In this document: positions 1 through 64,000 of the stretch, in pieces
Numbering within the stretch: position 1 is the stretch's first letter
Layout of the letters: each line of letters opens with the position of its first letter
Assembly: GCF_022814725.1 (NCBI RefSeq)
Contig: NZ_CP093442.1
Location: 1,736,001 to 1,800,000, forward strand
Source: Bdellovibrio reynosensis
GTDB taxonomy: Bacteria > Bdellovibrionota > Bdellovibrionia > Bdellovibrionales > Bdellovibrionaceae
Reading direction: 5' to 3'
Length of the DNA: 64,000 nucleotides
The notes under the pieces: model-generated
Database searches by the model: none
What the model was told of the DNA's origin: nothing
The model's input: the letters and a program-made list of their open reading frames with translations, nothing else
Made by a program: the position numbers and the translations under genes

Positions 1-683
1 CCTTTAACATCCCTATGTAAAGCAATAGCCTGAAAAGGTGTATTGATGGCTGAGGGAGCACGCATGCGCGCGTCCTGGACAAGATTCATGATCCAACTTT
101 CTGCTTTTTTCCTCTGCATTCGCGATTTTACATGACGAATCCCTACCGAGCCTGCCGAATCAAATAGAGCCGTCAGCTGCCGCGATCTTGTTTTCACTTC
201 ATCTTCTTTTAACGGAACCCCGGCCCATTCACAAACAGAGCGTGTCAGTAGTTCTTGCAACTCATCGTAAAGAGTCACACGACGCCTTTTTTCCCACATT
301 CGGCAATAATATTTAAACCAGCGGGACGTGATGTTTGAAATTTTCACTATGCTTTCTTCAGACATGATCGACATAAACATTTCTTTACGCAGGCTATGTT
401 CAATTCCGTCTAATCCTTGCACTCCCCCCTTTCCAAACAAAGTAGCACGTAAAGGTTCAGGAGCAGCACCGACACGGGTGAATCGAGTGGGATCATAAAA
501 CAGAACTGCTGCTTCTTTCCCGGTCATACATATTGTTTTTTTCATTAAGAGGCGGGTTTCAAACAAGTCACTATTCAACCTAAGACACTGCCTTGAAATA
601 AAACGATAGGGATCAGCGATTAGTGAAAGTGTGCTGTCCGGAGAAAGATCTTCATTTTGATTAACTTGCCGACCCTCAAGCAT
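1..683 (-). CDS. Cytochrome P450, CYP152-type fatty acid peroxygenase (5' part only)
   Basis: The first 227 codons are present and the gene runs off the left edge of the window. I translated it by hand from the ATG at 681-683, which is preceded by GGAGGT. The protein closely follows the N-terminal half of the Bacillus P450BSbeta/CypC and Sphingomonas P450SPalpha family: LNSDLFETRLL (about 36-46), ICMTGKEAAVLFYD (51-64), GVQGLDG with a following His (87-96), and WAGVPL near 155. Members hydroxylate or decarboxylate long-chain fatty acids using hydrogen peroxide, without a reductase. The heme-ligand Cys and the Arg-Pro pair of the peroxygenase active site lie beyond the window, so the catalytic type is inferred from overall similarity. 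The N-terminus has no membrane anchor, so the protein should be cytosolic. Its neighbour is a LysR gene on the same strand. Confidence 0.85.
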   Translation of the reverse strand, partial: MLEGRQVNQNEDLSPDSTLSLIADPYRFISRQCLRLNSDLFETRLLMKKTICMTGKEAAVLFYDPTRFTRVGAAPEPLRATLFGKGGVQGLDGIEHSLRKEMFMSIMSEESIVKISNITSRWFKYYCRMWEKRRRVTLYDELQELLTRSVCEWAGVPLKEDEVKTRSRQLTALFDSAGSVGIRHVKSRMQRKKAESWIMNLVQDARMRAPSAINTPFQAIALHRDVK

Positions 684-783
684 TAGACCTCCACTCTTAA
701 TGGAAATTCTAAATTGCGAATAGGGCAGCCGCAAATGGCGCAACCGTTTCCTTTAACAAGCTTGGAATCTGACAGTTTAAGGT

Positions 784-1656
784 CTACAAAGAAAACTGCT
801 GCATCAACTTAGCAGCGATTGGGTTTTCGATTTTTCTTTGGGCTGAAATAAGCCAAAGTTCCTCGTAAACCCCCTCCAGACGTCCTAAACGGATCAGATT
901 CTTTTCTTTCAGATTCTTCATTTCTGATAGTGGAGCTAGGCCAAGGCCATCTTCAGCAAGAAGTTTCTGAAGTGATGTATCCTGCGTTTCAGCAACAGGC
1001 TCTATATGAATACCTTTAAGCTTAAAAAAGTGATTAAGGTCGTGCCGAAGTTTACTGTGTAAAGTCGGTAAAACGAAGGGCTTGCCGTTCAAAGACTGGG
1101 GAAAAGATTTTTTTAGTGCTCCAAACTTTGCTGAACCATAAACAGCGACTGGCATTTTTGCTACGGACTTGGAATAAACTTTTTCTTCTTCCATCAACTG
1201 CGCTGGATAATTTGAAACAATAAGATCCAAGCGATGGGCCCTTAATTCCCTAAGGAGTTCGTCGCCCCGCCCCTCAAGAATAGAAACTGTGCACGGGGCA
1301 ATTTTGTAAGCTTCTTTAGCTAAAGACAAAAGCACATTTTTTGGAACGCCATCTAATGCGCCGATCTGCAAATGAGTTTGATTCTGAGATGTTTGGTCTT
1401 TTATCACTTCTAACATTTCATCGCCCAAACGAAAGATTTCGTTTGCATAGTCTAAGGCTGCTTTGCCTGCTTCAGTAAGAACCAGTTTACGATGGCGACG
1501 TTCAAAAAGAGATTTTCCTAAAATATCCTCGAGCTGGCGAAGCTGGGTGCTTAAGGTAGGTTGCCCAATGCGCAATTTTTCAGAGGCCTTGGCGATACCG
1601 CCTTCATTGGCGATCGCGCGGAAATAATAAAGGTGATGATAATTAAGCCACTGCAT
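784..1656 (-). CDS. LysR-family transcriptional regulator, NhaR-like
   Basis: A 290-residue LysR-type regulator. The winged helix-turn-helix occupies about residues 4-63 (NYHHLYYFRAIANEGG, then ASEKLRIGQPTLSTQLRQLE), followed by a linker helix and a substrate-binding domain from about 90 to the end. The N-terminal pattern W-NYHHLYYF matches the NhaR subgroup, which activates Na+/H+ antiporter and envelope genes in enterobacteria. A TTG one codon upstream is possible, but ATG at 1656 is the better start. The plus-strand yqhA-terC pair begins about 100 bp away in the divergent direction, the usual arrangement for a LysR target. The P450 gene lies downstream on the same strand. The effector cannot be told from the sequence. 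Confidence 0.85.
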   Translation of the reverse strand: MQWLNYHHLYYFRAIANEGGIAKASEKLRIGQPTLSTQLRQLEDILGKSLFERRHRKLVLTEAGKAALDYANEIFRLGDEMLEVIKDQTSQNQTHLQIGALDGVPKNVLLSLAKEAYKIAPCTVSILEGRGDELLRELRAHRLDLIVSNYPAQLMEEEKVYSKSVAKMPVAVYGSAKFGALKKSFPQSLNGKPFVLPTLHSKLRHDLNHFFKLKGIHIEPVAETQDTSLQKLLAEDGLGLAPLSEMKNLKEKNLIRLGRLEGVYEELWLISAQRKIENPIAAKLMQQFSL

Positions 1657-1756
1657 CAATAAATCTCACTTTGGAAAAAACAAACTATTTCTTCTGATTT
1701 ATCGTGTTTTCAGAAGTGTCTGTCAAAACTATAATGGTTTTTTGAAAAGGAAACTT

Positions 1757-2308
1757 ATGAGTACAGTATCTAAGAAGATTGAAAATCTATTTGAAGGCAT
1801 TATCTTTTCCAGCCGTTGGATCCAAGCCCCTATTTATGGCGGACTTATCGTGGGGGCCGTTTTATATACATATAAATTTCTAGTAGAGCTTATTCATCTT
1901 TGCGCCACAGTAAGCACTATTTCAGAAGAACTCTTGATGTTAGGGATCCTGACCCTTGTTGATATCTCGATGGTATTAAATCTTTTAATCATGGTTATTG
2001 TTGGTGGTTACGCCACCTTCGTTAGCCGTATGAATTTGCAACACCATGAAGATCGTCCAGACTGGCTTGAAAAGATTGACGCTGGAACTTTAAAGGTAAA
2101 ACTAGCCGGCGCCCTTGTTGGCATCTCTGGGATCCATTTATTAAAATCATTTATCAACATCAACAATAAGGACTTTGCCCAGGTACAGTGGCAGATCGTA
2201 ATCCATGTGGTTTTCCTAATTTCTACATTGATGCTCGCTTATACCGAAAAGGTCCTTCATTCTTCCCATCATAAAGATGCTAAACCAGCAGGAGACCACC
2301 ATGGGTAA
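1757..2308 (+). CDS. yqhA: UPF0114 (YqhA) family inner-membrane protein
   Basis: A 183-residue multi-pass membrane protein of the UPF0114/YqhA family, function unknown. The start is the ATG at 1757, preceded by AAAAGGAAAC; a TTG 15 bp upstream is open but has no ribosome site. Residues about 1-15 (KKIENLFEGIIFSSRWIQAP) are the typical YqhA N-terminal signature. Hydrophobic segments follow at about 18-40, 55-85 and 125-175, with the family-conserved DRPDWLEKID stretch between them. The C-terminus is His-rich. The stop overlaps the start of terC by 8 bp, so the two are translationally linked. Both families are integral membrane proteins often tied to metal or acid stress, but no specific role can be assigned here. 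Confidence 0.85.
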   Translation: MSTVSKKIENLFEGIIFSSRWIQAPIYGGLIVGAVLYTYKFLVELIHLCATVSTISEELLMLGILTLVDISMVLNLLIMVIVGGYATFVSRMNLQHHEDRPDWLEKIDAGTLKVKLAGALVGISGIHLLKSFININNKDFAQVQWQIVIHVVFLISTLMLAYTEKVLHSSHHKDAKPAGDHHG

Positions 2309-3278
2309 TTTTATTTCATCTGTTTCGGTTGCACCAAACTGGCTTTGGATTGTGTTTTCCATCGGTATTCTAGTTTTGCTAGCGATTGATCTAAGCCTTT
2401 TTGGAAAAGGTCACGATACGGTCTCAAAGAAAAAAGCATTAATTGAAAGTGCTTTGTGGATTAGTATCGCACTTTTGTTCAACCTTTGGTTTGGATACGA
2501 GTATGGTAAAGATCTAGGGATCGAGTTCCTTACCGGATATCTGGTTGAAAAAAGCTTAAGCGTCGACAATCTATTTATCATCTTGCTGATTTTCAGCTCA
2601 TTTAAAATTCCGGAAAAATACCAGCACCGAGTTTTATTCTATGGTGTTTTAGGTGCCATCGCGATGCGCGCCTTCTTTATTATTCTTGGTGCTCAGTTGC
2701 TGAATCTTTTCCACTGGATTTTATACGTGTTCGGCGCAATTCTTGTCATCACGGCCATCAAATTCATTCGTGAGTCTGATGAAAAAATCGACGCCAAAGA
2801 AAGCTGGTCTATTCGCCTACTGAAAAAGTTCTTCCCGACTACGGATAAAATCGAAGGTCAAAACTTTTTCGTTCTTGAAAATGGTGTGAAAAAAGTAACT
2901 CCACTTTTCTTAGCCTTGGTCGTTATTGAGGTTACAGACTTAGTTTTTGCAGTGGATTCAATTCCCGCAGTGTTTGCGGTCACTCAAGATGCTTTCGTCG
3001 CTTTTGCTTCAAATATCTTAGCGATCCTTGGTCTGCGTGCTTTGTACTTTGTGCTTGCCGATTGGGTGGTTAAATTAAGATATCTTAAACCCGGTCTTGC
3101 TGCAGTTCTTGGTTTTATCGGAACAAAAATGTTAATCATTGATTTTGTGAAGATCCCAAGCTGGGTGTCTTTGCTAGTGATCACGGCCATTCTTGCCACC
3201 GCAGCTTTAAGTTCTTGGTATGTCGCCAAGCTTGAAGAACAAAAGGGGCGAAGCAAAGATCCTTTTGAAAATAAATAA
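2301..3278 (+). CDS. terC: TerC/Alx family membrane protein
   Basis: A 325-residue TerC-family protein with about eight membrane segments. The ATG at 2301 is preceded by GGAG and overlaps the yqhA stop. Two family motifs with acidic residues inside the membrane are visible: EKSLSVDNLF (about 92-101) and EVTDLVFAVDSIPA (about 215-228). Known members (E. coli Alx and TerC, B. subtilis MeeF and MeeY) take part in manganese handling or tellurite resistance, so metal export is the likely role. Length is normal. A strong hairpin terminator follows within 3 bp of the stop. No upstream riboswitch of the yybP-ykoY type was recognised before the operon. Confidence 0.9.
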   Translation: MGNFISSVSVAPNWLWIVFSIGILVLLAIDLSLFGKGHDTVSKKKALIESALWISIALLFNLWFGYEYGKDLGIEFLTGYLVEKSLSVDNLFIILLIFSSFKIPEKYQHRVLFYGVLGAIAMRAFFIILGAQLLNLFHWILYVFGAILVITAIKFIRESDEKIDAKESWSIRLLKKFFPTTDKIEGQNFFVLENGVKKVTPLFLALVVIEVTDLVFAVDSIPAVFAVTQDAFVAFASNILAILGLRALYFVLADWVVKLRYLKPGLAAVLGFIGTKMLIIDFVKIPSWVSLLVITAILATAALSSWYVAKLEEQKGRSKDPFENK

Positions 3279-3280
3279 AT

Positions 3281-3314
3281 AAAAAAAGCCCACCTAAAAA
3301 GTGGGCTTTTTTTT
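3281..3314. terminator. Bidirectional rho-independent terminator between terC and pirin
   Basis: An A-rich stem AAAAAAAGCCCAC pairs with GTGGGCTTTTTTT across a 7-nt loop. The A-run on one side and T-run on the other make it usable from both strands. It overlaps the stop of the convergent pirin gene. Confidence 0.9.
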
Positions 3315-4227
3315 ACATTATTGTTCCCTTTGGATTTCCAACCTCAGCTGGCAGCGGAATAAATTCCTGATCGTCTCCAGGAATAGCTTTGAAAAGTTCG
3401 TTGCTAGGACCAGGTCCCGGCAACCAGGCTTTCTTCGCTCGATCTAATTTTTCTTGCGAACTAGCGACAAAGTTCCAGTAAATAAATCTTTTTCCAACGG
3501 GACTTCCACCAAGGATCATGACCTTCGAATCAGTCAGGGCTTCTAACTCTAAGTCATCCCCTGTTTCAACAATGGCCATTGAATAAGGATCGACTTCTTT
3601 GCCATCGGCCCTGATTTTCCCTGTGACCACGTAAGCTGCAGCTTCACATCCTAACACTGGAAAATTAAGTAGCTGCCCGGCCGTAATATTTGCTTCTAAA
3701 TAAAAAAGATCTGAATGAGCTTTGACAGGGCTTGTGTGTCCTAGGGCATTCCCAACTAAAAGCTTCAGTTTTATTTCCCCAATAGTAAACTCAGGAAGAG
3801 TGTCCGCGGGATGATGAATAAAGCTTGGTGCAACATCCTCGAATTCCTCTGGTAATGCCACCCACAACTGGATTCCGTGCATATGGTTTTCATGCTCGCG
3901 CTCAAACGATGGTGTGCGCTCTGAATGGACTATTCCTTTTCCAGCAGTCATCCAGTTAATCGCCCCTGGTTCAATCAACTGATCTGAACCTAAGCTGTCA
4001 CGATGTCGAATTTTTCCCGTAAATAGGTACGTTACTGTTGCAAGCCCAACATGAGGATGAGGCCTTACATCCATTCCTTCATGGGATCTAAAATCAGCTG
4101 GCCCCATGTGATCAAAAAAAATAAAAGGACCGACCATGCGATGGGTGGCATATGGAAGAATACGTCTAACATTGAATCCACCAAGATCTTTTTCTCGAGG
4201 TGGTATAACTAATTGAATTTTTCCCAT
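3313..4227 (-). CDS. Pirin family protein (bicupin)
   Basis: A 304-residue pirin. The N-terminal cupin carries the metal-binding pattern RPHPHVG (His pair, about 55-59) and IVHSE (His and Glu, about 99-103), which match the four ligands of human pirin and E. coli YhhW. The second cupin runs from about 155 to 250 and lacks an obvious metal site, as is usual. Bacterial pirins include quercetinase-like enzymes and redox-responsive regulators, and the sequence does not separate these. The ATG at 4225-4227 gives the family N-terminus. The gene stands alone, convergent with terC. Confidence 0.9.
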   Translation of the reverse strand: MGKIQLVIPPREKDLGGFNVRRILPYATHRMVGPFIFFDHMGPADFRSHEGMDVRPHPHVGLATVTYLFTGKIRHRDSLGSDQLIEPGAINWMTAGKGIVHSERTPSFEREHENHMHGIQLWVALPEEFEDVAPSFIHHPADTLPEFTIGEIKLKLLVGNALGHTSPVKAHSDLFYLEANITAGQLLNFPVLGCEAAAYVVTGKIRADGKEVDPYSMAIVETGDDLELEALTDSKVMILGGSPVGKRFIYWNFVASSQEKLDRAKKAWLPGPGPSNELFKAIPGDDQEFIPLPAEVGNPKGTIM

Positions 4228-4379
4228 GGAAACAGAGTCATCTTTAATAGAGACAAGGTCAACTGCTGGACAACAACGAAAATGAAAATGTAATTCATCA
4301 ACTCTAATTCTTAGGTCAGTCCATCTTTAAGACCCCATGGTAAAAGTTATTCAAAATTAAAACTTACTTAGGGGGCATC

Positions 4380-4778
4380 ATGAATCAAGATGATTACTAC
4401 TATTCACCGAACGATCCTGACGAAAGTTATCAAAGATATGAAAGAACCTATGATGGAAGCTTGCGCTTCGCTGGGGATCGCGGCGGATTGCGCAACTTTG
4501 CCGGCAAAGGGCCTAAAAATTATCAAAGGTCTGATGAACGTATCTACGAGGAAATTTGCGAAATCCTGACGTTAGATCCAGATGTGGATGCTTCCGACAT
4601 TGAAGTCAAAGTTCGAAATGGCGAAGTCACACTCAGTGGCACAACTGAAACAAAAAGTCTTGGTCGCTATGTGGAAAACAGCATTGAACATATAACTGGC
4701 ATTAAAAATATCCTGAATCGGATAAAAGCCACGGAACAGGATCCCGACCGCAGCCGCATTAGCCATTCCTTAAGATAA
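4380..4778 (+). CDS. BON-domain protein
   Basis: A 132-residue soluble protein. The N-terminal third is acidic, Tyr-rich (YYYSPNDPDESYQRYER) and probably unstructured. A single BON domain fills about 52-122, with the characteristic IEVKVRNGEVTLSGTTETKS and a helix-strand end at GIKNILNRI. BON domains bind phospholipid membranes or associate with other envelope proteins (OsmY, Kbp). No signal peptide is visible, so it is probably cytoplasmic or membrane-peripheral. GGGGG lies 3-4 nt before the ATG. It precedes a CBS protein and a phosphoribosyltransferase-hydrolase in the same direction, a combination common among stress-induced genes. Confidence 0.85.
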   Translation: MNQDDYYYSPNDPDESYQRYERTYDGSLRFAGDRGGLRNFAGKGPKNYQRSDERIYEEICEILTLDPDVDASDIEVKVRNGEVTLSGTTETKSLGRYVENSIEHITGIKNILNRIKATEQDPDRSRISHSLR

Positions 4779-4838
4779 ATTACAGCCTATCGTTTTTAAG
4801 AAGTTCTTTATAATAACACTCATCAAGCGAGGTATTTT

Positions 4839-5255
4839 ATGAAAATTAAAAATGTGATGTCTCCCCGTGCTTCCGTGATCCACTTCGATAAAACTGTGGT
4901 TGAGGCTGCCATGATGATGGAAGCCCAGGATGTCGGCTCTATCCCTGTAGAAAAAAATGACAAAATGATTGGTATGATCACGGATCGCGATATTTGCATA
5001 CGAGTTGTTGCTCAGCGCAGGGATCCAAACATCACAACCGTTGAAGAAGTGATGAGTGAAGGTATTGAATACTGCTTTGAAGAAGATGAAATCAACTCCG
5101 TTGCTACAAAAATGGCGCGCAATCAAGTTCGACGTCTTCCAGTTGTGAATGCCAATAAAAGATTGGTCGGAATGGTCAGTCTTGGAGATATCGCTACCAA
5201 GGTAAAGGACCCGTCCATCAGTCATCAGGTCCTTTCTGGCGTTTCTCATCACTAG
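4839..5255 (+). CDS. CBS-domain protein
   Basis: A 138-residue protein made almost entirely of a CBS pair: first repeat about 5-60 (VMSPRASVIHFDKTVVEAAMM, ending IGMITDRDICIRVV), second about 70-130 (VMSEG, ending LVGMVSLGDIATKV). Stand-alone CBS pairs bind adenine nucleotides and act as energy sensors. M. tuberculosis Hrp1 has the same size and layout. GAGG precedes the ATG. The stop is 1 bp from the start of the next gene, so the two are one transcription unit and probably coupled. Confidence 0.9.
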   Translation: MKIKNVMSPRASVIHFDKTVVEAAMMMEAQDVGSIPVEKNDKMIGMITDRDICIRVVAQRRDPNITTVEEVMSEGIEYCFEEDEINSVATKMARNQVRRLPVVNANKRLVGMVSLGDIATKVKDPSISHQVLSGVSHH

Positions 5256-5256
5256 T

Positions 5257-6609
5257 ATGGATTTTTTAGGGCGCTTTAAAGATCGGGAGGAAGCTGCAAA
5301 GCTTCTTTCCGAAAAACTGATTCATCTAAAAAATGAAAATCCCATTGTGCTCGCTATTCCTCGTGGAGCTGTACCAATAGCGGCGAAAGTCGCCGAGCAG
5401 TTGGATGCGCCCATGGATTTAGTTCTGATTAAAAAAATTGGCGCCATCCATAATCCTGAACTAGCCATCGGCGCAATTAGTGAAGATGGCCATACCTTCT
5501 TCAATAAAGAGCTCGTACAAATATTGGGCATTACCTCAGAAACCCAAAATAAGTTAGCCCAAACAAAATTAGCGGAATTAAAAGAACAAAAAGAAAGGTT
5601 GCTTGGCGACCGAGCCAGTTTTGAAATCAAAGATCGCACCGTCATTATTGTTGATGACGGAATTGCTACCGGAGCTACTTTGATTTCTTCCATTCAATTC
5701 TTACGACATAAAAATCCAAAGAAGATCATCGTTGCAGCGCCGGTCGGCGCCAAAGACACTATTAAAAAAATTGAAAAGATTGCCGATGACGTGATCGTTT
5801 TAATGGCGCCTGTGGATTTTATTGCCGTAGGTCTATGGTATGAAACCTTTGATCAAGTCAGTGACAAAGAGGTCAGGGAGCTCTTAAAACCGCAGAAGCT
5901 GTCGCTTTCTACTTCCAAAAAATCCGTGCAGATTCCTATTCAAGGAGGAACTTTAAAGGGAGATCTCCACGTATCTAAAGATATGAAGGGGTTAGTGTTG
6001 TTTGCCCATGGAAGTGGCAGCAGTCGCCTAAGTCCCCGCAACAGATATGTGGCTGACTGTTTAAATCAAGAAAACTTCGGAACTTTATTATTGGATCTTT
6101 TAACCGAAGAAGAAGCCTTAGAGCGCAGCCAGGTGTTTGATATTCCCAAACTTGCCGAAAGACTGCAGACAGCGACCTTATGGATTCACAACCAATTTAA
6201 AAATACCCCTTTAGGATATTTTGGCGCAAGTACCGGCGCCGGAGCCGCACTTGTAGCAGCAACCAAGCCCAACTTATCAATCAAAGCCGTGGTCAGCCGC
6301 GGAGGCAGACCGGATTTGGCGGGTGAATATCTATCTAAGGTCAAAGCGCCGACTTTACTTATCGTCGGCGGGGCTGATGACATAGTCATCACTTTAAATA
6401 TGCAAGCGCAAAAGAGACTCAGAAATTGTGAACTAATCATTGTGCCTGACGCCACCCACCTTTTCGAGGAAGAAGGTGCCCTAGATCAGGTTGTGGACCA
6501 TGCAATCAAATGGTTTAAACATTATTTAGAACACGGCAACTTAAAGTCTGATGAGACCTTAACTAAATCAAGTTCAAAAAGATCCTCAGACGATTTAAAT
6601 CGACTGTAA
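5257..6609 (+). CDS. Phosphoribosyltransferase fused to a dienelactone-hydrolase-like domain
   Basis: A 450-residue two-domain protein. About 1-215 is a type I phosphoribosyltransferase with the PRPP loop VIIVDDGIATGATL (about 128-141) and the pre-loop AIPRGAVPIAAKVA (34-47). About 225-432 is an alpha/beta hydrolase of the dienelactone-hydrolase type: LFAHGSGSSR oxyanion region, Ser in YFGASTGAGAA (about 320-330), Asp in VGGADD and His in DATHLFEE. The same fusion is known in actinobacteria (for example Rv0571c of the M. tuberculosis dormancy regulon). Substrates are unknown. It starts 1 bp after the CBS gene, without a clear ribosome site of its own, which suggests coupled translation. Its last 88 bp overlap, tail to tail, the gene on the other strand. 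Confidence 0.85.
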   Translation: MDFLGRFKDREEAAKLLSEKLIHLKNENPIVLAIPRGAVPIAAKVAEQLDAPMDLVLIKKIGAIHNPELAIGAISEDGHTFFNKELVQILGITSETQNKLAQTKLAELKEQKERLLGDRASFEIKDRTVIIVDDGIATGATLISSIQFLRHKNPKKIIVAAPVGAKDTIKKIEKIADDVIVLMAPVDFIAVGLWYETFDQVSDKEVRELLKPQKLSLSTSKKSVQIPIQGGTLKGDLHVSKDMKGLVLFAHGSGSSRLSPRNRYVADCLNQENFGTLLLDLLTEEEALERSQVFDIPKLAERLQTATLWIHNQFKNTPLGYFGASTGAGAALVAATKPNLSIKAVVSRGGRPDLAGEYLSKVKAPTLLIVGGADDIVITLNMQAQKRLRNCELIIVPDATHLFEEEGALDQVVDHAIKWFKHYLEHGNLKSDETLTKSSSKRSSDDLNRL

Positions 6610-6992
6610 AGGGACAAATGATATTCATCTGCTTGGGTCTTTTTAAGGCGTGTAAACATGGCATAGTCACGCAGCTCTATCCCATACTTTGCCTCATCTT
6701 CAAATTCTTCGTATTTTGCGTTTCCGGTCTGCAGACTGCGCTCGGGCAAATAGTCAATGTTGCGTAAAATATCATTGTTAACACCGACGAAATAAAAATT
6801 TGTCAGAAAATTTTGAGGTTCGATCAGAAGTACGAGGGATTTACAAAGTTCTTCGTTCATAGTGGAAGGCCTTGTACTTTGATTATCGCAACTCGTGATT
6901 TTATAAGTTCCAATAAATTTTTTAAAGGTCGTTGCCTGGGCAACACCCGAAAGAACAATTAAAATTAGAAAACAAAAGGTAGATACCTTCAC
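6522..6992 (-). CDS. Secreted hypothetical protein
   Basis: A 156-residue protein with a clear Sec signal peptide: short charged start, hydrophobic FCFLILIVLSG and a cleavage site near VAQA-TT (about 20/21). The mature part has two Cys (TSCDNQ and the C-terminal LPCSK) and a repeated beta-rich pattern, fitting a small periplasmic or secreted domain. No family was recognised. The GTG at 6992 is preceded by GGAG. Its 3' end lies inside the 3' end of the convergent phosphoribosyltransferase-hydrolase gene. Both frames look coding (signal peptide here, conserved domain there), so I accept the overlap. Confidence 0.65.
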   Translation of the reverse strand: MKVSTFCFLILIVLSGVAQATTFKKFIGTYKITSCDNQSTRPSTMNEELCKSLVLLIEPQNFLTNFYFVGVNNDILRNIDYLPERSLQTGNAKYEEFEDEAKYGIELRDYAMFTRLKKTQADEYHLSLYSRFKSSEDLFELDLVKVSSDFKLPCSK

Positions 6993-7087
6993 GAACAGAC
7001 AGCTCCACTAGACGGAACTTAATAAAAGCTAATACGAAGCGCGAAGCAACAAAAAGTCGCTACGCATCGGGCAATAAAGACGATGAA

Positions 7088-7438
7088 TTACTTCAATTCT
7101 TTTTGAAGCTCTATTTTTACAGCAGAAAATTCTTTTTGAGCTTCGTCAGCCAGATTTGCATAATCATTATTCTGCAAATTTCCACGACCTATCTTTTCCA
7201 ACTCAAAACACATTTCTGATAAACGAATCGCGCCCAAACTTGCAGAAGAAGATTTTAAACTATGGGCGATTTCACCCATGCTTTTAAGATCGCCACTTCT
7301 AGCAGCAGTCACCAGATCTTGGACAATCTTTTCACTGGTTGAAAGATAAGTATTAATTAGATTTTTCAAAAAAGGATTATCAGGAGTTTCTAAAACTCGA
7401 AGACTGTCTAAAGCCCCACGGTCTAGTGTTACGGACAC
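7088..7438 (-). CDS. Histidine phosphotransfer (HPt) protein
   Basis: A 116-residue single-domain HPt protein. The phosphorylated His is H59 in GEIAHSLKSSSASLGA, the standard HPt motif. The rest is the usual helical bundle, with a C-terminal helix rich in Lys and Glu. The GTG start has GGGAGG 5 nt before it. It is divergent from the REC-PilZ-like gene (about 95 bp apart). The hybrid kinase further right has a receiver but no HPt domain, so this protein is a plausible carrier from that receiver to another regulator such as the neighbour. The pairing is inferred from position. Confidence 0.9.
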   Translation of the reverse strand: MSVTLDRGALDSLRVLETPDNPFLKNLINTYLSTSEKIVQDLVTAARSGDLKSMGEIAHSLKSSSASLGAIRLSEMCFELEKIGRGNLQNNDYANLADEAQKEFSAVKIELQKELK

Positions 7439-7532
7439 GGTGCCTCCCTTTATCTATAAGTTAGCTGAGAATACTTTCAAAGGTCAAATTTAAGTTTTTC
7501 CCGTAATTTGTCGAAAAATCCTTTGAGGTGTT

Positions 7533-8225
7533 ATGGCAAATATACTGATGGTCGACGATGACCCAGTAATTCTTAAAATCGTAGAAGCGGCTTTAGTAAA
7601 AGCTGGTCACTCTGTCGTTCTTGCAATCGACGGTTTTGCTGCCATTGATAAGCTACAAAACGAAATCTTTGATTTGGTTATTTCCGACATCAATATGCCT
7701 AACCTGTCAGGCTTTGACTTAATTGCGACAATTAAAAAAGAACAGCGATTTAATCAAATTCCAACTATGTTATTAACGGGTTTAAGAGAGAAAAAAGATG
7801 TTGAAAGAGCCCTTCGTTCCGGGGTTGATGACTATCTTATTAAGCCCATAGATCACGATATTCTACTGGCAAAAGTAGAAGCTCTTTTATCTAAAAGAAG
7901 TGATCATAGTTTTAAAGACACGCCGGTTAAGTTTTCTGGCACTTGGGAAATTTTTTTTGATCTTATTGGAATTTCAGAGCAAGGGTTAACATTCTTGTCC
8001 CCTTTATCCATTCCTCTGAACAAAAAATTTAAAATCCAAAGTGACTTGTTTACGCATATCGGAATTCAAACACCGACCCTGCGAGTGGCATCCTGTGCGC
8101 AAGGTGGGGATCACACCACTTCATTTTTAGTAAAGACAGTGTTTATTGGTCTTTCAGAGTCCGAGCATCACAAAATTCGCCGTTGGGTTATGGCAAACGC
8201 ACCACGAATTCATAAGGCTTCATAA
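7533..8225 (+). CDS. Response regulator, receiver domain with PilZ-like C-terminus
   Basis: A 230-residue protein. The receiver domain (about 3-120) has the acidic pair DDD at 8-10, phospho-Asp D52 in VISDINMP, Thr in MLLTG and Lys in YLIKPID. The C-terminal part (about 130-220) is beta-rich with ISEQG, a degenerate form of the PilZ DxSxxG motif. The Arg-rich first half of the PilZ motif is not evident, so c-di-GMP binding is doubtful. No DNA-binding domain is seen. GAGG lies before the ATG. Context (HPt and hybrid kinase) suggests an output protein of a local phosphorelay, perhaps acting on motility or the envelope. Confidence 0.8.
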   Translation: MANILMVDDDPVILKIVEAALVKAGHSVVLAIDGFAAIDKLQNEIFDLVISDINMPNLSGFDLIATIKKEQRFNQIPTMLLTGLREKKDVERALRSGVDDYLIKPIDHDILLAKVEALLSKRSDHSFKDTPVKFSGTWEIFFDLIGISEQGLTFLSPLSIPLNKKFKIQSDLFTHIGIQTPTLRVASCAQGGDHTTSFLVKTVFIGLSESEHHKIRRWVMANAPRIHKAS

Positions 8226-8429
8226 ATACCTAAGTCTATTTCTCGGCAAAAAAATTGTTAACTTTTGCTGACAATTCATGCCTCTTTCCGAGACTAAACC
8301 TCTATAAACAAATATAAATTGCCAAGTCCTGTATATCGGCAATGAATCACAAAGCCGAGACGAAATCTGAACTCAACAAAATTCTATTTTCTATAGTATT
8401 ATCCGAAGAGTAAGTTACGTGGAAGGTGA

Positions 8430-10574
8430 ATGAAGAAGCTTAATAAAACAAACATCGGGTTTATACTAGGTATCCTGTTGATCATACTGATTGGGGTCAA
8501 CTCAGTTATCAGTACACGAAATCTTCTCAAAACCAACTCCGATGTAAGCCATGTTTATCGTCAACAAATTGAGCTTGAACATCTCGCGCACCATATTGCC
8601 ACAGCCAATGCCCAAGTGCGCGGTTATCATATAACCGAAGACTCAAGTTATCTTACAAAGTATCAGAATACAAAATCCGAAGTCGCCGCTACCCTAACAC
8701 GAATTCGCAGTCTGGTGCTTAAAGATAACAATCTTAAAGACAAGTGGGAAAACTTAAGAATCATTTTACAAGTTCGCATCAATTTCCTTGATGAATTCCT
8801 AGCAGAAAGAAAACTTCGTGGGCCGAAAGCTGTAACCGCGATCCGCTTAAAAAAAGGTAAAGAAATTGAGGGCACCTTGAACAGTGCTATCAGCGAGATG
8901 TTAGGTTATGGGGAACAGAAGCTTCAAGAAAAAAAGGCACTGTCTAATCGTAATGCGATCACTAACTATGTGATCATTTTGGCAGGAAGTTTTTTTGCAA
9001 TTCTTTTTATTCTCGTCGCTATGATAATGGTCCTTCGCGATAATGCGGGAAGAAAAAAAGCAGAACAAGACCTGAACCAGTTTTTCAACGTTTCCATCGA
9101 CTTGTTAGCCATGGCGGATACCAAGGGTTATTTCCGAAAGATCAATCCCGCGTTCGTAGAACTTTTGGGATACTCTGCAGAGGAGTTCTGCTCTAAACCA
9201 GCCATTGAATTTATTCATCCTGATGATGTCGAATCAACAATTCGCGAAATTCAACGACAGGCCAAAGGCCATACGGTCATGTCTTTTGAAAATCGTTATC
9301 GCTGTAAAGACGGAAGCTACAAGTGGCTTTCATGGAGATCTGTTCCTGTCGGAGATATCACTTACGGCACGGCCCGCGATATTACTGAATCTAAGAAAAT
9401 AGCCGAGGAACTGCAAAATGCTAAATTAGCGGCTGAAACTGCTTCTAAGGCGAAATCTGAATTCCTCGCGAACATGAGCCATGAGATACGTACTCCCCTT
9501 AATGGTATCATTGGAATGACGGATCTATTAAACGAAACTCAGTTAAATTCTGAGCAAAAGAATTTTGCTCAGATCATCCAAGAGTCTGGCACCGCACTGC
9601 TTTCGATTCTTAATGGTATTTTAGATCTGTCTAAAATCGAAGCTGGTAAAATTGTTTTGGAATCTACTGAATTTGACGTGCGAGAGTTATTAACCCGATA
9701 TTCACACCTTCTAAAAGGAAGTCTAAAAAGTAAAAATCTTGATTTACAAATTTTCGTGGATCCCAAAATTCCCCACGTGCTTCAAGGCGATTCTAACCGA
9801 ATTGGTCAGATCCTTTTAAATCTTTTAGGTAATGCGGTGAAATTTACTGAGAAGGGCCACATCAGTGTGGCAGCCACACTTCAATCAACTCAAGGTTCGA
9901 CTGCAACATTAAGATTTGAAGTGCAAGACACTGGAATAGGCATGACAAACGCCCAGACTAAACAATTGTTTCAGCCTTTTACTCAAGGAGATGGATCTAC
10001 TTCCAGAAAGTATGGAGGCACTGGTTTGGGGCTTTCAATTAGTAAACGTCTTGCAGAATTGATGGATGGAAAAATCGGCGTGGAAAGTGAAGCAGGTAAA
10101 GGCTCCACTTTTTGGTTTACTGTTGATGTCACTTTTGATCTAGAAGCCACAGCTGGCAAAAAATCCAGCGCAAAAACTGAAGTGGCGACAAAATCCTTCA
10201 CCGTAAGCAAAAAGATTTTGGTTGTGGAAGACAATCTTGTGAATCAAACAATCATCATCTCGATGCTTAAAGGATTAGGTCATAAAGTAGATGTGGCAAG
10301 TAATGGATGCGAAGCTGTTAAGGTTTACAAGAATTACGCGTACGATCTGATTCTAATGGATTGCCAGATGCCCGAAATGGATGGCTACACGGCCACTGAA
10401 AAAATCCGTGAAATACAGAACGAATCCTCAGAAGCAAAGATTCCAATATTAGCTTTCACTGCGAATGTTATGACGGAAGATGAAGAACGCTGCAGAAAAT
10501 GTGGCATGGACGATATCTTAGCAAAGCCTGTAACATTAGATGCATTGAAACAGGCTATGAACAAATGGGTTTAA
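8430..10574 (+). CDS. CHASE3-PAS hybrid sensor histidine kinase
   Basis: A 714-residue membrane kinase. Order: TM1 (about 10-28), periplasmic CHASE3 domain (about 35-175, with the typical [15 protein letters not shown]), TM2 (about 180-202), PAS (about 210-325, ending [11 protein letters not shown]), HisKA with phospho-His H351 in [10 protein letters not shown], HATPase (N-box GNAVKFT, G1 DTGIGM, G2 GGTGLGLSI), and a C-terminal receiver with phospho-Asp D644 in [13 protein letters not shown]. No HPt domain is present, so signal output needs a separate HPt protein such as the one encoded nearby. GGAAGGTGA precedes the ATG. The stop overlaps the convergent DUF1904 gene by 4 bp. Confidence 0.93.
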
Positions 10575-10900
10575 AAGTGCTTTCCGTTTTCGTAGTAAGC
10601 AGTCTTATTTAATTCGACGAAGATCACAACGACATCTGGCTGTTTGGTAAGCTCTCTGACCTTATCGCATATGTAAGAAGCACAGCTATTCTGCACCTCT
10701 TGAGTTCGCGCAAACCAAAGGACTTCAACAAACGGATAAGATGCGGTTTCTTGTCCCTCAGAAAAAAACTGGGAAGAAACTACCTCGAACGTAAAATTAT
10801 CTTCTGAAGTGTTGATGATGGCAGCTAAGTCCTTCACCATCGTTGATGATAACTTAGCCACATCAGAACTCTTTACTGAACGCATTCGAATATGGGGCAT
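10571..10900 (-). CDS. DUF1904 family protein (tautomerase-like fold)
   Basis: A 109-residue protein starting MPHIRMRSV, as DUF1904 members do, and distantly like 4-oxalocrotonate tautomerase/MIF proteins whose N-terminal Pro is catalytic after Met removal. Further features are a VEVLWFARTQE strand-turn and VVVIFVELNKTAYYENG near the end, the latter similar to the DUF1904/MIF C-terminus. An upstream in-frame start (up to 10963) would overlap the preceding gene and add non-conserved residues, so I chose the ATG at 10898-10900, 5 bp after that gene's stop. Substrate and role are unknown. Confidence 0.75.
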   Translation of the reverse strand: MPHIRMRSVKSSDVAKLSSTMVKDLAAIINTSEDNFTFEVVSSQFFSEGQETASYPFVEVLWFARTQEVQNSCASYICDKVRELTKQPDVVVIFVELNKTAYYENGKHF

Positions 10901-10905
10901 GCTGC

Positions 10906-11466
10906 CTATTGTCCCTCTGAAGCTTGCGCGCTTTTTTTCTGCGCAGCCAATTCTAGCTGGCACACTTTGACCTTCGTTTCATATTCGTCATGGCGTTTTT
11001 CCAAAGTCTTTTTATAACCACGGAAACGGTTTAGACGATCTTTCAAAAACTCTTCAGAAAGTCCTACAATAATACGCTTGTCTTCAACACCGATGGCTGA
11101 AAAATCATCTTCTGGTGTTACATACTCTCTTGATTCCGTCCAACGTACTTTGCCATCTCCACCATTCTTGGAATCACCCATTTGTGTACGGCAGTCTCTT
11201 AGAACACCATATAAACCACGATTGTCTAAATAACGAGGACCTCCGTAAACTTTTGCTTCTAAATCATAAACATCTAATTCAATTCGACGTAACTCTTCGC
11301 CCATTGAAACTTTACGTTGGTAAACCATGTCGCCATCTTTAACTCCAACAACGGAATCACTACGAACAGGTGCTGCGATATCTACTTTTGTATCGATATC
11401 TTTAGCTTTGTGAGTTGACGAACAAGACACGGCGAACATCATTAGTACGATAAGTAGCATTTTCAT
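10906..11466 (-). CDS. Lipoprotein of unknown function
   Basis: A 186-residue protein with a lipoprotein signal: MKMLLIVLMMFAVSCSS, lipobox Val-Ser-Cys with Cys about residue 15. The ATG at 11464-11466 has GGAGG 5 nt upstream and is preferred to a longer reading. The mature part contains Arg/Glu-rich helical stretches (GEELRRIELDVYDLEAKVYG; FLKDRLNRFRGYKKTLEKRHDEYETK) that may form a coiled coil. No family was recognised. Likely an outer-membrane-anchored structural protein. It forms a two-gene unit with the DUF1904 gene 5 bp downstream. Confidence 0.7.
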   Translation of the reverse strand: MKMLLIVLMMFAVSCSSTHKAKDIDTKVDIAAPVRSDSVVGVKDGDMVYQRKVSMGEELRRIELDVYDLEAKVYGGPRYLDNRGLYGVLRDCRTQMGDSKNGGDGKVRWTESREYVTPEDDFSAIGVEDKRIIVGLSEEFLKDRLNRFRGYKKTLEKRHDEYETKVKVCQLELAAQKKSAQASEGQ

Positions 11467-11611
11467 GAAAGCCTCCACATCGGTTCATCGTAAATAGCGC
11501 TATGTTGAAGGTCAATTACAAGCAGGCAACTGCCCAAAGGACTGACGACCAGCCTGCGTCATTTAATTCAACACACAGCCCATCTTTGATCCGGCAAAAA
11601 TTTGCATCCCC

Positions 11612-11633
11612 TTTCAGTAGATCAATACTGAAA
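11612..11633 (+). promoter_or_regulatory. Perfect inverted repeat in the leader of the OmpA-like gene
   Basis: TTTCAGTA and TACTGAAA form an 8-bp perfect stem with a 6-nt loop, ending 21 bp before the ATG and just ahead of the AAGGAG ribosome site. It could be an operator or an mRNA 5' hairpin. There is no direct evidence of function. Confidence 0.4.
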
Positions 11634-11654
11634 TCGATAAAAAAGGAGTTGGCC

Positions 11655-12797
11655 ATGAAAAAAATATTACTGATATCTTTGCTATTTATCGGTGCCCATT
11701 CCTGGGCAAATCAAGAAACAGAAGGCGCAAGTACCATGGAATTCACCAGGGAAGAAGCTGCAAGAGCCCCAAGAGGACTGCTTCCATTTTTAACTCTGGG
11801 TGGGGGCTACACTGGTGGTGACGTTTTAAGCGATGTCGAAAGTTCGCCGGTTTCATTTAAACTTTTAGGTTCTTATTATTTAGAACATCAAGTTTTTGAT
11901 GTGGGTTACGGTGTTAACAACCAACAATTCATAAAATCAGAAGGTACTAATTTAGAGACTGCTACTTCTGGTGGTGTTCTTGAATTAGCGGCTCGCTATA
12001 AATGGGATAATCGTTGGCAAGCTGGTCTTGTTGCAAATCATATGTTTGAACAAGGTCGTCAACTGGCGGCAGAACAAGGCGATGCTCAATTTGTGGGTCT
12101 TCAAGCTTTGCGTGAATTCAACATCACACAAGCTTGGTTAGCTCGTGTCGGTGCAAGAGCTATGACGTTAACTAATAATACCGGGGATGCTGTGAATATG
12201 TACCTCGTGGATTTACAATTGGGTTGGAATCCTCAAGCCTACCAAACTAGTGTACGTCAATCAGCAGAAAATCCAGTACAACGTGATCCCCAAGCCGCTA
12301 TGGACGTTGAAGAGGAACCTACGTCCGTACAGATGACTGATACTGGGTTAAGAACAAAAATTGAGCCAGCTCGTCCCGTTGCCGTAGCACAACCCGAGTG
12401 GGCTTTACGAGACATCTCCATGTCAAACCTCGTCGCAGGTGATGCGATTATGTTTGAGCCTTCGAAAACAGAACTTGCAGAAGAAGATGAAGAACGATTA
12501 GTTCAAGTCGCAGAAGCATTAAAAGAAAATCCTGATCTAGTCGAAAGAATCGAAGTTCGTGGCTTTGCAGATTCATCTGGAGATCAAGAAACAAATCAAA
12601 TGTTATCTAGACAAAGAGCAGAACAAGTTCGCACCATTCTGCAACAAAATGGCCTTACAGAAATTGATGTCGTTGCGGTCGGACGTGGTTCTGAAGAAGC
12701 CACTGGTAATTTGGATCAAGATAGACGTGCCGAACTTATCTTTATGGGCGTTAAAGATGAAAAAGCACTTCGTGATGCACTTTCAACTGTAGAATAA
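11655..12797 (+). CDS. OmpA-family outer-membrane protein
   Basis: A 380-residue protein. The signal peptide is MKKILLISLLFIGAHSWA, cleaved near WA-NQ. About 45-215 is beta-rich (GGGYTGG, SYYLEHQVFDVGYG, AARYKWDNRWQAGLVANHMF) and fits a small barrel. The C-terminal OmpA-like peptidoglycan-binding domain (about 262-365) has FEPSKTELAEED, VRGFADSSGD and NQMLSRQRAEQV, the usual diaminopimelate-binding Asp and Arg region. The ATG at 11655 follows AAGGAG; a longer upstream frame is open but lacks a signal peptide. A terminator follows at once. It should tether the outer membrane to peptidoglycan. Confidence 0.85.
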   Translation: MKKILLISLLFIGAHSWANQETEGASTMEFTREEAARAPRGLLPFLTLGGGYTGGDVLSDVESSPVSFKLLGSYYLEHQVFDVGYGVNNQQFIKSEGTNLETATSGGVLELAARYKWDNRWQAGLVANHMFEQGRQLAAEQGDAQFVGLQALREFNITQAWLARVGARAMTLTNNTGDAVNMYLVDLQLGWNPQAYQTSVRQSAENPVQRDPQAAMDVEEEPTSVQMTDTGLRTKIEPARPVAVAQPEWALRDISMSNLVAGDAIMFEPSKTELAEEDEERLVQVAEALKENPDLVERIEVRGFADSSGDQETNQMLSRQRAEQVRTILQQNGLTEIDVVAVGRGSEEATGNLDQDRRAELIFMGVKDEKALRDALSTVE

Positions 12798-12807
12798 ATG
12801 GCAGCAT

Positions 12808-12841
12808 AAAAAGGCGCCGGTGAAATACCGGTGCTTTTTTA
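12808..12841 (+). terminator. Rho-independent terminator after the OmpA-like gene
   Basis: A GC-rich stem GGCGCCGGT/ACCGGTGC with a GAAAT loop, followed by TTTTTT. An upstream A-run makes weak use from the other strand possible. Confidence 0.85.
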
Positions 12842-13456
12842 ATTTCGAACGCGGTCTAAGACGAATAGAAGAATATTCTTCATAGCATCAAGTTCCATAC
12901 TTGCTGGTGCTGGGGATTTGCTGGCAGTTTGCTCTGGTAAATACGGCACATGTATAAAACAAGCTTTTGACTTAAGGTTGTTCTGCTGTATGTGATGCAA
13001 AATTTTATAATAAATATAGTTACAGACATACCCGCCTGCATTTAACGAAATCTCAACGTGATGGCCTGACTTAATCAGTCCGTCTTTCCATATCTCGATG
13101 GGACTTTGAGTGAAAAAAGCTTCTGCATTTTGTTCAAAGATTTTTCCCCTTTGTGGCATGAAACCATATTCGTCAGGGTGAGAGGTTTCAGTCCAGTTCA
13201 GTGCGACTCTTTCAAAACTCACCTTATTTCTTCCACCCGCCTGACCTAGCATTAAAATGTGGTCGTAATTTTTTTCAGTGGCTTTTTTCAAAATTAATTC
13301 CGGCGCTTCATGAAATGAGACTGGTAGCAATAGGGTGTCAACCCCAGCAGAGGCAAAATCCTTCTGGATCCACTCAAGAAGGATTTCGCTTGGATTGATT
13401 TTTTCGCCTAAGAAAGGCTGAAAACCAGTTACTAAAATTTGCGGGCTATTATTCAA
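12839..13456 (-). CDS. pcp: Pyroglutamyl-peptidase I (C15 family)
   Basis: A cysteine peptidase that removes N-terminal pyroglutamate from peptides in the cytosol. The family motifs are complete: TGFQPFLGEKINPSE near the start, GQAGGRNKVSFERVALN with catalytic Glu, NAGGYVCNYIYY with catalytic Cys, and FIHVPYLPEQ with catalytic His. I chose the TTG at 13454-13456, with GGAG 9 nt upstream inside the end of the preceding hydrolase gene; an ATG at 13484-13486 lacks a ribosome site. This gives 205 residues, near the family's 200-215. The start overlaps the upstream stop, so the two genes are coupled. Confidence 0.88.
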   Translation of the reverse strand: MNNSPQILVTGFQPFLGEKINPSEILLEWIQKDFASAGVDTLLLPVSFHEAPELILKKATEKNYDHILMLGQAGGRNKVSFERVALNWTETSHPDEYGFMPQRGKIFEQNAEAFFTQSPIEIWKDGLIKSGHHVEISLNAGGYVCNYIYYKILHHIQQNNLKSKACFIHVPYLPEQTASKSPAPASMELDAMKNILLFVLDRVRN

Positions 13457-15167
13457 ATCCGTGTCTCCAGCGCAGAACAAATTCATTACTATTTGTACCA
13501 CTGAGCGGACCGTTTTTTACACGGAATTCCACCTTGGTGTTGAATTCGCGAGTGATAGACTGGGCTTCTGCCTCGGTTCTTGGAACACGGGCACCCAGTG
13601 CTTTTAGATCCTTGATTGGAATCCAAAAGTCTTTCGCATACGAACACGTATTTAAATCCCATGGTCCTTTTTCATAACAAGACTCTCCACCTTGAGAATT
13701 GTAAATTCTAAAAGTGACCTTGGCCTCTTCTGATTGCGAATAGAAGTTAAAGCTTTGGCCTAGATGAATGGATTGAATTGGCAATTTTTTAAAACCATAA
13801 TTCCAAGGAACTTCTTGCTGAACACTATAGCTGTTCACGAACTCAGGGCTGTGATTAAGAACGAAAGTTCTTAATACCGCTGCAGATGCAGCAAAGCCGT
13901 AAGCTGAAGAAAAACCACAATGGTTGCCATATTTCAGATTTAGCACTCCCACCCACGGAGATTTCTCATAGAAATCATTTTGCTCGATAACTTGGGCGTT
14001 GATTCTATTATTTACAACCATGTCGTCTTTTGAAGCCCACACCATCAACGGCGTTTTTACTTCTTCTTTCCAATTCCAGAAGTTATTGCTTTTAAAATAT
14101 GATTGCGGAGTACTTGCAATTCCACGACGTTGTAAAGACGTGGAATTCAAGTCGCCGATAAAATCCGCAAGACCTGTTCGACTTGGAATTTTATCATCGG
14201 TTAACATCTCTGGTACGTCTTGGATATAGTTGCGAGCTTCCGAGAAATGCTCTTTTGTCATCTTCGCGAACACACGTCCTACAACTTGACCGCCATAAAG
14301 ATTATCAAGTGTTGGCTTTAAACTGACTACTGGACAAATCGCAGTGACTGAATTGAAAATCTTTTTTCCACTTTCAAGAAGGTATTTGTCGTTGAAAGCC
14401 GCTCCCATCACAGCAGCGTTACCGCCAAGACTGATGCCCATAAAGTGAACACTGGAAATACGATCTTTATGTTCCCACTTTGTTAACATCCACTTTCCAA
14501 CTTCAAGTCCCTCATAGCCTTCAGACCATCCGCCCATGGTCACCATCTTATTAAGATAGATGTAGTCCATGCCTGTTTGGTTTGCTAACAGCAAAACATT
14601 GAACGGCGATTGATCGAAAAGATGCATCAAATAACTTTTTAAGGAAGGTCCTTGAGCCGCAGAACAAAACACCCCGCACTTCACAATAACCAAAGGACGC
14701 GGACGAGGATCTTGCTTTAAAGCTAAAATCCCTGGCACGCGAACGCCACTTGGAAGTTTCACGGTGAATTCTTTGACTTGTGGATGAGAGAAAAAAGGGT
14801 ATTGGAATTTAGAAAACTTAAGTAAGCCAGGAATTCCTAACCATGACCCGGAAGTTAACTCTCTAGAGCATTTTTCAAAATACTTCCGAGCCGCTTGAAA
14901 GTATTTTGCTGTCGTCAGGTTTTTACCAAGAATGCTGTCCTCAAAACGGCGCGGATCACAATCTGGCTGAATATCTTTATTACTAAGTCCATCGGGTACT
15001 TCTTCAAAAATACCTTGGATAGTGGGCTTTTCTGGATTTTCTGATCTAGTGATTTCTTGATAGAATTGGGTCTCTAAGTCCACCACGGGCAGACCAATTT
15101 TGCTTTGGGCTACTGCATGGGAACACAGGAAGGCACTCATAGCGATGCTAAGAATCTTTGATGTCAT
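13449..15167 (-). CDS. Exported alpha/beta hydrolase
   Basis: A 572-residue exported protein. The signal peptide is MTSKILSIAMSAFLCSHAVA, cleaved near AVA-QS. An alpha/beta hydrolase core spans about 150-430 with nucleophile Ser in HFMGISLGGNAAV, Asp in VWASKDDMVV and His in KYGNHCGFSS. About 130 residues precede the core and 130 follow it; the tail is beta-rich. A related layout is seen in large secreted esterases of predatory bacteria, but the substrate is not known. It is followed with overlap by the pyroglutamyl-peptidase gene, so the pair may process peptides or esters during prey digestion (inference). Confidence 0.75.
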   Translation of the reverse strand: MTSKILSIAMSAFLCSHAVAQSKIGLPVVDLETQFYQEITRSENPEKPTIQGIFEEVPDGLSNKDIQPDCDPRRFEDSILGKNLTTAKYFQAARKYFEKCSRELTSGSWLGIPGLLKFSKFQYPFFSHPQVKEFTVKLPSGVRVPGILALKQDPRPRPLVIVKCGVFCSAAQGPSLKSYLMHLFDQSPFNVLLLANQTGMDYIYLNKMVTMGGWSEGYEGLEVGKWMLTKWEHKDRISSVHFMGISLGGNAAVMGAAFNDKYLLESGKKIFNSVTAICPVVSLKPTLDNLYGGQVVGRVFAKMTKEHFSEARNYIQDVPEMLTDDKIPSRTGLADFIGDLNSTSLQRRGIASTPQSYFKSNNFWNWKEEVKTPLMVWASKDDMVVNNRINAQVIEQNDFYEKSPWVGVLNLKYGNHCGFSSAYGFAASAAVLRTFVLNHSPEFVNSYSVQQEVPWNYGFKKLPIQSIHLGQSFNFYSQSEEAKVTFRIYNSQGGESCYEKGPWDLNTCSYAKDFWIPIKDLKALGARVPRTEAEAQSITREFNTKVEFRVKNGPLSGTNSNEFVLRWRHGFE

Positions 15168-15293
15168 ACTCTACCTCACGTACTTCAAGAGGCATATCGA
15201 CTGAGGTTTAGGCTAGGTTTAGAAAAAAGCGGATCTGTCGAAAGTCTGGACGAAAAAATGTGACTTCATTGAAGAATATTGTCTTATAAAGAG

Positions 15294-15323
15294 AAACGGC
15301 CTTGGTATCACCAAAGCCGTTTT
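15294..15323 (-). terminator. Hairpin downstream of the FliG-like gene
   Basis: AAACGGCCTTGGT and ACCAAAGCCGTTT pair around a short loop, about 30 bp after the stop of the FliG-like gene. The T-run is short and interrupted on the minus side (TTTCTCTTT), so it is a probable but weak terminator. Confidence 0.55.
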
Positions 15324-15350
15324 GTATTTCCTTGAATTTTACTATCGCTC

Positions 15351-16067
15351 TTAGGCAATTTTCTTAATTTGCGCGAGCTTATCCTTTAGCACCGTGTTCT
15401 CGTGCTTAAGGGCATTCACCTCGCTAGTTAATTGATTTACCTTACGCTTAAGGAAATCAACCTCAGCTTGCGCCCCTGCACCTGAGGGAGCAGTCGTCGG
15501 CGGATTATCATAAACACCAAATGAAAGTGGCTTACTTTCTTCTGAAGAAGTCGACGAAGGAACATCCTCAGAGATCGGAGCAGAAAACGGTGTTACCGCA
15601 AGAATCTCTTCGATATTTTCTGGAACCGCTAACTCAGGATCGACTTTTTCAAGTGTGATAATTCTTTGAGAAATAAATCCGCGCACCTCAGAAAGCATAC
15701 GACCAATACAAGTCGCTTTTTCGGCCGGAGTCGGATTTGATTCCGCCATAAGATCCGTGATTTTTCTTTTAGAAATCGGCGGGAGGCAGCTAAGAAGTTT
15801 ATCAACGTCCGCTACTGGAGTACCGTGTAAAGCATTAGCCAAGGTCAATGGCTGCACGCGAGAGAAAATCTCTACTAAGTACTGCCCATCCCAGCCATAC
15901 ACTCTATTTATGGTCAGAATTCTTTTGCGAAGAGCGTCTTCCCATACGGGGCTTTCACTTGAGATCAGTCCTAAAAACTGTTCTCTCTTAGCCGATGGTG
16001 AAGTCTCCAACAATTGAAGAAGTTGATTAAAGCCGCCCTTTTTTTTGTATCTGTCTAACATGCCCAT
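15351..16067 (-). CDS. FliG C-domain-like protein with C-terminal coiled coil
   Basis: A 238-residue protein with no signal peptide. About 15-145 resembles the middle and C-terminal domains of the flagellar switch protein FliG: a helical repeat, then the YLVEIFSRVQPLTLANALHG region comparable to the FliG stretch before LKGA, then LPPISKRKITDLMAE, comparable to the MSKRAA helix. The N-terminal FliG domain that binds FliF is absent. About 165-200 is Ser/Pro-rich and disordered. The last 35 residues are a heptad coiled coil (FLKRKVNQLTSEVNALKHEN). No flagellar gene lies nearby. It could be an orphan partner of a motor or an unrelated helical protein. Assignment is by eye only. Confidence 0.55.
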   Translation of the reverse strand: MGMLDRYKKKGGFNQLLQLLETSPSAKREQFLGLISSESPVWEDALRKRILTINRVYGWDGQYLVEIFSRVQPLTLANALHGTPVADVDKLLSCLPPISKRKITDLMAESNPTPAEKATCIGRMLSEVRGFISQRIITLEKVDPELAVPENIEEILAVTPFSAPISEDVPSSTSSEESKPLSFGVYDNPPTTAPSGAGAQAEVDFLKRKVNQLTSEVNALKHENTVLKDKLAQIKKIA

Positions 16068-16249
16068 GATGCTTTTATCGGAAATGAATTCCAGGACTAA
16101 AGGACTGAGCGAAATAAATTTTGAGGGTTTAAGAAAATCATGGGACTTTGAAATCTTATGTTAAGTTCGTCTCAAAATGCTCCAATTTGTTTCAAAGAAA
16201 GAGTCAGTTATTTATACCTTTGAAAGATTTTTTCTGAAGAAACACCAAA

Positions 16250-16284
16250 AAGAAAAAAGGCAGAGCATTTCGCTCTGCCTTTCG
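16250..16284 (-). terminator. Rho-independent terminator after the vWA lipoprotein gene
   Basis: AAAGGCAGAGC pairs with GCTCTGCCTTT. On the minus strand the stem is followed by TTTTTTC, 25 bp past the stop. Confidence 0.88.
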
Positions 16285-16307
16285 CATCTTACCTTTATAT
16301 TTTAAAT

Positions 16308-17474
16308 CTAGTTAAGGCTGTCACACTTATAAGAAAGAGTAACGCTTGTACCTGGAGCCAAGTACTGATTGAACTTCAACGTCTTACCATCAATGTGGTG
16401 AGACACCGGAGAACCTGAAACCGTAACAATCAAGTCCGTAGGGTTTGAACAGTTCAGAACGATGTCCTTAATTCTGTCTGTGATTTGAGTGCGGATTTGA
16501 CCAAGTTGAGATGTATAATCACTTGAACAAATATCAGCAGCCATACCCCAGCCTTGATTCGTGAAAGCTAAGAAGTTTGCGCCATAACTGCCACTCACTA
16601 ACCCCGTAGTCGGAGCATAATTATCAAGAGCCTGTGAGTTTTGTTGGTTTAAGCACGCTTGATCTTTCACGACAATCGCATGAACACTGAGTGAGTTGAA
16701 TTTATCGGCGCCAAGTTTATCTTTAACATTCGAGATCAAGAAACCTGGTTGATCCATTTGATCAAAAGCAAATTGGCTGCTCATTTTTACGCAAGCTCCG
16801 TTTGAATTACGTTGTTCACAGTAAAGACCGCTACGCTCGTCTTCATCACCTAAGAAGATGATTGCTAAATGCGCATCGCTGCGAATGAAGCTTGAAGGAT
16901 TGTTATTCACGACCAAGTTTGCCGCATAAACACCGCGCTCATCCCCTGAAGGGCAATTCTGTGCGTAGGCTGCAGAATATGCTGAGCTATTAATGGAACT
17001 TGTGTTCCCACCGTTATTACGAATCCAGTTAGCGATAAACTTTTCGCAAGCTAATGTTTCAGGACGTTGAATAGTTTGGTTAAACAAACTCAAACGATCT
17101 GCATTTTGTGGCGTCAGATACGGAGACCCGCCGAAACTAAGAAGTGCTCCTTTGTTGGCCCCAGCAACGTCCGTAGAGACCATACCAATTCTATAATTGA
17201 TATTGCGGCTATCAAGATCACCGATAAAGTTAGCAAAGCGAGGTGCCAAGCGTGCTTGTTCAAACGACATCGAAGCCGAATTATCGTTGACGATAAGGAT
17301 ATCGACTTTGCCGTAACCAGCCGTCGCTGAATAATTAAATGAGTACTTGCCGTTTTCAACGACACATCCGCTATCTTTACATTTACTGTCATCCAAAGAG
17401 AACTTCACCGGTGAACAACCGACGTAAAGCCCGATCAAAAAGGACAGTGCTGCCATTCTAGTTAGCGAGTTCAT
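16308..17474 (-). CDS. von Willebrand factor A-domain lipoprotein
   Basis: A 388-residue protein. The signal is MNSLTRMAALSFLIGLYVGC, with lipobox Tyr-Val-Gly-Cys. A vWA domain starts about residue 56 with KVDILIVNDNSASM, which carries the MIDAS DxSxS pattern as DNSAS. Later elements include the INYRIGMVSTDV strand and LAIIFLGDEDERSG, the latter a likely second metal-site Asp. Several Cys suggest disulfides. The ATG at 17472-17474 is preceded by GAGAGGT and preferred to a longer GTG-type reading. Delta-like bacteria carry many such surface vWA lipoproteins, some thought to act in adhesion. The role here is unknown. Confidence 0.75.
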   Translation of the reverse strand: MNSLTRMAALSFLIGLYVGCSPVKFSLDDSKCKDSGCVVENGKYSFNYSATAGYGKVDILIVNDNSASMSFEQARLAPRFANFIGDLDSRNINYRIGMVSTDVAGANKGALLSFGGSPYLTPQNADRLSLFNQTIQRPETLACEKFIANWIRNNGGNTSSINSSAYSAAYAQNCPSGDERGVYAANLVVNNNPSSFIRSDAHLAIIFLGDEDERSGLYCEQRNSNGACVKMSSQFAFDQMDQPGFLISNVKDKLGADKFNSLSVHAIVVKDQACLNQQNSQALDNYAPTTGLVSGSYGANFLAFTNQGWGMAADICSSDYTSQLGQIRTQITDRIKDIVLNCSNPTDLIVTVSGSPVSHHIDGKTLKFNQYLAPGTSVTLSYKCDSLN

Positions 17475-17610
17475 AAGACACCTCTCTCGCAGTATTACTT
17501 CCAATGAAAATGCCAGTTTTGAAAGGTGTGCGTAACTATATGAAATTACTAGATTTTAGGCCACATACAGTGTTTTGAAGTAATTGCCAAACCTGTCGAG
17601 GATTTTGACA

Positions 17611-17634
17611 GGAGCCCCAACTGGGGCACCTTTT
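17611..17634. repeat. GC-rich inverted repeat between divergent genes
   Basis: GGAGCCCC and GGGGCACC form a near-perfect stem followed by TTTT on the plus strand. It sits in the intergenic region between the vWA gene and the next plus-strand gene. It could be an attenuator-like terminator; no upstream plus-strand gene needs one. Confidence 0.4.
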
Positions 17635-17762
17635 GTGTAAGATTTTCGAGTATTTAGATCCCAAATTGCCCCTAGCCCGAAGGTGCGATTTTGAGCCGAG
17701 TATGGAAAGGCTTTGAGGCTGCGATGAATATTTCCAATAATAATGAGCAGGAGATTTTCATC

Positions 17763-18407
17763 ATGATGTACAAACTTATCGGAGCCGTGATTATTGCTGT
17801 AGCAGGCGTACTAGCCTATATGATTTTGCAAGATGAGCCAGGCTCTATCCTGAGCGCGAGAAAGGAAAAAACAGAAGCATCTGCTGAATGTGTGCAGTTA
17901 ACTCCTGCTCAGCAGTTAGCAAAAATGATCAACGATGATTTCAATAACTTGGCGCAAACTCAACAGCTTCCGGCAGCATGGAATTCCATCGCGACAGTAG
18001 AGCTTCGTATGAATTCACAGCTTGCAAAAACAATCCTAGGAAAAGAAAGACCTAGTATCCAAAGAGTAAAAGATGGGACGTCATATTTAGAATTAGAAAT
18101 CGTCGATCTTCCTGACGAAGAAAATCCAGGAATTATCATTCAAGCAAGTTTGTTCGACATTAAAACAAAAAACAAAATCTTCGAAATCGGCCGTACTTAC
18201 ACAATGAATGACTTAAATAAAGTAACTCCAGAGCCAGCTTCAGCAGCTACGCCTACAGCAGAAGCAAAGGAAAATACGCAAAGCGCAAGTCCAACAGCAA
18301 CGCCAGCACAACAGTCTCCGCAAGGAACCACGACAACAGAACCTGCTTCTTCACAAGATAAACAAGCGACGCCTGGTAACACTCAGGAACCTAAAATGAC
18401 GAAGTAA
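17763..18407 (+). CDS. Membrane-anchored protein with Thr/Pro/Ala-rich tail
   Basis: About 214 residues from the ATG at 17763, which has AGGAG 9 nt upstream; longer in-frame starts lack this. One N-terminal membrane segment (KLIGAVIIAVAGVLAYMIL) anchors a periplasmic part. About 40-135 is a folded region with two short strands (TVELRMNSQLAKTILG; YLELEIVDLPDEENPG). The last 65 residues are low-complexity Ala, Thr, Ser, Pro and Gln. No family was recognised and there is no catalytic motif. A short hairpin follows the stop. It stands alone between a divergent vWA lipoprotein gene and the heptamer array. Confidence 0.6.
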   Translation: MMYKLIGAVIIAVAGVLAYMILQDEPGSILSARKEKTEASAECVQLTPAQQLAKMINDDFNNLAQTQQLPAAWNSIATVELRMNSQLAKTILGKERPSIQRVKDGTSYLELEIVDLPDEENPGIIIQASLFDIKTKNKIFEIGRTYTMNDLNKVTPEPASAATPTAEAKENTQSASPTATPAQQSPQGTTTTEPASSQDKQATPGNTQEPKMTK

Positions 18408-18420
18408 GATTCCAGATAAA

Positions 18421-18447
18421 ATATGAGGGGCTATTGTCCCTTCATAT
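18421..18447 (+). terminator. Terminator-like hairpin
   Basis: ATATGAGGGG pairs with CCCTTCATAT around a short loop, 13 bp after the stop. The following sequence is CTTGTTATTTC, so the T-run is poor. Confidence 0.45.
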
Positions 18448-18523
18448 CTTGTTATTTCAATGAGGTTAAAAATTTTCCTTAGATAGTGAGCTTAATGTTC
18501 TTAAATTAACTTAGCTTCGTAGT

Positions 18524-18754
18524 TTCTTAGTTCTTTGTTCTTGGTTCTTGGTTCTTGATTCTTAGTTCTTAGTTCTTAGTTCTTGGTTCTTGGTTCTTAG
18601 TTCTTGGTTCTTGGTTCTTGGTTCTTGGTTCTTGGTTCTTAGTTCTTGGTTCTTAGTTCTTGGTTCTTGGTTCTTGGTTCTTGGTTCTTAGTTCTTGGTT
18701 CTTGGTTCTTGGTTCTTGGTTCTTAGTTCTTAGTTCTTGGTTCTTGGTTCTTAA
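18524..18754. repeat. Tandem array of 33 heptamers (TTCTTRG)
   Basis: 33 consecutive 7-bp units, almost all TTCTTGG or TTCTTAG, with single variants TTCTTTG, TTCTTGA and a terminal TTCTTAA. The phase is never broken across 231 bp. Both strands are open in places: the plus strand gives a repeated 7-residue string (WFLVLGS-like) because 21 nt equal three units. I treat this as a translation artefact, not a gene. The array fills most of the 450-bp gap before the next lipoprotein gene and ends 105 bp before its ATG. Such arrays change length by slippage or recombination. Confidence 0.97.
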
Positions 18755-18859
18755 ATTGTACTTCGTTGTTCGTAGCTGTTTGTTAGGTTTTTTAACTGCT
18801 TTTTCCCGTTCCTATGTTCGCGTTTGTTTTCGAAGTTCTCAGTTTTTTAGGAGTTATAA

Positions 18860-19882
18860 ATGAAAAATACCCTTATCGCGTTCTTTCTAATCTGTGGTGG
18901 ATGCACAACCGCTACAAAACCTTCAACGAAAACTGAAGTAACAAAAATTCCGCGGGCTTTCGACGCAGAGTTGTCGAACTATAAATATCCGTTTCCTGTT
19001 TCTTACTTCTCTCTGCATTCTCAAAAACAAAATCTGAAGATGGCGTACATGGACATCCCGGCGGGCAAAGATAACGACAACCAAGATAAGGTCATTGTTC
19101 TTTTCCATGGAAAAAACTTTCCCGGGGCTTACTTCGAACAAGTAATCCTAGGGCTAAATCAAGAAGGCTACAGAGTGATTGTTCCTGACCAAATCGGTTT
19201 CGGAAAATCATCAAAGCCACACCACTACCAATATAGTTTCCAAACTCTTGCCCAAAACACCCACGAACTTTTAAAAACTTTAAAGGTAGAAAAATTCACG
19301 CTACTAGGTCATTCCATGGGCGGAATGCTAGCGAGCCGATATACGTTGATGTATCCAGATCAAATCAAAAAACTAATTCTAGTAAATCCAATCGGCTTAG
19401 AAGATTGGAAAACAATGACAGGCTATAGAAATATAGATGAAGCTTTTAAGAGTGAGTTAGCTTCAACCCCAGAAAAATTAAAACAATACCAATTAGACAG
19501 CTACTATGACGGAAAGTGGAAACCTGAATACGACAAGTGGCTAGAAATCCCAAAAGGCTGGCTAGCAGACCCCGATTATCCAGTGATCGCCTGGAATGCC
19601 GCTTTAACCTCTGACATGATTTACACTCAACCAGTAGTTTACGAATTCAAAAATATCAAAGCACCAACAGTATTAATCGTAGGTCAAAGAGATAGAACGG
19701 CCATAGGCAAAGCCTGGGCACCACCAGACATAAAAGAAAAAATGGGAAATTACCCGGCCCTAGGAAAACAAGTCACAAAAATGTTCCCAAAAGCAAAACT
19801 AGTAGAACTACCAAAACTAGGACACATGCCCTTCATAGAAGATTTCGAACAATTCTGGACAGCCCTAACAAAGAACCTCTAA
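18860..19882 (+). CDS. Alpha/beta hydrolase lipoprotein
   Basis: A 340-residue protein. The signal is MKNTLIAFFLICGGCTT, with lipobox Cys at residue 15. The hydrolase core has the oxyanion region VLFHGKNFPG, the PDQIGFGKSSKP loop, nucleophile Ser in LLGHSMGGM, Asp in VGQRDRTA and His in LGHMPFIE, so the triad is complete. The pattern is that of MhpC/epoxide-hydrolase-like esterases. As a lipoprotein it should act at the periplasm or outer membrane. TAGGAG is 6-7 nt before the ATG. The heptamer array lies just upstream and could alter its transcription. A structured repeat element follows it. Confidence 0.87.
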   Translation: MKNTLIAFFLICGGCTTATKPSTKTEVTKIPRAFDAELSNYKYPFPVSYFSLHSQKQNLKMAYMDIPAGKDNDNQDKVIVLFHGKNFPGAYFEQVILGLNQEGYRVIVPDQIGFGKSSKPHHYQYSFQTLAQNTHELLKTLKVEKFTLLGHSMGGMLASRYTLMYPDQIKKLILVNPIGLEDWKTMTGYRNIDEAFKSELASTPEKLKQYQLDSYYDGKWKPEYDKWLEIPKGWLADPDYPVIAWNAALTSDMIYTQPVVYEFKNIKAPTVLIVGQRDRTAIGKAWAPPDIKEKMGNYPALGKQVTKMFPKAKLVELPKLGHMPFIEDFEQFWTALTKNL

Positions 19883-19934
19883 AGCAAAAAAAGACCAAAG
19901 GGATTCTTAAGAGATAACAACACAGCGCAACCGC

Positions 19935-20130
19935 AAAAAGAAGCAGGCACCTTTAAAGCAAGAAATGCCGAAGGCATTGCGAGCGCAGCGAAGACCGAGG
20001 AACAAAGGTTGGCGAGAAGGGTTCAAGCGCAAGGCGGAAGCCTCTTCCCGCAGCGCAGGTGTGGCAGCGCCACATCGGAGCGAGGACAAGAGGATTCCAA
20101 CGCAGTCGATTGAGCCCTTATCGACGACCG
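19935..20130 (-). repeat. Dispersed structured intergenic element, copy A
   Basis: Shares its left end (AAAAAGAAGCAGGCACCTTT) with copy B and its middle and right end with copy C. The right end CAACGCAGTCGATTGRGCCC is common to all three. Inside, an AATGCC/GGCATT hairpin is followed by an outer helix (CCTCTT at 20041-20046 with AAGAGG at 20088-20093) enclosing GTGGCAGCGCCAC (20061-20073). On the minus strand the element begins just beyond the rRNA operon terminator. Between the hydrolase stop (19882) and this element I see nothing else. Confidence 0.8.
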
Positions 20131-20143
20131 GCCCGAAGAAGAC

Positions 20144-20178
20144 AAAAAAAAACCCGGATTACTTTCGTAACCCGGGTT
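20144..20178 (-). terminator. Rho-independent terminator of the rRNA operon
   Basis: A 12-bp stem (AACCCGGGTTAC with GTAATCCGGGTT, one mismatch) closed by a tetraloop and followed on the minus strand by a run of seven or more T. It lies 13 bp past the 5S 3' end. Confidence 0.93.
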
Positions 20179-20190
20179 CGAGTAAAAAAG

Positions 20191-20308
20191 AGCTGGCATC
20201 GTGCTACTCTCCCACATGGTCGCCCATGCAATACCATCGCCGCAAGAGGACTTAACTTCTGAGTTCGGAATGGGATCAGGTGTGGCCCCTCTGCTATAAA
20301 CACCAGCA
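20191..20308 (-). rRNA. rrf: 5S ribosomal RNA
   Basis: About 118 nt. The conserved core CCGAACTCAGAAGTTAAG and GAGAGTAGCAC are present. The terminal helix pairs TGCTGG at the 5' end with CCAGC at the 3' end. End points are estimated from this helix to within a few bases. It is the last gene of the operon, about 280 nt after 23S. Confidence 0.95.
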
Positions 20309-20414
20309 AAGCGTTTATTAAAACAAAGTGTTCTTAGCTCTCCAAGAGGATTTCTCCCTCTTGTTTTATCCAGGATCTCGCGATCCGGATAGAACTTTGG
20401 TTATTCAACCGAAT

Positions 20415-20484
20415 GATTAATTTAACTGATTTTTAGCGAGCCTTATACACTCTAACTTCGTTAGAGTAAGGTTCTGTTAGTTCC
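20415..20484 (-). other. 3' arm of the 23S rRNA processing stem, with an inserted hairpin
   Basis: The 23S-5S spacer contains a sequence complementary to the 5' flank of 23S (23531-23565). The match is split: 20415-20440 pairs with the outer part and 20476-20484 (GTTAGTTCC) with the inner part. The intervening 35 nt form their own hairpin. Such flanking helices are the normal target of RNase III in pre-rRNA. The rest of the 20309-20587 spacer shows no gene. Confidence 0.75.
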
Positions 20485-20587
20485 AATTATCACTCTCTTA
20501 CTTATTCAGAGAGCTAGTCTCTCGTTCTTTTTTCAAAGAAGTCTTAGAGACGAAATCTTCGTTAATAAAATTAAGAAGAAAAAATTT

Positions 20588-23528
<2,941 letters not shown>

Positions 23529-23530
23529 AT

Positions 23531-23565
23531 GGAACTAACCTCGCTAAAAATCAATTAAATCAATC
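23531..23565 (-). other. 5' arm of the 23S rRNA processing stem
   Basis: Immediately upstream of 23S. It is complementary over about 34 nt to the split arm at 20415-20484, so 23S would be enclosed in one long helix in the precursor. Confidence 0.75.
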
Positions 23566-23569
23566 TATT

Positions 23570-23585
23570 CAGTTGTCAAAGAACG
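23570..23585 (-). promoter_or_regulatory. BoxA-like antitermination element in the 16S-23S spacer
   Basis: The minus strand reads CGTTCTTTGACAACTG, nearly the same as CGCTCTTTGAAAACTG in the 16S leader. It resembles the boxA used by Nus factors in rRNA operons. A short palindrome (ACTCCGAC/GTCGGAGT, 23632-23650) lies in the same spacer, which otherwise holds only tRNA-Ile. Confidence 0.6.
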
Positions 23586-23704
23586 AAAATCGTTCGAAGC
23601 AAATTCTCTCTCGCGCATCCCTTACAAATCTACTCCGACGGAGTCGGAGTGAATCGGCAACTTAGGCCATGGATCGTTTACCGATCACACTTCTGCGACT
23701 AAGT

Positions 23705-23781
<77 letters not shown>

Positions 23782-23818
23782 GTGTGGGATTTTCGAGTGA
23801 GAAATCACTCTTTCAAAA

Positions 23819-23848
23819 CTAAATAGCTAGATGAGATTTTTGGGACTC
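23819..23848 (-). other. 3' arm of the 16S rRNA processing stem
   Basis: About 90 nt past the 16S 3' end. It is complementary, with one small bulge, to 25546-25578 in the 16S leader (core CAAAAATCT and CTAGCTATT). Pairing would enclose 16S for RNase III cleavage. Confidence 0.75.
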
Positions 23849-23931
23849 ACCCACTCGGGAAGAGTGAGTTGACCTAAGATTGGGTCATTTTAACTTATTA
23901 AGAACAAGTCTTAATGAAGATTGACCGGATA

Positions 23932-25455
<1,524 letters not shown>

Positions 25456-25545
25456 ATTCTGTTCTCTAAGCAAACAACTAGCTTACGCTGTGTTTGTTCG
25501 AATATATTTTTTGAAATTGTGAATGATAATTACTCATCATTCAAA

Positions 25546-25578
25546 GAGCCCAAAAATCTATCATATCTAGCTATTCAG
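25546..25578 (-). other. 5' arm of the 16S rRNA processing stem
   Basis: In the 16S leader, complementary to 23819-23848 beyond the 16S 3' end. Confidence 0.75.
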
Positions 25579-25591
25579 TTTTCAAAGAGCG
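25576..25591 (-). promoter_or_regulatory. BoxA-like antitermination element in the 16S leader
   Basis: The minus strand reads CGCTCTTTGAAAACTG, about 120 nt before 16S and repeated in similar form before 23S. It matches the usual boxA core CTCTTT. Confidence 0.6.
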
Positions 25592-25638
25592 AATTTTTCA
25601 ATTCAATTTCGCTTTCTATTCAAAAGCGCGAGGTAACA

Positions 25639-25666
25639 ATCTTATCGATTTTTTTGTCCTCGTCAA
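25639..25666 (-). promoter_or_regulatory. Candidate rRNA promoter between tRNA-Ala and 16S
   Basis: -35 TTGACG (25661-25666), 16-bp spacer, -10 TAAGAT (25639-25644). It lies about 180 bp upstream of 16S. If used, 16S can be transcribed without tRNA-Ala. No terminator is seen between tRNA-Ala and this point, so read-through is also possible. Confidence 0.55.
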
Positions 25667-25714
25667 CGTTCTTTTTTTTATTTTTTCGTCATTCGACAAA
25701 AGTCTAAAAAAGTT

Positions 25715-25790
<76 letters not shown>

Positions 25791-25805
25791 GAACGAAGTG
25801 GAGCT

Positions 25806-25834
25806 GTTTTCTCGTAACGGCCCAAAAAGGTCAA
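25806..25834 (-). promoter_or_regulatory. Possible promoter for tRNA-Ala
   Basis: TTGACC (25829-25834) lies about 40 bp upstream of the tRNA. At a 17-bp spacing the -10 is GAAAAC, a poor match. A GC-rich stretch follows. Confidence 0.3.
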
Positions 25835-25882
25835 TAGCTTTTTTTCGAAAATTTAATTAGTTCGTTGAAGTTGCCTAAGACA

Positions 25883-25908
25883 TAAACCGAGGCTTGCGCC
25901 TCGGTTTA
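25883..25908 (-). terminator. Hairpin after the 25945-26457 gene
   Basis: TAAACCGAGGC and GCCTCGGTTTA form an 11-bp perfect stem with a TTGC loop, 37 bp past the stop of the hypothetical gene. The minus-strand T-run is weak (TTTATGTCTT). It probably isolates the rRNA operon from upstream transcription. Confidence 0.6.
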
Positions 25909-25944
25909 CAAAAATCTTATTTAAGTTGCTGTATTTACTTAATT

Positions 25945-26457
25945 TTAAGCGCTGGCGTTAAATTTTGACGCCAAAAGTCTATTCAACCACTTTCTTTCAA
26001 AGCTTAGGTCAAACCCTACTTTTTCTCCGCCAGAAACGATGGCCATATACACTTTTTTAAGGATTTCGGTCTCTTGATCGCCGCCCGCATCTGAACCTAA
26101 TGATTCTTCAATAGCTTCAAATACGCTTACTAGATCTGGAGTCGTAACTACTTTTGGGATTCGAGCCATGTCTAACCCCAAAGTCTCTAGAGGTTTGAAG
26201 CCTACAAGGTTCTCTGTCAAAAGCACCTTTGTGCCATTCTTGAAGTTAACTTGAATGAAGGGCTTACCCTCTGAGTCTGCACGATGAAGGATCTCACTGA
26301 GATCCTGAGTGATGAAGGAAAACACCTTACCATCTAGGTCTTGCGAAATCTGAACTCGACCTGACTCGCTGATCTTCGCACGAAGACCTTTCGAGGCATC
26401 GACAAAATTCAAGATGTGATCTAATTCAGCATGTGTCGATTTCGTTTTACTGCTCAA
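25945..26457 (-). CDS. Hypothetical cytoplasmic protein
   Basis: 170 residues, no signal peptide or membrane segment. It starts at a TTG (26455-26457) preceded by GGGAGGG. The N-terminal half alternates strands (RAKISESGRVQISQDLDG; IQVNFKNGTKVLLTENLVG) and the C-terminal half is helical with a basic end (FERKWLNRLLASKFNASA). No family was recognised. The strong ribosome site, the domain-like pattern and the terminator support a real gene. It is directly upstream of the rRNA operon but separated by a hairpin, so no functional link is implied. Confidence 0.65.
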   Translation of the reverse strand: MSSKTKSTHAELDHILNFVDASKGLRAKISESGRVQISQDLDGKVFSFITQDLSEILHRADSEGKPFIQVNFKNGTKVLLTENLVGFKPLETLGLDMARIPKVVTTPDLVSVFEAIEESLGSDAGGDQETEILKKVYMAIVSGGEKVGFDLSFERKWLNRLLASKFNASA

Positions 26458-26681
26458 AATACCCTCCCCTAATAATAGGGCTTTCCTCTTTACATTCTAG
26501 GTATCGACAATTCATTCGCGGACTTAACGACAAAACAAAAAAAGGTAATAAACAGGTCGGATAGCCTGTAGCAAATTGAGCATTCTGTGTGGACAGTGTT
26601 TCAAGGCGAGATTCATAGGCGGCGTGACTTGTACTTGCCGTTTCGATTTGAGATAACATTATTCGAAAGAGGGCCCTCCCT

Positions 26682-26987
26682 ATGATGATCACGCGTTGGC
26701 AAGCACCAATAGTTCCGACAAAACAACAGGTTCAAATGATTCTTGAGTCTGAAGGATTAGAACCTTACGAAGAGGTTTACGAACCTTCCATTAAGATTCA
26801 AGATCATCGCCATCCCTTTGCTGAAGTCAGAGTGGTTGTATCTGGAGAAATGATTTTTAATATCTCTGGAAATCAATTTGTTTTACGTCCTGGCGACAGA
26901 GTGGAAATTCCTGCTAACACTAAGCACTCTCATATGGCTCAGGGAAATCAAAACTGCATTTGCGTTTGCGCTCATCGTGCGATCTAA
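26682..26987 (+). CDS. Small cupin-domain protein
   Basis: A 101-residue single cupin (RmlC-like barrel). Motif 1 is DHRHPFAEVRVVVSGEM, with His, His and Glu as likely metal ligands, and motif 2 is PGDRVEIPANTKHSHMA, with the last ligand His. Small cupins of this type include dioxygenases, isomerases and sensor domains, and the substrate is unknown. Start at the first of two ATG codons (26682). It is divergent from the hypothetical gene and convergent with rarA, sharing the hairpin after its stop. Confidence 0.8.
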   Translation: MMITRWQAPIVPTKQQVQMILESEGLEPYEEVYEPSIKIQDHRHPFAEVRVVVSGEMIFNISGNQFVLRPGDRVEIPANTKHSHMAQGNQNCICVCAHRAI

Positions 26988-27017
26988 AAAAAATGCCTTC
27001 AGTTCTTGAAGGCATTT
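26986..27017 (-). terminator. Rho-independent terminator of rarA
   Basis: AAATGCCTTC and GAAGGCATTT form a 10-bp stem with a 7-nt loop. On the minus strand it is followed by a run of T. It may also stop the cupin transcript from the other side. Confidence 0.85.
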
Positions 27018-27021
27018 CTGA

Positions 27022-28323
27022 TCACTTATTTTTCATCCAGCTTAAATAGTCCTTGATGTTCTTTTCGAAGCCCCGGTTTGTCGGCTCGTAAAGTTGTGCG
27101 CCTTGAATTTCTTCAGGGAGATACCCTTGTTCTACCCAGCCTGTGGGATAATTGTGGGGATATCGATAGTCTTTCCCGTAACCAAGTTCCTTTGAAAGTG
27201 CGGTTTTTGAAGAGCGCAGGTGTAACGGAACTGGTAAGGTTCTAGTTTTCTCAACCAGTTCACGGGCTTTATTTAAAGACATATAAGAAGCATTGGATTT
27301 TGGGCACGAAGCTAGGTAAGTCGTCACTTGTGCTAAAGTTATAGCGCCTTCTGGAAGACCGATGGCTTCTACGGCCTGCAAGCCTGAAGTGGCTACCGTA
27401 ATACCTCGGGGATCTGCATTCCCGATATCTTCTGATGCCAGAATGATAAGCCTTCTAGCGATAAAGATAGGATCTTCCCCGCCGTCGAGCATTCTTGCTA
27501 GATAATAAACGGCTGCATCTGGGTCGCTTCCGCGCACACTTTTAATGAAGGCAGAAATGAGATCATAGTGCATCTCGGAGCTTTTATCGTAGCCCAGGGG
27601 ATTTTGCTGGAGCAGCTCGCGCATTTCATTGCGATCAAGTCTTTCGCCTTCTTCGGCGTCTTTTGTGTAGGTGTAGATGATCTCAAGGCTATTAATAAGC
27701 CTGCGTGCATCCCCGTCTGAGTATTCTAAAAGATTATCGATCGCTTCTTTTGTAAGGACCGATTCAAGGGGCTTTTTATAGTGGTTTTCGGCGCGTATGA
27801 CGATCTTACTGAGATCTTCTTCAGACAGACGCTCGAAAATCACAACGCGACAGCGGCTTAAAAGAGCTCGATTCAATTCGTAGCTTGGATTTTCAGTAGT
27901 AGCACCAACTAGAACAAGATCGCCTTTTTCAACAAAAGGCAGAAGAACGTCTTGTTGAGCTTTATTAAAGCGATGAATTTCATCCACAAAAAGCACAGTC
28001 TTTTGTTGGAACTGAAGACGACGGTCTTTACCCGCCTCCCCTACTTCACGAAGAACCTTGGCACCCGCTTCGACAGCGTTGATGTTTTCGAAATGCGCAT
28101 TGAAGTGCTGGGAAAGTGCAAGGGCGAAGGTCGTTTTACCCGTACCTGGAGGCCCCCAGATAATCAAGCTAGGAAGATATCCCTTACGAAGCATCTGCCC
28201 TAACTTTGAATGAGCCCCCAGTGTCTTTTCCTGCCCAATGATTTCATCCAGATTTTTCGGACGAAGAATCTCTGAAAGCGGAGAAGAACTTAAAGCAGCA
28301 TTAGAGGCAGAAAATAAATCCAT
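27022..28323 (-). CDS. rarA: Replication-associated recombination protein A (RarA/MgsA AAA+ ATPase)
   Basis: A 433-residue AAA+ ATPase of the clamp-loader superfamily that acts at stalled forks. Visible: IIGQEKTLG near the start, Walker A WGPPGTGKTT (about 50-59), Walker B LFVDEIHRF, sensor 1 GATTENPS, arginine finger region ALLSRCRV and sensor 2 GDARRLINSLE. The C-terminal tetramerisation part includes YYLARMLDGGEDP and HLRSSKT. The ATG at 28321-28323 gives the family N-terminus MDLF; an open stretch upstream encodes nothing conserved. It is a single-gene unit with its own terminator. Confidence 0.95.
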   Translation of the reverse strand: MDLFSASNAALSSSPLSEILRPKNLDEIIGQEKTLGAHSKLGQMLRKGYLPSLIIWGPPGTGKTTFALALSQHFNAHFENINAVEAGAKVLREVGEAGKDRRLQFQQKTVLFVDEIHRFNKAQQDVLLPFVEKGDLVLVGATTENPSYELNRALLSRCRVVIFERLSEEDLSKIVIRAENHYKKPLESVLTKEAIDNLLEYSDGDARRLINSLEIIYTYTKDAEEGERLDRNEMRELLQQNPLGYDKSSEMHYDLISAFIKSVRGSDPDAAVYYLARMLDGGEDPIFIARRLIILASEDIGNADPRGITVATSGLQAVEAIGLPEGAITLAQVTTYLASCPKSNASYMSLNKARELVEKTRTLPVPLHLRSSKTALSKELGYGKDYRYPHNYPTGWVEQGYLPEEIQGAQLYEPTNRGFEKNIKDYLSWMKNK

Positions 28324-28496
28324 GCATAGGTAATAAACCAACCCCGACGGGTTTGGCATCACAGATTTAGTAAATCAAAGAACCAACATATTAAAAGAAA
28401 GGAAGAAGGCACTAATCTTAATTAACGTACGACTAAAAGTTCAGGTCCCCGCTGAAAGAACCCAGCCCCCAACACTATTTGACGCGCCATGGACCG

Positions 28497-28680
28497 AAAA
28501 AAGAAGCAGGCACCTTTTAAATCTATCCGGATTATTGTCCCATTTTTTCCGAAGGGCGGCGCTAAGAAGTGAAGAGTCCGACAAAAATGCCAGGAGGGCA
28601 TTTTTGCGCGCAAGCCCCGCAGGGGTTTCGGGCAGGAGCCCGAAACACAACGCAGTCGATTGGGCCCTTTTCATCAGCCG
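28497..28680 (-). repeat. Dispersed structured intergenic element, copy B
   Basis: The left end (AAAAAAGAAGCAGGCACCTTT) and right end (CAACGCAGTCGATTGGGCCC) match copy A. The middle differs and holds three hairpins: AAAAATGCC/GGCATTTTT (28583-28605), CCCC/GGGG (28615-28625) and TTCGGGC/GCCCGAA (28627-28644). On the minus strand it begins 5 bp past the stop of the lipoprotein gene at the end of the pil operon, so it would form that transcript's 3' end. The remaining gap to rarA (28324-28496) shows nothing recognisable. Confidence 0.75.
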
Positions 28681-28684
28681 TAAG

Positions 28685-29230
28685 TTAGTAGCTTTGGATG
28701 GTGATTGGTGTTTGAATCCGCACCGGAGTTTCTTCAAGAGAAGTAGGATCACGCTCTAACCCGAAGACTTCCATTGTTCCGCTTGCGGTGAACTGAGTAT
28801 CAGCCTGAATACCGCCGCAATAAAGAGGACAGTCGGTGGCATCTGTAGCAGTGCCTGCTGCAATGGCCGCTTCCTTCGTAGAACTTGCAAACCATGTACT
28901 TTTTAGTGCTGCTAAAGCGTCACCGCCCACTTCACAAGTTACTGGAGTAGAGCTGCCAGGAATCGGGATGCTGATGCGAAGGAACGCAATAATTAAAATC
29001 TTACTAGCATCTTTTCGGGAAAACGTAATTGTCGGAACTTTGAAGTAGCTCGGGGAAATGTCGGCTGTGGGAGCGTCACCGCCCGCGTTTTGAACTGCTA
29101 GACAGCTAATGGCTGTCGCCGGAATCAGTGGAAGTGACGACGAACTGATCGCCACCTCTACGTTTTGGTCTTCGGTTGAACAACTGGCAAGAAATAAACT
29201 TGCCACAAGAACGCACAATATTTTTTTCAT
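28685..29230 (-). CDS. Lipoprotein encoded directly after pilQ
   Basis: 181 residues with signal MKKILCVLVASLFLASCSTE, lipobox Ala-Ser-Cys with Cys at 17. The mature part is beta-rich and holds four further Cys (AISCLAV, VTCEVGG, DCPLYCGG) that could form disulfides. The last third (ASGTMEVFGLERDPTSLEET) looks like an exposed domain. It starts 11 bp after pilQ with AAAGGAG before its ATG, so it belongs to the pil operon. Secretins often need a lipoprotein pilotin. The M. xanthus pilotin Tgl is a TPR protein and this is not, so a pilotin-like role is only a guess. Confidence 0.7.
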   Translation of the reverse strand: MKKILCVLVASLFLASCSTEDQNVEVAISSSSLPLIPATAISCLAVQNAGGDAPTADISPSYFKVPTITFSRKDASKILIIAFLRISIPIPGSSTPVTCEVGGDALAALKSTWFASSTKEAAIAAGTATDATDCPLYCGGIQADTQFTASGTMEVFGLERDPTSLEETPVRIQTPITIQSY

Positions 29231-29241
29231 GTCCGCTCCTT

Positions 29242-31437
29242 TTAGAAGTCTTGAGTGTTAGGTGCCGCAGTTACCCCCGTATCTAACTGTCCCACGATTC
29301 TTGGGGTCAGGAAGATAAGAAGTTCAGACTTTTCTTTCGAGATATTTTTTGTCTTGAACAAATAACTCACGAAAGGAAGTTCACGGAACCATGGCACACC
29401 CGTTTCACCGTCTGTCGCATCACTTTGATAGATACCGCCGATGACTGCTGTTTGACCGTTCTTAACTAGCACGCGGGTATTGGCTTCCCGGCTATTCACC
29501 GCAAAAGCGCCTTGTCCCGCACTGCTGACGTCTGCACCTCTAAACTGTCTGTTTACAAGTACTTTCATTATAACAGAACCGTCTGCCGTCACTTGAGGTG
29601 TAACCTCTAATCTTAAAGTTAACGGTTTAAACTGGAACGTCTCTTGAGTCGCTGTCCCGTTTTGAGTCACCTGACGAACTGGCACCTCAGTCGTTTGATT
29701 AATGTCGGCTCTTTCGTTGGTCATTGTCATGATTCTTGGAGCCGAGATGATTTTAACCTGCTCTTCGCTTTCTGATAATGAAAGTGCTGCCTGTAAAGTA
29801 CCGAATACATCCAGAGTTCCCACTGCCAAGTTGAAATTCAAATTTCCTGGAGTGTTCGCGCCTGGATTGACGTTAAAGCTTGGATTCATGTTCACCGGGC
29901 CACGCGCTGTTGAGCCCAGTTTGATTGGTGAGCCGGAAGCGCCCCAGTTCACACCGATATTTCTAGTGAAGCTTTCTTTTGCTTCTACGATTTTACCTTC
30001 GATTAAAACTTGCGGAGGTTGCGTATCCAAACTTGCGATAAGTTTAGCTGCGCGCTCTAAGTTTTCTTCGATGTCAGTAACTACCAAGGCGTTGGTACGA
30101 GCGTCACCGACGACTCTGCCGCGATCACCTAAGAAATCTTTGATTTTCTTTTCAAGCTCTTCAACACGGGCATAGCTTACTGGGAACATACGAACTTTAA
30201 GAGGTTCAATGTTCTTTCTTGCTTGAGCCATTTTAGTCGCGTCATCTTCTTCCGCTCTTAAGTCAGTTTGTGGCGCGATTCTTAGAACGTTACCTTGGCG
30301 AGTGTATCCAAGCTTTTTCGCTTTCATGATCACAACCAAAGCTTGGTCCCAAGGAACTTGGCGCAGCTTTAAGCTGACAGCGCCTTTAACATCTTCAGAG
30401 ATCACCATGTTGACGCCGCTTTCTTCAGTGATGAAGTTTAAGGCGTCGCGGATATCCATATTGTTGGTTTCTAAAGAGATCTTCTTACCATAGAACTTGT
30501 TGTTGCCAGCAAGGAACTCTGTCAGATTTTGGCTTGGTAAAATTTGGCTTTCACCGTCAACTTCGGCACCTTGAACTGCTTGCGGTTCTTGCGAAGCCAC
30601 ATCAGAAGAAGATCCGCCACTTGCAACCACTAACAGACTGTTGCCTTCTGTTTGTACTGCGGGCTCGCCCACGCCTTCACGAAGCTGAATCACGAAGCGC
30701 GCGGTGTTTGAACCTGGATTTTGATAGGCATCAATCGCACCCACACTGCCTTTGATATCACGAGTGTTAAGGGAACGTTTTAAACGATCTGGAAGAATCG
30801 CATTGTTCACTTCAATAATATATTGGCGCAATTCAGGATTAGTTCTTGTCGTATAAGATAGCGGCTTATCAGCTTGAACGATAATGGTGCCACCAGACTC
30901 ATTGGCTTTAAACTGCAAATCAGTGATGTTTGCAGGGGCGCCCGTCGGCGCTGCAACTTGCGGCGAAGTTTCTTGCACAGGACTTGGAATAGTTTCTGTT
31001 TGCACAGGCTCAGCTGGTGGAGTTGGCTCATTGTCAGCAATTCCACTATCGGCAAACGGGTCTTCCGTTGGTGCTGCCTCTTGTGTTGGTTCTGGTGGAG
31101 GAGGTTCCGCCGCCGCTTGTTCTGTTGGTGGAGGAACATCTGCAGGTTGTTCTACTCCGGCTTGGTTTACTTCTTCTTCAACAGCAAGGTCTTGATCACC
31201 CTGTGCTTGCTGAGGTTCAGCGGGAGCTTGTTCAGTCTGAGCTTGTTTATCAACATCTGATTCTTCAAAATCAGAAAAATCTTCGCTGCCCTCGCTGGTT
31301 TCGCTGTCTGCCGCAGCAACCTCTTCAGTGGACTCAGCACCATCTAAAGACAAATCGTCTTCAACCGGGCGGCTGGCGCATGAGGTGAGTGATGCAATCA
31401 TTGCACTAAGGATTACTAGTCTAATGAATCCGTTCAT
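29242..31437 (-). CDS. pilQ: Type IV pilus secretin PilQ
   Basis: A 731-residue outer-membrane secretin. The signal peptide resembles a lipoprotein signal (SAMIASLTSC). About 25-165 is acidic and Pro/Gln-rich. One AMIN peptidoglycan-binding domain spans about 169-272 (ITDLQFKANESGGTIIVQAD). The STN/N0 domain is at about 310-385, secretin_N at about 405-470 (VVGDARTNALVVTD) and the secretin pore at about 480-720 (VLIEGKIVEAKESF; VPWFRELPFVSYLFK; LLIFLTPRIV). Length is similar to other delta-type PilQ proteins, though they often have several AMIN domains. GGAGGA precedes the ATG. It is the last pil gene of a minus-strand unit, ahead of a lipoprotein. Confidence 0.95.
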   Translation of the reverse strand: MNGFIRLVILSAMIASLTSCASRPVEDDLSLDGAESTEEVAAADSETSEGSEDFSDFEESDVDKQAQTEQAPAEPQQAQGDQDLAVEEEVNQAGVEQPADVPPPTEQAAAEPPPPEPTQEAAPTEDPFADSGIADNEPTPPAEPVQTETIPSPVQETSPQVAAPTGAPANITDLQFKANESGGTIIVQADKPLSYTTRTNPELRQYIIEVNNAILPDRLKRSLNTRDIKGSVGAIDAYQNPGSNTARFVIQLREGVGEPAVQTEGNSLLVVASGGSSSDVASQEPQAVQGAEVDGESQILPSQNLTEFLAGNNKFYGKKISLETNNMDIRDALNFITEESGVNMVISEDVKGAVSLKLRQVPWDQALVVIMKAKKLGYTRQGNVLRIAPQTDLRAEEDDATKMAQARKNIEPLKVRMFPVSYARVEELEKKIKDFLGDRGRVVGDARTNALVVTDIEENLERAAKLIASLDTQPPQVLIEGKIVEAKESFTRNIGVNWGASGSPIKLGSTARGPVNMNPSFNVNPGANTPGNLNFNLAVGTLDVFGTLQAALSLSESEEQVKIISAPRIMTMTNERADINQTTEVPVRQVTQNGTATQETFQFKPLTLRLEVTPQVTADGSVIMKVLVNRQFRGADVSSAGQGAFAVNSREANTRVLVKNGQTAVIGGIYQSDATDGETGVPWFRELPFVSYLFKTKNISKEKSELLIFLTPRIVGQLDTGVTAAPNTQDF

Positions 31438-31459
31438 TAGTTCCTCCTGAAAAAAAGTA

Positions 31460-32218
31460 CTACTTTTTTAATTCCAAAATACGTGGTTCTTTAAGGGATT
31501 TTCCGTCTTCGTACCTAGTTTCCATGATGACGATTTCTCCCTCACGGATGGCCGCCACAAAACCTTCGTTTCGGCCGATCTTTGAGTTCTTAACTACAGT
31601 GTAAACAGTGCCATCTGGATCTCTCACCATGGCACGGGGCTTTTTAACATCCCACAAAATTCCTACGATTTGTAAACGCTCAAGTTCCCAACGTTGTAAC
31701 GGCTCAAGAACTTCTTGTTGTTTTACAGAGCTATCTGCTGACACTGTCGTTGTTGGACGTGCCGTGCGGAAAACTTTGAAAGGATCTCTTTTGCCAGTTG
31801 GGTCATAAAAATAATCATCCTTAGGGATGAACTGCTGGGCCGGAGCCGCCGTTGCACCATCACCCACGGGCGCATCCATTCCTTGTGGAGGAGCTGGCAC
31901 TTGCGAAGGCATAGATTCCGCAGGTGGCTGGGGAACGGGCTCTTGGGTTGGAGCAGGTCCGCCACCTGGAGTCGGAGCTTGTGCTGGAGGAGGCGTCGCT
32001 GATTCTGGAGTTGGTGGGACCAAGTCTTTAGCATCTGGCTTGCCAGGAACTTGAGTCGCTTCCATTTCTTTTAAAAACTCAGCAGGCAAATCCCCACTTG
32101 CAGGCGCATTGCCCTGGGAATAAGCCGGGGTCATAAACTTCATGCTGACTGCGAAGGCCGCCCACAGTCCCAATGATGCAACTAGTATGTAAGATACAAC
32201 CCATCTTAAAGACTTCAC
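31460..32218 (-). CDS. pilP: Type IV pilus lipoprotein-like protein PilP
   Basis: 252 residues. It has an N-terminal membrane segment (VVSYILVASLGLWAAFAVSM) and no lipobox Cys, so it seems to be anchored by a helix, not by lipid. About 45-130 is a long Pro/Ala/Gln linker. The PilP beta-domain is C-terminal (about 150-250), with KRDPFKVF, LERLQIVGILWDVKKPRAMV and VGRNEGFVAAIREGEIVIME-like strands. PilP links the PilN-PilO complex to the PilQ N0 domain. Its start overlaps the pilO stop by 4 bp. Confidence 0.9.
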   Translation of the reverse strand: MKSLRWVVSYILVASLGLWAAFAVSMKFMTPAYSQGNAPASGDLPAEFLKEMEATQVPGKPDAKDLVPPTPESATPPPAQAPTPGGGPAPTQEPVPQPPAESMPSQVPAPPQGMDAPVGDGATAAPAQQFIPKDDYFYDPTGKRDPFKVFRTARPTTTVSADSSVKQQEVLEPLQRWELERLQIVGILWDVKKPRAMVRDPDGTVYTVVKNSKIGRNEGFVAAIREGEIVIMETRYEDGKSLKEPRILELKK

Positions 32219-32811
32219 TGTGGAGTCTCCGTGCCTTCAGGTTTCTTTTTTTCTTCAGGAGCAAGTTTGTATCCTACTACCTGACCTTCAAACTTAATAC
32301 GTTTTGAATTCGGCTCTGGCTCTGAAATGACAATGTTTTTTACCCGAGCCATTCTTTCTGCTGTTGAAACCAAGAAAGTAAATTGTGCAAGTTCGGCGTA
32401 AGAGCCCTCAAGACTGACTTCCACCGGAACTTCTTCAACTACTTCCTTTTTGATGTTTTCACTAGGTTTCTTTGATTTTACACTGACGCCAGAGTTACGA
32501 GCAAAATCATCGATCGCTTTATTGATATCAATCGAGAATAAAACGGACGGAAGACGGCGCGAGATTTCTTGGTACTTCGCACTTAACTGTCCTACTTTTT
32601 CTTGCATCTCTTGAACTTGCTTTAATGTCGCGTCGGTGTCTTTTTTCTTATTTTCTTCTTCTTGGAGTTGTTGAGCAATGGTAGCAATTTGTTCATCAAC
32701 AGCTGTACCGTCATCATAAACAGCATACCAATACAATCCAGTTAGTACTAAACCGATGAATAGGACCTTATTAAATGGTTGAGCTGCGAGTTGATCGAAG
32801 AATTTATTCAT
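32215..32811 (-). CDS. pilO: Type IV pilus inner-membrane protein PilO
   Basis: 198 residues: a short cytosolic start, one membrane helix (about 14-30, KVLFIGLVLTGLYWYAVYD), a coiled coil (about 35-80) and a periplasmic ferredoxin-like domain (about 95-180, with VPVEVSLEGSYAELAQFTFLV, the typical PilO signature). It pairs with PilN to form the alignment complex. It overlaps pilN and pilP by 4 bp each. Confidence 0.92.
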   Translation of the reverse strand: MNKFFDQLAAQPFNKVLFIGLVLTGLYWYAVYDDGTAVDEQIATIAQQLQEEENKKKDTDATLKQVQEMQEKVGQLSAKYQEISRRLPSVLFSIDINKAIDDFARNSGVSVKSKKPSENIKKEVVEEVPVEVSLEGSYAELAQFTFLVSTAERMARVKNIVISEPEPNSKRIKFEGQVVGYKLAPEEKKKPEGTETPQ

Positions 32812-33416
32812 TCTGCTCTCTCCAATACACAGCTGATTTCAAATTTTTTTAAGACCACACCTTCTTGTGTGATCTCGCTTGAACTAACCAAATTCACATC
32901 CATCAGGAATACACTTTTCGTCAAAGCTTCCAAAAACTGAGAAACCTCAAAGTCGCTTAATGCTAGACCTTGAACATTCACTTTATCCGGATTTACCTGA
33001 ATACGTGTTAACCACGCCTTTTCCGGGATAACTGTTTGCAATAGATCCAAGACGCGAATTTCGCGTTGGCGATCCTTAGCGATTTTTTCTAAGGCAGAAA
33101 TACGGGCTTCAATCAAAGCCTCGTCTTCTTTAAACTTTTTAATTTCAGCCACTGAAGCCGCTTGTCTAGAGTTGTAGTTTTGCAACTCTGCTAGCATCTG
33201 TTGCTTAGCATTCAATTCAGCAATTTTAGCTGGGACGTTTTGGTTTTCATAAATGAAAAAGCCCAAGGGACCCATCAATATGACGATCAAACGCTTCAGA
33301 GCCTCTTTTCTTACTTCATCAGGCGCTAAAAATGTGTCTGAAGAAATACCAAGGTTAGCACTTATGGGGGATCCAGCACTGATGGCGGCGTTGGATGCAA
33401 GATTGATTTTAATCAT
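32808..33416 (-). CDS. pilN: Type IV pilus inner-membrane protein PilN
   Basis: 202 residues. The N-terminal MIKINLASN is the conserved stretch that binds the PilM cleft. Then come a membrane helix (about 43-60, RLIVILMGPLGFFIY), a coiled coil (about 65-115) and a periplasmic domain with PEKAWLTRIQVNPDKVNVQGLA-like strands. It overlaps pilM by 4 bp. The insertion of about 25 residues between the PilM-binding stretch and the membrane helix is longer than in gamma-proteobacteria. Confidence 0.92.
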   Translation of the reverse strand: MIKINLASNAAISAGSPISANLGISSDTFLAPDEVRKEALKRLIVILMGPLGFFIYENQNVPAKIAELNAKQQMLAELQNYNSRQAASVAEIKKFKEDEALIEARISALEKIAKDRQREIRVLDLLQTVIPEKAWLTRIQVNPDKVNVQGLALSDFEVSQFLEALTKSVFLMDVNLVSSSEITQEGVVLKKFEISCVLERAE

Positions 33417-34465
33417 GCATCCCCCTTTTCTCTAAGAGCAAGACCCGTTACTACACCAGCAAAAGAACTGATCTGATCTAAATATTCAGGAGAGAATTTT
33501 TTAGGATTGGCCTTCACTCTTAAGAACGGATTGAAGGGTTCCATCAAAATACCCGTTACGCGTGACACTGTTTCAATAAGACCCGAAGTTGCCGAACTTC
33601 CGCCAGTATAAAAACAACGATTTAGAACAAGGCCATTTGTTGTGGCACTTAAAAAGTCTAAACTGCTGCGGATCTCTTCCGTCACGGCTTCATTGGTTGC
33701 ACTAATGATACTGTGAACTTCATCGGGCACTTCGCGACGGGAAACGGCGCTGAGTTTTAAAGCTTCTGCTTCACCGACAGTGACACCCATCGCTTTATGG
33801 ATCTCATTTGTATAGTTAGCGCCACCCACAGGAATATCGCGGCAGAAAATAACTTCCCCGTTTTGAACGACGACGAAGTTCGTAATTGAAGCACCGAAAT
33901 TTAAGATACCGATGATTTCACCTGGGATTTTTCCGTAGTTCAATTCAAAGGCGTTCGCTAATGCAAAACCGCTGACGTCAAGAACCCCACAAGTTAAACC
34001 ACTGACCTCGATCACTTGGGTGTATTGCGTGACCAGCTCATTTTGAGCAGCAATAAGAAGAATATCCATTGTGTCTGGGGAACTGCTGGCTGCAAGAATG
34101 TGATGGGCTAAGCTGATATTGTTGATATCAAAAGGAATGTATTGTTCAGCCTCAAAACGAATTTGGTCTTTAATCAATTTTTTATCCATACGGGGAATGG
34201 TGATTTTCTTAACGATCACGGCAGTTCCCCACATGGCAGTGGCAATATTTTTTCGTTTTGTTTTTACTTCGTTTATTAATGACTGAATCGCGATTCCGAC
34301 AGAAGCAATGTCGACGATCTCCCCGCCAGTCACGGAGTTCGGAGGAGTGGGTGCAAAACCAAAAGAAAGCAGTTGGGCTCCTTTTCCATTGAAGTCCATC
34401 TCAGCTAACTTAATCGAACTCGTTCCGATATCGAGTCCTATAACTTTCTTTGACTTAAAAAACAT
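33413..34465 (-). CDS. pilM: Type IV pilus assembly ATPase-fold protein PilM
   Basis: 350 residues, actin-like (FtsA fold), cytosolic. The phosphate-1 loop is GLDIGTSSIKLAEM (about 10-23). Other features are FEAEQYIPFDINN, the phosphate-2 motif ILNFGASITNFVVV and the GGSSATSGLIE adenosine loop. It binds the PilN N-terminus and signals to the pilus motor proteins. It is the first gene of the pilMNOPQ unit. A strong sigma70-type promoter and a long inverted repeat lie in front of it. Confidence 0.95.
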   Translation of the reverse strand: MFFKSKKVIGLDIGTSSIKLAEMDFNGKGAQLLSFGFAPTPPNSVTGGEIVDIASVGIAIQSLINEVKTKRKNIATAMWGTAVIVKKITIPRMDKKLIKDQIRFEAEQYIPFDINNISLAHHILAASSSPDTMDILLIAAQNELVTQYTQVIEVSGLTCGVLDVSGFALANAFELNYGKIPGEIIGILNFGASITNFVVVQNGEVIFCRDIPVGGANYTNEIHKAMGVTVGEAEALKLSAVSRREVPDEVHSIISATNEAVTEEIRSSLDFLSATTNGLVLNRCFYTGGSSATSGLIETVSRVTGILMEPFNPFLRVKANPKKFSPEYLDQISSFAGVVTGLALREKGDA

Positions 34466-34485
34466 GCGTTTGCTGCTTCCCCGGG

Positions 34486-34533
34486 TTGTGCCACAAAGAT
34501 GTCATTTCAACGACTTACGTCTTTGGGACACAA
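34486..34533 (-). promoter_or_regulatory. Long inverted repeat in the pilM leader
   Basis: TTGTGCCACAAAGA (34486-34499) and TCTTTGGGACACAA (34520-34533) are complementary except for the middle positions, with a nested GTC/GAC pair in the loop. It starts just downstream of the predicted transcription start and ends 20 bp before the ATG, so it would form a 5'-leader hairpin or a repressor site. Confidence 0.55.
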
Positions 34534-34547
34534 GTCCTAATAGTAAA

Positions 34548-34576
34548 ATTATTTCTGCTCAAAGTGGGAATGTCAA
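34548..34576 (-). promoter_or_regulatory. Sigma70-type promoter of pilMNOPQ
   Basis: -35 TTGACA (34571-34576), 17-bp spacer, -10 AATAAT (34548-34553). This is the best promoter match I found in the window. It lies in the 210-bp gap between pilD and pilM, so pilM is not simply dependent on upstream genes. Confidence 0.8.
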
Positions 34577-34674
34577 ACAAGGGTCCAGTGAACCGTTTGA
34601 AGAAACAAAATAGCACAGAAGCGAGGTGAACTTTGGTCTTGCTTTGACCGTCCTTAGTCTAGCTTTCTATCCCC

Positions 34675-35463
34675 TTAAACTGATGGAAGAAACAGATTCA
34701 AATACCAAAGAGCGATCGTTTCGCCGCCAAAAAGATAAATGACCGCGCCCAACGCAAGATAAGGTCCGAAAGGAATCACGGTTTTTAACCCAGCGTTTTG
34801 CTTTCTTGCCATAAAAAGACCTACGACACTACCAACGATCGCAGATGTCATGATCACAAAAGGAATGGCCTTCCAACCTAACAAAGCACCGATCCAAGCA
34901 AGCAATTTTATATCGCCGCCACCCATGCCTTCATTTTTAGTTAAAAGGTAGTAGATGTAAGCCATTCCCCAAAGAAAGCCACCGCCCATTAAAACACCCC
35001 AAAAAGCATCCATAAATTCGCGGTGAGGGTTTAAGGCGGCACCCACAAGTCCGATCACAATCCCTGAAAGAGTAAATTCATCGGGAAGGATCATGTGATC
35101 AAGATCGATGAATGTACATACGACTAATCCGAAAATGAAAATCAAATATTCAGGAAGACTCCAAGAAAATCCAAGGTAATAAAAACTTAAGGCAAAAAGG
35201 CTCGCCATAATAAGTTCGACCAATGGATAACGGAAAGAATACTTTGCCTTACACTTACGGCAACGACCCTTTAAGATGAACCAACTTAAAATCGGGATGT
35301 TGTCATACCACTTAATCGGAGTTTTACAGGAATAACAATAACTGCGGGGCTTCACTACACTTTCATCTTTTGGGAGGCGATAAATAATAACGTTGGCAAA
35401 GCTGCCAAAGATCGCGCCAAGTATGAAAAAGAACCCTAGAAATGTGAAATCAATGTTAGACAA
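34675..35463 (-). CDS. pilD: Prepilin peptidase/methyltransferase PilD
   Basis: About 262 residues from a TTG at 35461-35463, which has AGGAGA 7-8 nt upstream; an ATG at 35485-35487 would lengthen the start into the upstream gene. The N-terminal methylase domain has GSFANVIIYRLP and two zinc-type pairs CYSC and CRKC. The catalytic aspartates of the peptidase lie in TFIDLDHMILPD and GGGDIKLLAW. There are about eight membrane helices. The enzyme cleaves type IV prepilin leaders and methylates the new N-terminus. No pilin gene is in the window. Confidence 0.93.
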   Translation of the reverse strand: MSNIDFTFLGFFFILGAIFGSFANVIIYRLPKDESVVKPRSYCYSCKTPIKWYDNIPILSWFILKGRCRKCKAKYSFRYPLVELIMASLFALSFYYLGFSWSLPEYLIFIFGLVVCTFIDLDHMILPDEFTLSGIVIGLVGAALNPHREFMDAFWGVLMGGGFLWGMAYIYYLLTKNEGMGGGDIKLLAWIGALLGWKAIPFVIMTSAIVGSVVGLFMARKQNAGLKTVIPFGPYLALGAVIYLFGGETIALWYLNLFLPSV

Positions 35464-36226
35464 TGTCTTTTCTCCTAAACAGCGCATTGGATATCAAAAT
35501 CAGTAAAACCACCCATCCTAAGCTGTGGGTCAGCATCCATAATACGTTCTGAGCTGGAATACCGTTTTCAAGATAATAAGAAGACTTCCAATTCATTTTA
35601 AAAAGGTTCGGAGTCATCCAGTGCAAAACTTTGACGGCTTGAATGAAAAAAGCATCTTTGCTTTTTTCTGCAAAAAAAGAAAGATCGTTCAGCCAGTGCC
35701 CTAAAAGAAAAACCATCACTCCTGCAGTTAAAGCTAACACCGGGCGAACGACAAGACTGAAGGCGATCACGCATCCTAAGACGATAGCACTTTCAAACCA
35801 AAGACTGAGGCAGATTTCGGCGAAAGCAACAAGCTGCTGAGGCGACTTCGCCAAGCCTAACAAGAAGAAAAGAAGTACCGATAAAAACAAAAGCAACAAA
35901 GTATTTAAGCCTAATACGCCCAGAATTTTACCTAACAAAAATTGCGGGCGGCTGACCGGGCGGGAAAGAATAAGCAGGCAGGTTTGCTTTTCAACTTCTT
36001 TTGAAATTAGAAAAGCGCCGGCGAAAATCGAAACGCCTAGTAAAGCGATCTGGATAGATAAAAAGCCAAAATCAGTAAGAATTTTTCGTTGTTCGGCAAA
36101 CGATAAAGCGCCAAGCAAAAAACTGAGCGCTAACATGATGGCCGCGATAAAAAGAACGACCAAAAAGAATCTTTCTCGAAGCATCTCTTGTAATGTGGTG
36201 CGACCCAAAGCCCAAATTTTAGCCAT
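35456..36226 (-). CDS. ABC-2 type permease (PilI-like)
   Basis: 256 residues with about six membrane helices and the N-terminal ABC-2 pattern (TTLQEMLRERFFLVVLF; SKEVEKQTCLLILSRPVSRPQFLLGK). It pairs with the ATPase gene, which it overlaps by 8 bp. Gene order (ATPase, permease, pilD, pilM onwards) is that of M. xanthus pilH-pilI-pilD-pilM, where this transporter is required for pilus assembly. The transported substrate is unknown. I leave the symbol empty because the match is by position and type, not by alignment. Confidence 0.82.
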   Translation of the reverse strand: MAKIWALGRTTLQEMLRERFFLVVLFIAAIMLALSFLLGALSFAEQRKILTDFGFLSIQIALLGVSIFAGAFLISKEVEKQTCLLILSRPVSRPQFLLGKILGVLGLNTLLLLFLSVLLFFLLGLAKSPQQLVAFAEICLSLWFESAIVLGCVIAFSLVVRPVLALTAGVMVFLLGHWLNDLSFFAEKSKDAFFIQAVKVLHWMTPNLFKMNWKSSYYLENGIPAQNVLWMLTHSLGWVVLLILISNALFRRKDIV

Positions 36227-36962
36227 TGGATTGCTCTTTTCCCTTTAGAACCGCAAAGGCCTTTTCTAAGCTACTAAACTCAGACATGAAGCTGCTTAAG
36301 ACGCCGTCATAAAGAATACGACCTTTATTGACCACCACTAGATGGGTACAAAGTTCTTCCATATCTTGAAGCAGATGACTGCTGAAGAAGATGCTGACCC
36401 CCCGTTTTTGTTCTTCACGAAGGATGTCTTTCACTAAAGCTCGCCCATCGGGATCCAAGCCTGACATTGGCTCATCCAAGATGATAAGATCCGGATTTGT
36501 TAAAATGGCTTGAGCGATTCCAATTCTTTGCAACATTCCTTTAGAATAAGTGCGAAGGCGGCGATCCTTTGCTTCAAGTAAGTCGACTTTTTTTAATGCT
36601 GTTTGCGCACTTTCGTGGAAATTCTTTAAAGAAGATCCAAAACACAAATTCCAATGAAGCTTTAGAAATTCCATTCCGGTTAGGAATTCATAGAGATATG
36701 GACGCTCTGGAAGATACCCAATACGGGTTTTAGATTCACTGGAAAGGGGTTTACCGAAAAAGTGAATGTCACCAGCATCAGGACGAATGAAGTCAAAAAG
36801 GCATTTGATCGTTGTGGTTTTACCCGCCCCATTGCTGCCGACAAAACCTGTAGTTTGACCGGAGGGAATTGAAAAGCTCACGTTTTGTAAGACGTGGCGG
36901 TCCTTTTCAAAAAGTCCCCCTTTGAATGTCTTATTCAAATTTCTAACTGAAAGTACGTCCAT
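36219..36962 (-). CDS. ABC transporter ATPase (PilH-like)
   Basis: 247 residues. Walker A is GSNGAGKTT (about 37-45), Q-loop near GYLPERPYLYE, signature YSKGMLQRIG, Walker B LIILDEPMSGLDPDG and switch His SSHLLQ. It is of the ABC-2 exporter type (CcmA/NatA-like). It is 10 bp after the PhnD-like gene and overlaps the permease gene. By gene order it corresponds to M. xanthus PilH. Confidence 0.88.
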   Translation of the reverse strand: MDVLSVRNLNKTFKGGLFEKDRHVLQNVSFSIPSGQTTGFVGSNGAGKTTTIKCLFDFIRPDAGDIHFFGKPLSSESKTRIGYLPERPYLYEFLTGMEFLKLHWNLCFGSSLKNFHESAQTALKKVDLLEAKDRRLRTYSKGMLQRIGIAQAILTNPDLIILDEPMSGLDPDGRALVKDILREEQKRGVSIFFSSHLLQDMEELCTHLVVVNKGRILYDGVLSSFMSEFSSLEKAFAVLKGKEQSNG

Positions 36963-36971
36963 GTTTGAATT

Positions 36972-37856
36972 TTATGGCTTCAACCCTAAAGCTTTCACCA
37001 TCTCCCTGACAGGATCATACTGTTTAGAAGTGGCTGGCATCAAGTCGCGAGAACCTAAAATTTCAGTGTAAGTGTCTTTACCGCGATTTTCTTGAACTAA
37101 ATCAATCAAAGCAAACATTAAAGAATGAGTGGTTTTAGGGTATAGATCGTAGAAATCCTGACGAACAGCGAAGGGATCGTTCGGAATCGGAGGACTTTGC
37201 CAAATGATACGATATTTGGCTTTTTTATCGGTGCCGAATTTCTTCCAAGCGCCTTGTTCCCCTTTGTCGTCATCGCTAAAAACAGCCGCGGCATCGACTT
37301 TTTTAGCCTCTAAGAACTGAATTGAAGCTTGGTGATTGCCAGTAAAGACCATCTCTTTAAAATCTTTTTCACTGAACCCCAGTTTTTTGAACTCAGCCCA
37401 CGGATAAAGATAGCCAGATGATGACTTATCATCGACAAAGGCCATTCTTTTGCCTTTAAGCTGCTTCAGATTTTTAATTCCAGAGCGCAATGGCGTGATG
37501 ACCATAGAATAGTAGTAAGGCTCATGCCATGATTTTTTTAATAGAACTTTGGCTTTCGCTTGTTCTTCAGCAAGAACGTAAGTCGCTGAGCTAAAGAATG
37601 CGAAATCGACTTTTTTTGTTTTCATGGCCTCGATGAGGCCAGAATAATTTTTAGAAATGTAGATGTTTACCGGAATGTTTAAGCGCGTTTGCAACTCTTT
37701 TGCTAACGTTAGACCTTGCTCTCGGACGTTTTCTGGATTGCCGCCTGGAATAACACCGATGGTGATTGCTGGTGGTGCTTCCTCAGCTGGAGTGTTTTCA
37801 GCAAATACTGGTGAAAAAACAAGCAGCGTGATCAGTCCAAGAATCAGTCTTTTCAA
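36972..37856 (-). CDS. PhnD-like periplasmic substrate-binding protein
   Basis: 294 residues with a signal peptide ([19 protein letters not shown], cut near VFA-EN) and a PhnD-type binding fold: [11 protein letters not shown] near the start, [36 protein letters not shown] and a second lobe to the end. PhnD proteins bind phosphonate or phosphate for import, but no PhnE permease is present. The only transporter genes here encode an ABC-2 exporter-type pair. It starts at a TTG overlapping the carB stop by 4 bp, with GGAGG upstream. It may serve as a sensor or a pilus-related accessory protein. Confidence 0.8.
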
Positions 37857-40800
37857 AATTCCTCCATCGCCGAAAGGGCCTCGACTGATGATGACTCATT
37901 TCTTTCGTTTTTTAAAGCAAGAACAAAGGCTTCAGCGGCATCACTTTCAGTCAAGCATGGGATGTTGTAATCCGTGCATGCGCGACGGATATCAAAACTT
38001 GCTTCGATAGCACGACGGCCCGAAGTAGTATTGATAACGAAAGCAACTTCACCTGAACGAATTTTATCCACGCAGTGAGGACGACCTTCATCTACTTTTC
38101 TTAATGATAAGCAGTTCACACCGTGTTCGTTAAAGAAAGTTGCGGTCCCGGTGGTAGCTGAAACCCCGTATCCCATACGCTGTAATTCTTTAGCCAAAGT
38201 CAGCATGCCGTCTTTGTCCTTATCTCTTAAAGAGAAGAACACTTGGCCCATCTTTGGAAGTCTTATGTTACTTGAAAGGAAAGCTTTTGAAAGAGCTTCG
38301 GAATAGTTTCTTCCGCGTCCCATACTTTCACCCGTGGATTTCATCTCAGGGCCTAACAATGAATCAGACTCTGGGAATTTCTTAAATGGAAAGACCACGC
38401 CCTTAACTGAAACGCTTTTCGTGCTTCTCCAATTAAGTCCATCCAGTTTCAACTCGCTTTTCTTTTTACCAAGCATTGCGGCCACACCCAAATCAATCAA
38501 TGGAATGCTGGTTGCTTTGGCAACGAATGGCACTGAACGTGAGCTGCGCGGATTGGCTTCAAGCATGTAGACGACATCGTTCTTTACCGCTAGTTGCAGA
38601 TTTAGGTGCCCGATGACGCCAATTCGATTGGCAAGTTTTTGGCTTAGCTCTTCGATACGATCGCAAGTGTCTTTTTTAAGACGGTGCGGAGGCAGCACTC
38701 CCATCGAATCCCCTGAGTGAACCCCGGCTGCTTCGATATGTTCGACAACGCCACCGATGATTGTCCAATCAGGGCCGCGAACTAAGTCTACGTCCACTTC
38801 TAAGGCACCTGCTAGGAATTGATCCATCAAGCAAGGTTTATCAGCGGAAATATAATCCCCGTGACGTTGGAAGTATGAAATCAATTCGTCATTACTTTCG
38901 ATGACCTCCATACGGCGACCACCCAGAACATAACTTGGACGACAGATCATCGGGTAACCAACGCTAGATTCATACTTCAAAGCTTCGGATAATGAACCAG
39001 CCATCGCAGAGTTTGGAATTTCAAAGTTGAGCTCTCTGCAAATTTTAGAGAACAAACCGCGGTCTTCTGCTAGGTCGATCGTTTCTAATGAAGAACCTAA
39101 TAAAGTATATCCCGCTTTGACTAATTCTGGAGCGACATTGATTGGTGTTTGTCCACCTAGTTGAGCGACAAAACCTTTTGGTTTCATGAAGCGCATGATT
39201 TCAATTAGGCTTTCTGAAGTCAGCGGTTCGAAGAACAAAACGTCGGAAGTGTCGTAGTCTGTTGATACAGTCTCAGGGTTTGAATTCACCATGATAACTT
39301 TGCTGCCGCTTTTCTGAAATGCTTTCACACCGCGAACGCAGCTATAGTCAAACTCAATACCTTGGCCGATACGATTAGGTCCGCTACCGATGATCACCAC
39401 AGCATTCGGCGCATCCACTTTCGCAGAAGCACTTGGCCAGTAGGATGAATAGAAATAAGGAGTCGAAGATTCAAACTCGCCCGCGCAAGTGTCCACTTGC
39501 TGGTATTTTGGAAGCAGATTGTGCTTTTCTCTTAACGCACGCAGATCAGTTTCTTTTTTGCCAACTAAAGCGGCCAAACGGGCGTCAGAAAAACCTTTTC
39601 TTTTCGCTGCCACCAGAAGATCTAAATTTGATTCGCTAAATTCTTTTTTGAACTTAGCTTCAAATTTAATCAGGGCATCGATGTGTTCTAAGAAGTAAGG
39701 ATTGATGCGAGTTAATTCCTCGACATCCGCCACTGTCTTCCCATCACGGAAAGCTTGGAAAAGATGATAAATACGTTGGCTGTTTGGATAAGAGACTTTA
39801 CCTGTTTCTAAAATGACTTCAGGGATCCCTTGGGGATTTTTTTCTAAGCTTGCTAAAGCTTTCATCATGGATTCTTGCAGAGTTCTGCCGATCCCCATGA
39901 CTTCGCCGACGCTTTTCATTTGCGTCGTTAGGCTGTCTTTTGAGCCTGGGAATTTTTCAAAAGCGAAACGAGGGATTTTAGTAACAACGTAATCTAATGC
40001 AGGCTCGTAGCAAGATGGTGTTACTTTTGTGATGTCATTTTGAAGTTCATCAAGGCTGTAACCGATTGCTAGTAACGCTGCGATTTTTGCAATCGGGAAT
40101 CCAGTGGCTTTACTTGCTAGCGCAGAAGAACGACTTACGCGGGGATTCATTTCAATGACTACGCGTTCGCCCGTTGTTGGATGAACCGCAAACTGAATGT
40201 TAGCGCCCCCCGTTTGAATGCCCACTTCATTGATGATTTTGCAGGCTTCATCACGCATCGCTTGATATTCGCGATCACTTAAAGTTTGTTGAGGAGCGAT
40301 GGTGATACTGTCACCAGTGTGAACTCCGCAAGGATCTAAGTTTTCAATGCTACAGACAACCACGAAAGTGCCTTTATGGTCGCGCATGACTTCAAGTTCG
40401 AATTCTTTCCAGCCAAGAATGCTTTCTTCCACTAGAACTTCGGACGTTGGACTTTCATGCAAAGCCTGAACAAGCATCTTTTTGTATTCTTCTGGAGAGT
40501 ACGCGATACCGCCGCCGCCGCCCCCTAGTGTGTAGTTCGGGCGAAGGATCATTGGGTAACCAAGATCATCTGCGATCTGCATACCATGTTCAAATGTACG
40601 AACCAGGTGACTTTTCGGGTAACGGGCACCGATTTTATCGAGGATGCCTCTGAAGATTTCGCGATCTTCACCGGCTTTAATCACCTGCGGAGTCGCGCCG
40701 AGAAGTTCAACTTTATATTTTTGCAGAATGCCTTTGGCGTGAAGTTCTAAGGCAAGATTCAGCGCTGTTTGTCCTCCCAAAGTTGGGATCACAGCATCTG

Positions 40801-41047
40801 GCAATTCTTTAGCGATGATTTGTTCTAGGTAATCGACTTTAAGTGGCTCTACGTAAACTCTTGTTGCCACTTCAGGATCTGTCATGATGGTTGCTGGATT
40901 GGAGTTAACTAAAATAACTTCCAATCCTTCTTTCATCAGAGCCTTGCAGGCTTGAGTGCCAGAGTAATCGAACTCACACGCTTGTCCAATTACGATAGGT
41001 CCAGATCCAATAATCAAAACTCTTTTTAGACTGGACTTGCGCGACAC
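37853..41047 (-). CDS. carB: Carbamoyl-phosphate synthase large subunit
   Basis: 1064 residues, close to the family's 1070. There are two ATP-grasp halves (about 1-400 and 550-935), each opening with a conserved IGSGP-IGQ motif, and a C-terminal MGS-like allosteric domain (about 935-1064). Typical stretches: [41 protein letters not shown] and [18 protein letters not shown]. It makes carbamoyl phosphate from glutamine-derived ammonia, bicarbonate and two ATP for pyrimidine and arginine synthesis. The start is a GTG with GGGGGA upstream. It is separated from carA by one unknown gene. Confidence 0.97.
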
Positions 41048-41059
41048 TCGTTCCCCCTT

Positions 41060-41707
41060 TTAGATGCCCAATTTACCTTCATTCGAGTAAATCATTTCGG
41101 GCTTCACATGTTTATATTGCTCAAACTTGTAACGCATCTTAATCAGACGAAGCATCAAAAGATTCGGATCTAAATCCGCATCTTTACGATGGCGTTTTAC
41201 TTCGCCCAAAATAAATTTCTTCGCACTTTCGGGATGAAAACAGAAGCCGCGGGTGAAAACGTAAGAATCCCCGTGAGGAATCAAGCGCACTTCGAATAAC
41301 TCATCTGGATCGAAACCGAAGACATAAGGTGATTGTTTTACAACCAGCTTTTTATTCGCCAAAAGATCTTTAATGTACACATCACCATTTTTGATTTTAA
41401 TAAACTCGAAAATCGAATGTCGGTTTTGTTTTAAAACTTCCAAAGTTCTTAGTTCTTCTTCAGAAAAACGAAGCTCACGAACCAAGTGGCAAGCATTCAG
41501 AGGCGTCTGGCCCATGCCTTTAAGCTCTCTGGTGAAAAAATACCAATCATAAAACTGTGCCATACGGGATTCGTAATGGGTGGAGTTTTCATCCAACGTT
41601 CCAGCGTTTTCAAAGAACTCTTTTTTGGCCATGGCCAACTCGTCCTTGAAATTTTCGCTTACAAAGTGGTTCAGAATTTTTTCTATTAGCTTTTCATATT
41701 CGTTCAT
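41060..41707 (-). CDS. Hypothetical protein between carA and carB
   Basis: 215 residues, soluble, rich in charged and aromatic residues, with no recognised domain. Regions of note: YDWYFFTRELKGMGQTPLN, a helical centre, and VFGFDPDELFEVRLIPHGDS with FCFHPESAKKFILGEVKRHRK. It overlaps the carA stop by 4 bp and ends 12 bp before carB, so it must be transcribed with them and is probably translated in step. It could modulate or scaffold carbamoyl-phosphate synthase, but nothing in the sequence shows this. Confidence 0.75.
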   Translation of the reverse strand: MNEYEKLIEKILNHFVSENFKDELAMAKKEFFENAGTLDENSTHYESRMAQFYDWYFFTRELKGMGQTPLNACHLVRELRFSEEELRTLEVLKQNRHSIFEFIKIKNGDVYIKDLLANKKLVVKQSPYVFGFDPDELFEVRLIPHGDSYVFTRGFCFHPESAKKFILGEVKRHRKDADLDPNLLMLRLIKMRYKFEQYKHVKPEMIYSNEGKLGI

Positions 41708-42768
41708 ATCATCCGCTCGACAAAATAACTAAATAGCCCCGACGCTTCATGCGGCCCAGGACAACTTTCCGGGTGATATTGTATTCCTAAACACTTTAGT
41801 TTTTCACTATAAAAACCTGCCACAGTGCCATCATTTAAATTTACATGGGTGACTTTCACGTCAGAAGGCAAACTGCTAGCTTCCACAGCATAACCGTGGT
41901 TCTGGCTTGTCATATAAATTTGATTAAGCAGAGTGTCGCGGATGGGATGATTGCTGCCGCGGTGACCGAATTTAAGCTTGTAGGTTTTTGCCCCTAAAGC
42001 CAGCGCCAAAATTTGATGGCCCATGCAGATCCCGAAGATCGGCTTGACCCCTAGAAGTTCGCGCACAGTTCCGGCCGCCACTTTCACATCTGCAGGATCG
42101 CCAGGACCGTTAGTAAGCATGATGCCGTCTGGGTTGTAATCTAGAATGTCTTTGATTGTAGAACGGCTGTTAAAAACCTTCACTTCAGAGCATCTTTGCG
42201 TCAGTTCGCGCAAGATGTTTTCTTTGCTGCCGAAATCTAAAACAGCGACTTTAGGTCCTACCATATTGTCGCCACGGCGAACTTCCACTTCAGATCGTGA
42301 TGTCAGATAAACCCAGTCTTTATCCATCTGTTTTTTCTGATCGATCAAACCTTGTGCTTTTTTCTTAGCCTCATCTTCAGAAGCGGCATTTACTAATGCA
42401 CCCCAAGGTGTCCCCCCTTGGCGCAGTCGCAAAACAAGGTTGCGTGTATCAAGTTCCGTTAAAAGTGGAATGCCGTTATCAGTGAGTCGCTTTTTCCAAG
42501 CTTGGTCACGGGCCGTGTCTTGGATTTCCAAACATAAGAAACCTTCAATCCAAAGCTTGCGGGATTCCCACACGTCATCTTGGATTCCGTAGTTTCCTTG
42601 CATAGGTGCTGTCATTACGACGATTTGTGAAAAATAAGAAGGATCCGTGGCGATTTCTTCGTAACCAGAGTGGGAAGTATTAAAAACCACTTCGCCAGCG
42701 CGATCTTGTCCACCATGCCATAGACCTGAGTACACTTCTCCACTTTCTAAAACAAGATAGCCCTTCAT
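41704..42768 (-). CDS. carA: Carbamoyl-phosphate synthase small subunit
   Basis: 354 residues from the ATG at 42766-42768 (GGAGG upstream); a longer frame would run inside pyrB. The N-terminal domain has the family features (LESGEVYSG, GEVVFNTSHSGYEEI, LDTRNLVLRLR). The class I amidotransferase domain (about 175-354) has catalytic Cys in FGICMGHQILALALG and the His-Glu pair in GIQYHPESCPGPHEA. It hydrolyses glutamine and passes ammonia to CarB. It overlaps pyrB by 4 bp (ATGA). Confidence 0.96.
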   Translation of the reverse strand: MKGYLVLESGEVYSGLWHGGQDRAGEVVFNTSHSGYEEIATDPSYFSQIVVMTAPMQGNYGIQDDVWESRKLWIEGFLCLEIQDTARDQAWKKRLTDNGIPLLTELDTRNLVLRLRQGGTPWGALVNAASEDEAKKKAQGLIDQKKQMDKDWVYLTSRSEVEVRRGDNMVGPKVAVLDFGSKENILRELTQRCSEVKVFNSRSTIKDILDYNPDGIMLTNGPGDPADVKVAAGTVRELLGVKPIFGICMGHQILALALGAKTYKLKFGHRGSNHPIRDTLLNQIYMTSQNHGYAVEASSLPSDVKVTHVNLNDGTVAGFYSEKLKCLGIQYHPESCPGPHEASGLFSYFVERMI

Positions 42769-43679
42769 GACTGCGCCTCCGACATGGATTGAACTGTGAG
42801 ATAAATTAAAGCCTGACGAATATAAACACCGTTCGTGACTTGATCCAAAACTTTGCAACGTGGATCACTTAGCACCTCTGTATCAAGCTCTGTCCCCTGA
42901 TTGATAGGACCTGGGTGCATGATCAATGCTTTACTGGACAGGTGTTTTAGATTTTCCACCGTAAAACCAAACTGGGCACGGTAGTTTTCTAATGAATAAG
43001 AACCTTGATGACGTTCAAGTTGAACTCTTAAAGCCATTGCCGCTGTCGACCACTCTAAACCTTCACGCAATGAAGAAAAGACTTTTACTTTTGCACTTTC
43101 AGGTAAGAACTCTTTTGGTCCACACAAAGCGACTTCATAACCAAGTTTTTGCGCCAATTCAAAGTGAGAGGAAGCTACGCGACTGTGACGAACATCACCG
43201 ACGATCAAAACCTTCTGACCATGGCAAGTTCCTAAGTGTCTACGAATAGTATAAGCATCTAATAACGCCTGAGTCGGATGACCCTTTTTACCCCAACCTG
43301 CATTTAAAATGGGGCTTTGAACCTTTTTGCTTAAATCTTCAAGATCCAAGTCGTCGCCACAACGAACAACCAAGAATGACGGGTTCATGGCGTCGACATT
43401 TAAAACGGTGTCTTCTAAAGTTTCGCCTTTTTCTAAACTAGTTCCCGCTTTGCCATCCAACCGTAAAGAGTGGATTCCCAATCGCGCGCAGGCGGTTTCA
43501 AAGCTCATGCGAGTTCTAGTGCTAGCTTCAAAAAACAAAAGGGCTCCGGTTTTTCCGAAGCCCTTAAAGTCTAACGACTCATCGGCAGCAATTCTGTCTG
43601 CCACAGAAAATAGAAAGTCGATTTTAGTTTTTTCAAGAGAATTAAGATCAAGAATGGAGTGCTTTGTTCTAGATAACAT
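42765..43679 (-). CDS. pyrB: Aspartate carbamoyltransferase catalytic chain
   Basis: 304 residues. The carbamoyl-phosphate site is FFEASTRTRMSFETA (about 51-65), then LDGKAGTSLEKGET with the 80s-loop Ser/Lys equivalents, and MHPGPINQGTELD near the end, where the aspartate loop lies. It catalyses the first committed step of pyrimidine synthesis, using the product of CarAB encoded just downstream. No pyrI regulatory chain or pyrC is adjacent. Confidence 0.96.
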   Translation of the reverse strand: MLSRTKHSILDLNSLEKTKIDFLFSVADRIAADESLDFKGFGKTGALLFFEASTRTRMSFETACARLGIHSLRLDGKAGTSLEKGETLEDTVLNVDAMNPSFLVVRCGDDLDLEDLSKKVQSPILNAGWGKKGHPTQALLDAYTIRRHLGTCHGQKVLIVGDVRHSRVASSHFELAQKLGYEVALCGPKEFLPESAKVKVFSSLREGLEWSTAAMALRVQLERHQGSYSLENYRAQFGFTVENLKHLSSKALIMHPGPINQGTELDTEVLSDPRCKVLDQVTNGVYIRQALIYLTVQSMSEAQS

Positions 43680-43714
43680 CTAGAACCCGAGAATATGGAT
43701 CGAAGACAAATATG

Positions 43715-44434
43715 TCAATACACCCTAGAAAAAACTCTTTCCCAACGCACTGAAGGGTAACGATCCGCCCCCCACTTCTTTTGCCAATCTAAGGAAAGCC
43801 AAATAAAAACAACTTTTCCAACCACTTGGCTCATGGGGACCGTCCCCCAATAGCGCGAGTCGTCACTTGCGTCACGGTTATCCCCTAACAGGAAAACCTC
43901 TCCAGGAGGAACTACTAAAGGACCGAAATCTTTTATTTCGGGTTGTTTTTGGAAAATCACCCGCCATTGATCTTCGCCTAAGTTTTCTGTGAAGATATCA
44001 AAAAGCTCTGGATTTGGATTGTCCTTGGATGGATTTGAGTCTTTTTCATACTCCATCGCTTGATCATTTAAAATCAAACGACCTTGAGTGATTTGAACTT
44101 TATCACCAGGCAGGCCGACCACTCGTTTTACGTATGTGACTCCCGGCTGGTTCGGATAAGTGAATACAACTAAGTCACCGCGATCTGGCACCGTCGCTTC
44201 CCACTTTTTATTGGCAAAGGGAATCGAAAGACCATAACTAAAACGAGTCGCAAAGATAAAATCGCCAGGTTTAAGAGTGGGCTGCATTGATCCCGTTGGC
44301 ACTTTATAAGCAGTCACTAAAAAGCTGCGCACGAAAAGCGCACACAGGACTGCTAAAATCAAAGTTGTTAAATAATCTCGCCAACGGTTCATAGATTTAA
44401 TTCTAGGACCATCTGCTTTAATAAGGAAAGACAA
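43715..44434 (-). CDS. lepB: Signal peptidase I (third tandem copy)
   Basis: 239 residues from a TTG at 44432-44434; an ATG 42 bp further in is an alternative, and neither has a strong ribosome site. One membrane helix (about 20-40) precedes the catalytic Ser in KVPTGSMQPTL. The Lys is in TYVKRVVGLPGDK. Box E is LLGDNRDASDDSRYWG. It has a larger insertion between boxes D and E (DSNPSKDNPNPELFDIFTEN) than copy 1. It lies 3 bp after copy 2. The enzyme removes Sec and Tat signal peptides on the outer face of the inner membrane. Confidence 0.93.
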   Translation of the reverse strand: MSFLIKADGPRIKSMNRWRDYLTTLILAVLCALFVRSFLVTAYKVPTGSMQPTLKPGDFIFATRFSYGLSIPFANKKWEATVPDRGDLVVFTYPNQPGVTYVKRVVGLPGDKVQITQGRLILNDQAMEYEKDSNPSKDNPNPELFDIFTENLGEDQWRVIFQKQPEIKDFGPLVVPPGEVFLLGDNRDASDDSRYWGTVPMSQVVGKVVFIWLSLDWQKKWGADRYPSVRWERVFSRVY

Positions 44435-44437
44435 ATT

Positions 44438-45154
44438 CTAATAGACGTTTTTAAAAAGGCGTTGAAAACGAATTTGCGATGGATCGCAGACAAAAGTCAT
44501 TGTTGGCAAAGTGTTTTCACATGACAACCATACAACCCAGGCTTTTCCGACGATGTAATCATCTTTTACAAAACCCCACGCGCGGGAATCACTGGATTGG
44601 TCACGGTTATCGCCCATGAAGAAATAATTTCCTTCAGGCACAACAAACACCTGCGGGCTACCACCTTCGGCATCCGACAAGAAGCGAACTGTGTAAGCAG
44701 AACTATCCAGATTTTCTTCAGCAAAATATTTAAAACCGGCGTCTTGTCCCGGAAGATCCAGCGGTGTCAAAAGAAAGCTTTGTCCATTCACTGTGATTCG
44801 GCCATTGATGATTTCAATTTTATCGCCAGGAAGACCTATTAAGCGTTTGATGTAGTAAACGTCGGGATTTTCAGGGTACTTGAAAACGGCAATTTCTCCA
44901 CGTTTTGGAGCAGACCATTTCACAAGCCAGGTGTTGCTAAAAGGAATATGTAAACCGTAAGCGAATTTTTTAACTAAGATATGATCATGAACCAAAAGAT
45001 TTGGGATCATGCTACCAGAAGGAATGACAAAGGGTTCAACCACCGCCCAACGCACTCCAAACACAAGTAGTAACGGAAAAAGGAACGTTAGAATGGCTTG
45101 ATTCCACGTTCCTTTTAAATTGGTCTGTTTTGAAGTGTCGCTTGTTTCAGACAT
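44438..45154 (-). CDS. lepB: Signal peptidase I (second tandem copy)
   Basis: 238 residues. Membrane helix about 18-40, catalytic Ser in VIPSGSMIPNL, catalytic Lys in YYIKRLIGLPGDK, box E FMGDNRDQSSDSRAWG. All active-site residues are intact. The ATG overlaps the stop of the preceding copy (TAATG), so translation is coupled. It differs clearly from the other copies outside the motifs, so the duplication is not recent. Confidence 0.94.
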   Translation of the reverse strand: MSETSDTSKQTNLKGTWNQAILTFLFPLLLVFGVRWAVVEPFVIPSGSMIPNLLVHDHILVKKFAYGLHIPFSNTWLVKWSAPKRGEIAVFKYPENPDVYYIKRLIGLPGDKIEIINGRITVNGQSFLLTPLDLPGQDAGFKYFAEENLDSSAYTVRFLSDAEGGSPQVFVVPEGNYFFMGDNRDQSSDSRAWGFVKDDYIVGKAWVVWLSCENTLPTMTFVCDPSQIRFQRLFKNVY

Positions 45155-45921
45155 TAATTAACTGGGTGGAAGAATCGGCCCCAACGCACAGTCAACGGAT
45201 TGCACAGCATCGGCAGTACCGGAATTGTTTCTTCACAGCTTAACCATACGAACATCGCCCGGCCCAAAATGTTTTGCTTCGGCAAAAAGCCCCACACACG
45301 GCCGTCTGAAGAATTCATGCGGTTATCACCCATCACAAAAAGATGGTCGTTAGGAACAGTCACAGGCCCAAACGTTTCGTAGATATCGCCTTTGCGCAAA
45401 AGAATCGCGTGACCTTTGCCACCTGGAAGTTCTTCCCAGAATTCTACGTAGTTGTCTTTGTTGTCGTTGATATTGCCGTCACGTTGGAAGTCAGCATCGC
45501 GCAGCCATTCGAAATCTTCCATGTCTGCAGGAACTTTCTTTTCAACGGGCTTATCGTTCACGTAAAGAGTTCCGTTTTCATAATAAATCTTATCGCCGGA
45601 TTCACCCACGATACGTTTGATGAAGAATGTGCTCATGTCTTTAGGATATTTAAAGACAATCACTTCACCACGTTTTGGTTCGTTGAACTTCACTAACCAT
45701 TTTTCGCTGAATGGGACGCGAAGGCCGTAAGTAAGTTTATTTACGAAGATATGGTCATGAATCAACAACGATGGAAGCATCGATCCAGAAGGAATCACGT
45801 AAGCTTCAATAAAGCCCCAGCGAATGAACAAGGCGATAAACACAGCTAAGAATAGAGAGCCCCACCCTTCAGTCCAAAAATGTTTTGTGCGCCAGTTCCA
45901 GCTATTCTTGTTGTCGCTCAT
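45154..45921 (-). CDS. lepB: Signal peptidase I (first tandem copy)
   Basis: 255 residues. Membrane helix about 19-40, catalytic Ser in VIPSGSMLPSL, catalytic Lys in FFIKRIVGESGDK, box E VMGDNRMNSSDGRVWG. It follows lepA by 22 bp, the same lepA-lepB order as in E. coli, and is therefore the best candidate for the housekeeping enzyme. The C-terminal segment ends in a short Cys-containing loop (CEETIPVLPMLCNPL), a pattern shared with copy 2. Confidence 0.94.
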   Translation of the reverse strand: MSDNKNSWNWRTKHFWTEGWGSLFLAVFIALFIRWGFIEAYVIPSGSMLPSLLIHDHIFVNKLTYGLRVPFSEKWLVKFNEPKRGEVIVFKYPKDMSTFFIKRIVGESGDKIYYENGTLYVNDKPVEKKVPADMEDFEWLRDADFQRDGNINDNKDNYVEFWEELPGGKGHAILLRKGDIYETFGPVTVPNDHLFVMGDNRMNSSDGRVWGFLPKQNILGRAMFVWLSCEETIPVLPMLCNPLTVRWGRFFHPVN

Positions 45922-45943
45922 GGATGCTCCTCTAGGGTCTGTA

Positions 45944-47743
45944 CTAGTCTTCCACTTTTAAAATCGCTAAGAAGGCTTCTTGCGGCACTTCGACATGGCC
46001 GATGGCCTTCATGCGTTTTTTACCCTCTTTTTGCTTCTCTAGAAGCTTACGCTTACGAGAAATATCACCACCATAACACTTAGCGGTCACGTCTTTTCTG
46101 ATCGCACCCAAGGTTTCACGGGCAATAATTTTTGCACCGATCGCAGCTTGAATCGCTACTTGGTATTGTTGGCGCGGGATCAATTCTTTCATCTTTTCAG
46201 TCAATAAACGACCACGTGTAACCGCTTTTGATTTATGGACGATCAATGAAAGGGCATCAATAGGTTCACCATTGATAAGAATATCAAGTTTCACCAAGTC
46301 TGACTCTTCAAAACCTACGAATTCATATTCCAAAGAAGCGTACCCTTTAGAGATAGATTTCAAACGGTCATAGAAATCCATAACCATTTCATTCATCGGA
46401 AGTTTGTATTCGATGATCACTTTTTTATCAGTGACGTATTCCATCTTCTGCTGAATACCGCGTTTGTCTTCGCACAACTTTAAAATACCGCCGATATAAT
46501 CCGTCGGAGTATGCAGAGTCACTTTTACGTAAGGTTCTTCAAATTTCGCGATCTGGGTTTCAGCTGGCATGCCTGATGGATTTTCTAACATCATCTCGGT
46601 GCCATCAGTTTTAGTGATTCTGTAAACAACCGTTGGCGCTGTTGTGATGAGGTCTAGATTGAATTCACGCTCTAAACGCTCTTGCACGATTTCCATATGC
46701 AAAAGACCCAAGAAACCGCAACGGTAACCAAAACCAAGGGCCGCTGATTTTTCGATTTCAAAAGTCAATGAAGAGTCATTTAAACAAAGTTTGTCCAAAG
46801 CATCTTTTAAGTTTTCATACTCTGAAGCAACTACAGGGAAGATACCCGCAAATACCATCGGCTTAATTCTTTGGAAACCTGCTAATGGTTCTGTTGCTGG
46901 GTGCTTTGCCGCTGTAACAGTGTCACCAACTTGGACGTCGCGGATGTCTTTAATACCACACACGATGAAGCCCACTTCACCAGCTTCAAGAGTGTCTTGC
47001 ATAACTGGGAATGGCTTGTATTTACCCATGCGCAAAACTTCGTAATCACGGTCTGTCGCCATGAACTTGATTTTGTCGCCTTTTTTAATAGCTCCATCCA
47101 TCACCCGAACTAGAACTACAACGCCTTGATAAGCATCAAACCAAGAGTCAAAAATCAAAGCGCGCGGAGTTAGACTGCGATCCGCTTTCGGTGGCGGAAC
47201 TTTTTCTACTATGGCCTCAAGGATATCAGTGATACCGATTTTTTCTTTCGCAGAAGCATGGATGATTCCAGTGCAGTCTAAGCCCACTGTATCTTCGATT
47301 TGTTTTGCTACACCTTCTGGGTCCGCGGAAGGAAGATCGATTTTATTTAGAACAGGAATAATCTCTAGGTCATTTTCTAACGCCAAGTATACGTTGGCTA
47401 ATGTTTGCGCTTCCACCCCTTGGGCTGCATCCACAACTAGGATAGCACCCTCACAGGCTGCTAAAGAGCGAGATACTTCGTAAGAAAAATCCACGTGCCC
47501 CGGAGTATCGATCAAGTTGATTTGGTACATGTTGCCGTCTTTAGATTTGAAATCTAAGCAGACAGTTTGCGCTTTAATTGTGATACCGCGTTCACGCTCA
47601 AGTTCCATGTTATCTAGGAATTGATCTTTCTTTTCGCGATCTGAAAGAGAGCCGGTAGCGGATAGAAGTCCGTCAGCCAAGGTTGATTTACCGTGGTCGA
47701 TATGTGCGATGATTGAAAAGTTTCGAATAAATTTTGGATCCAT
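45944..47743 (-). CDS. lepA: Elongation factor 4 (LepA GTPase)
   Basis: 599 residues from the ATG at 47741-47743, which fits the family N-terminus ([21 protein letters not shown]) better than a longer frame. G1 is [10 protein letters not shown]3 DTPGHVDF, G4 NKIDLP and G5 SAKEKIG. The EF-G-like domains follow, and the LepA-specific C-terminal domain ends about 500-599 with [20 protein letters not shown]. LepA acts on ribosomes during initiation or stalled elongation. It heads the lepA-lepB(x3) unit. Confidence 0.97.
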
Positions 47744-47797
47744 ATCCACCCTTGCGGCTAATTGCCCAGAGAAACTAAGCGCGTAGCCGGCAGTATA

Positions 47798-47836
47798 CAA
47801 ATAAGAAGCGCCGAGTTGCTAGAGACAACTCGGCGC
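47798..47836 (-). terminator. Hairpin terminator of metK
   Basis: GCGCCGAGTTG and CAACTCGGCGC form an 11-bp perfect stem with a 7-nt loop, 25 bp past the metK stop. The minus-strand tail is CTTCTTATTTG, a weak T-run. Confidence 0.75.
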
Positions 47837-47860
47837 AATGACTAAGCTTTTTGAATATTA

Positions 47861-49024
47861 TTAAGCCAAAGTTTTTACAGCGTCTTTAAGCTGTTCAACT
47901 TTGTTTAATTTTTCCCATGTGAAGCTTTCTTCATTACGGCCGAAGTGTCCGTAAGCAGCTGTTGGGCTGTAAATTGGACGAAGTAGGTCCAATTCCTTAG
48001 TGATTCTTGCAGGGCGCAAGTCAAATACTTGGCGTACTGCTTTTTCAAGAACCTCTGGGCCCACTTTGCTTGTGCCGTAATCGTTAACAGTGATGCTTAC
48101 AGGTTCAGCAACACCAATCGCATACGCCACTTGCACCAAACAACGGTCTGCTAAACCAGCACCCACGATGTTCTTAGCAATATGACGAGATGCGTAAGCG
48201 GCAGAGCGATCCACTTTTGAGGGATCTTTACCAGAGAATGCACCACCACCGTGGGCACCGTGACCACCGTAGGTATCTACGATGATTTTACGGCCGGTAA
48301 GGCCAGCGTCACCCATTGGACCACCTGTTACGAAACGGCCCGTTGGGTTGATGAAGAATTTAGTTTTTGCATCGATCCATTTGCTTGGAATTGATTTTTT
48401 GATCAACTCTTCAGTGATGAATTCTTGGATTGTTGCGTTTGAAACATTGTCTGCGTGTTGAGTAGAGATAACGATCGCGTCGATACGTTTTGCAAGACCG
48501 TTTTCATACTGAACAGTCACTTGAGATTTAGCATCTGGACGTAACCAGTCTACTTTGTTTGCTTTACGCAGACCCGCTAGATCATGAACTAGCTTATGAG
48601 ACATCGCGATTGAAAGAGGCATCAATTCTGGAGTTTCGTTTACTGCGTAACCGAACATCAAACCTTGGTCACCAGCACCTTGATCGTCAGAAAGAGTTTC
48701 TTTAACACCTACTGCGATATCTGGAGATTGTTGGCCTACCGCAACCATCACAGCGCAAGTTTTGTAGTCAAAACCCTTGTCTGAATGATCGTAACCAATG
48801 CGTTTAACTACATCGCGGGCTACTTCTGAAAAGTTCACTTTTGCTGAAGTTGTGATTTCACCAGCTACTACAACCAAACCTGTAGTTAGAAGAGTTTCAC
48901 AGGCAACGCGACCTTTTGGGTCTTGCGCTAAGATGGCATCAAGAACGCCATCAGAAATTTGGTCAGCCATTTTATCCGGATGGCCTTCAGATACAGATTC
49001 ACTGGTAAACAAATAGTTCTTCAC
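47861..49024 (-). CDS. metK: S-adenosylmethionine synthetase
   Basis: 387 residues, normal length. Signatures: [31 protein letters not shown] (methionine and ATP binding) and [19 protein letters not shown] (P-loop-like). It makes S-adenosylmethionine from methionine and ATP. The start is a GTG with GAGGA 9 nt upstream. The leader can fold so that this ribosome site is partly paired (see the leader feature). mtn and apt, which recycle SAM by-products, are 2-3 kb upstream on the same strand. Confidence 0.97.
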
Positions 49025-49035
49025 AGTAATGCTTC

Positions 49036-49117
49036 CTCATTAGGAAAGGTGTTAATGAGCTCGGTTGCAGGATGCTTAAGTGTACCTGAAACCATCCTAA
49101 ATGCCCTTCGCATTTAG
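49036..49117 (-). promoter_or_regulatory. Structured metK leader, candidate translational control element
   Basis: CTCATTA (49053-49059) pairs with TAATGAG (49036-49042), covering the first bases of the GAGGA ribosome site. Upstream, CTAAATGC/GCATTTAG forms an 8-bp hairpin (49097-49117). It competes for bases 49097-49099 with an alternative stem between TAGGATG and CATCCTG (49093-49099 with 49068-49074). A TTGACC about 30 bp further upstream (49150-49155) could be a -35. I could not match it to a known SAM or SAH riboswitch class. Confidence 0.45.
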
Positions 49118-49151
49118 CGAGGCGCCAAGCTATCAAAGTGAGATAGACGGG

Positions 49152-49760
49152 TCAAGAACCCTTGGATTTCTCGTGGTAAAAATAGCTCAACTCGAGGAAA
49201 AATATGGTGAAACCACCGACCAAGCCAATGAGGCCTAAGCCAATCATGAATTGGGCGACCGTTTGCCCCAATGGAGTCAGGCTGGATTCAGGCACATAGC
49301 CGCTTGCGTGTAGGTAGTACATGCTAAGAAATCCGAGGGCGGTGATAAAAATCCACAAAGCGGCGTGGAATTTATTAGTTAGAATGCCCACAATTAAAGG
49401 CAAAACAGCAAACCAAATCAACGTTGGAGCAAAAAAGCCCCCAGTGAAAAATGAAAATGAGAACTGGAAAATCATTCCGGGCACGACCATGCAGTAAGCG
49501 CCCGAACAAATAGATTTAGTCCACTTTCCCACCACAGGTGCCAGGGCGTGAACCATAGAACAAGCAAAGCCGATATAAGCGACTTCTTTTCTTTCAACCA
49601 AAAGAAGTGCAATAAAGCTATAAGTCCACATCAATAAACCGGTAAACACGGTTATGAGCGTAAGAAGCTTATACTTAAATAAGCGGACCGTTTCGCTTTC
49701 CTCAATCACGGCTGAGAAAACAAAATCGTTCCAATTTTGTGCTTGTTCCATATCGCTCAT
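49152..49760 (-). CDS. Polytopic membrane protein, sensor-domain-like
   Basis: 202 residues. About 30 cytosolic residues are followed by six predicted membrane helices (about 33-53, 60-78, 84-104, 108-128, 131-150, 168-195) and a short basic tail (YHEKSKGS). Small acidic N-terminus, no catalytic motif. The helix pattern is like the membrane part of some sensor kinases, but no output domain follows; the frame simply ends. It could be a degenerate or stand-alone sensor. It is located between metK and hpf. Confidence 0.6.
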   Translation of the reverse strand: MSDMEQAQNWNDFVFSAVIEESETVRLFKYKLLTLITVFTGLLMWTYSFIALLLVERKEVAYIGFACSMVHALAPVVGKWTKSICSGAYCMVVPGMIFQFSFSFFTGGFFAPTLIWFAVLPLIVGILTNKFHAALWIFITALGFLSMYYLHASGYVPESSLTPLGQTVAQFMIGLGLIGLVGGFTIFFLELSYFYHEKSKGS

Positions 49761-49781
49761 AAATTTGTTCCAGTACGTTCC

Positions 49782-49818
49782 AAAAAAAAGAGAGTGGTTT
49801 GTTTGTAAACCACTCTCT
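49782..49818 (-). terminator. Rho-independent terminator of hpf
   Basis: AGAGAGTGGTTT and AAACCACTCTCT form a 12-bp perfect stem, followed on the minus strand by TTTTTTTT. It ends the hpf unit 27 bp past the stop. Confidence 0.93.
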
Positions 49819-49844
49819 TGATCAAGTCTATAGCATCTTGTTTA

Positions 49845-50192
49845 TTACGCTGCTTTTTTCCAGCGCACCGGTTCGAAGCGTACATCCTTCGATAACTCCG
49901 GCTTTTTATGATTTTTGTACTGCTTGCTGATCTTCAAAAACTGTTTTTCAAGTTTATCTGAAACAGAATCCACTGCTGCATAGATATCTGACGCGTAGGC
50001 GGTGGCTTTAAAGTACTTCTCTTTAGTATTCACGGAAATCTCGACACAGAACTCGTGATTCTGCTTAGAAAAATACACGTTGCCGTAACCCTCTTTAAGC
50101 AGGAAGCGACTGACCTCATCCATCTTTTCGCTGGTGTAGTTTACTAGCGAACCTGAATGATCCAAATGCTTAAAGGTATAGTTGAGTTTCAT
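49845..50192 (-). CDS. hpf: Ribosome hibernation-promoting factor, short form
   Basis: 115 residues from the ATG at 50190-50192, preceded by AAAGGGG; a longer frame adds non-conserved residues. It has the S30AE domain only: KLNYTFKHLDHS start, VEISVNTKEKYFKATAYASDIYAAVDSVSDKLEKQ centre and the basic YKNHKK end. Short HPF proteins promote 100S dimer formation with RMF or block the A/P sites. In most proteobacteria hpf follows rpoN; here it lies 3 kb downstream of rpoN, past several genes, one of them on the opposite strand. Confidence 0.9.
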   Translation of the reverse strand: MKLNYTFKHLDHSGSLVNYTSEKMDEVSRFLLKEGYGNVYFSKQNHEFCVEISVNTKEKYFKATAYASDIYAAVDSVSDKLEKQFLKISKQYKNHKKPELSKDVRFEPVRWKKAA

Positions 50193-50283
50193 TTTTTCCC
50201 CTTTCAAGGCGTATGCGAAGCCCTTCGGCTTCATGCCATTCTTATCGGCCTACCTAGACCAAAGATGAGCCTTAATTTGAGAC

Positions 50284-50763
50284 TCAGTAGGATTTTTTTT
50301 CGGTTAATCGGCATTTTCGAAAGATCTTGAGGTCTTCTCGATTTCCAAGATAGCGGCTTACTGGGGACATATGATCATAAGCTTCCCGGCAGCGACCGCT
50401 TTGGGCAGAAATTTGGGCGTCAAAATAAGAATCCCGCAAGGCTGCAGGAAGACGATCGATTTCCTGGGAAAATGATTTTCCCTCTTTTAGCTGTTTTTTA
50501 TATTTTTCCAGCTCTTGCTTTGAACGACGTTCAAATTCACGGATATCAGAATATTTCGGGGGCAGATCTTTCGGGATTTTACGGGATAAATCCACAACTC
50601 CCTCAAAGTTACCCACTTCGAAATAGGTTTTAGATTTCATGTAAAGCTGTTCAAATTCTTGGGAGGTCGGCAGCGGTTCCTTTTTGCCAAAAGGATTGCC
50701 TAAGTAGCCGATAAGAAGGCCGCTGAGTGCGACCGAGTAAGTAAGCCATTTTAAAGCTTGCAT
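50284..50763 (-). CDS. Hypothetical membrane-anchored or exported protein
   Basis: 159 residues. The N-terminal hydrophobic segment (LTYSVALSGLLIGYLG) is a signal anchor or signal peptide. The rest is helical and charged (FERRSKQELEKYKKQLKEG) with a pair of Cys (GRCREAYD, FRKCRLT). The spacing of YFEVGNFEGVVDLSRKIP is like a TPR helix pair. No family was recognised. It stands between hpf and mtn, with gaps of about 60-90 bp. Confidence 0.6.
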   Translation of the reverse strand: MQALKWLTYSVALSGLLIGYLGNPFGKKEPLPTSQEFEQLYMKSKTYFEVGNFEGVVDLSRKIPKDLPPKYSDIREFERRSKQELEKYKKQLKEGKSFSQEIDRLPAALRDSYFDAQISAQSGRCREAYDHMSPVSRYLGNREDLKIFRKCRLTEKKSY

Positions 50764-50824
50764 GAAACTCTTATCGGAAAGTTTTCACTCTTGGATAAGA
50801 GTTTCGATGTCTCACTTTGAGATT

Positions 50825-51397
50825 TTACTTCACCATTTTCTTATAATATTCCAAAAGCTTTTTAGCCCCTAAAACCAGATTGGCTTCCCAATCATTATGG
50901 GCGTTATGGTCAGCTCCGTCGGTGATATATTTTAATGAAACCAACTGAACACCCATCTTGCGGCATACTTTCGCTAGGGCATAACCTTCCATATCCACCA
51001 GTTCACAAGGCACCTTTGGCGTACCCGTTTCAAAGCTGTCACCAGTTCCGCACACACCTTGGGAAAGCTCTGGAAAAAAAGGAATCAGCTCGATGGCCCC
51101 TGGAATCGGATCAAAAGGAGTTTCCCCTACTTTAAAACCTAAGGGTGAAATATCCATATCACGTTGAACGAAAGTGCTAACTTCAACCAAATCGTGGGTG
51201 GGAAATTTAGAACTTCCAGCTGTGCCAAGATTAATGATCACTTTGCATTTGGTTTTTTGAATGACGTCCATTGCGACCATCGCGGCATTCACTTTACCGA
51301 TTCCAGTGTAGTGAACATTGATGTTTTCTTTTTCAAAAAGACCTTGGGATTCCCCAGGCAGAGCCATTAATAAAGCAATATCATTAGTATTGAACAA
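50825..51397 (-). CDS. mtnN: 5'-methylthioadenosine/S-adenosylhomocysteine nucleosidase-like protein
   Basis: 190 residues, shorter than the usual 230. The purine-nucleoside phosphorylase fold is visible: MALPGESQ near the start with a catalytic Glu, INLGTAGSS, VDMEGYALAKVC with the ribose-binding Met-Glu pair, and YITDGAD with the catalytic Asp. It should release adenine from MTA or SAH. The missing 40 residues fall mainly in the middle. The TTG start with GAGGT upstream overlaps apt by 14 bp, so adenine release and salvage are coded together. Specificity could differ from canonical MtnN. Confidence 0.78.
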   Translation of the reverse strand: MFNTNDIALLMALPGESQGLFEKENINVHYTGIGKVNAAMVAMDVIQKTKCKVIINLGTAGSSKFPTHDLVEVSTFVQRDMDISPLGFKVGETPFDPIPGAIELIPFFPELSQGVCGTGDSFETGTPKVPCELVDMEGYALAKVCRKMGVQLVSLKYITDGADHNAHNDWEANLVLGAKKLLEYYKKMVK

Positions 51398-51881
51398 GGG
51401 AGAATACCTCTTTGTTGTTGAATTTCATTTGATTCAAAAATGTTAAATTCACGAGTACTGCAACTTCCTGCACTTTGTATCCAGCTAGGAAACTTAAATC
51501 AATAGCTGCTTGCAAAGTTCCGCCTGTTGCCAACACGTCATCAACGATCATGATGCGACCTTGTCCGATTGGCAGTTCAATTTCTGCAGAACCGTATTCA
51601 AGTTGGTAAGAAATTCTTTTTGTGGGCGGAGGAAGTTTGCCGGCCTTTCTGATCGGCAGGAAACCTTTGTTATGAGTTGATGCTAAATGTGCGGCTAAGA
51701 TAAATCCTCTTGATTCAATTCCCGCAAAATAATCAATTTGCGAAAGATCCACATTCTGAATGAAGTTTTTAGAGACATAACTCATGGCCTCTGGGGATTG
51801 TAAAAGGGGCGTCATATCCCGGAATAGAATTCCTTCTTTAGGAAAATCTGGAACATCGCGAATGAGGCTTTTTAAATCCAT
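51384..51881 (-). CDS. apt: Adenine phosphoribosyltransferase
   Basis: 165 residues. The PRPP loop is IMIVDDVLATGGTL (about 104-117), with the substrate patterns PKEGILFRDMTPLL (about 14-27) and DYFAGIESRGFILA. It converts adenine and PRPP to AMP. It overlaps the mtn gene downstream, forming a salvage pair that recovers adenine produced from SAM metabolism. A short perfect palindrome lies in its leader. Confidence 0.94.
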   Translation of the reverse strand: MDLKSLIRDVPDFPKEGILFRDMTPLLQSPEAMSYVSKNFIQNVDLSQIDYFAGIESRGFILAAHLASTHNKGFLPIRKAGKLPPPTKRISYQLEYGSAEIELPIGQGRIMIVDDVLATGGTLQAAIDLSFLAGYKVQEVAVLVNLTFLNQMKFNNKEVFSLVQY

Positions 51882-51900
51882 CTCAACTCCACCGGTCTAC

Positions 51901-51919
51901 ACTCCGACTTCGTCGGAGT
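51901..51919. promoter_or_regulatory. Perfect palindrome upstream of apt
   Basis: ACTCCGAC-TTC-GTCGGAGT, 8-bp arms, 20 bp before the apt ATG. The same arms with a GGA loop occur in the 16S-23S spacer (23632-23650). It could be an operator, an mRNA hairpin or a small dispersed repeat. Apart from this, the 140-bp gap before the plus-strand lipoprotein gene shows nothing clear. Confidence 0.45.
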
Positions 51920-52022
51920 ACTTAGTCTACCCACTGATACCTCGAAACAGGCACTATTTTGATGTAAACGCCGCTTCGAGTAAAGAGTGTCTGAGCAGAA
52001 ACTTTTGGAATAGGCTTCAGAA

Positions 52023-53258
52023 ATGACAGCATTTAGACTTTTTGTGTTTTTTTACTTAAGTCTTTTCTTGATGGGCTGCTCGACACGTCAGATCATCCGT
52101 GATTCTGAATATCGGGATGCGGAAGCGGCCTATCGTTCTGGCGATATTTCACAAGCTTTAGAGCGTTTTCCTAAGAAGGAAAAAAAGGGTTACATCACTT
52201 CACTTGAAAAAGCATGGCTAGGTCTATGGACTGGCGAAGCGGATAATAAAGATTTGTTGCGACAGTCCCGCACGTTTGATGAAAGAAAATTCACCAGCAT
52301 TCTGCGCGAGACTGAATACTTCTTCTATAGTGAAGCTGAAGATGGTTACATTCCCGCTGAGCACGAAGTCATCGTCATGCATTTGATCAACGCCACCTAT
52401 TTTATGCGGCAGAAAAAATGGGCCCAAGCGAGTGTGGAAACTAGGAAGGCGACTTTCTTTCTACAGAATTATTTCCGTGAAGATCAGAGCCACTTTGATG
52501 ATCCGGCTTTGCGATTGTGGCTTGCGGGAATTTATGCGGCTTTAGGTGAATGGAATGAAGCACAAGTTGATTTGCGCAAAGTTTATCAGCTTACGAAAAA
52601 CAAAGAGGCTTTGCGTTTGAGTGAGTTGTCGCGCGCGCCAGATAACATCACTCTTATTTTTGATGGCAGCGGACCTACATTGCGTTGGTACGAAGGTAAT
52701 GCGACACCGGAATTTTTAAACAGAACGCAAACTCCTAAGACTGAATTGCATTTTTCAACATTGCCGTGGTTTGAGCGTCATCAACAGCGCAACACCGCTA
52801 TTCGCAATGTGGTGATGAAATCAAACTACATGGCGCAGTATTATGGTCTTAAAGGAAGTGTGGGTGCCGAAAAGTCTGCGGGCTTTGTAGCGTCCAATAC
52901 TATTCGCGGAGTTGGTATTGCTGCTGGAGTCGTGATCATTGGTGGTGGATTATATTTACTTGCTCAGAGTGGAGCGTCCGGCGCAGGCGAAGCAGCTGGC
53001 TATATAATTGGTACTGGTTTACTAGCTGGTGAAACTTTGTGGGAAAAAGGCGACGAAGTTTCAAAGGCCTTTACCGAGTCAGCAGAAGAAAACAAGACGC
53101 GCGGCTTAGAAAATTTAAAAACCTATCGCTTCGTGCGCTTCTTACCAAGTTGGATTTCGTTTATGGATTCGGGAATTCCTGAAACTGCCAATACAAAAGG
53201 GTTTGTAATCAAATCGCCGCAAGGAAAAACGGCCGTTCAATTCCTGCAAAGATTCTAA
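52023..53258 (+). CDS. TPR-like lipoprotein, COG3014-like
   Basis: 411 residues. The signal is MTAFRLFVFFYLSLFLMGCS, lipobox Leu-Met-Gly-Cys. About 30-205 is helical and TPR-like (AEAAYRSGDISQALERF; YAALGEWNEAQVDLRKVYQL). A beta region follows, then a Gly/Ala-rich hydrophobic segment (GIAAGVVIIGGGLYLLA, about 300-345) that may insert in a membrane. The layout is like the uncharacterised COG3014 lipoproteins. It is the only plus-strand gene between 27 kb and the right end. Structured element C follows its stop by 1 bp. Confidence 0.75.
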   Translation: MTAFRLFVFFYLSLFLMGCSTRQIIRDSEYRDAEAAYRSGDISQALERFPKKEKKGYITSLEKAWLGLWTGEADNKDLLRQSRTFDERKFTSILRETEYFFYSEAEDGYIPAEHEVIVMHLINATYFMRQKKWAQASVETRKATFFLQNYFREDQSHFDDPALRLWLAGIYAALGEWNEAQVDLRKVYQLTKNKEALRLSELSRAPDNITLIFDGSGPTLRWYEGNATPEFLNRTQTPKTELHFSTLPWFERHQQRNTAIRNVVMKSNYMAQYYGLKGSVGAEKSAGFVASNTIRGVGIAAGVVIIGGGLYLLAQSGASGAGEAAGYIIGTGLLAGETLWEKGDEVSKAFTESAEENKTRGLENLKTYRFVRFLPSWISFMDSGIPETANTKGFVIKSPQGKTAVQFLQRF

Positions 53259-53259
53259 T

Positions 53260-53393
53260 CAAGAACCAAGGTTGGCGAGAAGGGTTCATATGCAAGGCGG
53301 AGGATCTTTCGCGAAACGCAGGCGTGGCAGCGCCACGTCGGAGAGAAGCGAAAGACCGCACAACGCAGTCGATTGGGCCCTTATCGGCGACCG
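53260..53393 (-). repeat. Dispersed structured intergenic element, copy C
   Basis: Matches copy A from AAGGTTGGCGAGAAGGGTTC through the right end CAACGCAGTCGATTGGGCCC and the following TTATCGRCGACCG. The outer helix TCTTTCGC (53305-53312) with GCGAAAGA (53348-53355) has a sequence different from copy A, while the enclosed GTGGCAGCGCCAC (53324-53336) is identical. On the minus strand it starts 3 bp past the rpoN stop. Confidence 0.82.
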
Positions 53394-53395
53394 CT

Positions 53396-54829
53396 TTAGA
53401 AGTATTTTTTGCGCTGGGACGATGGAAGAATTTTAAGTACGTCACGGTATTTTGCTACCGTACGACGGGCGATTTGGATGCCCTCTACTTTTAAAAGATC
53501 CACGATTTTTTGGTCTGAAAGAGGATTTTTTGGATCTTCTTTTGCCACCAAGTCTTTGATTTTAATTTTTACTGATTCACTTGCTAATGAATCTCCATCT
53601 GAAGAACTGATTCCAGAGTTGAAGAAGTATTTTAGCTCGTAAATACCTTGTGGTGTATGCACGTACTTCGCAGTTGTTACACGACTTACAGTCGATTCAT
53701 GCATGCCGATGTCGTTTGCGATATCACGCAATACCATCGGTTTTAAGTATTCAGAACCGCGATCAAAGAAGTCGCGTTGGTGCTTAACGATGGATTCAGC
53801 CACTTTGTAAATCGTGCGCTGTCTTTGGTGGATGGATTTAATCAACCAAACCGCAGAACGCAGTTTTTCTTGAATATAATCCTGGGTTTTATCACCTGTA
53901 GTTTTGCCACCTTTAAGCATGTTTTTATAAAAATTCGAAATTTTTAAACGCGGAAGACCGTCTTCATTCAAAGAGACAACGTAATCATCGCCAACTTTGT
54001 AAACGTAAACATCCGGAGTCACATAGTGGGTGTCACTAGCAACAAATGCACGTCCTGGTTTAGGGTCCATCGCATAAATAATTTTGCAGATCTCAATAAT
54101 ATCTTCAACATCACGATTCAACGCTTTCGCAATAGCTTCGTAATTCTTTTTCTCAAGATCTTTAAGATGATTATTAATTAAATTCACTAGATCGTGGGTA
54201 TCTTCTTCCAAGTGTTTTGCTTGGATTAATAGACACTCTTTTAGATCTCTGGCGCCAACGCCCGCTGGATCAAATTCGTGGATCAAAGTTAAGGTGTCTT
54301 GCAAAAGACCTAAATCAACTTTTTCTTCTTCCGCGATCTGTTCTAAGGGAATCTTAATGTAACCGTCGTCGTCGATGGCGCCGATCAAAGCATCGGCTGC
54401 TTGCTCTTCTTCTTCAGAAAAACCGTTCATCTTCACTTGCCAGTAAAGGTGATCATGCAAAGTCTGAGACGCCGTGATGACGTTCTCATAGTTCATGATC
54501 TCTTCAGAACCTGCCATTCCTGATTGAGGTGGCTTTTGATTGGCTTCGATATAGGATTCCCACTCAAACTCATCTTGTTTTTGCGGGTCTTGAACGTTTT
54601 GATCAGGGGCAGCTTCAGAATGTTCTACTTCATTCGCCGCATCTTTAGTCCTTTGCAGATCTTCTTCTTTCAAAGTTTCTGCTTCTTCAAGGATTGGATT
54701 TTCTTCTAGTTCAGAGCGAACAGCCGACTCTAACTCCATACGAGACATCTGCAAAAGCTTGATCGCCTGCTGCAGTTGCGGAGTGATCACCAGAGACTGG
54801 CTCAGGTTCATCGTCTGTCGAAGAGCCAT
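53396..54829 (-). CDS. rpoN: RNA polymerase sigma-54 factor
   Basis: 477 residues. Region I is Gln/Leu-rich (SLVITPQLQQAIKLLQMSRMEL, shown here in part). An acidic region II covers about 60-115, the core-binding domain about 120-290 and the HTH region about 370-410. The RpoN box is near the C-terminus as ARRTVAKYRDVLKI. It directs transcription at -24/-12 promoters with enhancer-binding proteins; none of these is encoded here. It follows lptB by 45 bp, the common lptA-lptB-rpoN order. Element C lies immediately after the stop. Confidence 0.97.
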   Translation of the reverse strand: MALRQTMNLSQSLVITPQLQQAIKLLQMSRMELESAVRSELEENPILEEAETLKEEDLQRTKDAANEVEHSEAAPDQNVQDPQKQDEFEWESYIEANQKPPQSGMAGSEEIMNYENVITASQTLHDHLYWQVKMNGFSEEEEQAADALIGAIDDDGYIKIPLEQIAEEEKVDLGLLQDTLTLIHEFDPAGVGARDLKECLLIQAKHLEEDTHDLVNLINNHLKDLEKKNYEAIAKALNRDVEDIIEICKIIYAMDPKPGRAFVASDTHYVTPDVYVYKVGDDYVVSLNEDGLPRLKISNFYKNMLKGGKTTGDKTQDYIQEKLRSAVWLIKSIHQRQRTIYKVAESIVKHQRDFFDRGSEYLKPMVLRDIANDIGMHESTVSRVTTAKYVHTPQGIYELKYFFNSGISSSDGDSLASESVKIKIKDLVAKEDPKNPLSDQKIVDLLKVEGIQIARRTVAKYRDVLKILPSSQRKKYF

Positions 54830-54874
54830 TAGAAAATCCTTTCTACCTCTAGCATTATGCTAGAGCACATCTAT

Positions 54875-55597
54875 TTAGAGCTTAAAGTTCTCGCCTAAAT
54901 AGAACTTACGGGCAAGTTCAGAAGTTGCAATCTCATCAGAGCTTCCACTGACCTGTATTTTCCCATCCTTTAAAATATAAGCATAATCGCAAATGCCTAA
55001 AGTCTCACGAACGTTGTGATCCGTGATTAGAACTCCTATACCTTTGGCCTTAAGATCGCGGATGATATTTTGAATGTCTGCGACCGCAATCGGATCGATA
55101 CCGGCAAAGGGTTCATCAAGCAAAAGAAACTTTGGCGAGCCGGCTAAGGCTCTAGCGATTTCAACACGACGTCTTTCACCACCCGACAGCGCATAACCGT
55201 AGCTGTCGCGAATATGATTGATATGGAAGTCGCCAATCAGCTGCTCTAACTTTTCAGAGCGTTGGGCTCCGCTATAACCATGGGCTTCTAATGCCACAAC
55301 GATATTTTCGGCCACTGTTAGTTTGCGGAAAATGCTTGGTTCCTGTGCTAGGTAACTTAAACCCACCCGGGCACGACGGTACATAGGCTCTTTAGATATA
55401 TTTACTTCATCGATATTGATAGTACCCGAATCTGACTGAACAAGGCCCACCACCATATAAAATGAGGTCGTCTTTCCAGCTCCGTTCGGACCTAGTAAAC
55501 CCACGACTTGGCCCGATTCTACTGAAAATGAAACGCCATCAACGACCCTGCGTTTTTTGAAGGATTTAGAAATGTCTTTGATGGTGAGCATACTCAT
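54875..55597 (-). CDS. lptB: LPS export ABC transporter ATPase LptB
   Basis: 240 residues. Walker A is GPNGAGKTT (about 35-43), Q-loop YLAQEPSIF, signature [15 protein letters not shown], Walker [16 protein letters not shown] and switch His ITDHNV. This matches LptB of the LptB2FGC complex, which lifts LPS from the inner membrane. The start overlaps the stop of the lptC-lptA fusion gene by 4 bp. lptF and lptG are not in the window. Confidence 0.96.
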
Positions 55598-56616
55598 TGA
55601 TCTTTATTCTCCACCTTGGCACGTACTCGTTCAACTTTAACCTTTTTTCCACCTTCGAGGAAGATGATTTCCTCTCCGGTAAGTTCATCGTTGTTTTGAA
55701 TGACCTTTGGGCTGCCCTTGAAGACGTACTTATTTGTTAAAAGGTCTAGGTTGACGCTTTCAGAGGTAGCAAATTTATCTAAGTCGCTGACTTTCACGCC
55801 ACCACTGACTGCCACCGAAGAAAGAATGTCGGCGCCCGATTTATATAAAAAGGAGGCTTCGGGTCCTTCTAAAGTCATCTTGTCATAAACTAAGCGCACG
55901 GCCCCTTGGAATTTAGCTTGCTTATGTTTTCCACTAAATTCAGCAGAGTCAGCTAAAATATCGAATCTTTTATTATCGTTCACAGACTTGCTTGCTGCTA
56001 CTTTATCTTGGATCAACATCTTAGATTGATCCACAAGCACTCGCATTCGGCCGCCAAGTACAGAAAGACCTTCCCCTGTTGTATCATCGGGGCCCTTCAT
56101 ACTGACTTTTTCAGGGCTATCGATTTGACGCTTTTTTGCTGAATAAAAAATAGAAGGCGTGTTGAACACATAACCGTTTTCAGAACGAGTGACCACGTTG
56201 CCAATAACGCTAAGATCTTTCGATTTAGAGTCGATGGTCCCGCTGTCCCCGGTCACAGTAAATTCAACCTTTTCCTGATTGTAAAAAAAGACTTTAACTT
56301 GCTTCAGTTTCCAGGTTCCTGCGGTTTGGCTTCCTTCTGCGGAAGCTGCATAAAGCTCCCAGTCGCGGGTGCCTGATTGACTTTCTACAAGGTGAACGCC
56401 TTGCATTTTTTGTTCTGCAAGACTTGATGGCTCTTCGACTTTTTCCCCGCGCGCAATACGTTTTTCTTTTTCTTCTTGGATACGTTCTTGCTCTTCGGCT
56501 CTTTTGCGCACAGCCGCTTCATCTTCGATTTCAAGCTTTGAAGGGAAAACGATAAGAATCTCGACAAACAGGATAACTAGCAGTGTTCCAAAGATGAGAT
56601 TCTTAAATTTAGCCAT
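55594..56616 (-). CDS. lptC: LptC-LptA fusion protein (LPS transport)
   Basis: 340 residues. An N-terminal membrane anchor ([19 protein letters not shown]) is followed by a charged linker (about 35-65), an LptC-like beta-jellyroll (about 70-190; [36 protein letters not shown]) and a second OstA/LptA-like jellyroll (about 210-330; [32 protein letters not shown]). In most proteobacteria LptC (about 190 residues) and soluble LptA (about 180) are separate. Here one chain could supply both the inner-membrane receiver and the first part of the periplasmic bridge. lptB follows with overlap. Confidence 0.82.
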
Positions 56617-56669
56617 AATTAAGATGCGCAGCCCTTTTTGTCAGAGGTTCTGCGCAGAATATCGAAATT

Positions 56670-57260
56670 TTAGTTGGAAGTCGATTCCTGAGGTTGTTTA
56701 GTCACTGCGAAATTAATTTCGCCAGCTCCAGCCTCAGTCACGGTGAACAACACTTTTTTAACAGTTAAGAAGTCCACGCCTTTGTCGGCCTGAATGGTCA
56801 CTTTGCTCCATGCATTAGGATCTTCTTCACTTTCACCACGTGTTGTTTCAACTACGTCGCGAATTTGGTTTTGCAATTTACTTTCTTGCTCTGCTTTGGA
56901 CTTAGCTAACGCAGCTTCTAACTGGGTCTTCAGATTTGGAATATTCCAATCTTCTGATCCCTTTACTTCATCGAAAGTAGCTACAGTGTCCTTATCCAAA
57001 AGAATTTCTTTATTAGAAATTGTCACTACGTGGGCAGGCTTTAACTCGCGCACCGCAGATGCTTTTGGCAAAACAACTTCTTTAGGAATATAAAGAATTT
57101 CGCCAGTCGCATTGTAGTTTTGCAAAAGAAAGATCACTAGCACGGTGAACATATCCACCATCGCTGTCAGTGATAGAAGCGCAGTTACATCACGCTTCCC
57201 TTTTCTTTTGCTTAGAATGTTATGGTAACGGTGTCTTTCACCGGGTCTAAAGATGGCCAT
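56670..57260 (-). CDS. ExbD/TolR-family motor protein, second copy (AglS/AglQ-like)
   Basis: 196 residues from the ATG at 57258-57260 (GGAGGG upstream), overlapping the previous stop as TAATG. One membrane helix (about 28-48) carries the proton-path Asp D36 in LTAMVDMFTVLVIFLL. The periplasmic part is longer than in copy 1, with a helical insertion (about 105-150, LKTQLEAALAKSKAEQESKL). Such proteins form proton-driven stators with a TolQ-type partner. Two ExbD genes next to one TolQ gene match M. xanthus aglR-aglQ-aglS. Confidence 0.87.
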   Translation of the reverse strand: MAIFRPGERHRYHNILSKRKGKRDVTALLSLTAMVDMFTVLVIFLLQNYNATGEILYIPKEVVLPKASAVRELKPAHVVTISNKEILLDKDTVATFDEVKGSEDWNIPNLKTQLEAALAKSKAEQESKLQNQIRDVVETTRGESEEDPNAWSKVTIQADKGVDFLTVKKVLFTVTEAGAGEINFAVTKQPQESTSN

Positions 57261-57736
57261 TAATTCGGCCCTCCTGTTGCTACAGAAATTGCTGAAAAGC
57301 CAGCGCTTAAGCAATTATCCATGGCTTTGATAAGCTGTTCATAAGGAACTGCATCGGCAACGCTGACAACTGCATCCACTTTTTCAGGATACAGCTGCTT
57401 TACACGCTGAAGTTGCGCTACAAGGCCTGCATCATCAAATTGCTCGTTCACCATAGGAAGACTGATCACTTGTCTCCCAACAGTTAAAACATAGCCCACT
57501 TCTTTCACGTCCACTTTCACTACCACATCGGCATTCGGCGGCGGCGTCGGAGAAGGCTGCGTGTCCATTTTCTTCCCATACAGGGAACTGCCAATTTGAA
57601 TCATAGACACTTGGGTCCATACGGCCGTGATCAAGAGGAACGTGATGAGAACGCTCATCAAGTCGATGAAAGGCACGAGATTCAACTCGATATTCTTCTT
57701 TCTTCCTCTGGAATCACCGCTATCTATATGAGCCAT
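57260..57736 (-). CDS. ExbD/TolR-family motor protein, first copy (AglQ/AglS-like)
   Basis: 158 residues. Membrane helix about 18-40 with the ion-path Asp D25 in LNLVPFIDLMSVLITFLL. The periplasmic domain ends in the typical VVSVADAVPYEQLIKAMD and AISVATG. It follows the TolQ-type gene by 9 bp and is coupled to the second ExbD gene. Confidence 0.9.
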   Translation of the reverse strand: MAHIDSGDSRGRKKNIELNLVPFIDLMSVLITFLLITAVWTQVSMIQIGSSLYGKKMDTQPSPTPPPNADVVVKVDVKEVGYVLTVGRQVISLPMVNEQFDDAGLVAQLQRVKQLYPEKVDAVVSVADAVPYEQLIKAMDNCLSAGFSAISVATGGPN

Positions 57737-57745
57737 TGATTACCT

Positions 57746-58411
57746 CTAGTCTTTAATCTTTTCTCTATTAGCTACAACCAAGTTCAAAAGACTCATGCTT
57801 GTTTCGATAACTTCGTTTTCCGTTTTTTGAATACGATGTTGGAACAAACCGTAAGCAACGATAGAGATGATCGCCACTAAAAGACCAAACGCCGTACAGT
57901 TCAGGGCGTGTGAGATACCTTTTGAAAGTTCCAATGCTTTAGTTGCAGGATCCGCTGCAGCCACTGCACGGAATGAACCGATCATACCGATGATCGTTCC
58001 TAGAAGACCGGCAAGAACGGCAACGTTACCGAAAACTGCCAAGAACGAAGTCCAACCTTCTACTTTTGGCATTTCTCTCATAACTGCTGCATCCATTGCT
58101 ACTTGCACTTCTTCGTCAGGGCGTTTATTCATCGCCTGAACTAGACCTGCTTTAACCGTGTTCGTCAACGGAGCCGGACGAGCATCGCAATAGCTGATAG
58201 CTTGGCGTAAATCACCTGCTACAACCATTCTGAAAATTTGGTCAGTGAATTCTTTTTTATCCACTGAAAGGTTTTTTAATTTCATCAATCTTTCCACGAT
58301 CACAAACACCGCCAAGATAGCGATAACTGCGATCACGTACATGACGAAACCACCCTCTGCGAATGCGCGCTGGATGAAATTCATGTTGTCTACTGTTACT
58401 GTTGGGTTCAC
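57746..58411 (-). CDS. TolQ/ExbB/MotA-family motor protein (AglR-like)
   Basis: 221 residues with three membrane helices (about 18-42, 118-145, 160-185). The conserved helix-2/3 features are AVFGNVAVLAGLLGTIIGMI and SHALNCTAFGLLVAI. It forms the ion channel with the ExbD-type proteins encoded next. The start is a GTG preceded by GAGGAGG. The gene follows the FHA/AgmX-type gene by 20 bp, so it is part of the same operon. Confidence 0.92.
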   Translation of the reverse strand: MNPTVTVDNMNFIQRAFAEGGFVMYVIAVIAILAVFVIVERLMKLKNLSVDKKEFTDQIFRMVVAGDLRQAISYCDARPAPLTNTVKAGLVQAMNKRPDEEVQVAMDAAVMREMPKVEGWTSFLAVFGNVAVLAGLLGTIIGMIGSFRAVAAADPATKALELSKGISHALNCTAFGLLVAIISIVAYGLFQHRIQKTENEVIETSMSLLNLVVANREKIKD

Positions 58412-58431
58412 GGGAACTCCTCCTCTAAAAA

Positions 58432-60486
58432 TTAATTAGCTTGATTCAATACGAACGGGTACGCCTGCACTTCAGCCACTAGGCCTGGTGGAGGTTCTGG
58501 GAATGTCCAACTTGCCAAACGATCGCGAATGCAATTTTCAACTTGGCGGTTACCCAGTGTTGAACTTTTCACTTTCACATTTCGCGCCTGACCTTGAGCC
58601 ACGATTTCCCAGCTTAAAACAATTTTACCTTCTAAAGACGTCCCCTTTTGCAGAGTATTCAAAGCGCGCTCATAGCAGCTTTGTAATTCGTGCTTCTTCG
58701 CGCGAATCACGCGGCGAATGGCTTCTTTATCGATGGTACCAACGAAAGATTCTTCCGCTCCGCCACCTTCGATCGCGACAGAGTTTTTACTGCCGAAACC
58801 TTCAGAGGCACCGTAAGCAGATTGGCCCGAACCGCGGCCTTTGGTTCCAACTCCGGCGATACCCTGAGTTGCTGTTCCCTTACCGCCCGCACCTGAATCT
58901 TTAAACTTAGAACCTAAATTATCACCAGCACGGTCTTCGTTAAAGCCTGATGCCCCCGATGCTTTATCGGCCATACCAAGAACTTCACCGGCACCAGAAT
59001 AAGCTTTGTCGATTTCTTTACGGCTTCCGCCGCCACCGAAGGCACTGAATAAGCCCACTTTAGAAATATCTTTATTAGATGATTGCGCGTTCGCCCCAGC
59101 AGTTTGGCCTGTTTTAATTGCGCCCCCCTGACGAGTTGAAGTGAACTTTTTTGTACGGTCTTTTGCCATTGGCTTAGGCGCCACTTCACTAGCTCTTGCT
59201 GCGACTTGCGTTTTTGCGGCTTTTTCAGCAACCGCACCTTTTTTCTGCGCATCACGAGTTTTATCTGACACCACGACTTTTTGCGGAGGTGGAGTCGGCG
59301 TTGGTACCGGAGTCGGAACCGGCGGTGGCTCTGGCGGAGGCGGAGTTGGAACAGGAGTTGCCGCTTCAGGTGGTTTATTGAAAATAACCTGGGCAATTCT
59401 TTGCACTTCCTCTTGTTTATTTTCCTGCCAGTCTTTTGGGATCGTTGCTGAGATATAAAGCGCTAACAATCCAACTAAAACTAATGACATCACTAAGCCA
59501 GTTAACTCTGAGCTTGAAAGCATCATCGGCAACATTGGTACGGTCGCAGCCTGCGGCACGTGTCTGATATAAAGGTGAATGTTTCCACCCGGTAAAGTCA
59601 CGCAAGCCATTTCGTTTTGATCGACACGAATTCCCGCAGCTGAAGTCACAGCGCGAGTTCCGTTTGAGGTCACCAACTCAACGGTCATATCCGCATTGGC
59701 ATTCACCTTAAGACCGCCCGCCATTTCAACAATCGGGAATCCGCGATTTAAAAGACCTTCTGGTAAAGCGACAGAATGATCACCGCCTGCATTCACACGG
59801 ATCGTTTTATTTCCGCGGAAATGATAGGTCGTAAGAATTCTTTCCTTCCAAGTGACGACAACTTGAACTGTTGTGCCCTTGGTGGGTTTTAAATAGGATT
59901 TTAAATCTTGAATTTCACTGGCAGGAGCAAAAGTTTTGGTCTTCTTTTGTTTTTTAAAGAAGCTTCTATCCTTACGGATTTCCGGCCTTACCGGAGCCGA
60001 TGTAATAACTGGCTTATCTTCTTTTGGAATCTCCACTGGAATGACCGGCGGAACCACTTTGATCTCTTCTGTTTTCACCGCTGCCGGAGGAGGCATCGGC
60101 GCTATTTCAATTTTTTTAGTTTTATCTAAATCAATTGCTGCGGTCGTTGCAGATACGGTCGAAGCACCCGGCGCTGCTTTTGGTTTCGGTACGCCCACGA
60201 AGAATACGATTTTAAACGGACCCACCTCGATTTCATCCCCTGATGAAATCATTTCGTCTAGAACAGCCTGTCCATTTTTGAAAGTACCTTGCTGCGAACC
60301 AAGGTCACAGACATAGTACCCGTTATCACGAAGCTCAATAAGACAGTGGATAGGTGAAACAGCGTCTGACTCTAAATCAAGATGCACTTCGGCGTTGTGA
60401 CCAACGACGATCTGATCCTGATCAAATTGCTTAACACCCACCAACTGGTTGTTCTTAAAAATCCTAAATATTAACGGCGATCTCAA
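58432..60486 (-). CDS. FHA-domain and AgmX/PglI C-terminal-domain protein (GltG/GltJ-like)
   Basis: 684 residues. A cytosolic FHA domain is at about 18-95 (VVGHNAEVHLDLESDAVSPIH, DLGSQQGTFKNG). A second beta region (about 205-305) looks like another FHA-type or sandwich fold. The single membrane helix is at about 325-346 (LTGLVMSLVLVGLLALYIS). The periplasmic part is Pro-rich, then Ala/Lys-rich, then Gly-rich. The C-terminal TonB/AgmX-like domain (about 585-684; IRRVIRAKKHELQSCYERAL, VENCIRDRLASWTFPEPPPG) has the two Cys typical of that family. M. xanthus GltG and GltJ have comparable parts, so it could couple the motor to the envelope. Confidence 0.82.
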   Translation of the reverse strand: MRSPLIFRIFKNNQLVGVKQFDQDQIVVGHNAEVHLDLESDAVSPIHCLIELRDNGYYVCDLGSQQGTFKNGQAVLDEMISSGDEIEVGPFKIVFFVGVPKPKAAPGASTVSATTAAIDLDKTKKIEIAPMPPPAAVKTEEIKVVPPVIPVEIPKEDKPVITSAPVRPEIRKDRSFFKKQKKTKTFAPASEIQDLKSYLKPTKGTTVQVVVTWKERILTTYHFRGNKTIRVNAGGDHSVALPEGLLNRGFPIVEMAGGLKVNANADMTVELVTSNGTRAVTSAAGIRVDQNEMACVTLPGGNIHLYIRHVPQAATVPMLPMMLSSSELTGLVMSLVLVGLLALYISATIPKDWQENKQEEVQRIAQVIFNKPPEAATPVPTPPPPEPPPVPTPVPTPTPPPQKVVVSDKTRDAQKKGAVAEKAAKTQVAARASEVAPKPMAKDRTKKFTSTRQGGAIKTGQTAGANAQSSNKDISKVGLFSAFGGGGSRKEIDKAYSGAGEVLGMADKASGASGFNEDRAGDNLGSKFKDSGAGGKGTATQGIAGVGTKGRGSGQSAYGASEGFGSKNSVAIEGGGAEESFVGTIDKEAIRRVIRAKKHELQSCYERALNTLQKGTSLEGKIVLSWEIVAQGQARNVKVKSSTLGNRQVENCIRDRLASWTFPEPPPGLVAEVQAYPFVLNQAN

Positions 60487-60773
60487 TTAACACCCCGAAC
60501 TCGCTGAATATCTTCTGTTGTTCTTCTCATCTCGGGCAAAAAATTCTCTCTAAGTTTAATCAAGCGCTTATAGTTGAAGTTCTTTTTTTGAAAGAGATAA
60601 AAAAGCTCTGGCTTTTGTGTCGAACCTTCAACCAATTCGTCTTCGAAATTCAATGTCGCTTTTCGCTCTTTTTTGTCGCCGCTGGCAGATGGACGAGTCG
60701 ACTGGGCAAAGCTTGTGCAATAAACACAGCTTAAGACCAATACGAAAATTATAATTTTAAAATTTCGCAACAT
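60483..60773 (-). CDS. Small exported protein of the motor-like operon
   Basis: 96 residues. The signal peptide is MLRNFKIIIFVLVLSCVYCT followed by SFAQ, cleaved near AQ-ST. The ATG at 60771-60773 has GGTGGAG before it; a GTG 21 bp upstream is also open. The mature 70 residues are charged, with KKNFNYKRLIKLRENFLPEM as a likely helix. No family was recognised. It overlaps the FHA/AgmX-type gene by 4 bp, so the two are coupled and the protein probably belongs to the same complex. Confidence 0.7.
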   Translation of the reverse strand: MLRNFKIIIFVLVLSCVYCTSFAQSTRPSASGDKKERKATLNFEDELVEGSTQKPELFYLFQKKNFNYKRLIKLRENFLPEMRRTTEDIQRVRGVN

Positions 60774-60795
60774 AGACTCCACCTGATCCTTCACT

Positions 60796-61647
60796 CTATT
60801 TTAAACCAGCTTTTGCTTTATTTTCCAAAGCAATAATTTTATTGCGGGTATCTGCAGGCCCACCTACAAACTTTAGTCTGTTAATCAGCTCGATACCTTC
60901 TTGGTACTTGGCCATACTCTCTACTAACAGTGTTGCATAATTATAAAGTGCTTCTTTGTTGTTCGAATTTTCCTTAAGAATCTGCTCATAGATTTCTTGG
61001 GCACGGTCATACTTTTTCTGAGCGGTTAATGCGATTGCGAAGTTATTTAAAACTCGCGGATCGCGAACACCTTTTTTATAGGCGATTTCTAAAACAATGT
61101 GAGCTTTCACATAGTCTTTTTCTTGAACATATAACGATCCAAGGTTCGCCGCCGCCACTGCGTTGTTGTTATCAATATCAAGAGCGCGACGGAAAGACTT
61201 AATCGCTTCCCTTCTTTCACCTTGCGCAAGCTGGACTATTCCTAAGTTGGAATAAAGGTCTGCATTTTTACCTGAAGCGGTCAGGGCTTTACCTAAAAGA
61301 TATCTGCTTAGTTCAAAACGACCCTTTTTATAGTGGTACATCGCCAATGCATTTAATGCTTTCGCGTCGTTTGGCGATTGCGCCAAGATTTGGGTCGCTG
61401 CTTGATAGATTCTATCGTCTGACTGAGCCTTAATGGCTTCATTTAAGACAGTATACTGGGACGGAGTCATCACAGCGACCGGTCTTTCAGGCTCGGTTGC
61501 TGTTGCAACAGGCTTAGCTTCTTCTTTTTCTATTGCCGGAGCTTCCGTGATTTCTGTCGTTGGCACTTCAGTTTTAGTTTCCTTAACGGGATCTGAAGAA
61601 CAGGCCACCAAGGTCAACAATGTCGATGCTAGTAATAACTTTTTCAT
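60796..61647 (-). CDS. TPR lipoprotein (GltE/AglT-like)
   Basis: 283 residues. The signal is MKKLLLASTLLTLVACSSDP, lipobox Val-Ala-Cys. A Glu/Thr/Pro linker (about 25-60) leads to about five TPR units (about 70-250), for example KALNALAMYHYKKGRFELSR, ADLYSNLGIVQLAQGERREA and AVAAANLGSLYVQEKDYVKA. It is an outer-membrane-anchored scaffold. M. xanthus GltE (AglT) is also a TPR lipoprotein of a gliding cluster. The ATG overlaps the stop of the upstream TPR gene (TAATG). Confidence 0.83.
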   Translation of the reverse strand: MKKLLLASTLLTLVACSSDPVKETKTEVPTTEITEAPAIEKEEAKPVATATEPERPVAVMTPSQYTVLNEAIKAQSDDRIYQAATQILAQSPNDAKALNALAMYHYKKGRFELSRYLLGKALTASGKNADLYSNLGIVQLAQGERREAIKSFRRALDIDNNNAVAAANLGSLYVQEKDYVKAHIVLEIAYKKGVRDPRVLNNFAIALTAQKKYDRAQEIYEQILKENSNNKEALYNYATLLVESMAKYQEGIELINRLKFVGGPADTRNKIIALENKAKAGLK

Positions 61648-64000
61648 TATTGCCCCATCCAATTCACTAAACGAATGTCAGAAGCCACTTCTTCACCATT
61701 ATAGTAAGATTTCGGATCCTGACGGTGCATGTATTCATAAGCGGTTTTAAAACCATCGTTATAGATTTCAAGTTCTAAGCCGCGCTCAACTGCTAGCTTA
61801 AAGCTATCAAAAGCTTTCGCTTTTGGTGCTTCCGCAAACTTTTCTACACCCGCTTTATATTGCTTTGTTTCCTCTGCATTTAGTCCAGCTGGAAGTGGTG
61901 CGTTTAAAATGGCCTGGGCCATGTTTTGATAAGCTTCACCCAATAGACTTAAAGAACTTACGATTTCCTCGGCGCTATCATATTTAATGATATCCGCCAG
62001 TTCAGTTGTTAACTGATTTAACAACGCCGTCTTTTTATCCACAGCTGCCTTTTGTTTTTTAGGATCAGCTGGGAAATTGATAGCTTTCATTTCTTTGAAA
62101 GTTTCCATGGCTTGGGCAAATTTCACTTTTGCGGCAAAAGAAGCACCTGGACCTTTTTTGTTAGGCGCAAAACGCTTTTGTATTGCCAGTGTTTTACCGC
62201 GCCATTCATCTGATTTAGTAATAGCTTTTTGTCTGCGTGACAAATCGCTAACCCAGTAAGCGCTTTCCACAACTTTTTCAGCATCACGGCCGCCACCTTC
62301 AACGTATTCAGTGTACCGTGCAATCGCAGCGCCATTTTGTCCTGCTTTACGATGAATTTGTGCCATGCTAAAAACTGCTTCGATATTATCAGAGTGCTTT
62401 TTATTTACTTTCGTGAATTCAGTGTAAGCTCTGATTGCATCATCTGATTTTCCTAAAGCTTCATAAAGAACCGCAGCATTGAAGATCATGTTCGCCGCCA
62501 ATGGATCCTTAGGATTTTCATCGGCCGCTTGCTTATAAAGGCGTGCTGCTTCTTCAAACTGTGCTGAATCTTGATACTGTTTTGCCAACAGGCGACGCGC
62601 TTTGGATTTTAATTTATCCGCCGCTGGGTCTTTAGAATTAATAACACCTTGGTAGGCATTAATCGCCGAAGCGTTTTTGCCGGCCCGCTCGTAGTTTACG
62701 CCCGCATTGAATAATGCAATAACGGCCAAATTTGATTTCGGGTTCTGCTTCGCAAAACCTTCAAACACCTGGGCACTTTCGCCATAATTTTTCGCAACTT
62801 CTAAATCTTGACCACGTTTGAAGGAAGCTTTTTCAAGAACCCCGCGGATATCTTCCCCGGCTTTTGAAGAAGCAATTGAAGGAACTGCTAGTAACTCTGA
62901 ACCAGCTTTTTCAAGACCCGCGTAGTCTTTTCTTAAATTATAAATATCTAACAATAAGTTTGCGGAGTATTCAGCGTACTTCGTCGTTGGATGTTGTTGC
63001 ACGATATTGCGGAATTGAGTGGTTGCCGGATCGAAGTGGTTGCTTTGGTAATAAAGACGACCAATACGGAATTTGATCTCTGCTGCTTTTTCTGTGTTCG
63101 GGAATTTTTCGATGTACCATTGACCCGCTTTAATAAAGCGTTCTACTTTAGGCTCTAACGGCACAGGGTCTAAAGAAGTGCCCACACGTTTTTGCATCTC
63201 TTGATCTGATGGAATGCTTCTTTCAACAGATAAAATCAAGTTTTGGGCTGCTTTAGAATAGAACTTACTTTGAGGAGCGTTATCCACCACCCATTTGTAT
63301 TGGATGGAAGCCTCATCATATTTGCCCATATCGTAAAGAAGTTCACCATAATAAAAGCGCATGTCGCCGGCATTCGCTGAATCACCGAATTCACGCAAAT
63401 AAAGCTGATAACCTTCATTAGCCTGACTTTGAGAGAATGGGGCCCGAGAGTTTTGAGCGGTCTGATGTTGTTGTAAAACGTAGTTACGCAACGTGGTTTC
63501 ACGAAGTTTCACTGAGTTTTCAATCAACTCTTTATTATTTTTATTAGCTGCATACCAAGCGCTTTGTGAGTCAAAGTCTTTCACCCAACTGTAAAGCTCT
63601 GCTTTAAAGCGGGCGGTGTTTTTAGCGTAATAATAATTTTGAACAATTTGATATTGGTATTCAAAGGACTTAGCCGATGTTGGATTTTGTGCAATAAGGT
63701 ACTTAAATACGTCACGAGATGAGTCTTTGTTACCCCGGTCAGAATATTGATACGCAAGGCGTTCTAAATATGAAAGATAACTATTGCCTACCAGATCCTT
63801 AAAGTACGTGGGAGCTTTCGCAGGATCGCCACCTTCAGCATAGAAAACCACGATATCGCGTAACGCTTCGCTTTCAAGACGATTGCGATTTACAGTTTTG
63901 CGACCGGCTAACTGTTCACCTGTATCTGCTTTACCCGTTTTAATAATATATTCAAGATAGTTCATACCTTGTTGAACTTTACCAAGACGGAATAAGCACC
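61647..64000 (-). CDS. Large TPR-repeat periplasmic protein (5' end outside the window)
   Basis: At least 784 residues; the frame stays open to the right edge (CLFRLGKVQQG before the first visible Met), so the gene is cut. It is built of many TPR-like helix pairs, for example YLAYQYSDRG-type units, NYERAGKNASAINAYQGVI and YEALGKSDDAIRAYTEF. The C-terminal 130 residues are helical without clear repeats and end in VASDIRLVNWMGQ. M. xanthus AgmK/GltI is a very long TPR protein from a gliding cluster and is a plausible counterpart. It is the first visible gene of the motor-like operon. Confidence 0.82.
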   Translation of the reverse strand, partial: CLFRLGKVQQGMNYLEYIIKTGKADTGEQLAGRKTVNRNRLESEALRDIVVFYAEGGDPAKAPTYFKDLVGNSYLSYLERLAYQYSDRGNKDSSRDVFKYLIAQNPTSAKSFEYQYQIVQNYYYAKNTARFKAELYSWVKDFDSQSAWYAANKNNKELIENSVKLRETTLRNYVLQQHQTAQNSRAPFSQSQANEGYQLYLREFGDSANAGDMRFYYGELLYDMGKYDEASIQYKWVVDNAPQSKFYSKAAQNLILSVERSIPSDQEMQKRVGTSLDPVPLEPKVERFIKAGQWYIEKFPNTEKAAEIKFRIGRLYYQSNHFDPATTQFRNIVQQHPTTKYAEYSANLLLDIYNLRKDYAGLEKAGSELLAVPSIASSKAGEDIRGVLEKASFKRGQDLEVAKNYGESAQVFEGFAKQNPKSNLAVIALFNAGVNYERAGKNASAINAYQGVINSKDPAADKLKSKARRLLAKQYQDSAQFEEAARLYKQAADENPKDPLAANMIFNAAVLYEALGKSDDAIRAYTEFTKVNKKHSDNIEAVFSMAQIHRKAGQNGAAIARYTEYVEGGGRDAEKVVESAYWVSDLSRRQKAITKSDEWRGKTLAIQKRFAPNKKGPGASFAAKVKFAQAMETFKEMKAINFPADPKKQKAAVDKKTALLNQLTTELADIIKYDSAEEIVSSLSLLGEAYQNMAQAILNAPLPAGLNAEETKQYKAGVEKFAEAPKAKAFDSFKLAVERGLELEIYNDGFKTAYEYMHRQDPKSYYNGEEVASDIRLVNWMGQ

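Follow-up and report, generated by a model that had tools for sequence, protein, structure and literature searches.

The question raised by this locus in Bdellovibrio reynosensis is whether an array of seven-base repeats placed just before a lipoprotein gene serves the expression of that gene or merely grew where it now lies. Positions are those of the window, that is, the whole 64,000-bp stretch of DNA analysed, which covers positions 1736001–1800000 of a complete single-contig chromosome of 3,582,323 bp. The features considered are as follows.

17763–18407, + strand: upstream gene, a conserved protein with an N-terminal membrane anchor (in synteny with the hydrolase gene in relatives; no Pfam family)
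18408–18859, + strand: lineage-specific spacer between both genes, 452 bp (8–11 bp in nine relatives)
18421–18447, + strand: terminator-like hairpin just 3' of the upstream gene, 10 pairs with a weak T-rich tail
18498–18523, + strand: left copy of a degenerate flanking direct repeat, TTCTTAAATTAACTTAGCTTCGTAG (p ~0.02 versus shuffles)
18524–18754, + strand: TTCTTRG heptanucleotide array, 33 units (20 G-type, 10 A-type and 3 variant)
18748–18775, + strand: right copy of the degenerate direct repeat, TTCTTAAATTGTACTTCGTTGTTCGTAG, overlapping the last array unit
18860–19882, + strand: downstream gene, an alpha/beta-hydrolase fold protein (Abhydrolase_1; lipoprotein by homology)

Sequence and extent of the array

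The coordinates of the array, its 33 units, their common phase throughout the 231 bp and the distance of 105 bp to the ATG at 18860, all given in an earlier note on this DNA, were reproduced. The same note had described units that mix only G and A at one position, which holds for 30 of the 33 (TTCTTGG, n = 20; TTCTTAG, n = 10) but not for units 2, 5 and 33, which read TTCTTTG, TTCTTGA and TTCTTAA, respectively (n = 1 each). Because the array is interrupted, its longest perfect period-7 run is short, at 41 bp. No higher-order repeat emerged convincingly from the order of G-type and A-type units (best lag, 5 units; p ~0.05, uncorrected). Head-to-tail repetition of the 7-bp unit is far beyond chance and identifies the array as a heptanucleotide simple-sequence repeat: the double-unit pattern TTCTTRGTTCTTRG matched 27 times in the window and not once in 100 shuffles. 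Every match to this pattern in the genome falls inside the array, which is the only array of this unit on the chromosome. The array is non-coding; a coding array was considered and rejected, as only short frames (≤67 amino acids, TTG starts) cross it. The direct repeat at its flanks, about 28 bp long, may represent decayed units or the scar of a duplication.

The spacer between the two genes

The array takes up 231 of the 452 bp of the spacer, leaving flanks of 116 and 105 bp. For comparison, the intergenic distance was measured from the stop codon of the upstream gene to the start of the hydrolase gene in relatives that keep the upstream gene; it was 8–11 bp in nine of them, 89 bp in one and 155–167 bp in three. 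The array was missing from all congeners, and the orthologous site was found in relatives without it, which marks the array as specific to this lineage. Neither flank had a match in 23 congeners or elsewhere in the genome. Taken together, the compact gene pair in relatives and the unmatched flanks indicate that the whole spacer is a lineage-specific gain rather than an old promoter region, and its gain would have split an ancestral operon that seems to have been compact. If so, the local meaning of the locus is that a lineage-specific repeat can drive apart the two genes of a conserved operon.

The earlier note had placed a non-coding heptamer array in the promoter region of an alpha/beta-hydrolase lipoprotein gene. 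Its account of the array and of the gene stands, but the promoter region is not supported, because the site lies inside a tight operon in the closest relatives and because the + strand from 18408 to 18860 yielded no sigma-70-like promoter (the scan covers promoters of the sigma-70 type only). Folding of the spacer was no better than that of shuffled sequences (z −0.76) and the purine-rich strand of the array did not fold, so a structured RNA or DNA was rejected as a candidate. In the centroid fold of the spacer, the array is unpaired and the hairpin downstream of the upstream gene is retained.

The hydrolase is 76% identical to its nearest orthologue. Its lipobox in the window, LICGGC, is atypical, whereas the orthologues carry ordinary lipoprotein signals (e.g. 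LTAC). An rRNA operon on the opposite strand comes after the hydrolase gene.

TTCTTRG arrays in other genomes

At least three perfect TTCTTRG units were present in 5 of 141 genomes of the same order, this genome included, each time at a different site, and a draw of 291 genomes from the phylum added no further genome with at least three units. When a single genome of each species was scanned, at least 120 stretches proved to hold TTCTTRG arrays, which span at least ten phyla; among the 80 stretches listed are Planctomycetota, Bacteroidota, Verrucomicrobiota, Chloroflexota, Cyanobacteria, Pseudomonadota, Acidobacteriota, Actinomycetota, Nitrospirota, Spirochaetota, Fusobacteria and others. Arrays in the retrieved stretches reach 38 units and combine G-type and A-type units in 20 of 90 cases. 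The sites are mostly independent, with 86 arrays falling into 79 flank clusters. Many long arrays, of up to 38 units, were seen in a single Pirellulaceae metagenome-assembled genome, SJ586 (loci L062, L084, L110, L111 and L132); they occupy different sites, and several of the retrieved stretches end at or beside an array.

By a crude gene call, on which all locations relative to genes rest, the arrays lie mostly in intergenic positions, between same-direction genes in 36 cases, between convergent genes in 11 and between divergent genes in 6; a further 21 are inside open frames and 14 at the edges of contigs. Between same-direction genes, the unit showed no strand preference (19 versus 17). Convergent sites occur at least as often as divergent sites, i.e. 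divergent promoter regions are not preferred. A repeat that expands on its own would be expected to show such symmetry of strand and site, and the arrays do not resemble a common regulatory element.

Whether the unit itself is favored was approached through control heptamers. In the draw from the phylum, three successive TTCTTRG units occurred in 5 of 291 genomes, compared with 0, 2 and 0 for the controls, a modest difference. In a viral collection, TTCTTRG was found in 82 stretches, compared with 4, 4, 35 and 8 for control heptamers of the same composition and 7 and 3 for two heptamers known from the literature; this viral comparison is confounded, because the arrays lie mostly in open frames (66 of 81) and on related contigs, with only 41 flank clusters. 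Arrays of the TTCTTRG type are carried by 21 related viral contigs (loci L181, L197, L206 and L209 and 17 others). The TTCTTRG unit did not occur in any of the papers searched. A preference for this unit is plausible but unproven. It is possible, and we put it forward only tentatively, that TTCTTRG is intrinsically favored: it would arise and expand independently in most phyla of bacteria, with G and A alternating in the same way, owing to a property that their replication machineries have in common; if true, it would offer a natural test of seven bases as a special slippage length. What can be said of the distribution is that arrays of one heptamer recur in bacteria of many unrelated phyla, and that they are commoner than those of the control heptamers examined; this recurrence makes it directly testable why bacterial repeats favor seven bases and particular words.

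Origin and possible role of the array

The array belongs to a known kind, the bacterial heptanucleotide repeat; only the reappearance of one and the same unit in different phyla is mildly surprising. As in bacterial heptanucleotide long simple-sequence repeats generally, a 7-bp unit is repeated head to tail in many copies at an intergenic, lineage-specific site; the difference is that this genome has one array rather than many. The explanation we prefer, and consider fairly probable, is that a lineage-specific heptanucleotide repeat grew in a new, operon-splitting spacer, probably without a dedicated regulatory role. Growth would have proceeded by replication slippage or by unequal recombination or exchange at the seven-base unit, under little constraint, in the spacer that came to separate the two operon genes. 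At most, a spacer or leader of variable length, together with the hairpin of the upstream gene, might weaken the coupling of hydrolase lipoprotein expression to that of the upstream gene. The occurrence of TTCTTRG arrays at unrelated sites, with no preference for a strand or for divergent promoters, fits such slippage-born growth better than a conserved regulatory device. So does the published record, in which two papers, both describing a survey, give heptamers as over-represented among the repeats of many bacterial genomes, with polymerase slippage as the proposed cause (PMC4692102; PMC4679880). Against this explanation, 33 units is more than a purely neutral repeat would be expected to reach in a small genome that has no second TTCTTRG array. 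Moreover, a gene for a surface-type protein begins a short way downstream of the array, and repeats of variable length in such a position are often functional.

This position is an argument for a contingency locus, in which gain or loss of units in a leader or promoter would tune the hydrolase lipoprotein in a phase-variable or graded manner. By analogy, the nearest functional parallel is hmw1A of Haemophilus influenzae: the (ATCTTTC)n arrays of hmw1A/hmw2A likewise place a 7-bp unit ahead of a gene for a surface-type protein, the array of hmw1A lies between promoters and more copies of its unit lower expression (PMC8262952). In hmw1A/hmw2A, however, the units are of uniform sequence and stand between two mapped promoters, and variation has been shown (PMC8262952). 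Two features tested were not found here: the array does not abut −10/−35 elements in the sigma-70 scan, and the units are mixed (20 G-type, 10 A-type, 3 variants) rather than uniform. Although the unit has the same length and ends 105 bp from the ATG of an envelope-type protein gene, the lack of a promoter-like site abutting the array, the longest pure stretch of 41 bp, the absence of the array from all congeners and the indifference of arrays elsewhere to strand and promoter region make a contingency locus rather unlikely.

Two other published kinds of heptamer array can be compared. The G-rich arrays of Xanthomonas and Nostoc (GGGAATC and GGGGA(C/T)T) are intergenic, and the Nostoc unit has one two-way switch position, as does TTCTTRG (PMC4692102). 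They have runs of GGG or longer at many loci per genome, whereas the array described here offers only GG runs, at best a weak two-layer quadruplex, at a single locus. The TAACTGA direct repeats of Beggiatoaceae also show one heptamer recurring in distant lineages, mostly in intergenic positions, but they are numerous, count 2–6 units, lie close to start codons and use a different unit (PMC4679880).

A putative protein-binding platform, on DNA or in the mRNA leader, appears improbable. The candidate partner would be, for example, a cold-shock protein, a type that binds single-stranded pyrimidine-rich heptamers; CspB of Bacillus subtilis is reported to bind heptamer repeats, one protein per heptamer, with TTCTTTT bound more strongly (PMC4679880). 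The TTCTT pyrimidine tract in each unit and the unpaired state of the array in the centroid fold agree with such a platform, but the genome contains a single array, and in other genomes the arrays favor neither strand with respect to the genes.

Still less credence is given to the view that a mobile or dispersed element brought the heptamers into the operon as part of itself and left this remnant. The weak direct repeats flanking the array (p ~0.02) and the absence of the spacer in relatives would suit an insertion of this sort; against it, the flanks are unmatched elsewhere in the genome or genus, and the dispersed repeat family of this genome lacks the TTCTTRG heptamer. An assembly artefact or wrong unit count is hardly credible: tandem arrays are prone to miscounting, but this one spans only 231 bp, contains many units that can be told apart and lies in a genome of one complete contig.

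The earlier note had further mentioned a match at the left edge of an element C, as a hint of the array's origin or as chance, and a link of this kind was rejected. At 53261, the 10 matching bases lie across the left edge of a dispersed repeat, whose core begins AAGGTTGG, and the other aligned copies do not have the AAGAACC part; about 0.28 matches of 10 bases are expected by chance per window. As the bases before the core differ between the eight aligned copies, the match is uninformative on the origin of the array. The dispersed repeat is about 120 bp long, with the core AAGGTTGGCGAGAAGGGTTCA ... GCCCTTATCGRCGACC, and occupies 18 sites in the genome (at most 2 core mismatches). Copies lie in the window at about 20005–20125 and 53268–53390. 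The copies at chromosome positions 949653 and 1756005 have flanks in common, and the latter is located between the hydrolase gene and a 5S rRNA gene.

What the first reader, a model, noticed from the sequence alone, without database searches (positions are those of the whole stretch)
19935..53393. Three copies of a modular, hairpin-rich intergenic element with a compensated helix
Copies at 19935-20130 (A), 28497-28680 (B) and 53260-53393 (C) share a conserved end (CAACGCAGTCGATTGRGCCC). A and B share the opposite end (AAAAAGAAGCAGGCACCTTT). A and C share the middle. The outer helix differs in sequence between A (CCTCTT/AAGAGG) and C (TCTTTCGC/GCGAAAGA) but stays paired, while the inner GTGGCAGCGCCAC is unchanged. 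B replaces the middle with three other hairpins. In each case the element begins just downstream of a minus-strand 3' end: the rrn terminator, the pil-operon lipoprotein and rpoN. This suggests a family of 3'-end RNA elements or REP-like repeats.
Basis: seen in the sequence. Interest (0 to 1): 0.78.

Follow-up and report, generated by a model that had tools for sequence, protein, structure and literature searches.

The report
Fork-oriented hairpin repeats in Bdellovibrio
Dozens of short DNA repeats in Bdellovibrio and its relatives keep the same hairpin shape while their letters change, and nearly all point against the direction of DNA copying, which suggests they spread during replication by an enzyme not yet identified.

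Summary
The repeat is real. A and C are copies of a discrete 123-bp hairpin element. A covariance model from 25 copies finds 78 places in this genome at E<=1.1e-5, 22 of 24 genus genomes and 63 of 290 phylum genomes. Its 22-bp stem ends sharply; letters change but pairing holds, with 750 Watson-Crick, 80 G.T and 0 A.C cells, so one strand's fold is kept. Position 15 is C.C in 43 of 43 usable copies of other genus genomes, but paired in 25 of 60 own copies and in 5 of 5 outside the genus. Orientation follows replication, not transcription: between convergent genes 31 oppose the fork and 1 does not; HD100 31 of 31; G007 shows none. Two lineage-specific gains show mobility. Copies abut stop codons, often beside or in place of terminator-like hairpins. 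Corrections: the end shared by A and B is another repeat, linked to a Y1 transposase gene, and B is rearranged. Best reading: a non-autonomous mobile hairpin, REPIN/YPAL-like, inserted at replication forks by an unidentified enzyme, perhaps Y1. No Rfam family matched.

The parts
20007..20129 (+). Copy A, complete element (123 bp): stem arms 20007-20028 and 20108-20129, core 20029-20107
   Evidence: R1 133.5 bits, E 1.3e-34; arms paired over 22 positions apart from the family's mismatches
53270..53392 (+). Copy C, complete element (123 bp): stem arms 53270-53291 and 53371-53392; its 3' end lies 3 nt from the rpoN stop codon
   Evidence: R1 148.3 bits, E 6.6e-39; rpoN confirmed
28582..28679 (+). 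Copy B, truncated or rearranged: three extra hairpins 28582-28606, 28612-28628, 28626-28645, conserved CAACGCAGTC 28648-28657, 3' stem arm 28658-28679; the 5' arm is missing
   Evidence: R1 only 17.3 bits, E 0.72; similar extra hairpins in the copies at 2524767, 650560 and 1699951, read by eye
19936..19954 (+). Independent repeat AAAAGAAGCAGGCACCTTT near A; not an end of the element
   Evidence: 46 places genome-wide; flanks the Y1 transposase gene at G000:1958715
28499..28517 (+). The same independent repeat near B
53396..54829 (-). rpoN (sigma-54), leading-strand gene whose stop codon abuts copy C
   Evidence: TIGR02395 460.8 bits
20191..25453 (-). rrn operon (5S, 23S, 16S) whose 3' side faces copy A; a copy with the same adjoining downstream bases lies at 949649
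   Evidence: Rfam; flanks

Best explanation
This is a family of discrete, non-autonomous mobile hairpin elements of about 123-125 bp. Shown: sharp ends at a 22-bp stem; one strand's fold kept by compensatory change, with mismatches at fixed places; copies gained in single lineages; nearly fixed orientation against the replication fork whatever the neighbouring gene directions; placement at 3' ends of leading-strand genes, often beside or in place of terminator-like hairpins. Inferred: an enzyme acting in trans recognises the folded strand largely by shape and inserts the element at replication forks where hairpins are exposed as single-stranded DNA. The orientation then follows from which strand is single-stranded. 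The best candidate enzyme is a Y1 (RAYT-like) HUH transposase; this link is modest. Once inserted, the hairpin may serve or replace a terminator, which would help it to persist.
For: 78 places in this genome at E<=1.1e-5; 0 to 45 copies in 23 congeners. Covariation: 26 of 38 pairs changed on both sides; 0 of 500 shuffles reach 143 double-change cells; slid controls 12-17. Stem: 750 WC, 80 G.T, 0 A.C cells over the inner 16 positions of 60 copies; 34 distinct sequences at positions 5-16; own-arm pairing 0.822 vs 0.635 for arms of different copies, highest of 200 shuffles 0.66. The 22-bp length repeats in 43 usable copies of other genus genomes, all with C.C at position 15. Orientation: convergent 31:1, tandem-lagging 9:2, tandem-leading 23:4, divergent 5:1 (P 1.5e-8 for 31:1); HD100 31 of 31, its record starting with dnaA. 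Gains by parsimony: HD100 3422455 is empty in G023, G002 and G016; G023 470315 is empty in HD100, G002 and G016.
Against: No enzyme is tied to the element: G013 (45 copies), G017 (17) and G008 (5) have no Y1_Tnp match at E<=1e-3, while G003 and G004 have one each and no copies. The strand whose fold is kept is not the lagging-strand template, the opposite of what IS608-type recognition of template ssDNA predicts. G007 shows no polarity (best split 5 of 8). 15 of 22 comparable HD100 sites are shared with G023 and five with this species on both flanks at 72-81% identity, so many copies are old. The C.C at position 15 is not kept outside the genus (5 of 5 paired) nor in 25 of 60 own copies. No target-site duplication was seen.
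Confidence: 0.55

Rival explanations
1. A functional RNA element in head-on or antisense transcripts: RNA polymerase moving against the fork makes the sense fold just before it would enter the 3' end of a leading-strand gene, and the fold stops or insulates it.
For: Sense fold with G.U but no A.C in the stem; sense RNA fold -59.8 vs antisense -48.0 kcal/mol; 41 of 57 antisense 3' neighbours end within -18 to +9 nt of the model hit; at 5 of 9 element-free sites printed the relative has a terminator-like hairpin, judged by eye.
Against: No T-run or promoter is conserved in the flanks; 23 fork-opposed copies lie between tandem leading genes, where no sense transcript is expected; copy number runs from 0 to about 80 between congeners; none of 8 HD100 attack-phase sRNAs is a copy.
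Confidence: 0.18
2. Insertion is unoriented, but copies whose more stable sense hairpin would lie on the lagging-strand template are lost by deletion or selection, leaving the observed polarity.
For: As DNA, the sense strand folds more stably in 59 of 60 copies, by 6.0 kcal/mol on average, and the observed orientation keeps it off the lagging template.
Against: The antisense hairpin is still stable (-24.9 kcal/mol), so 31 of 31 in HD100 seems too strict; the two clean gains already have the common orientation.
Confidence: 0.12
3. A Y1 (RAYT-like) transposase of the genus moves the hairpin, directly or as cargo of the repeats that flank Y1 genes.
For: 4 of 16 further Y1 loci of G012, G021 and G022 have a copy within 450 nt after the Y1 stop on the same strand, and one more has a copy 2.7 kb away; two others were found because a copy lies there (G019, G012). 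A related hairpin that R1 misses follows the G005 Y1 gene (L137, by eye). The AAGNAGGYACCT repeat flanks Y1 genes in this genome and in 8 of 30 first-fetched Y1 loci; 5 of 46 own repeats lie just 5' of a copy on the same strand, none 3'; one G023-only insertion holds both (site 1383034).
Against: In the first 30 Y1 loci only one 15-bit match; 58 Y1 places against printed copies gave 2 pairs within 1 kb, 0.42 expected; Y1 loci hold several other repeats; 41 of 46 own repeats are not next to a copy; site 1594222 has the repeat without the hairpin in G023; hairpin-rich G013 has no Y1 match.
Confidence: 0.11
4. The covariation is not selected: arms are copied from each other by template switching at quasi-palindromes.
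For: Arms do change together at the same site in different species (47 two-sided changes over all pairs compared).
Against: Template switching would erase mismatches, yet C.C at position 15 is present in 43 of 43 usable copies of other genus genomes and G.T outnumbers A.C 80 to 0.
Confidence: 0.04

Closest known systems
REPIN / REP-RAYT system (PMC3116915 and PMC6006769, abstracts and passages)
   Same: Dispersed extragenic hairpins with compensatory changes; non-autonomous; a Y1 transposase is present in most genomes of the genus and some copies lie right after a Y1 gene
   Different: REPINs have two short conserved REPs and a free spacer; here the stem is free and the inner loop is conserved. 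No GT[AG]G foot is conserved. The own Y1 gene is flanked by another repeat
YPAL / RU-2 and ERIC / RU-1 of enterobacteria (PMC2229807, passages)
   Same: 100-200 bp palindromic repeats; YPAL targets span or lie next to dyad symmetry and its empty and filled sites are known; ERIC is 127 bp
   Different: No Rfam or sequence link tested or seen; stem sequence is not conserved here; phylum-wide spread; fixed orientation against the fork; no target duplication seen
Group IIC introns (PMC10190682, start of abstract in a listing only; terminator targeting recalled)
   Same: Insertion next to hairpins with replication-linked strand choice (recalled)
   Different: No RVT_1 match in this genome, no intron match in Rfam, about 123 bp only
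Integron attC sites (recalled)
   Same: Structure kept while sequence varies; recognised as one folded strand
   Different: No core boxes seen; integron-integrase model above cut-off in 0 of 39 genomes; mostly scattered singly

Membership tests
REPIN mobilised by RAYT | REP with a GT[AG]G foot | tested here: not met
   Flank and arm base counts of 60 own copies show no such foot
REPIN mobilised by RAYT | Its own Y1 gene flanked by the same repeat | tested here: inconclusive
   30 Y1 loci: one 15-bit match; 16 further: 4 with a copy just after the gene; the own Y1 gene has another repeat
MITE of the ERIC/YPAL kind | Short, dispersed, hairpin-forming, mostly between genes | tested here: met
MITE of the ERIC/YPAL kind | Empty and filled sites between close relatives | tested here: met
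MITE of the ERIC/YPAL kind | Terminal repeats shared with a transposon, target duplication | tested here: inconclusive
   Ends vary between copies; no duplication at 2 clean sites; no parent transposon established
Integron attC | Integron integrase in the genome | tested here: not met
   0 of 39 over the model's cut-off; weaker matches in all 39 and in all 14 controls
Group II intron fragment | Reverse transcriptase and intron RNA domains | tested here: not met
   No RVT_1 in the own genome at E<=1e-3; no Rfam intron hit
Any Rfam 15 family | Covariance-model match at the element | tested here: not met
   None at the gathering score in the window; in 12 loci only weak overlaps, E 0.23 or more, below cut-off
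Intrinsic terminator | Hairpin followed directly by a T-run | tested here: not met
   No T-run conserved on either side; one G023 copy has A8 next to its 5' end, so a T-run on the other strand

The most novel reading that the evidence does not exclude
A new class of replication-coupled mobile hairpin: an unknown recombinase recognises a 22-bp stem by its shape and fixed mismatches, almost regardless of sequence, and inserts it at replication forks into or beside exposed terminator hairpins. It is spread across Bdellovibrionota, with two relatives seen in other phyla.
Probability: 0.27. Interest if true: 0.82.

Novelty: new variant of a known kind. Interest (0 to 1): 0.62.

Why it matters
Many bacterial palindromic repeats have no known mover (recalled), and a link to replication is rarely visible in them. 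Here the polarity is almost complete in several genomes, empty and filled sites exist in the model strain HD100 and a close relative, and the structural signature (22 bp, a mismatch at a fixed place, conserved inner loop) is sharp. That makes fork-coupled insertion and shape-based recognition directly testable in a laboratory predator. The family also lets one separate replication from transcription as the cause of repeat orientation.

Tried and rejected
Rfam at permissive thresholds on 7 and 5 loci: nothing convincing. Reverse transcriptase as mover: none in the own genome. Integron integrase: none over cut-off. Viral contigs (two exact patterns), phages and plasmids (one query): no match. 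An rpoN scan of viral contigs gave no relative. Exact-pattern scan of genome contigs: 21 stretches, 8 in B. bacteriovorus kdesi, 5 in Bdellovibrio MAGs, 8 others. Of the 8, Candidatus Adiutrix (R1 E 1.6e-12) and one Clostridia MAG (E 1e-4) match R1 and six do not. A simple terminator count around copies was uninformative. The strand test on the second helix was ambiguous (41 G.T, 46 A.C with a crude register), so the strand claim rests on the outer stem. Copies dropped: of 81 places, 2 had no fetched sequence and 13 no recognised core; 6 of the remaining 66 do not pair in the stem register. In one search, 48 genus copies of other genomes were tried and 43 used; outside the genus 5 of 11. Literature: five searches with Bdellovibrio and repeat, RAYT, palindromic, ncRNA or structured-RNA terms showed no description of this element in the rows listed; three of them matched more papers than were listed, and only open papers are held.
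Full report
WHAT IS THERE. The window is G000:C1:1736001-1800000 of a 3.58-Mb single-contig genome. It belongs to the genus of G006, whose bases 1073741-1074185 hold a c-di-GMP-I riboswitch where merRNA of B. bacteriovorus HD100 was mapped (PMC3627812, passages and the sRNA section read). I call G006 HD100. The conserved end occurs 35 times in the own genome with up to 3 mismatches and never in the reversed control. I aligned 25 copies and built covariance model R1. R1 gives 82 rows at E<=1 in the own genome: one is the other strand of a listed place, 78 places have E<=1.1e-5 and 3 are weak, copy B among them.

ANATOMY. Reading inward from the ends, the element has a 22-bp stem, a conserved inner loop (GCAAGGCGGAGG facing CAACGCAGTC), a second stem of variable sequence and an apical hairpin. 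Of 60 usable own copies 55 are 120-126 bp, four are 76-106 and one is 188. Their stems pair at positions 1-22, apart from fixed mismatch positions, and lose pairing at 23-24. Flanks beyond it are only weakly alike, with an A/C-rich 5' side. So the ends are exact. Some copies carry three extra hairpins (B, 2524767, 650560, 1699951) and some lack the apical part.

THE FOLD IS KEPT, ON ONE STRAND. RNAalifold predicts 38 pairs, 26 with a compensated change. With that structure, 143 cells have changes on both sides; no shuffle of 500 reaches this (mean 40.9) and slid controls give 12-17. Two caveats apply: the structure came from this alignment, and related copies inflate such counts. Across the 60 stems there are 34 distinct sequences at positions 5-16; own arms pair at 0.822 against 0.635 for arms of different copies. 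Non-Watson-Crick cells are one-sided: 80 G.T and 0 A.C over the inner 16 positions. In 43 usable copies of HD100, G023 and other genus genomes the sum over 22 positions is 74 G.T and 3 A.C. The sense strand is therefore the one whose fold matters. Position 15 is C.C in all 43. In the own genome it is C.C in 35 of 60 and paired in 25, nearly all in a second stem class with a G.A at position 13. Outside the genus it is paired in 5 of 5 usable copies, so the mismatch is a mark of the genus, not of the whole family.

DISTRIBUTION. Matches at E<=0.01 occur in 22 of 24 genus genomes (G014 only at 0.006), 0 to 45 copies in the 23 congeners, and in 4 of 15 genomes outside the genus. In the phylum 63 of 290 genomes and 35 of 162 genera match under stricter filters. 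Outside it, a Candidatus Adiutrix contig (E 1.6e-12) and a Clostridia MAG contig (E 1e-4) match. Phage, plasmid and viral collections gave nothing.

ORIENTATION FOLLOWS REPLICATION. In 19 sampled 10-kb stretches GC skew is positive in 11 of 12 from 2.54 Mb through 0 to 0.79 Mb, and negative or near zero in 6 of 7 from 1.0 to 2.51 Mb; the signal is noisy. I set the fork boundaries at 0.74 and 2.54 Mb, knowing the strand switch of the copies, so the own-genome test is not fully independent. With my own gene caller, 76 of 81 copies have both neighbours. Opposed to the fork versus along it: convergent 31:1, tandem-leading 23:4, tandem-lagging 9:2, divergent 5:1. A convergent pair has no net transcription direction, so transcription cannot set 31:1. 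The independent test is HD100: 16 copies on minus below 1.6 Mb and 15 on plus above 2.0 Mb, 31 of 31. The copies printed for G002, G005, G012, G013 and G022 split 53 of 53 at half the record, origins not checked. G023 fits 30 of 33. With a free split G021 fits 9 of 9 and G016 10 of 11, but shuffles reach those values in such small sets. G007 does not fit: 5 of 8, below the shuffled mean. Except for HD100 and G023 these lists hold the best-scoring copies printed, not all.

PLACE. 57 of 76 copies have an antisense gene on the 3' side, and 41 of those end within -18 to +9 nt of the model hit, which reaches a few bases past the stem; some genes use a stop codon inside it. Convergent spacers are enriched: 32 of 76 versus 21 of 120 background spacers of 30 nt or more (P 2.5e-4). 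Downstream of rpoN, the own genome, G013 and G016 have this element, while about ten of 23 genomes have other long-hairpin families right after the stop, by eye.

MOBILITY. HD100 and G023 were compared site by site where sequence was in hand: 22 of 31 HD100 copies could be placed. 15 are shared, six have no counterpart and one has lost its centre in G023; four G023 copies have none in HD100. In the ten alignments printed (the eleventh, 3452291, was left out), nine are element-free sites. Five of these carry a terminator-like hairpin instead (341654, 996585, 1213412, 3072600, 2609958, judged by eye), and two insertions lie right beside an intact terminator (3422455, 1383034). Site 3422455 is also empty in G002 and G016, and site 470315 is empty in HD100, G002 and G016, so by parsimony HD100 and G023 each gained a copy. 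Neither shows a target duplication. Other copies are old: five HD100 sites match own sites on both flanks at 72-81% identity. At shared sites the stems differ by compensated changes: 239 unchanged, 47 two-sided, 19 one-sided and 69 broken or mismatched over all pairs compared; 39 of the 69 come from three pairs in which a copy was read in a wrong register.

WHAT MOVES IT. Unknown. No reverse transcriptase was found in the own genome and no integron integrase over its cut-off in 39 genomes. A Y1 transposase exists in 33 of 39 genomes, once in the own genome. Five of 46 such repeats lie just 5' of a copy on the same strand, well above a rough chance estimate of under one. R1 finds one 15-bit match in those 30 loci. 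Of 16 further Y1 loci of G012, G021 and G022, four have a copy within 450 nt after the Y1 stop on the same strand (L405, L413, L415, L419); a fifth, fetched knowing this, has one 2.7 kb away. Two more were fetched because a copy lies there (L402 and L403, where a second copy follows in tandem). Density of printed copies alone predicts 0.42 pairs within 1 kb for 58 Y1 places, with 2 seen in the printed lists. This makes the Y1 enzyme the best candidate, no more. The strand that is folded is not the one exposed on the lagging-strand template, which argues against a plain copy of the IS608 scheme (lagging-strand targeting: PMC6006769, abstract and passages).

COMPARISON. REPINs form hairpins with compensatory changes (PMC3116915, passages). 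YPAL elements target sites next to dyad symmetry and ERIC repeats are 127 bp (PMC2229807, passages). The present family works like these but shares no tested defining sequence with them. Its distinguishing marks are the free 22-bp stem with mismatches at fixed places, the phylum-wide spread and the polarity. I class it as a new variant of a known kind.

Noticed in passing
G000:C1:1955500-1962500 (L216): Single Y1 transposase gene flanked by GGTGCCTGCTTCTTTTTTGGGTCTACAC repeats; the 46 genome copies of this motif also lean to the same fork polarity (35 of 46 by my hand count).
   Followed up: partly
L195, L197, L198, L199, L202, L207, L209, L210, L212, L213, downstream of rpoN: Other families of long hairpins sit right after the rpoN stop in congeners; some share GTCCTCGCTC with this family, and the long arms of L195, L197 and L198 differ yet look complementary (by eye).
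   Followed up: no
L403 1521-1770 (G012:C1:3041521 on), L079 958-1634, L080 1501-1767: Tandem copies: two head to tail just after a Y1 gene in G012, three within 680 nt in G013, two adjacent in G017.
   Followed up: partly
L410, L411, L413, L417, L418, L419 and L403: Other Y1 genes of G012, G021 and G022 are accompanied by a different repeat, GACCGATACCC and its complement (by eye).
   Followed up: no
L137, after the Y1 gene of G005: A hairpin with a related core (GCGAGGCGCGAGG facing CAACGAAGCAG) that R1 does not find: perhaps a further subfamily.
   Followed up: no
window 20007-20129 and G000:949649: Copy A and a second copy share the same adjoining downstream bases, as expected for a second rrn operon.
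   Followed up: no
L216, downstream of the Y1 gene: A tandem array of CATCACT units lies between the Y1 gene and an inverted copy of its flanking repeat.
   Followed up: no
G023:1383034 and G006:1594222: Variants AAAAGTAAGCAGGTACCTTTTAA of the Y1-linked repeat lie just 5' of copies in other species as well.
   Followed up: partly
G007: The one complete genome where printed copies show no replication polarity; rearrangement or assembly not checked.
   Followed up: no
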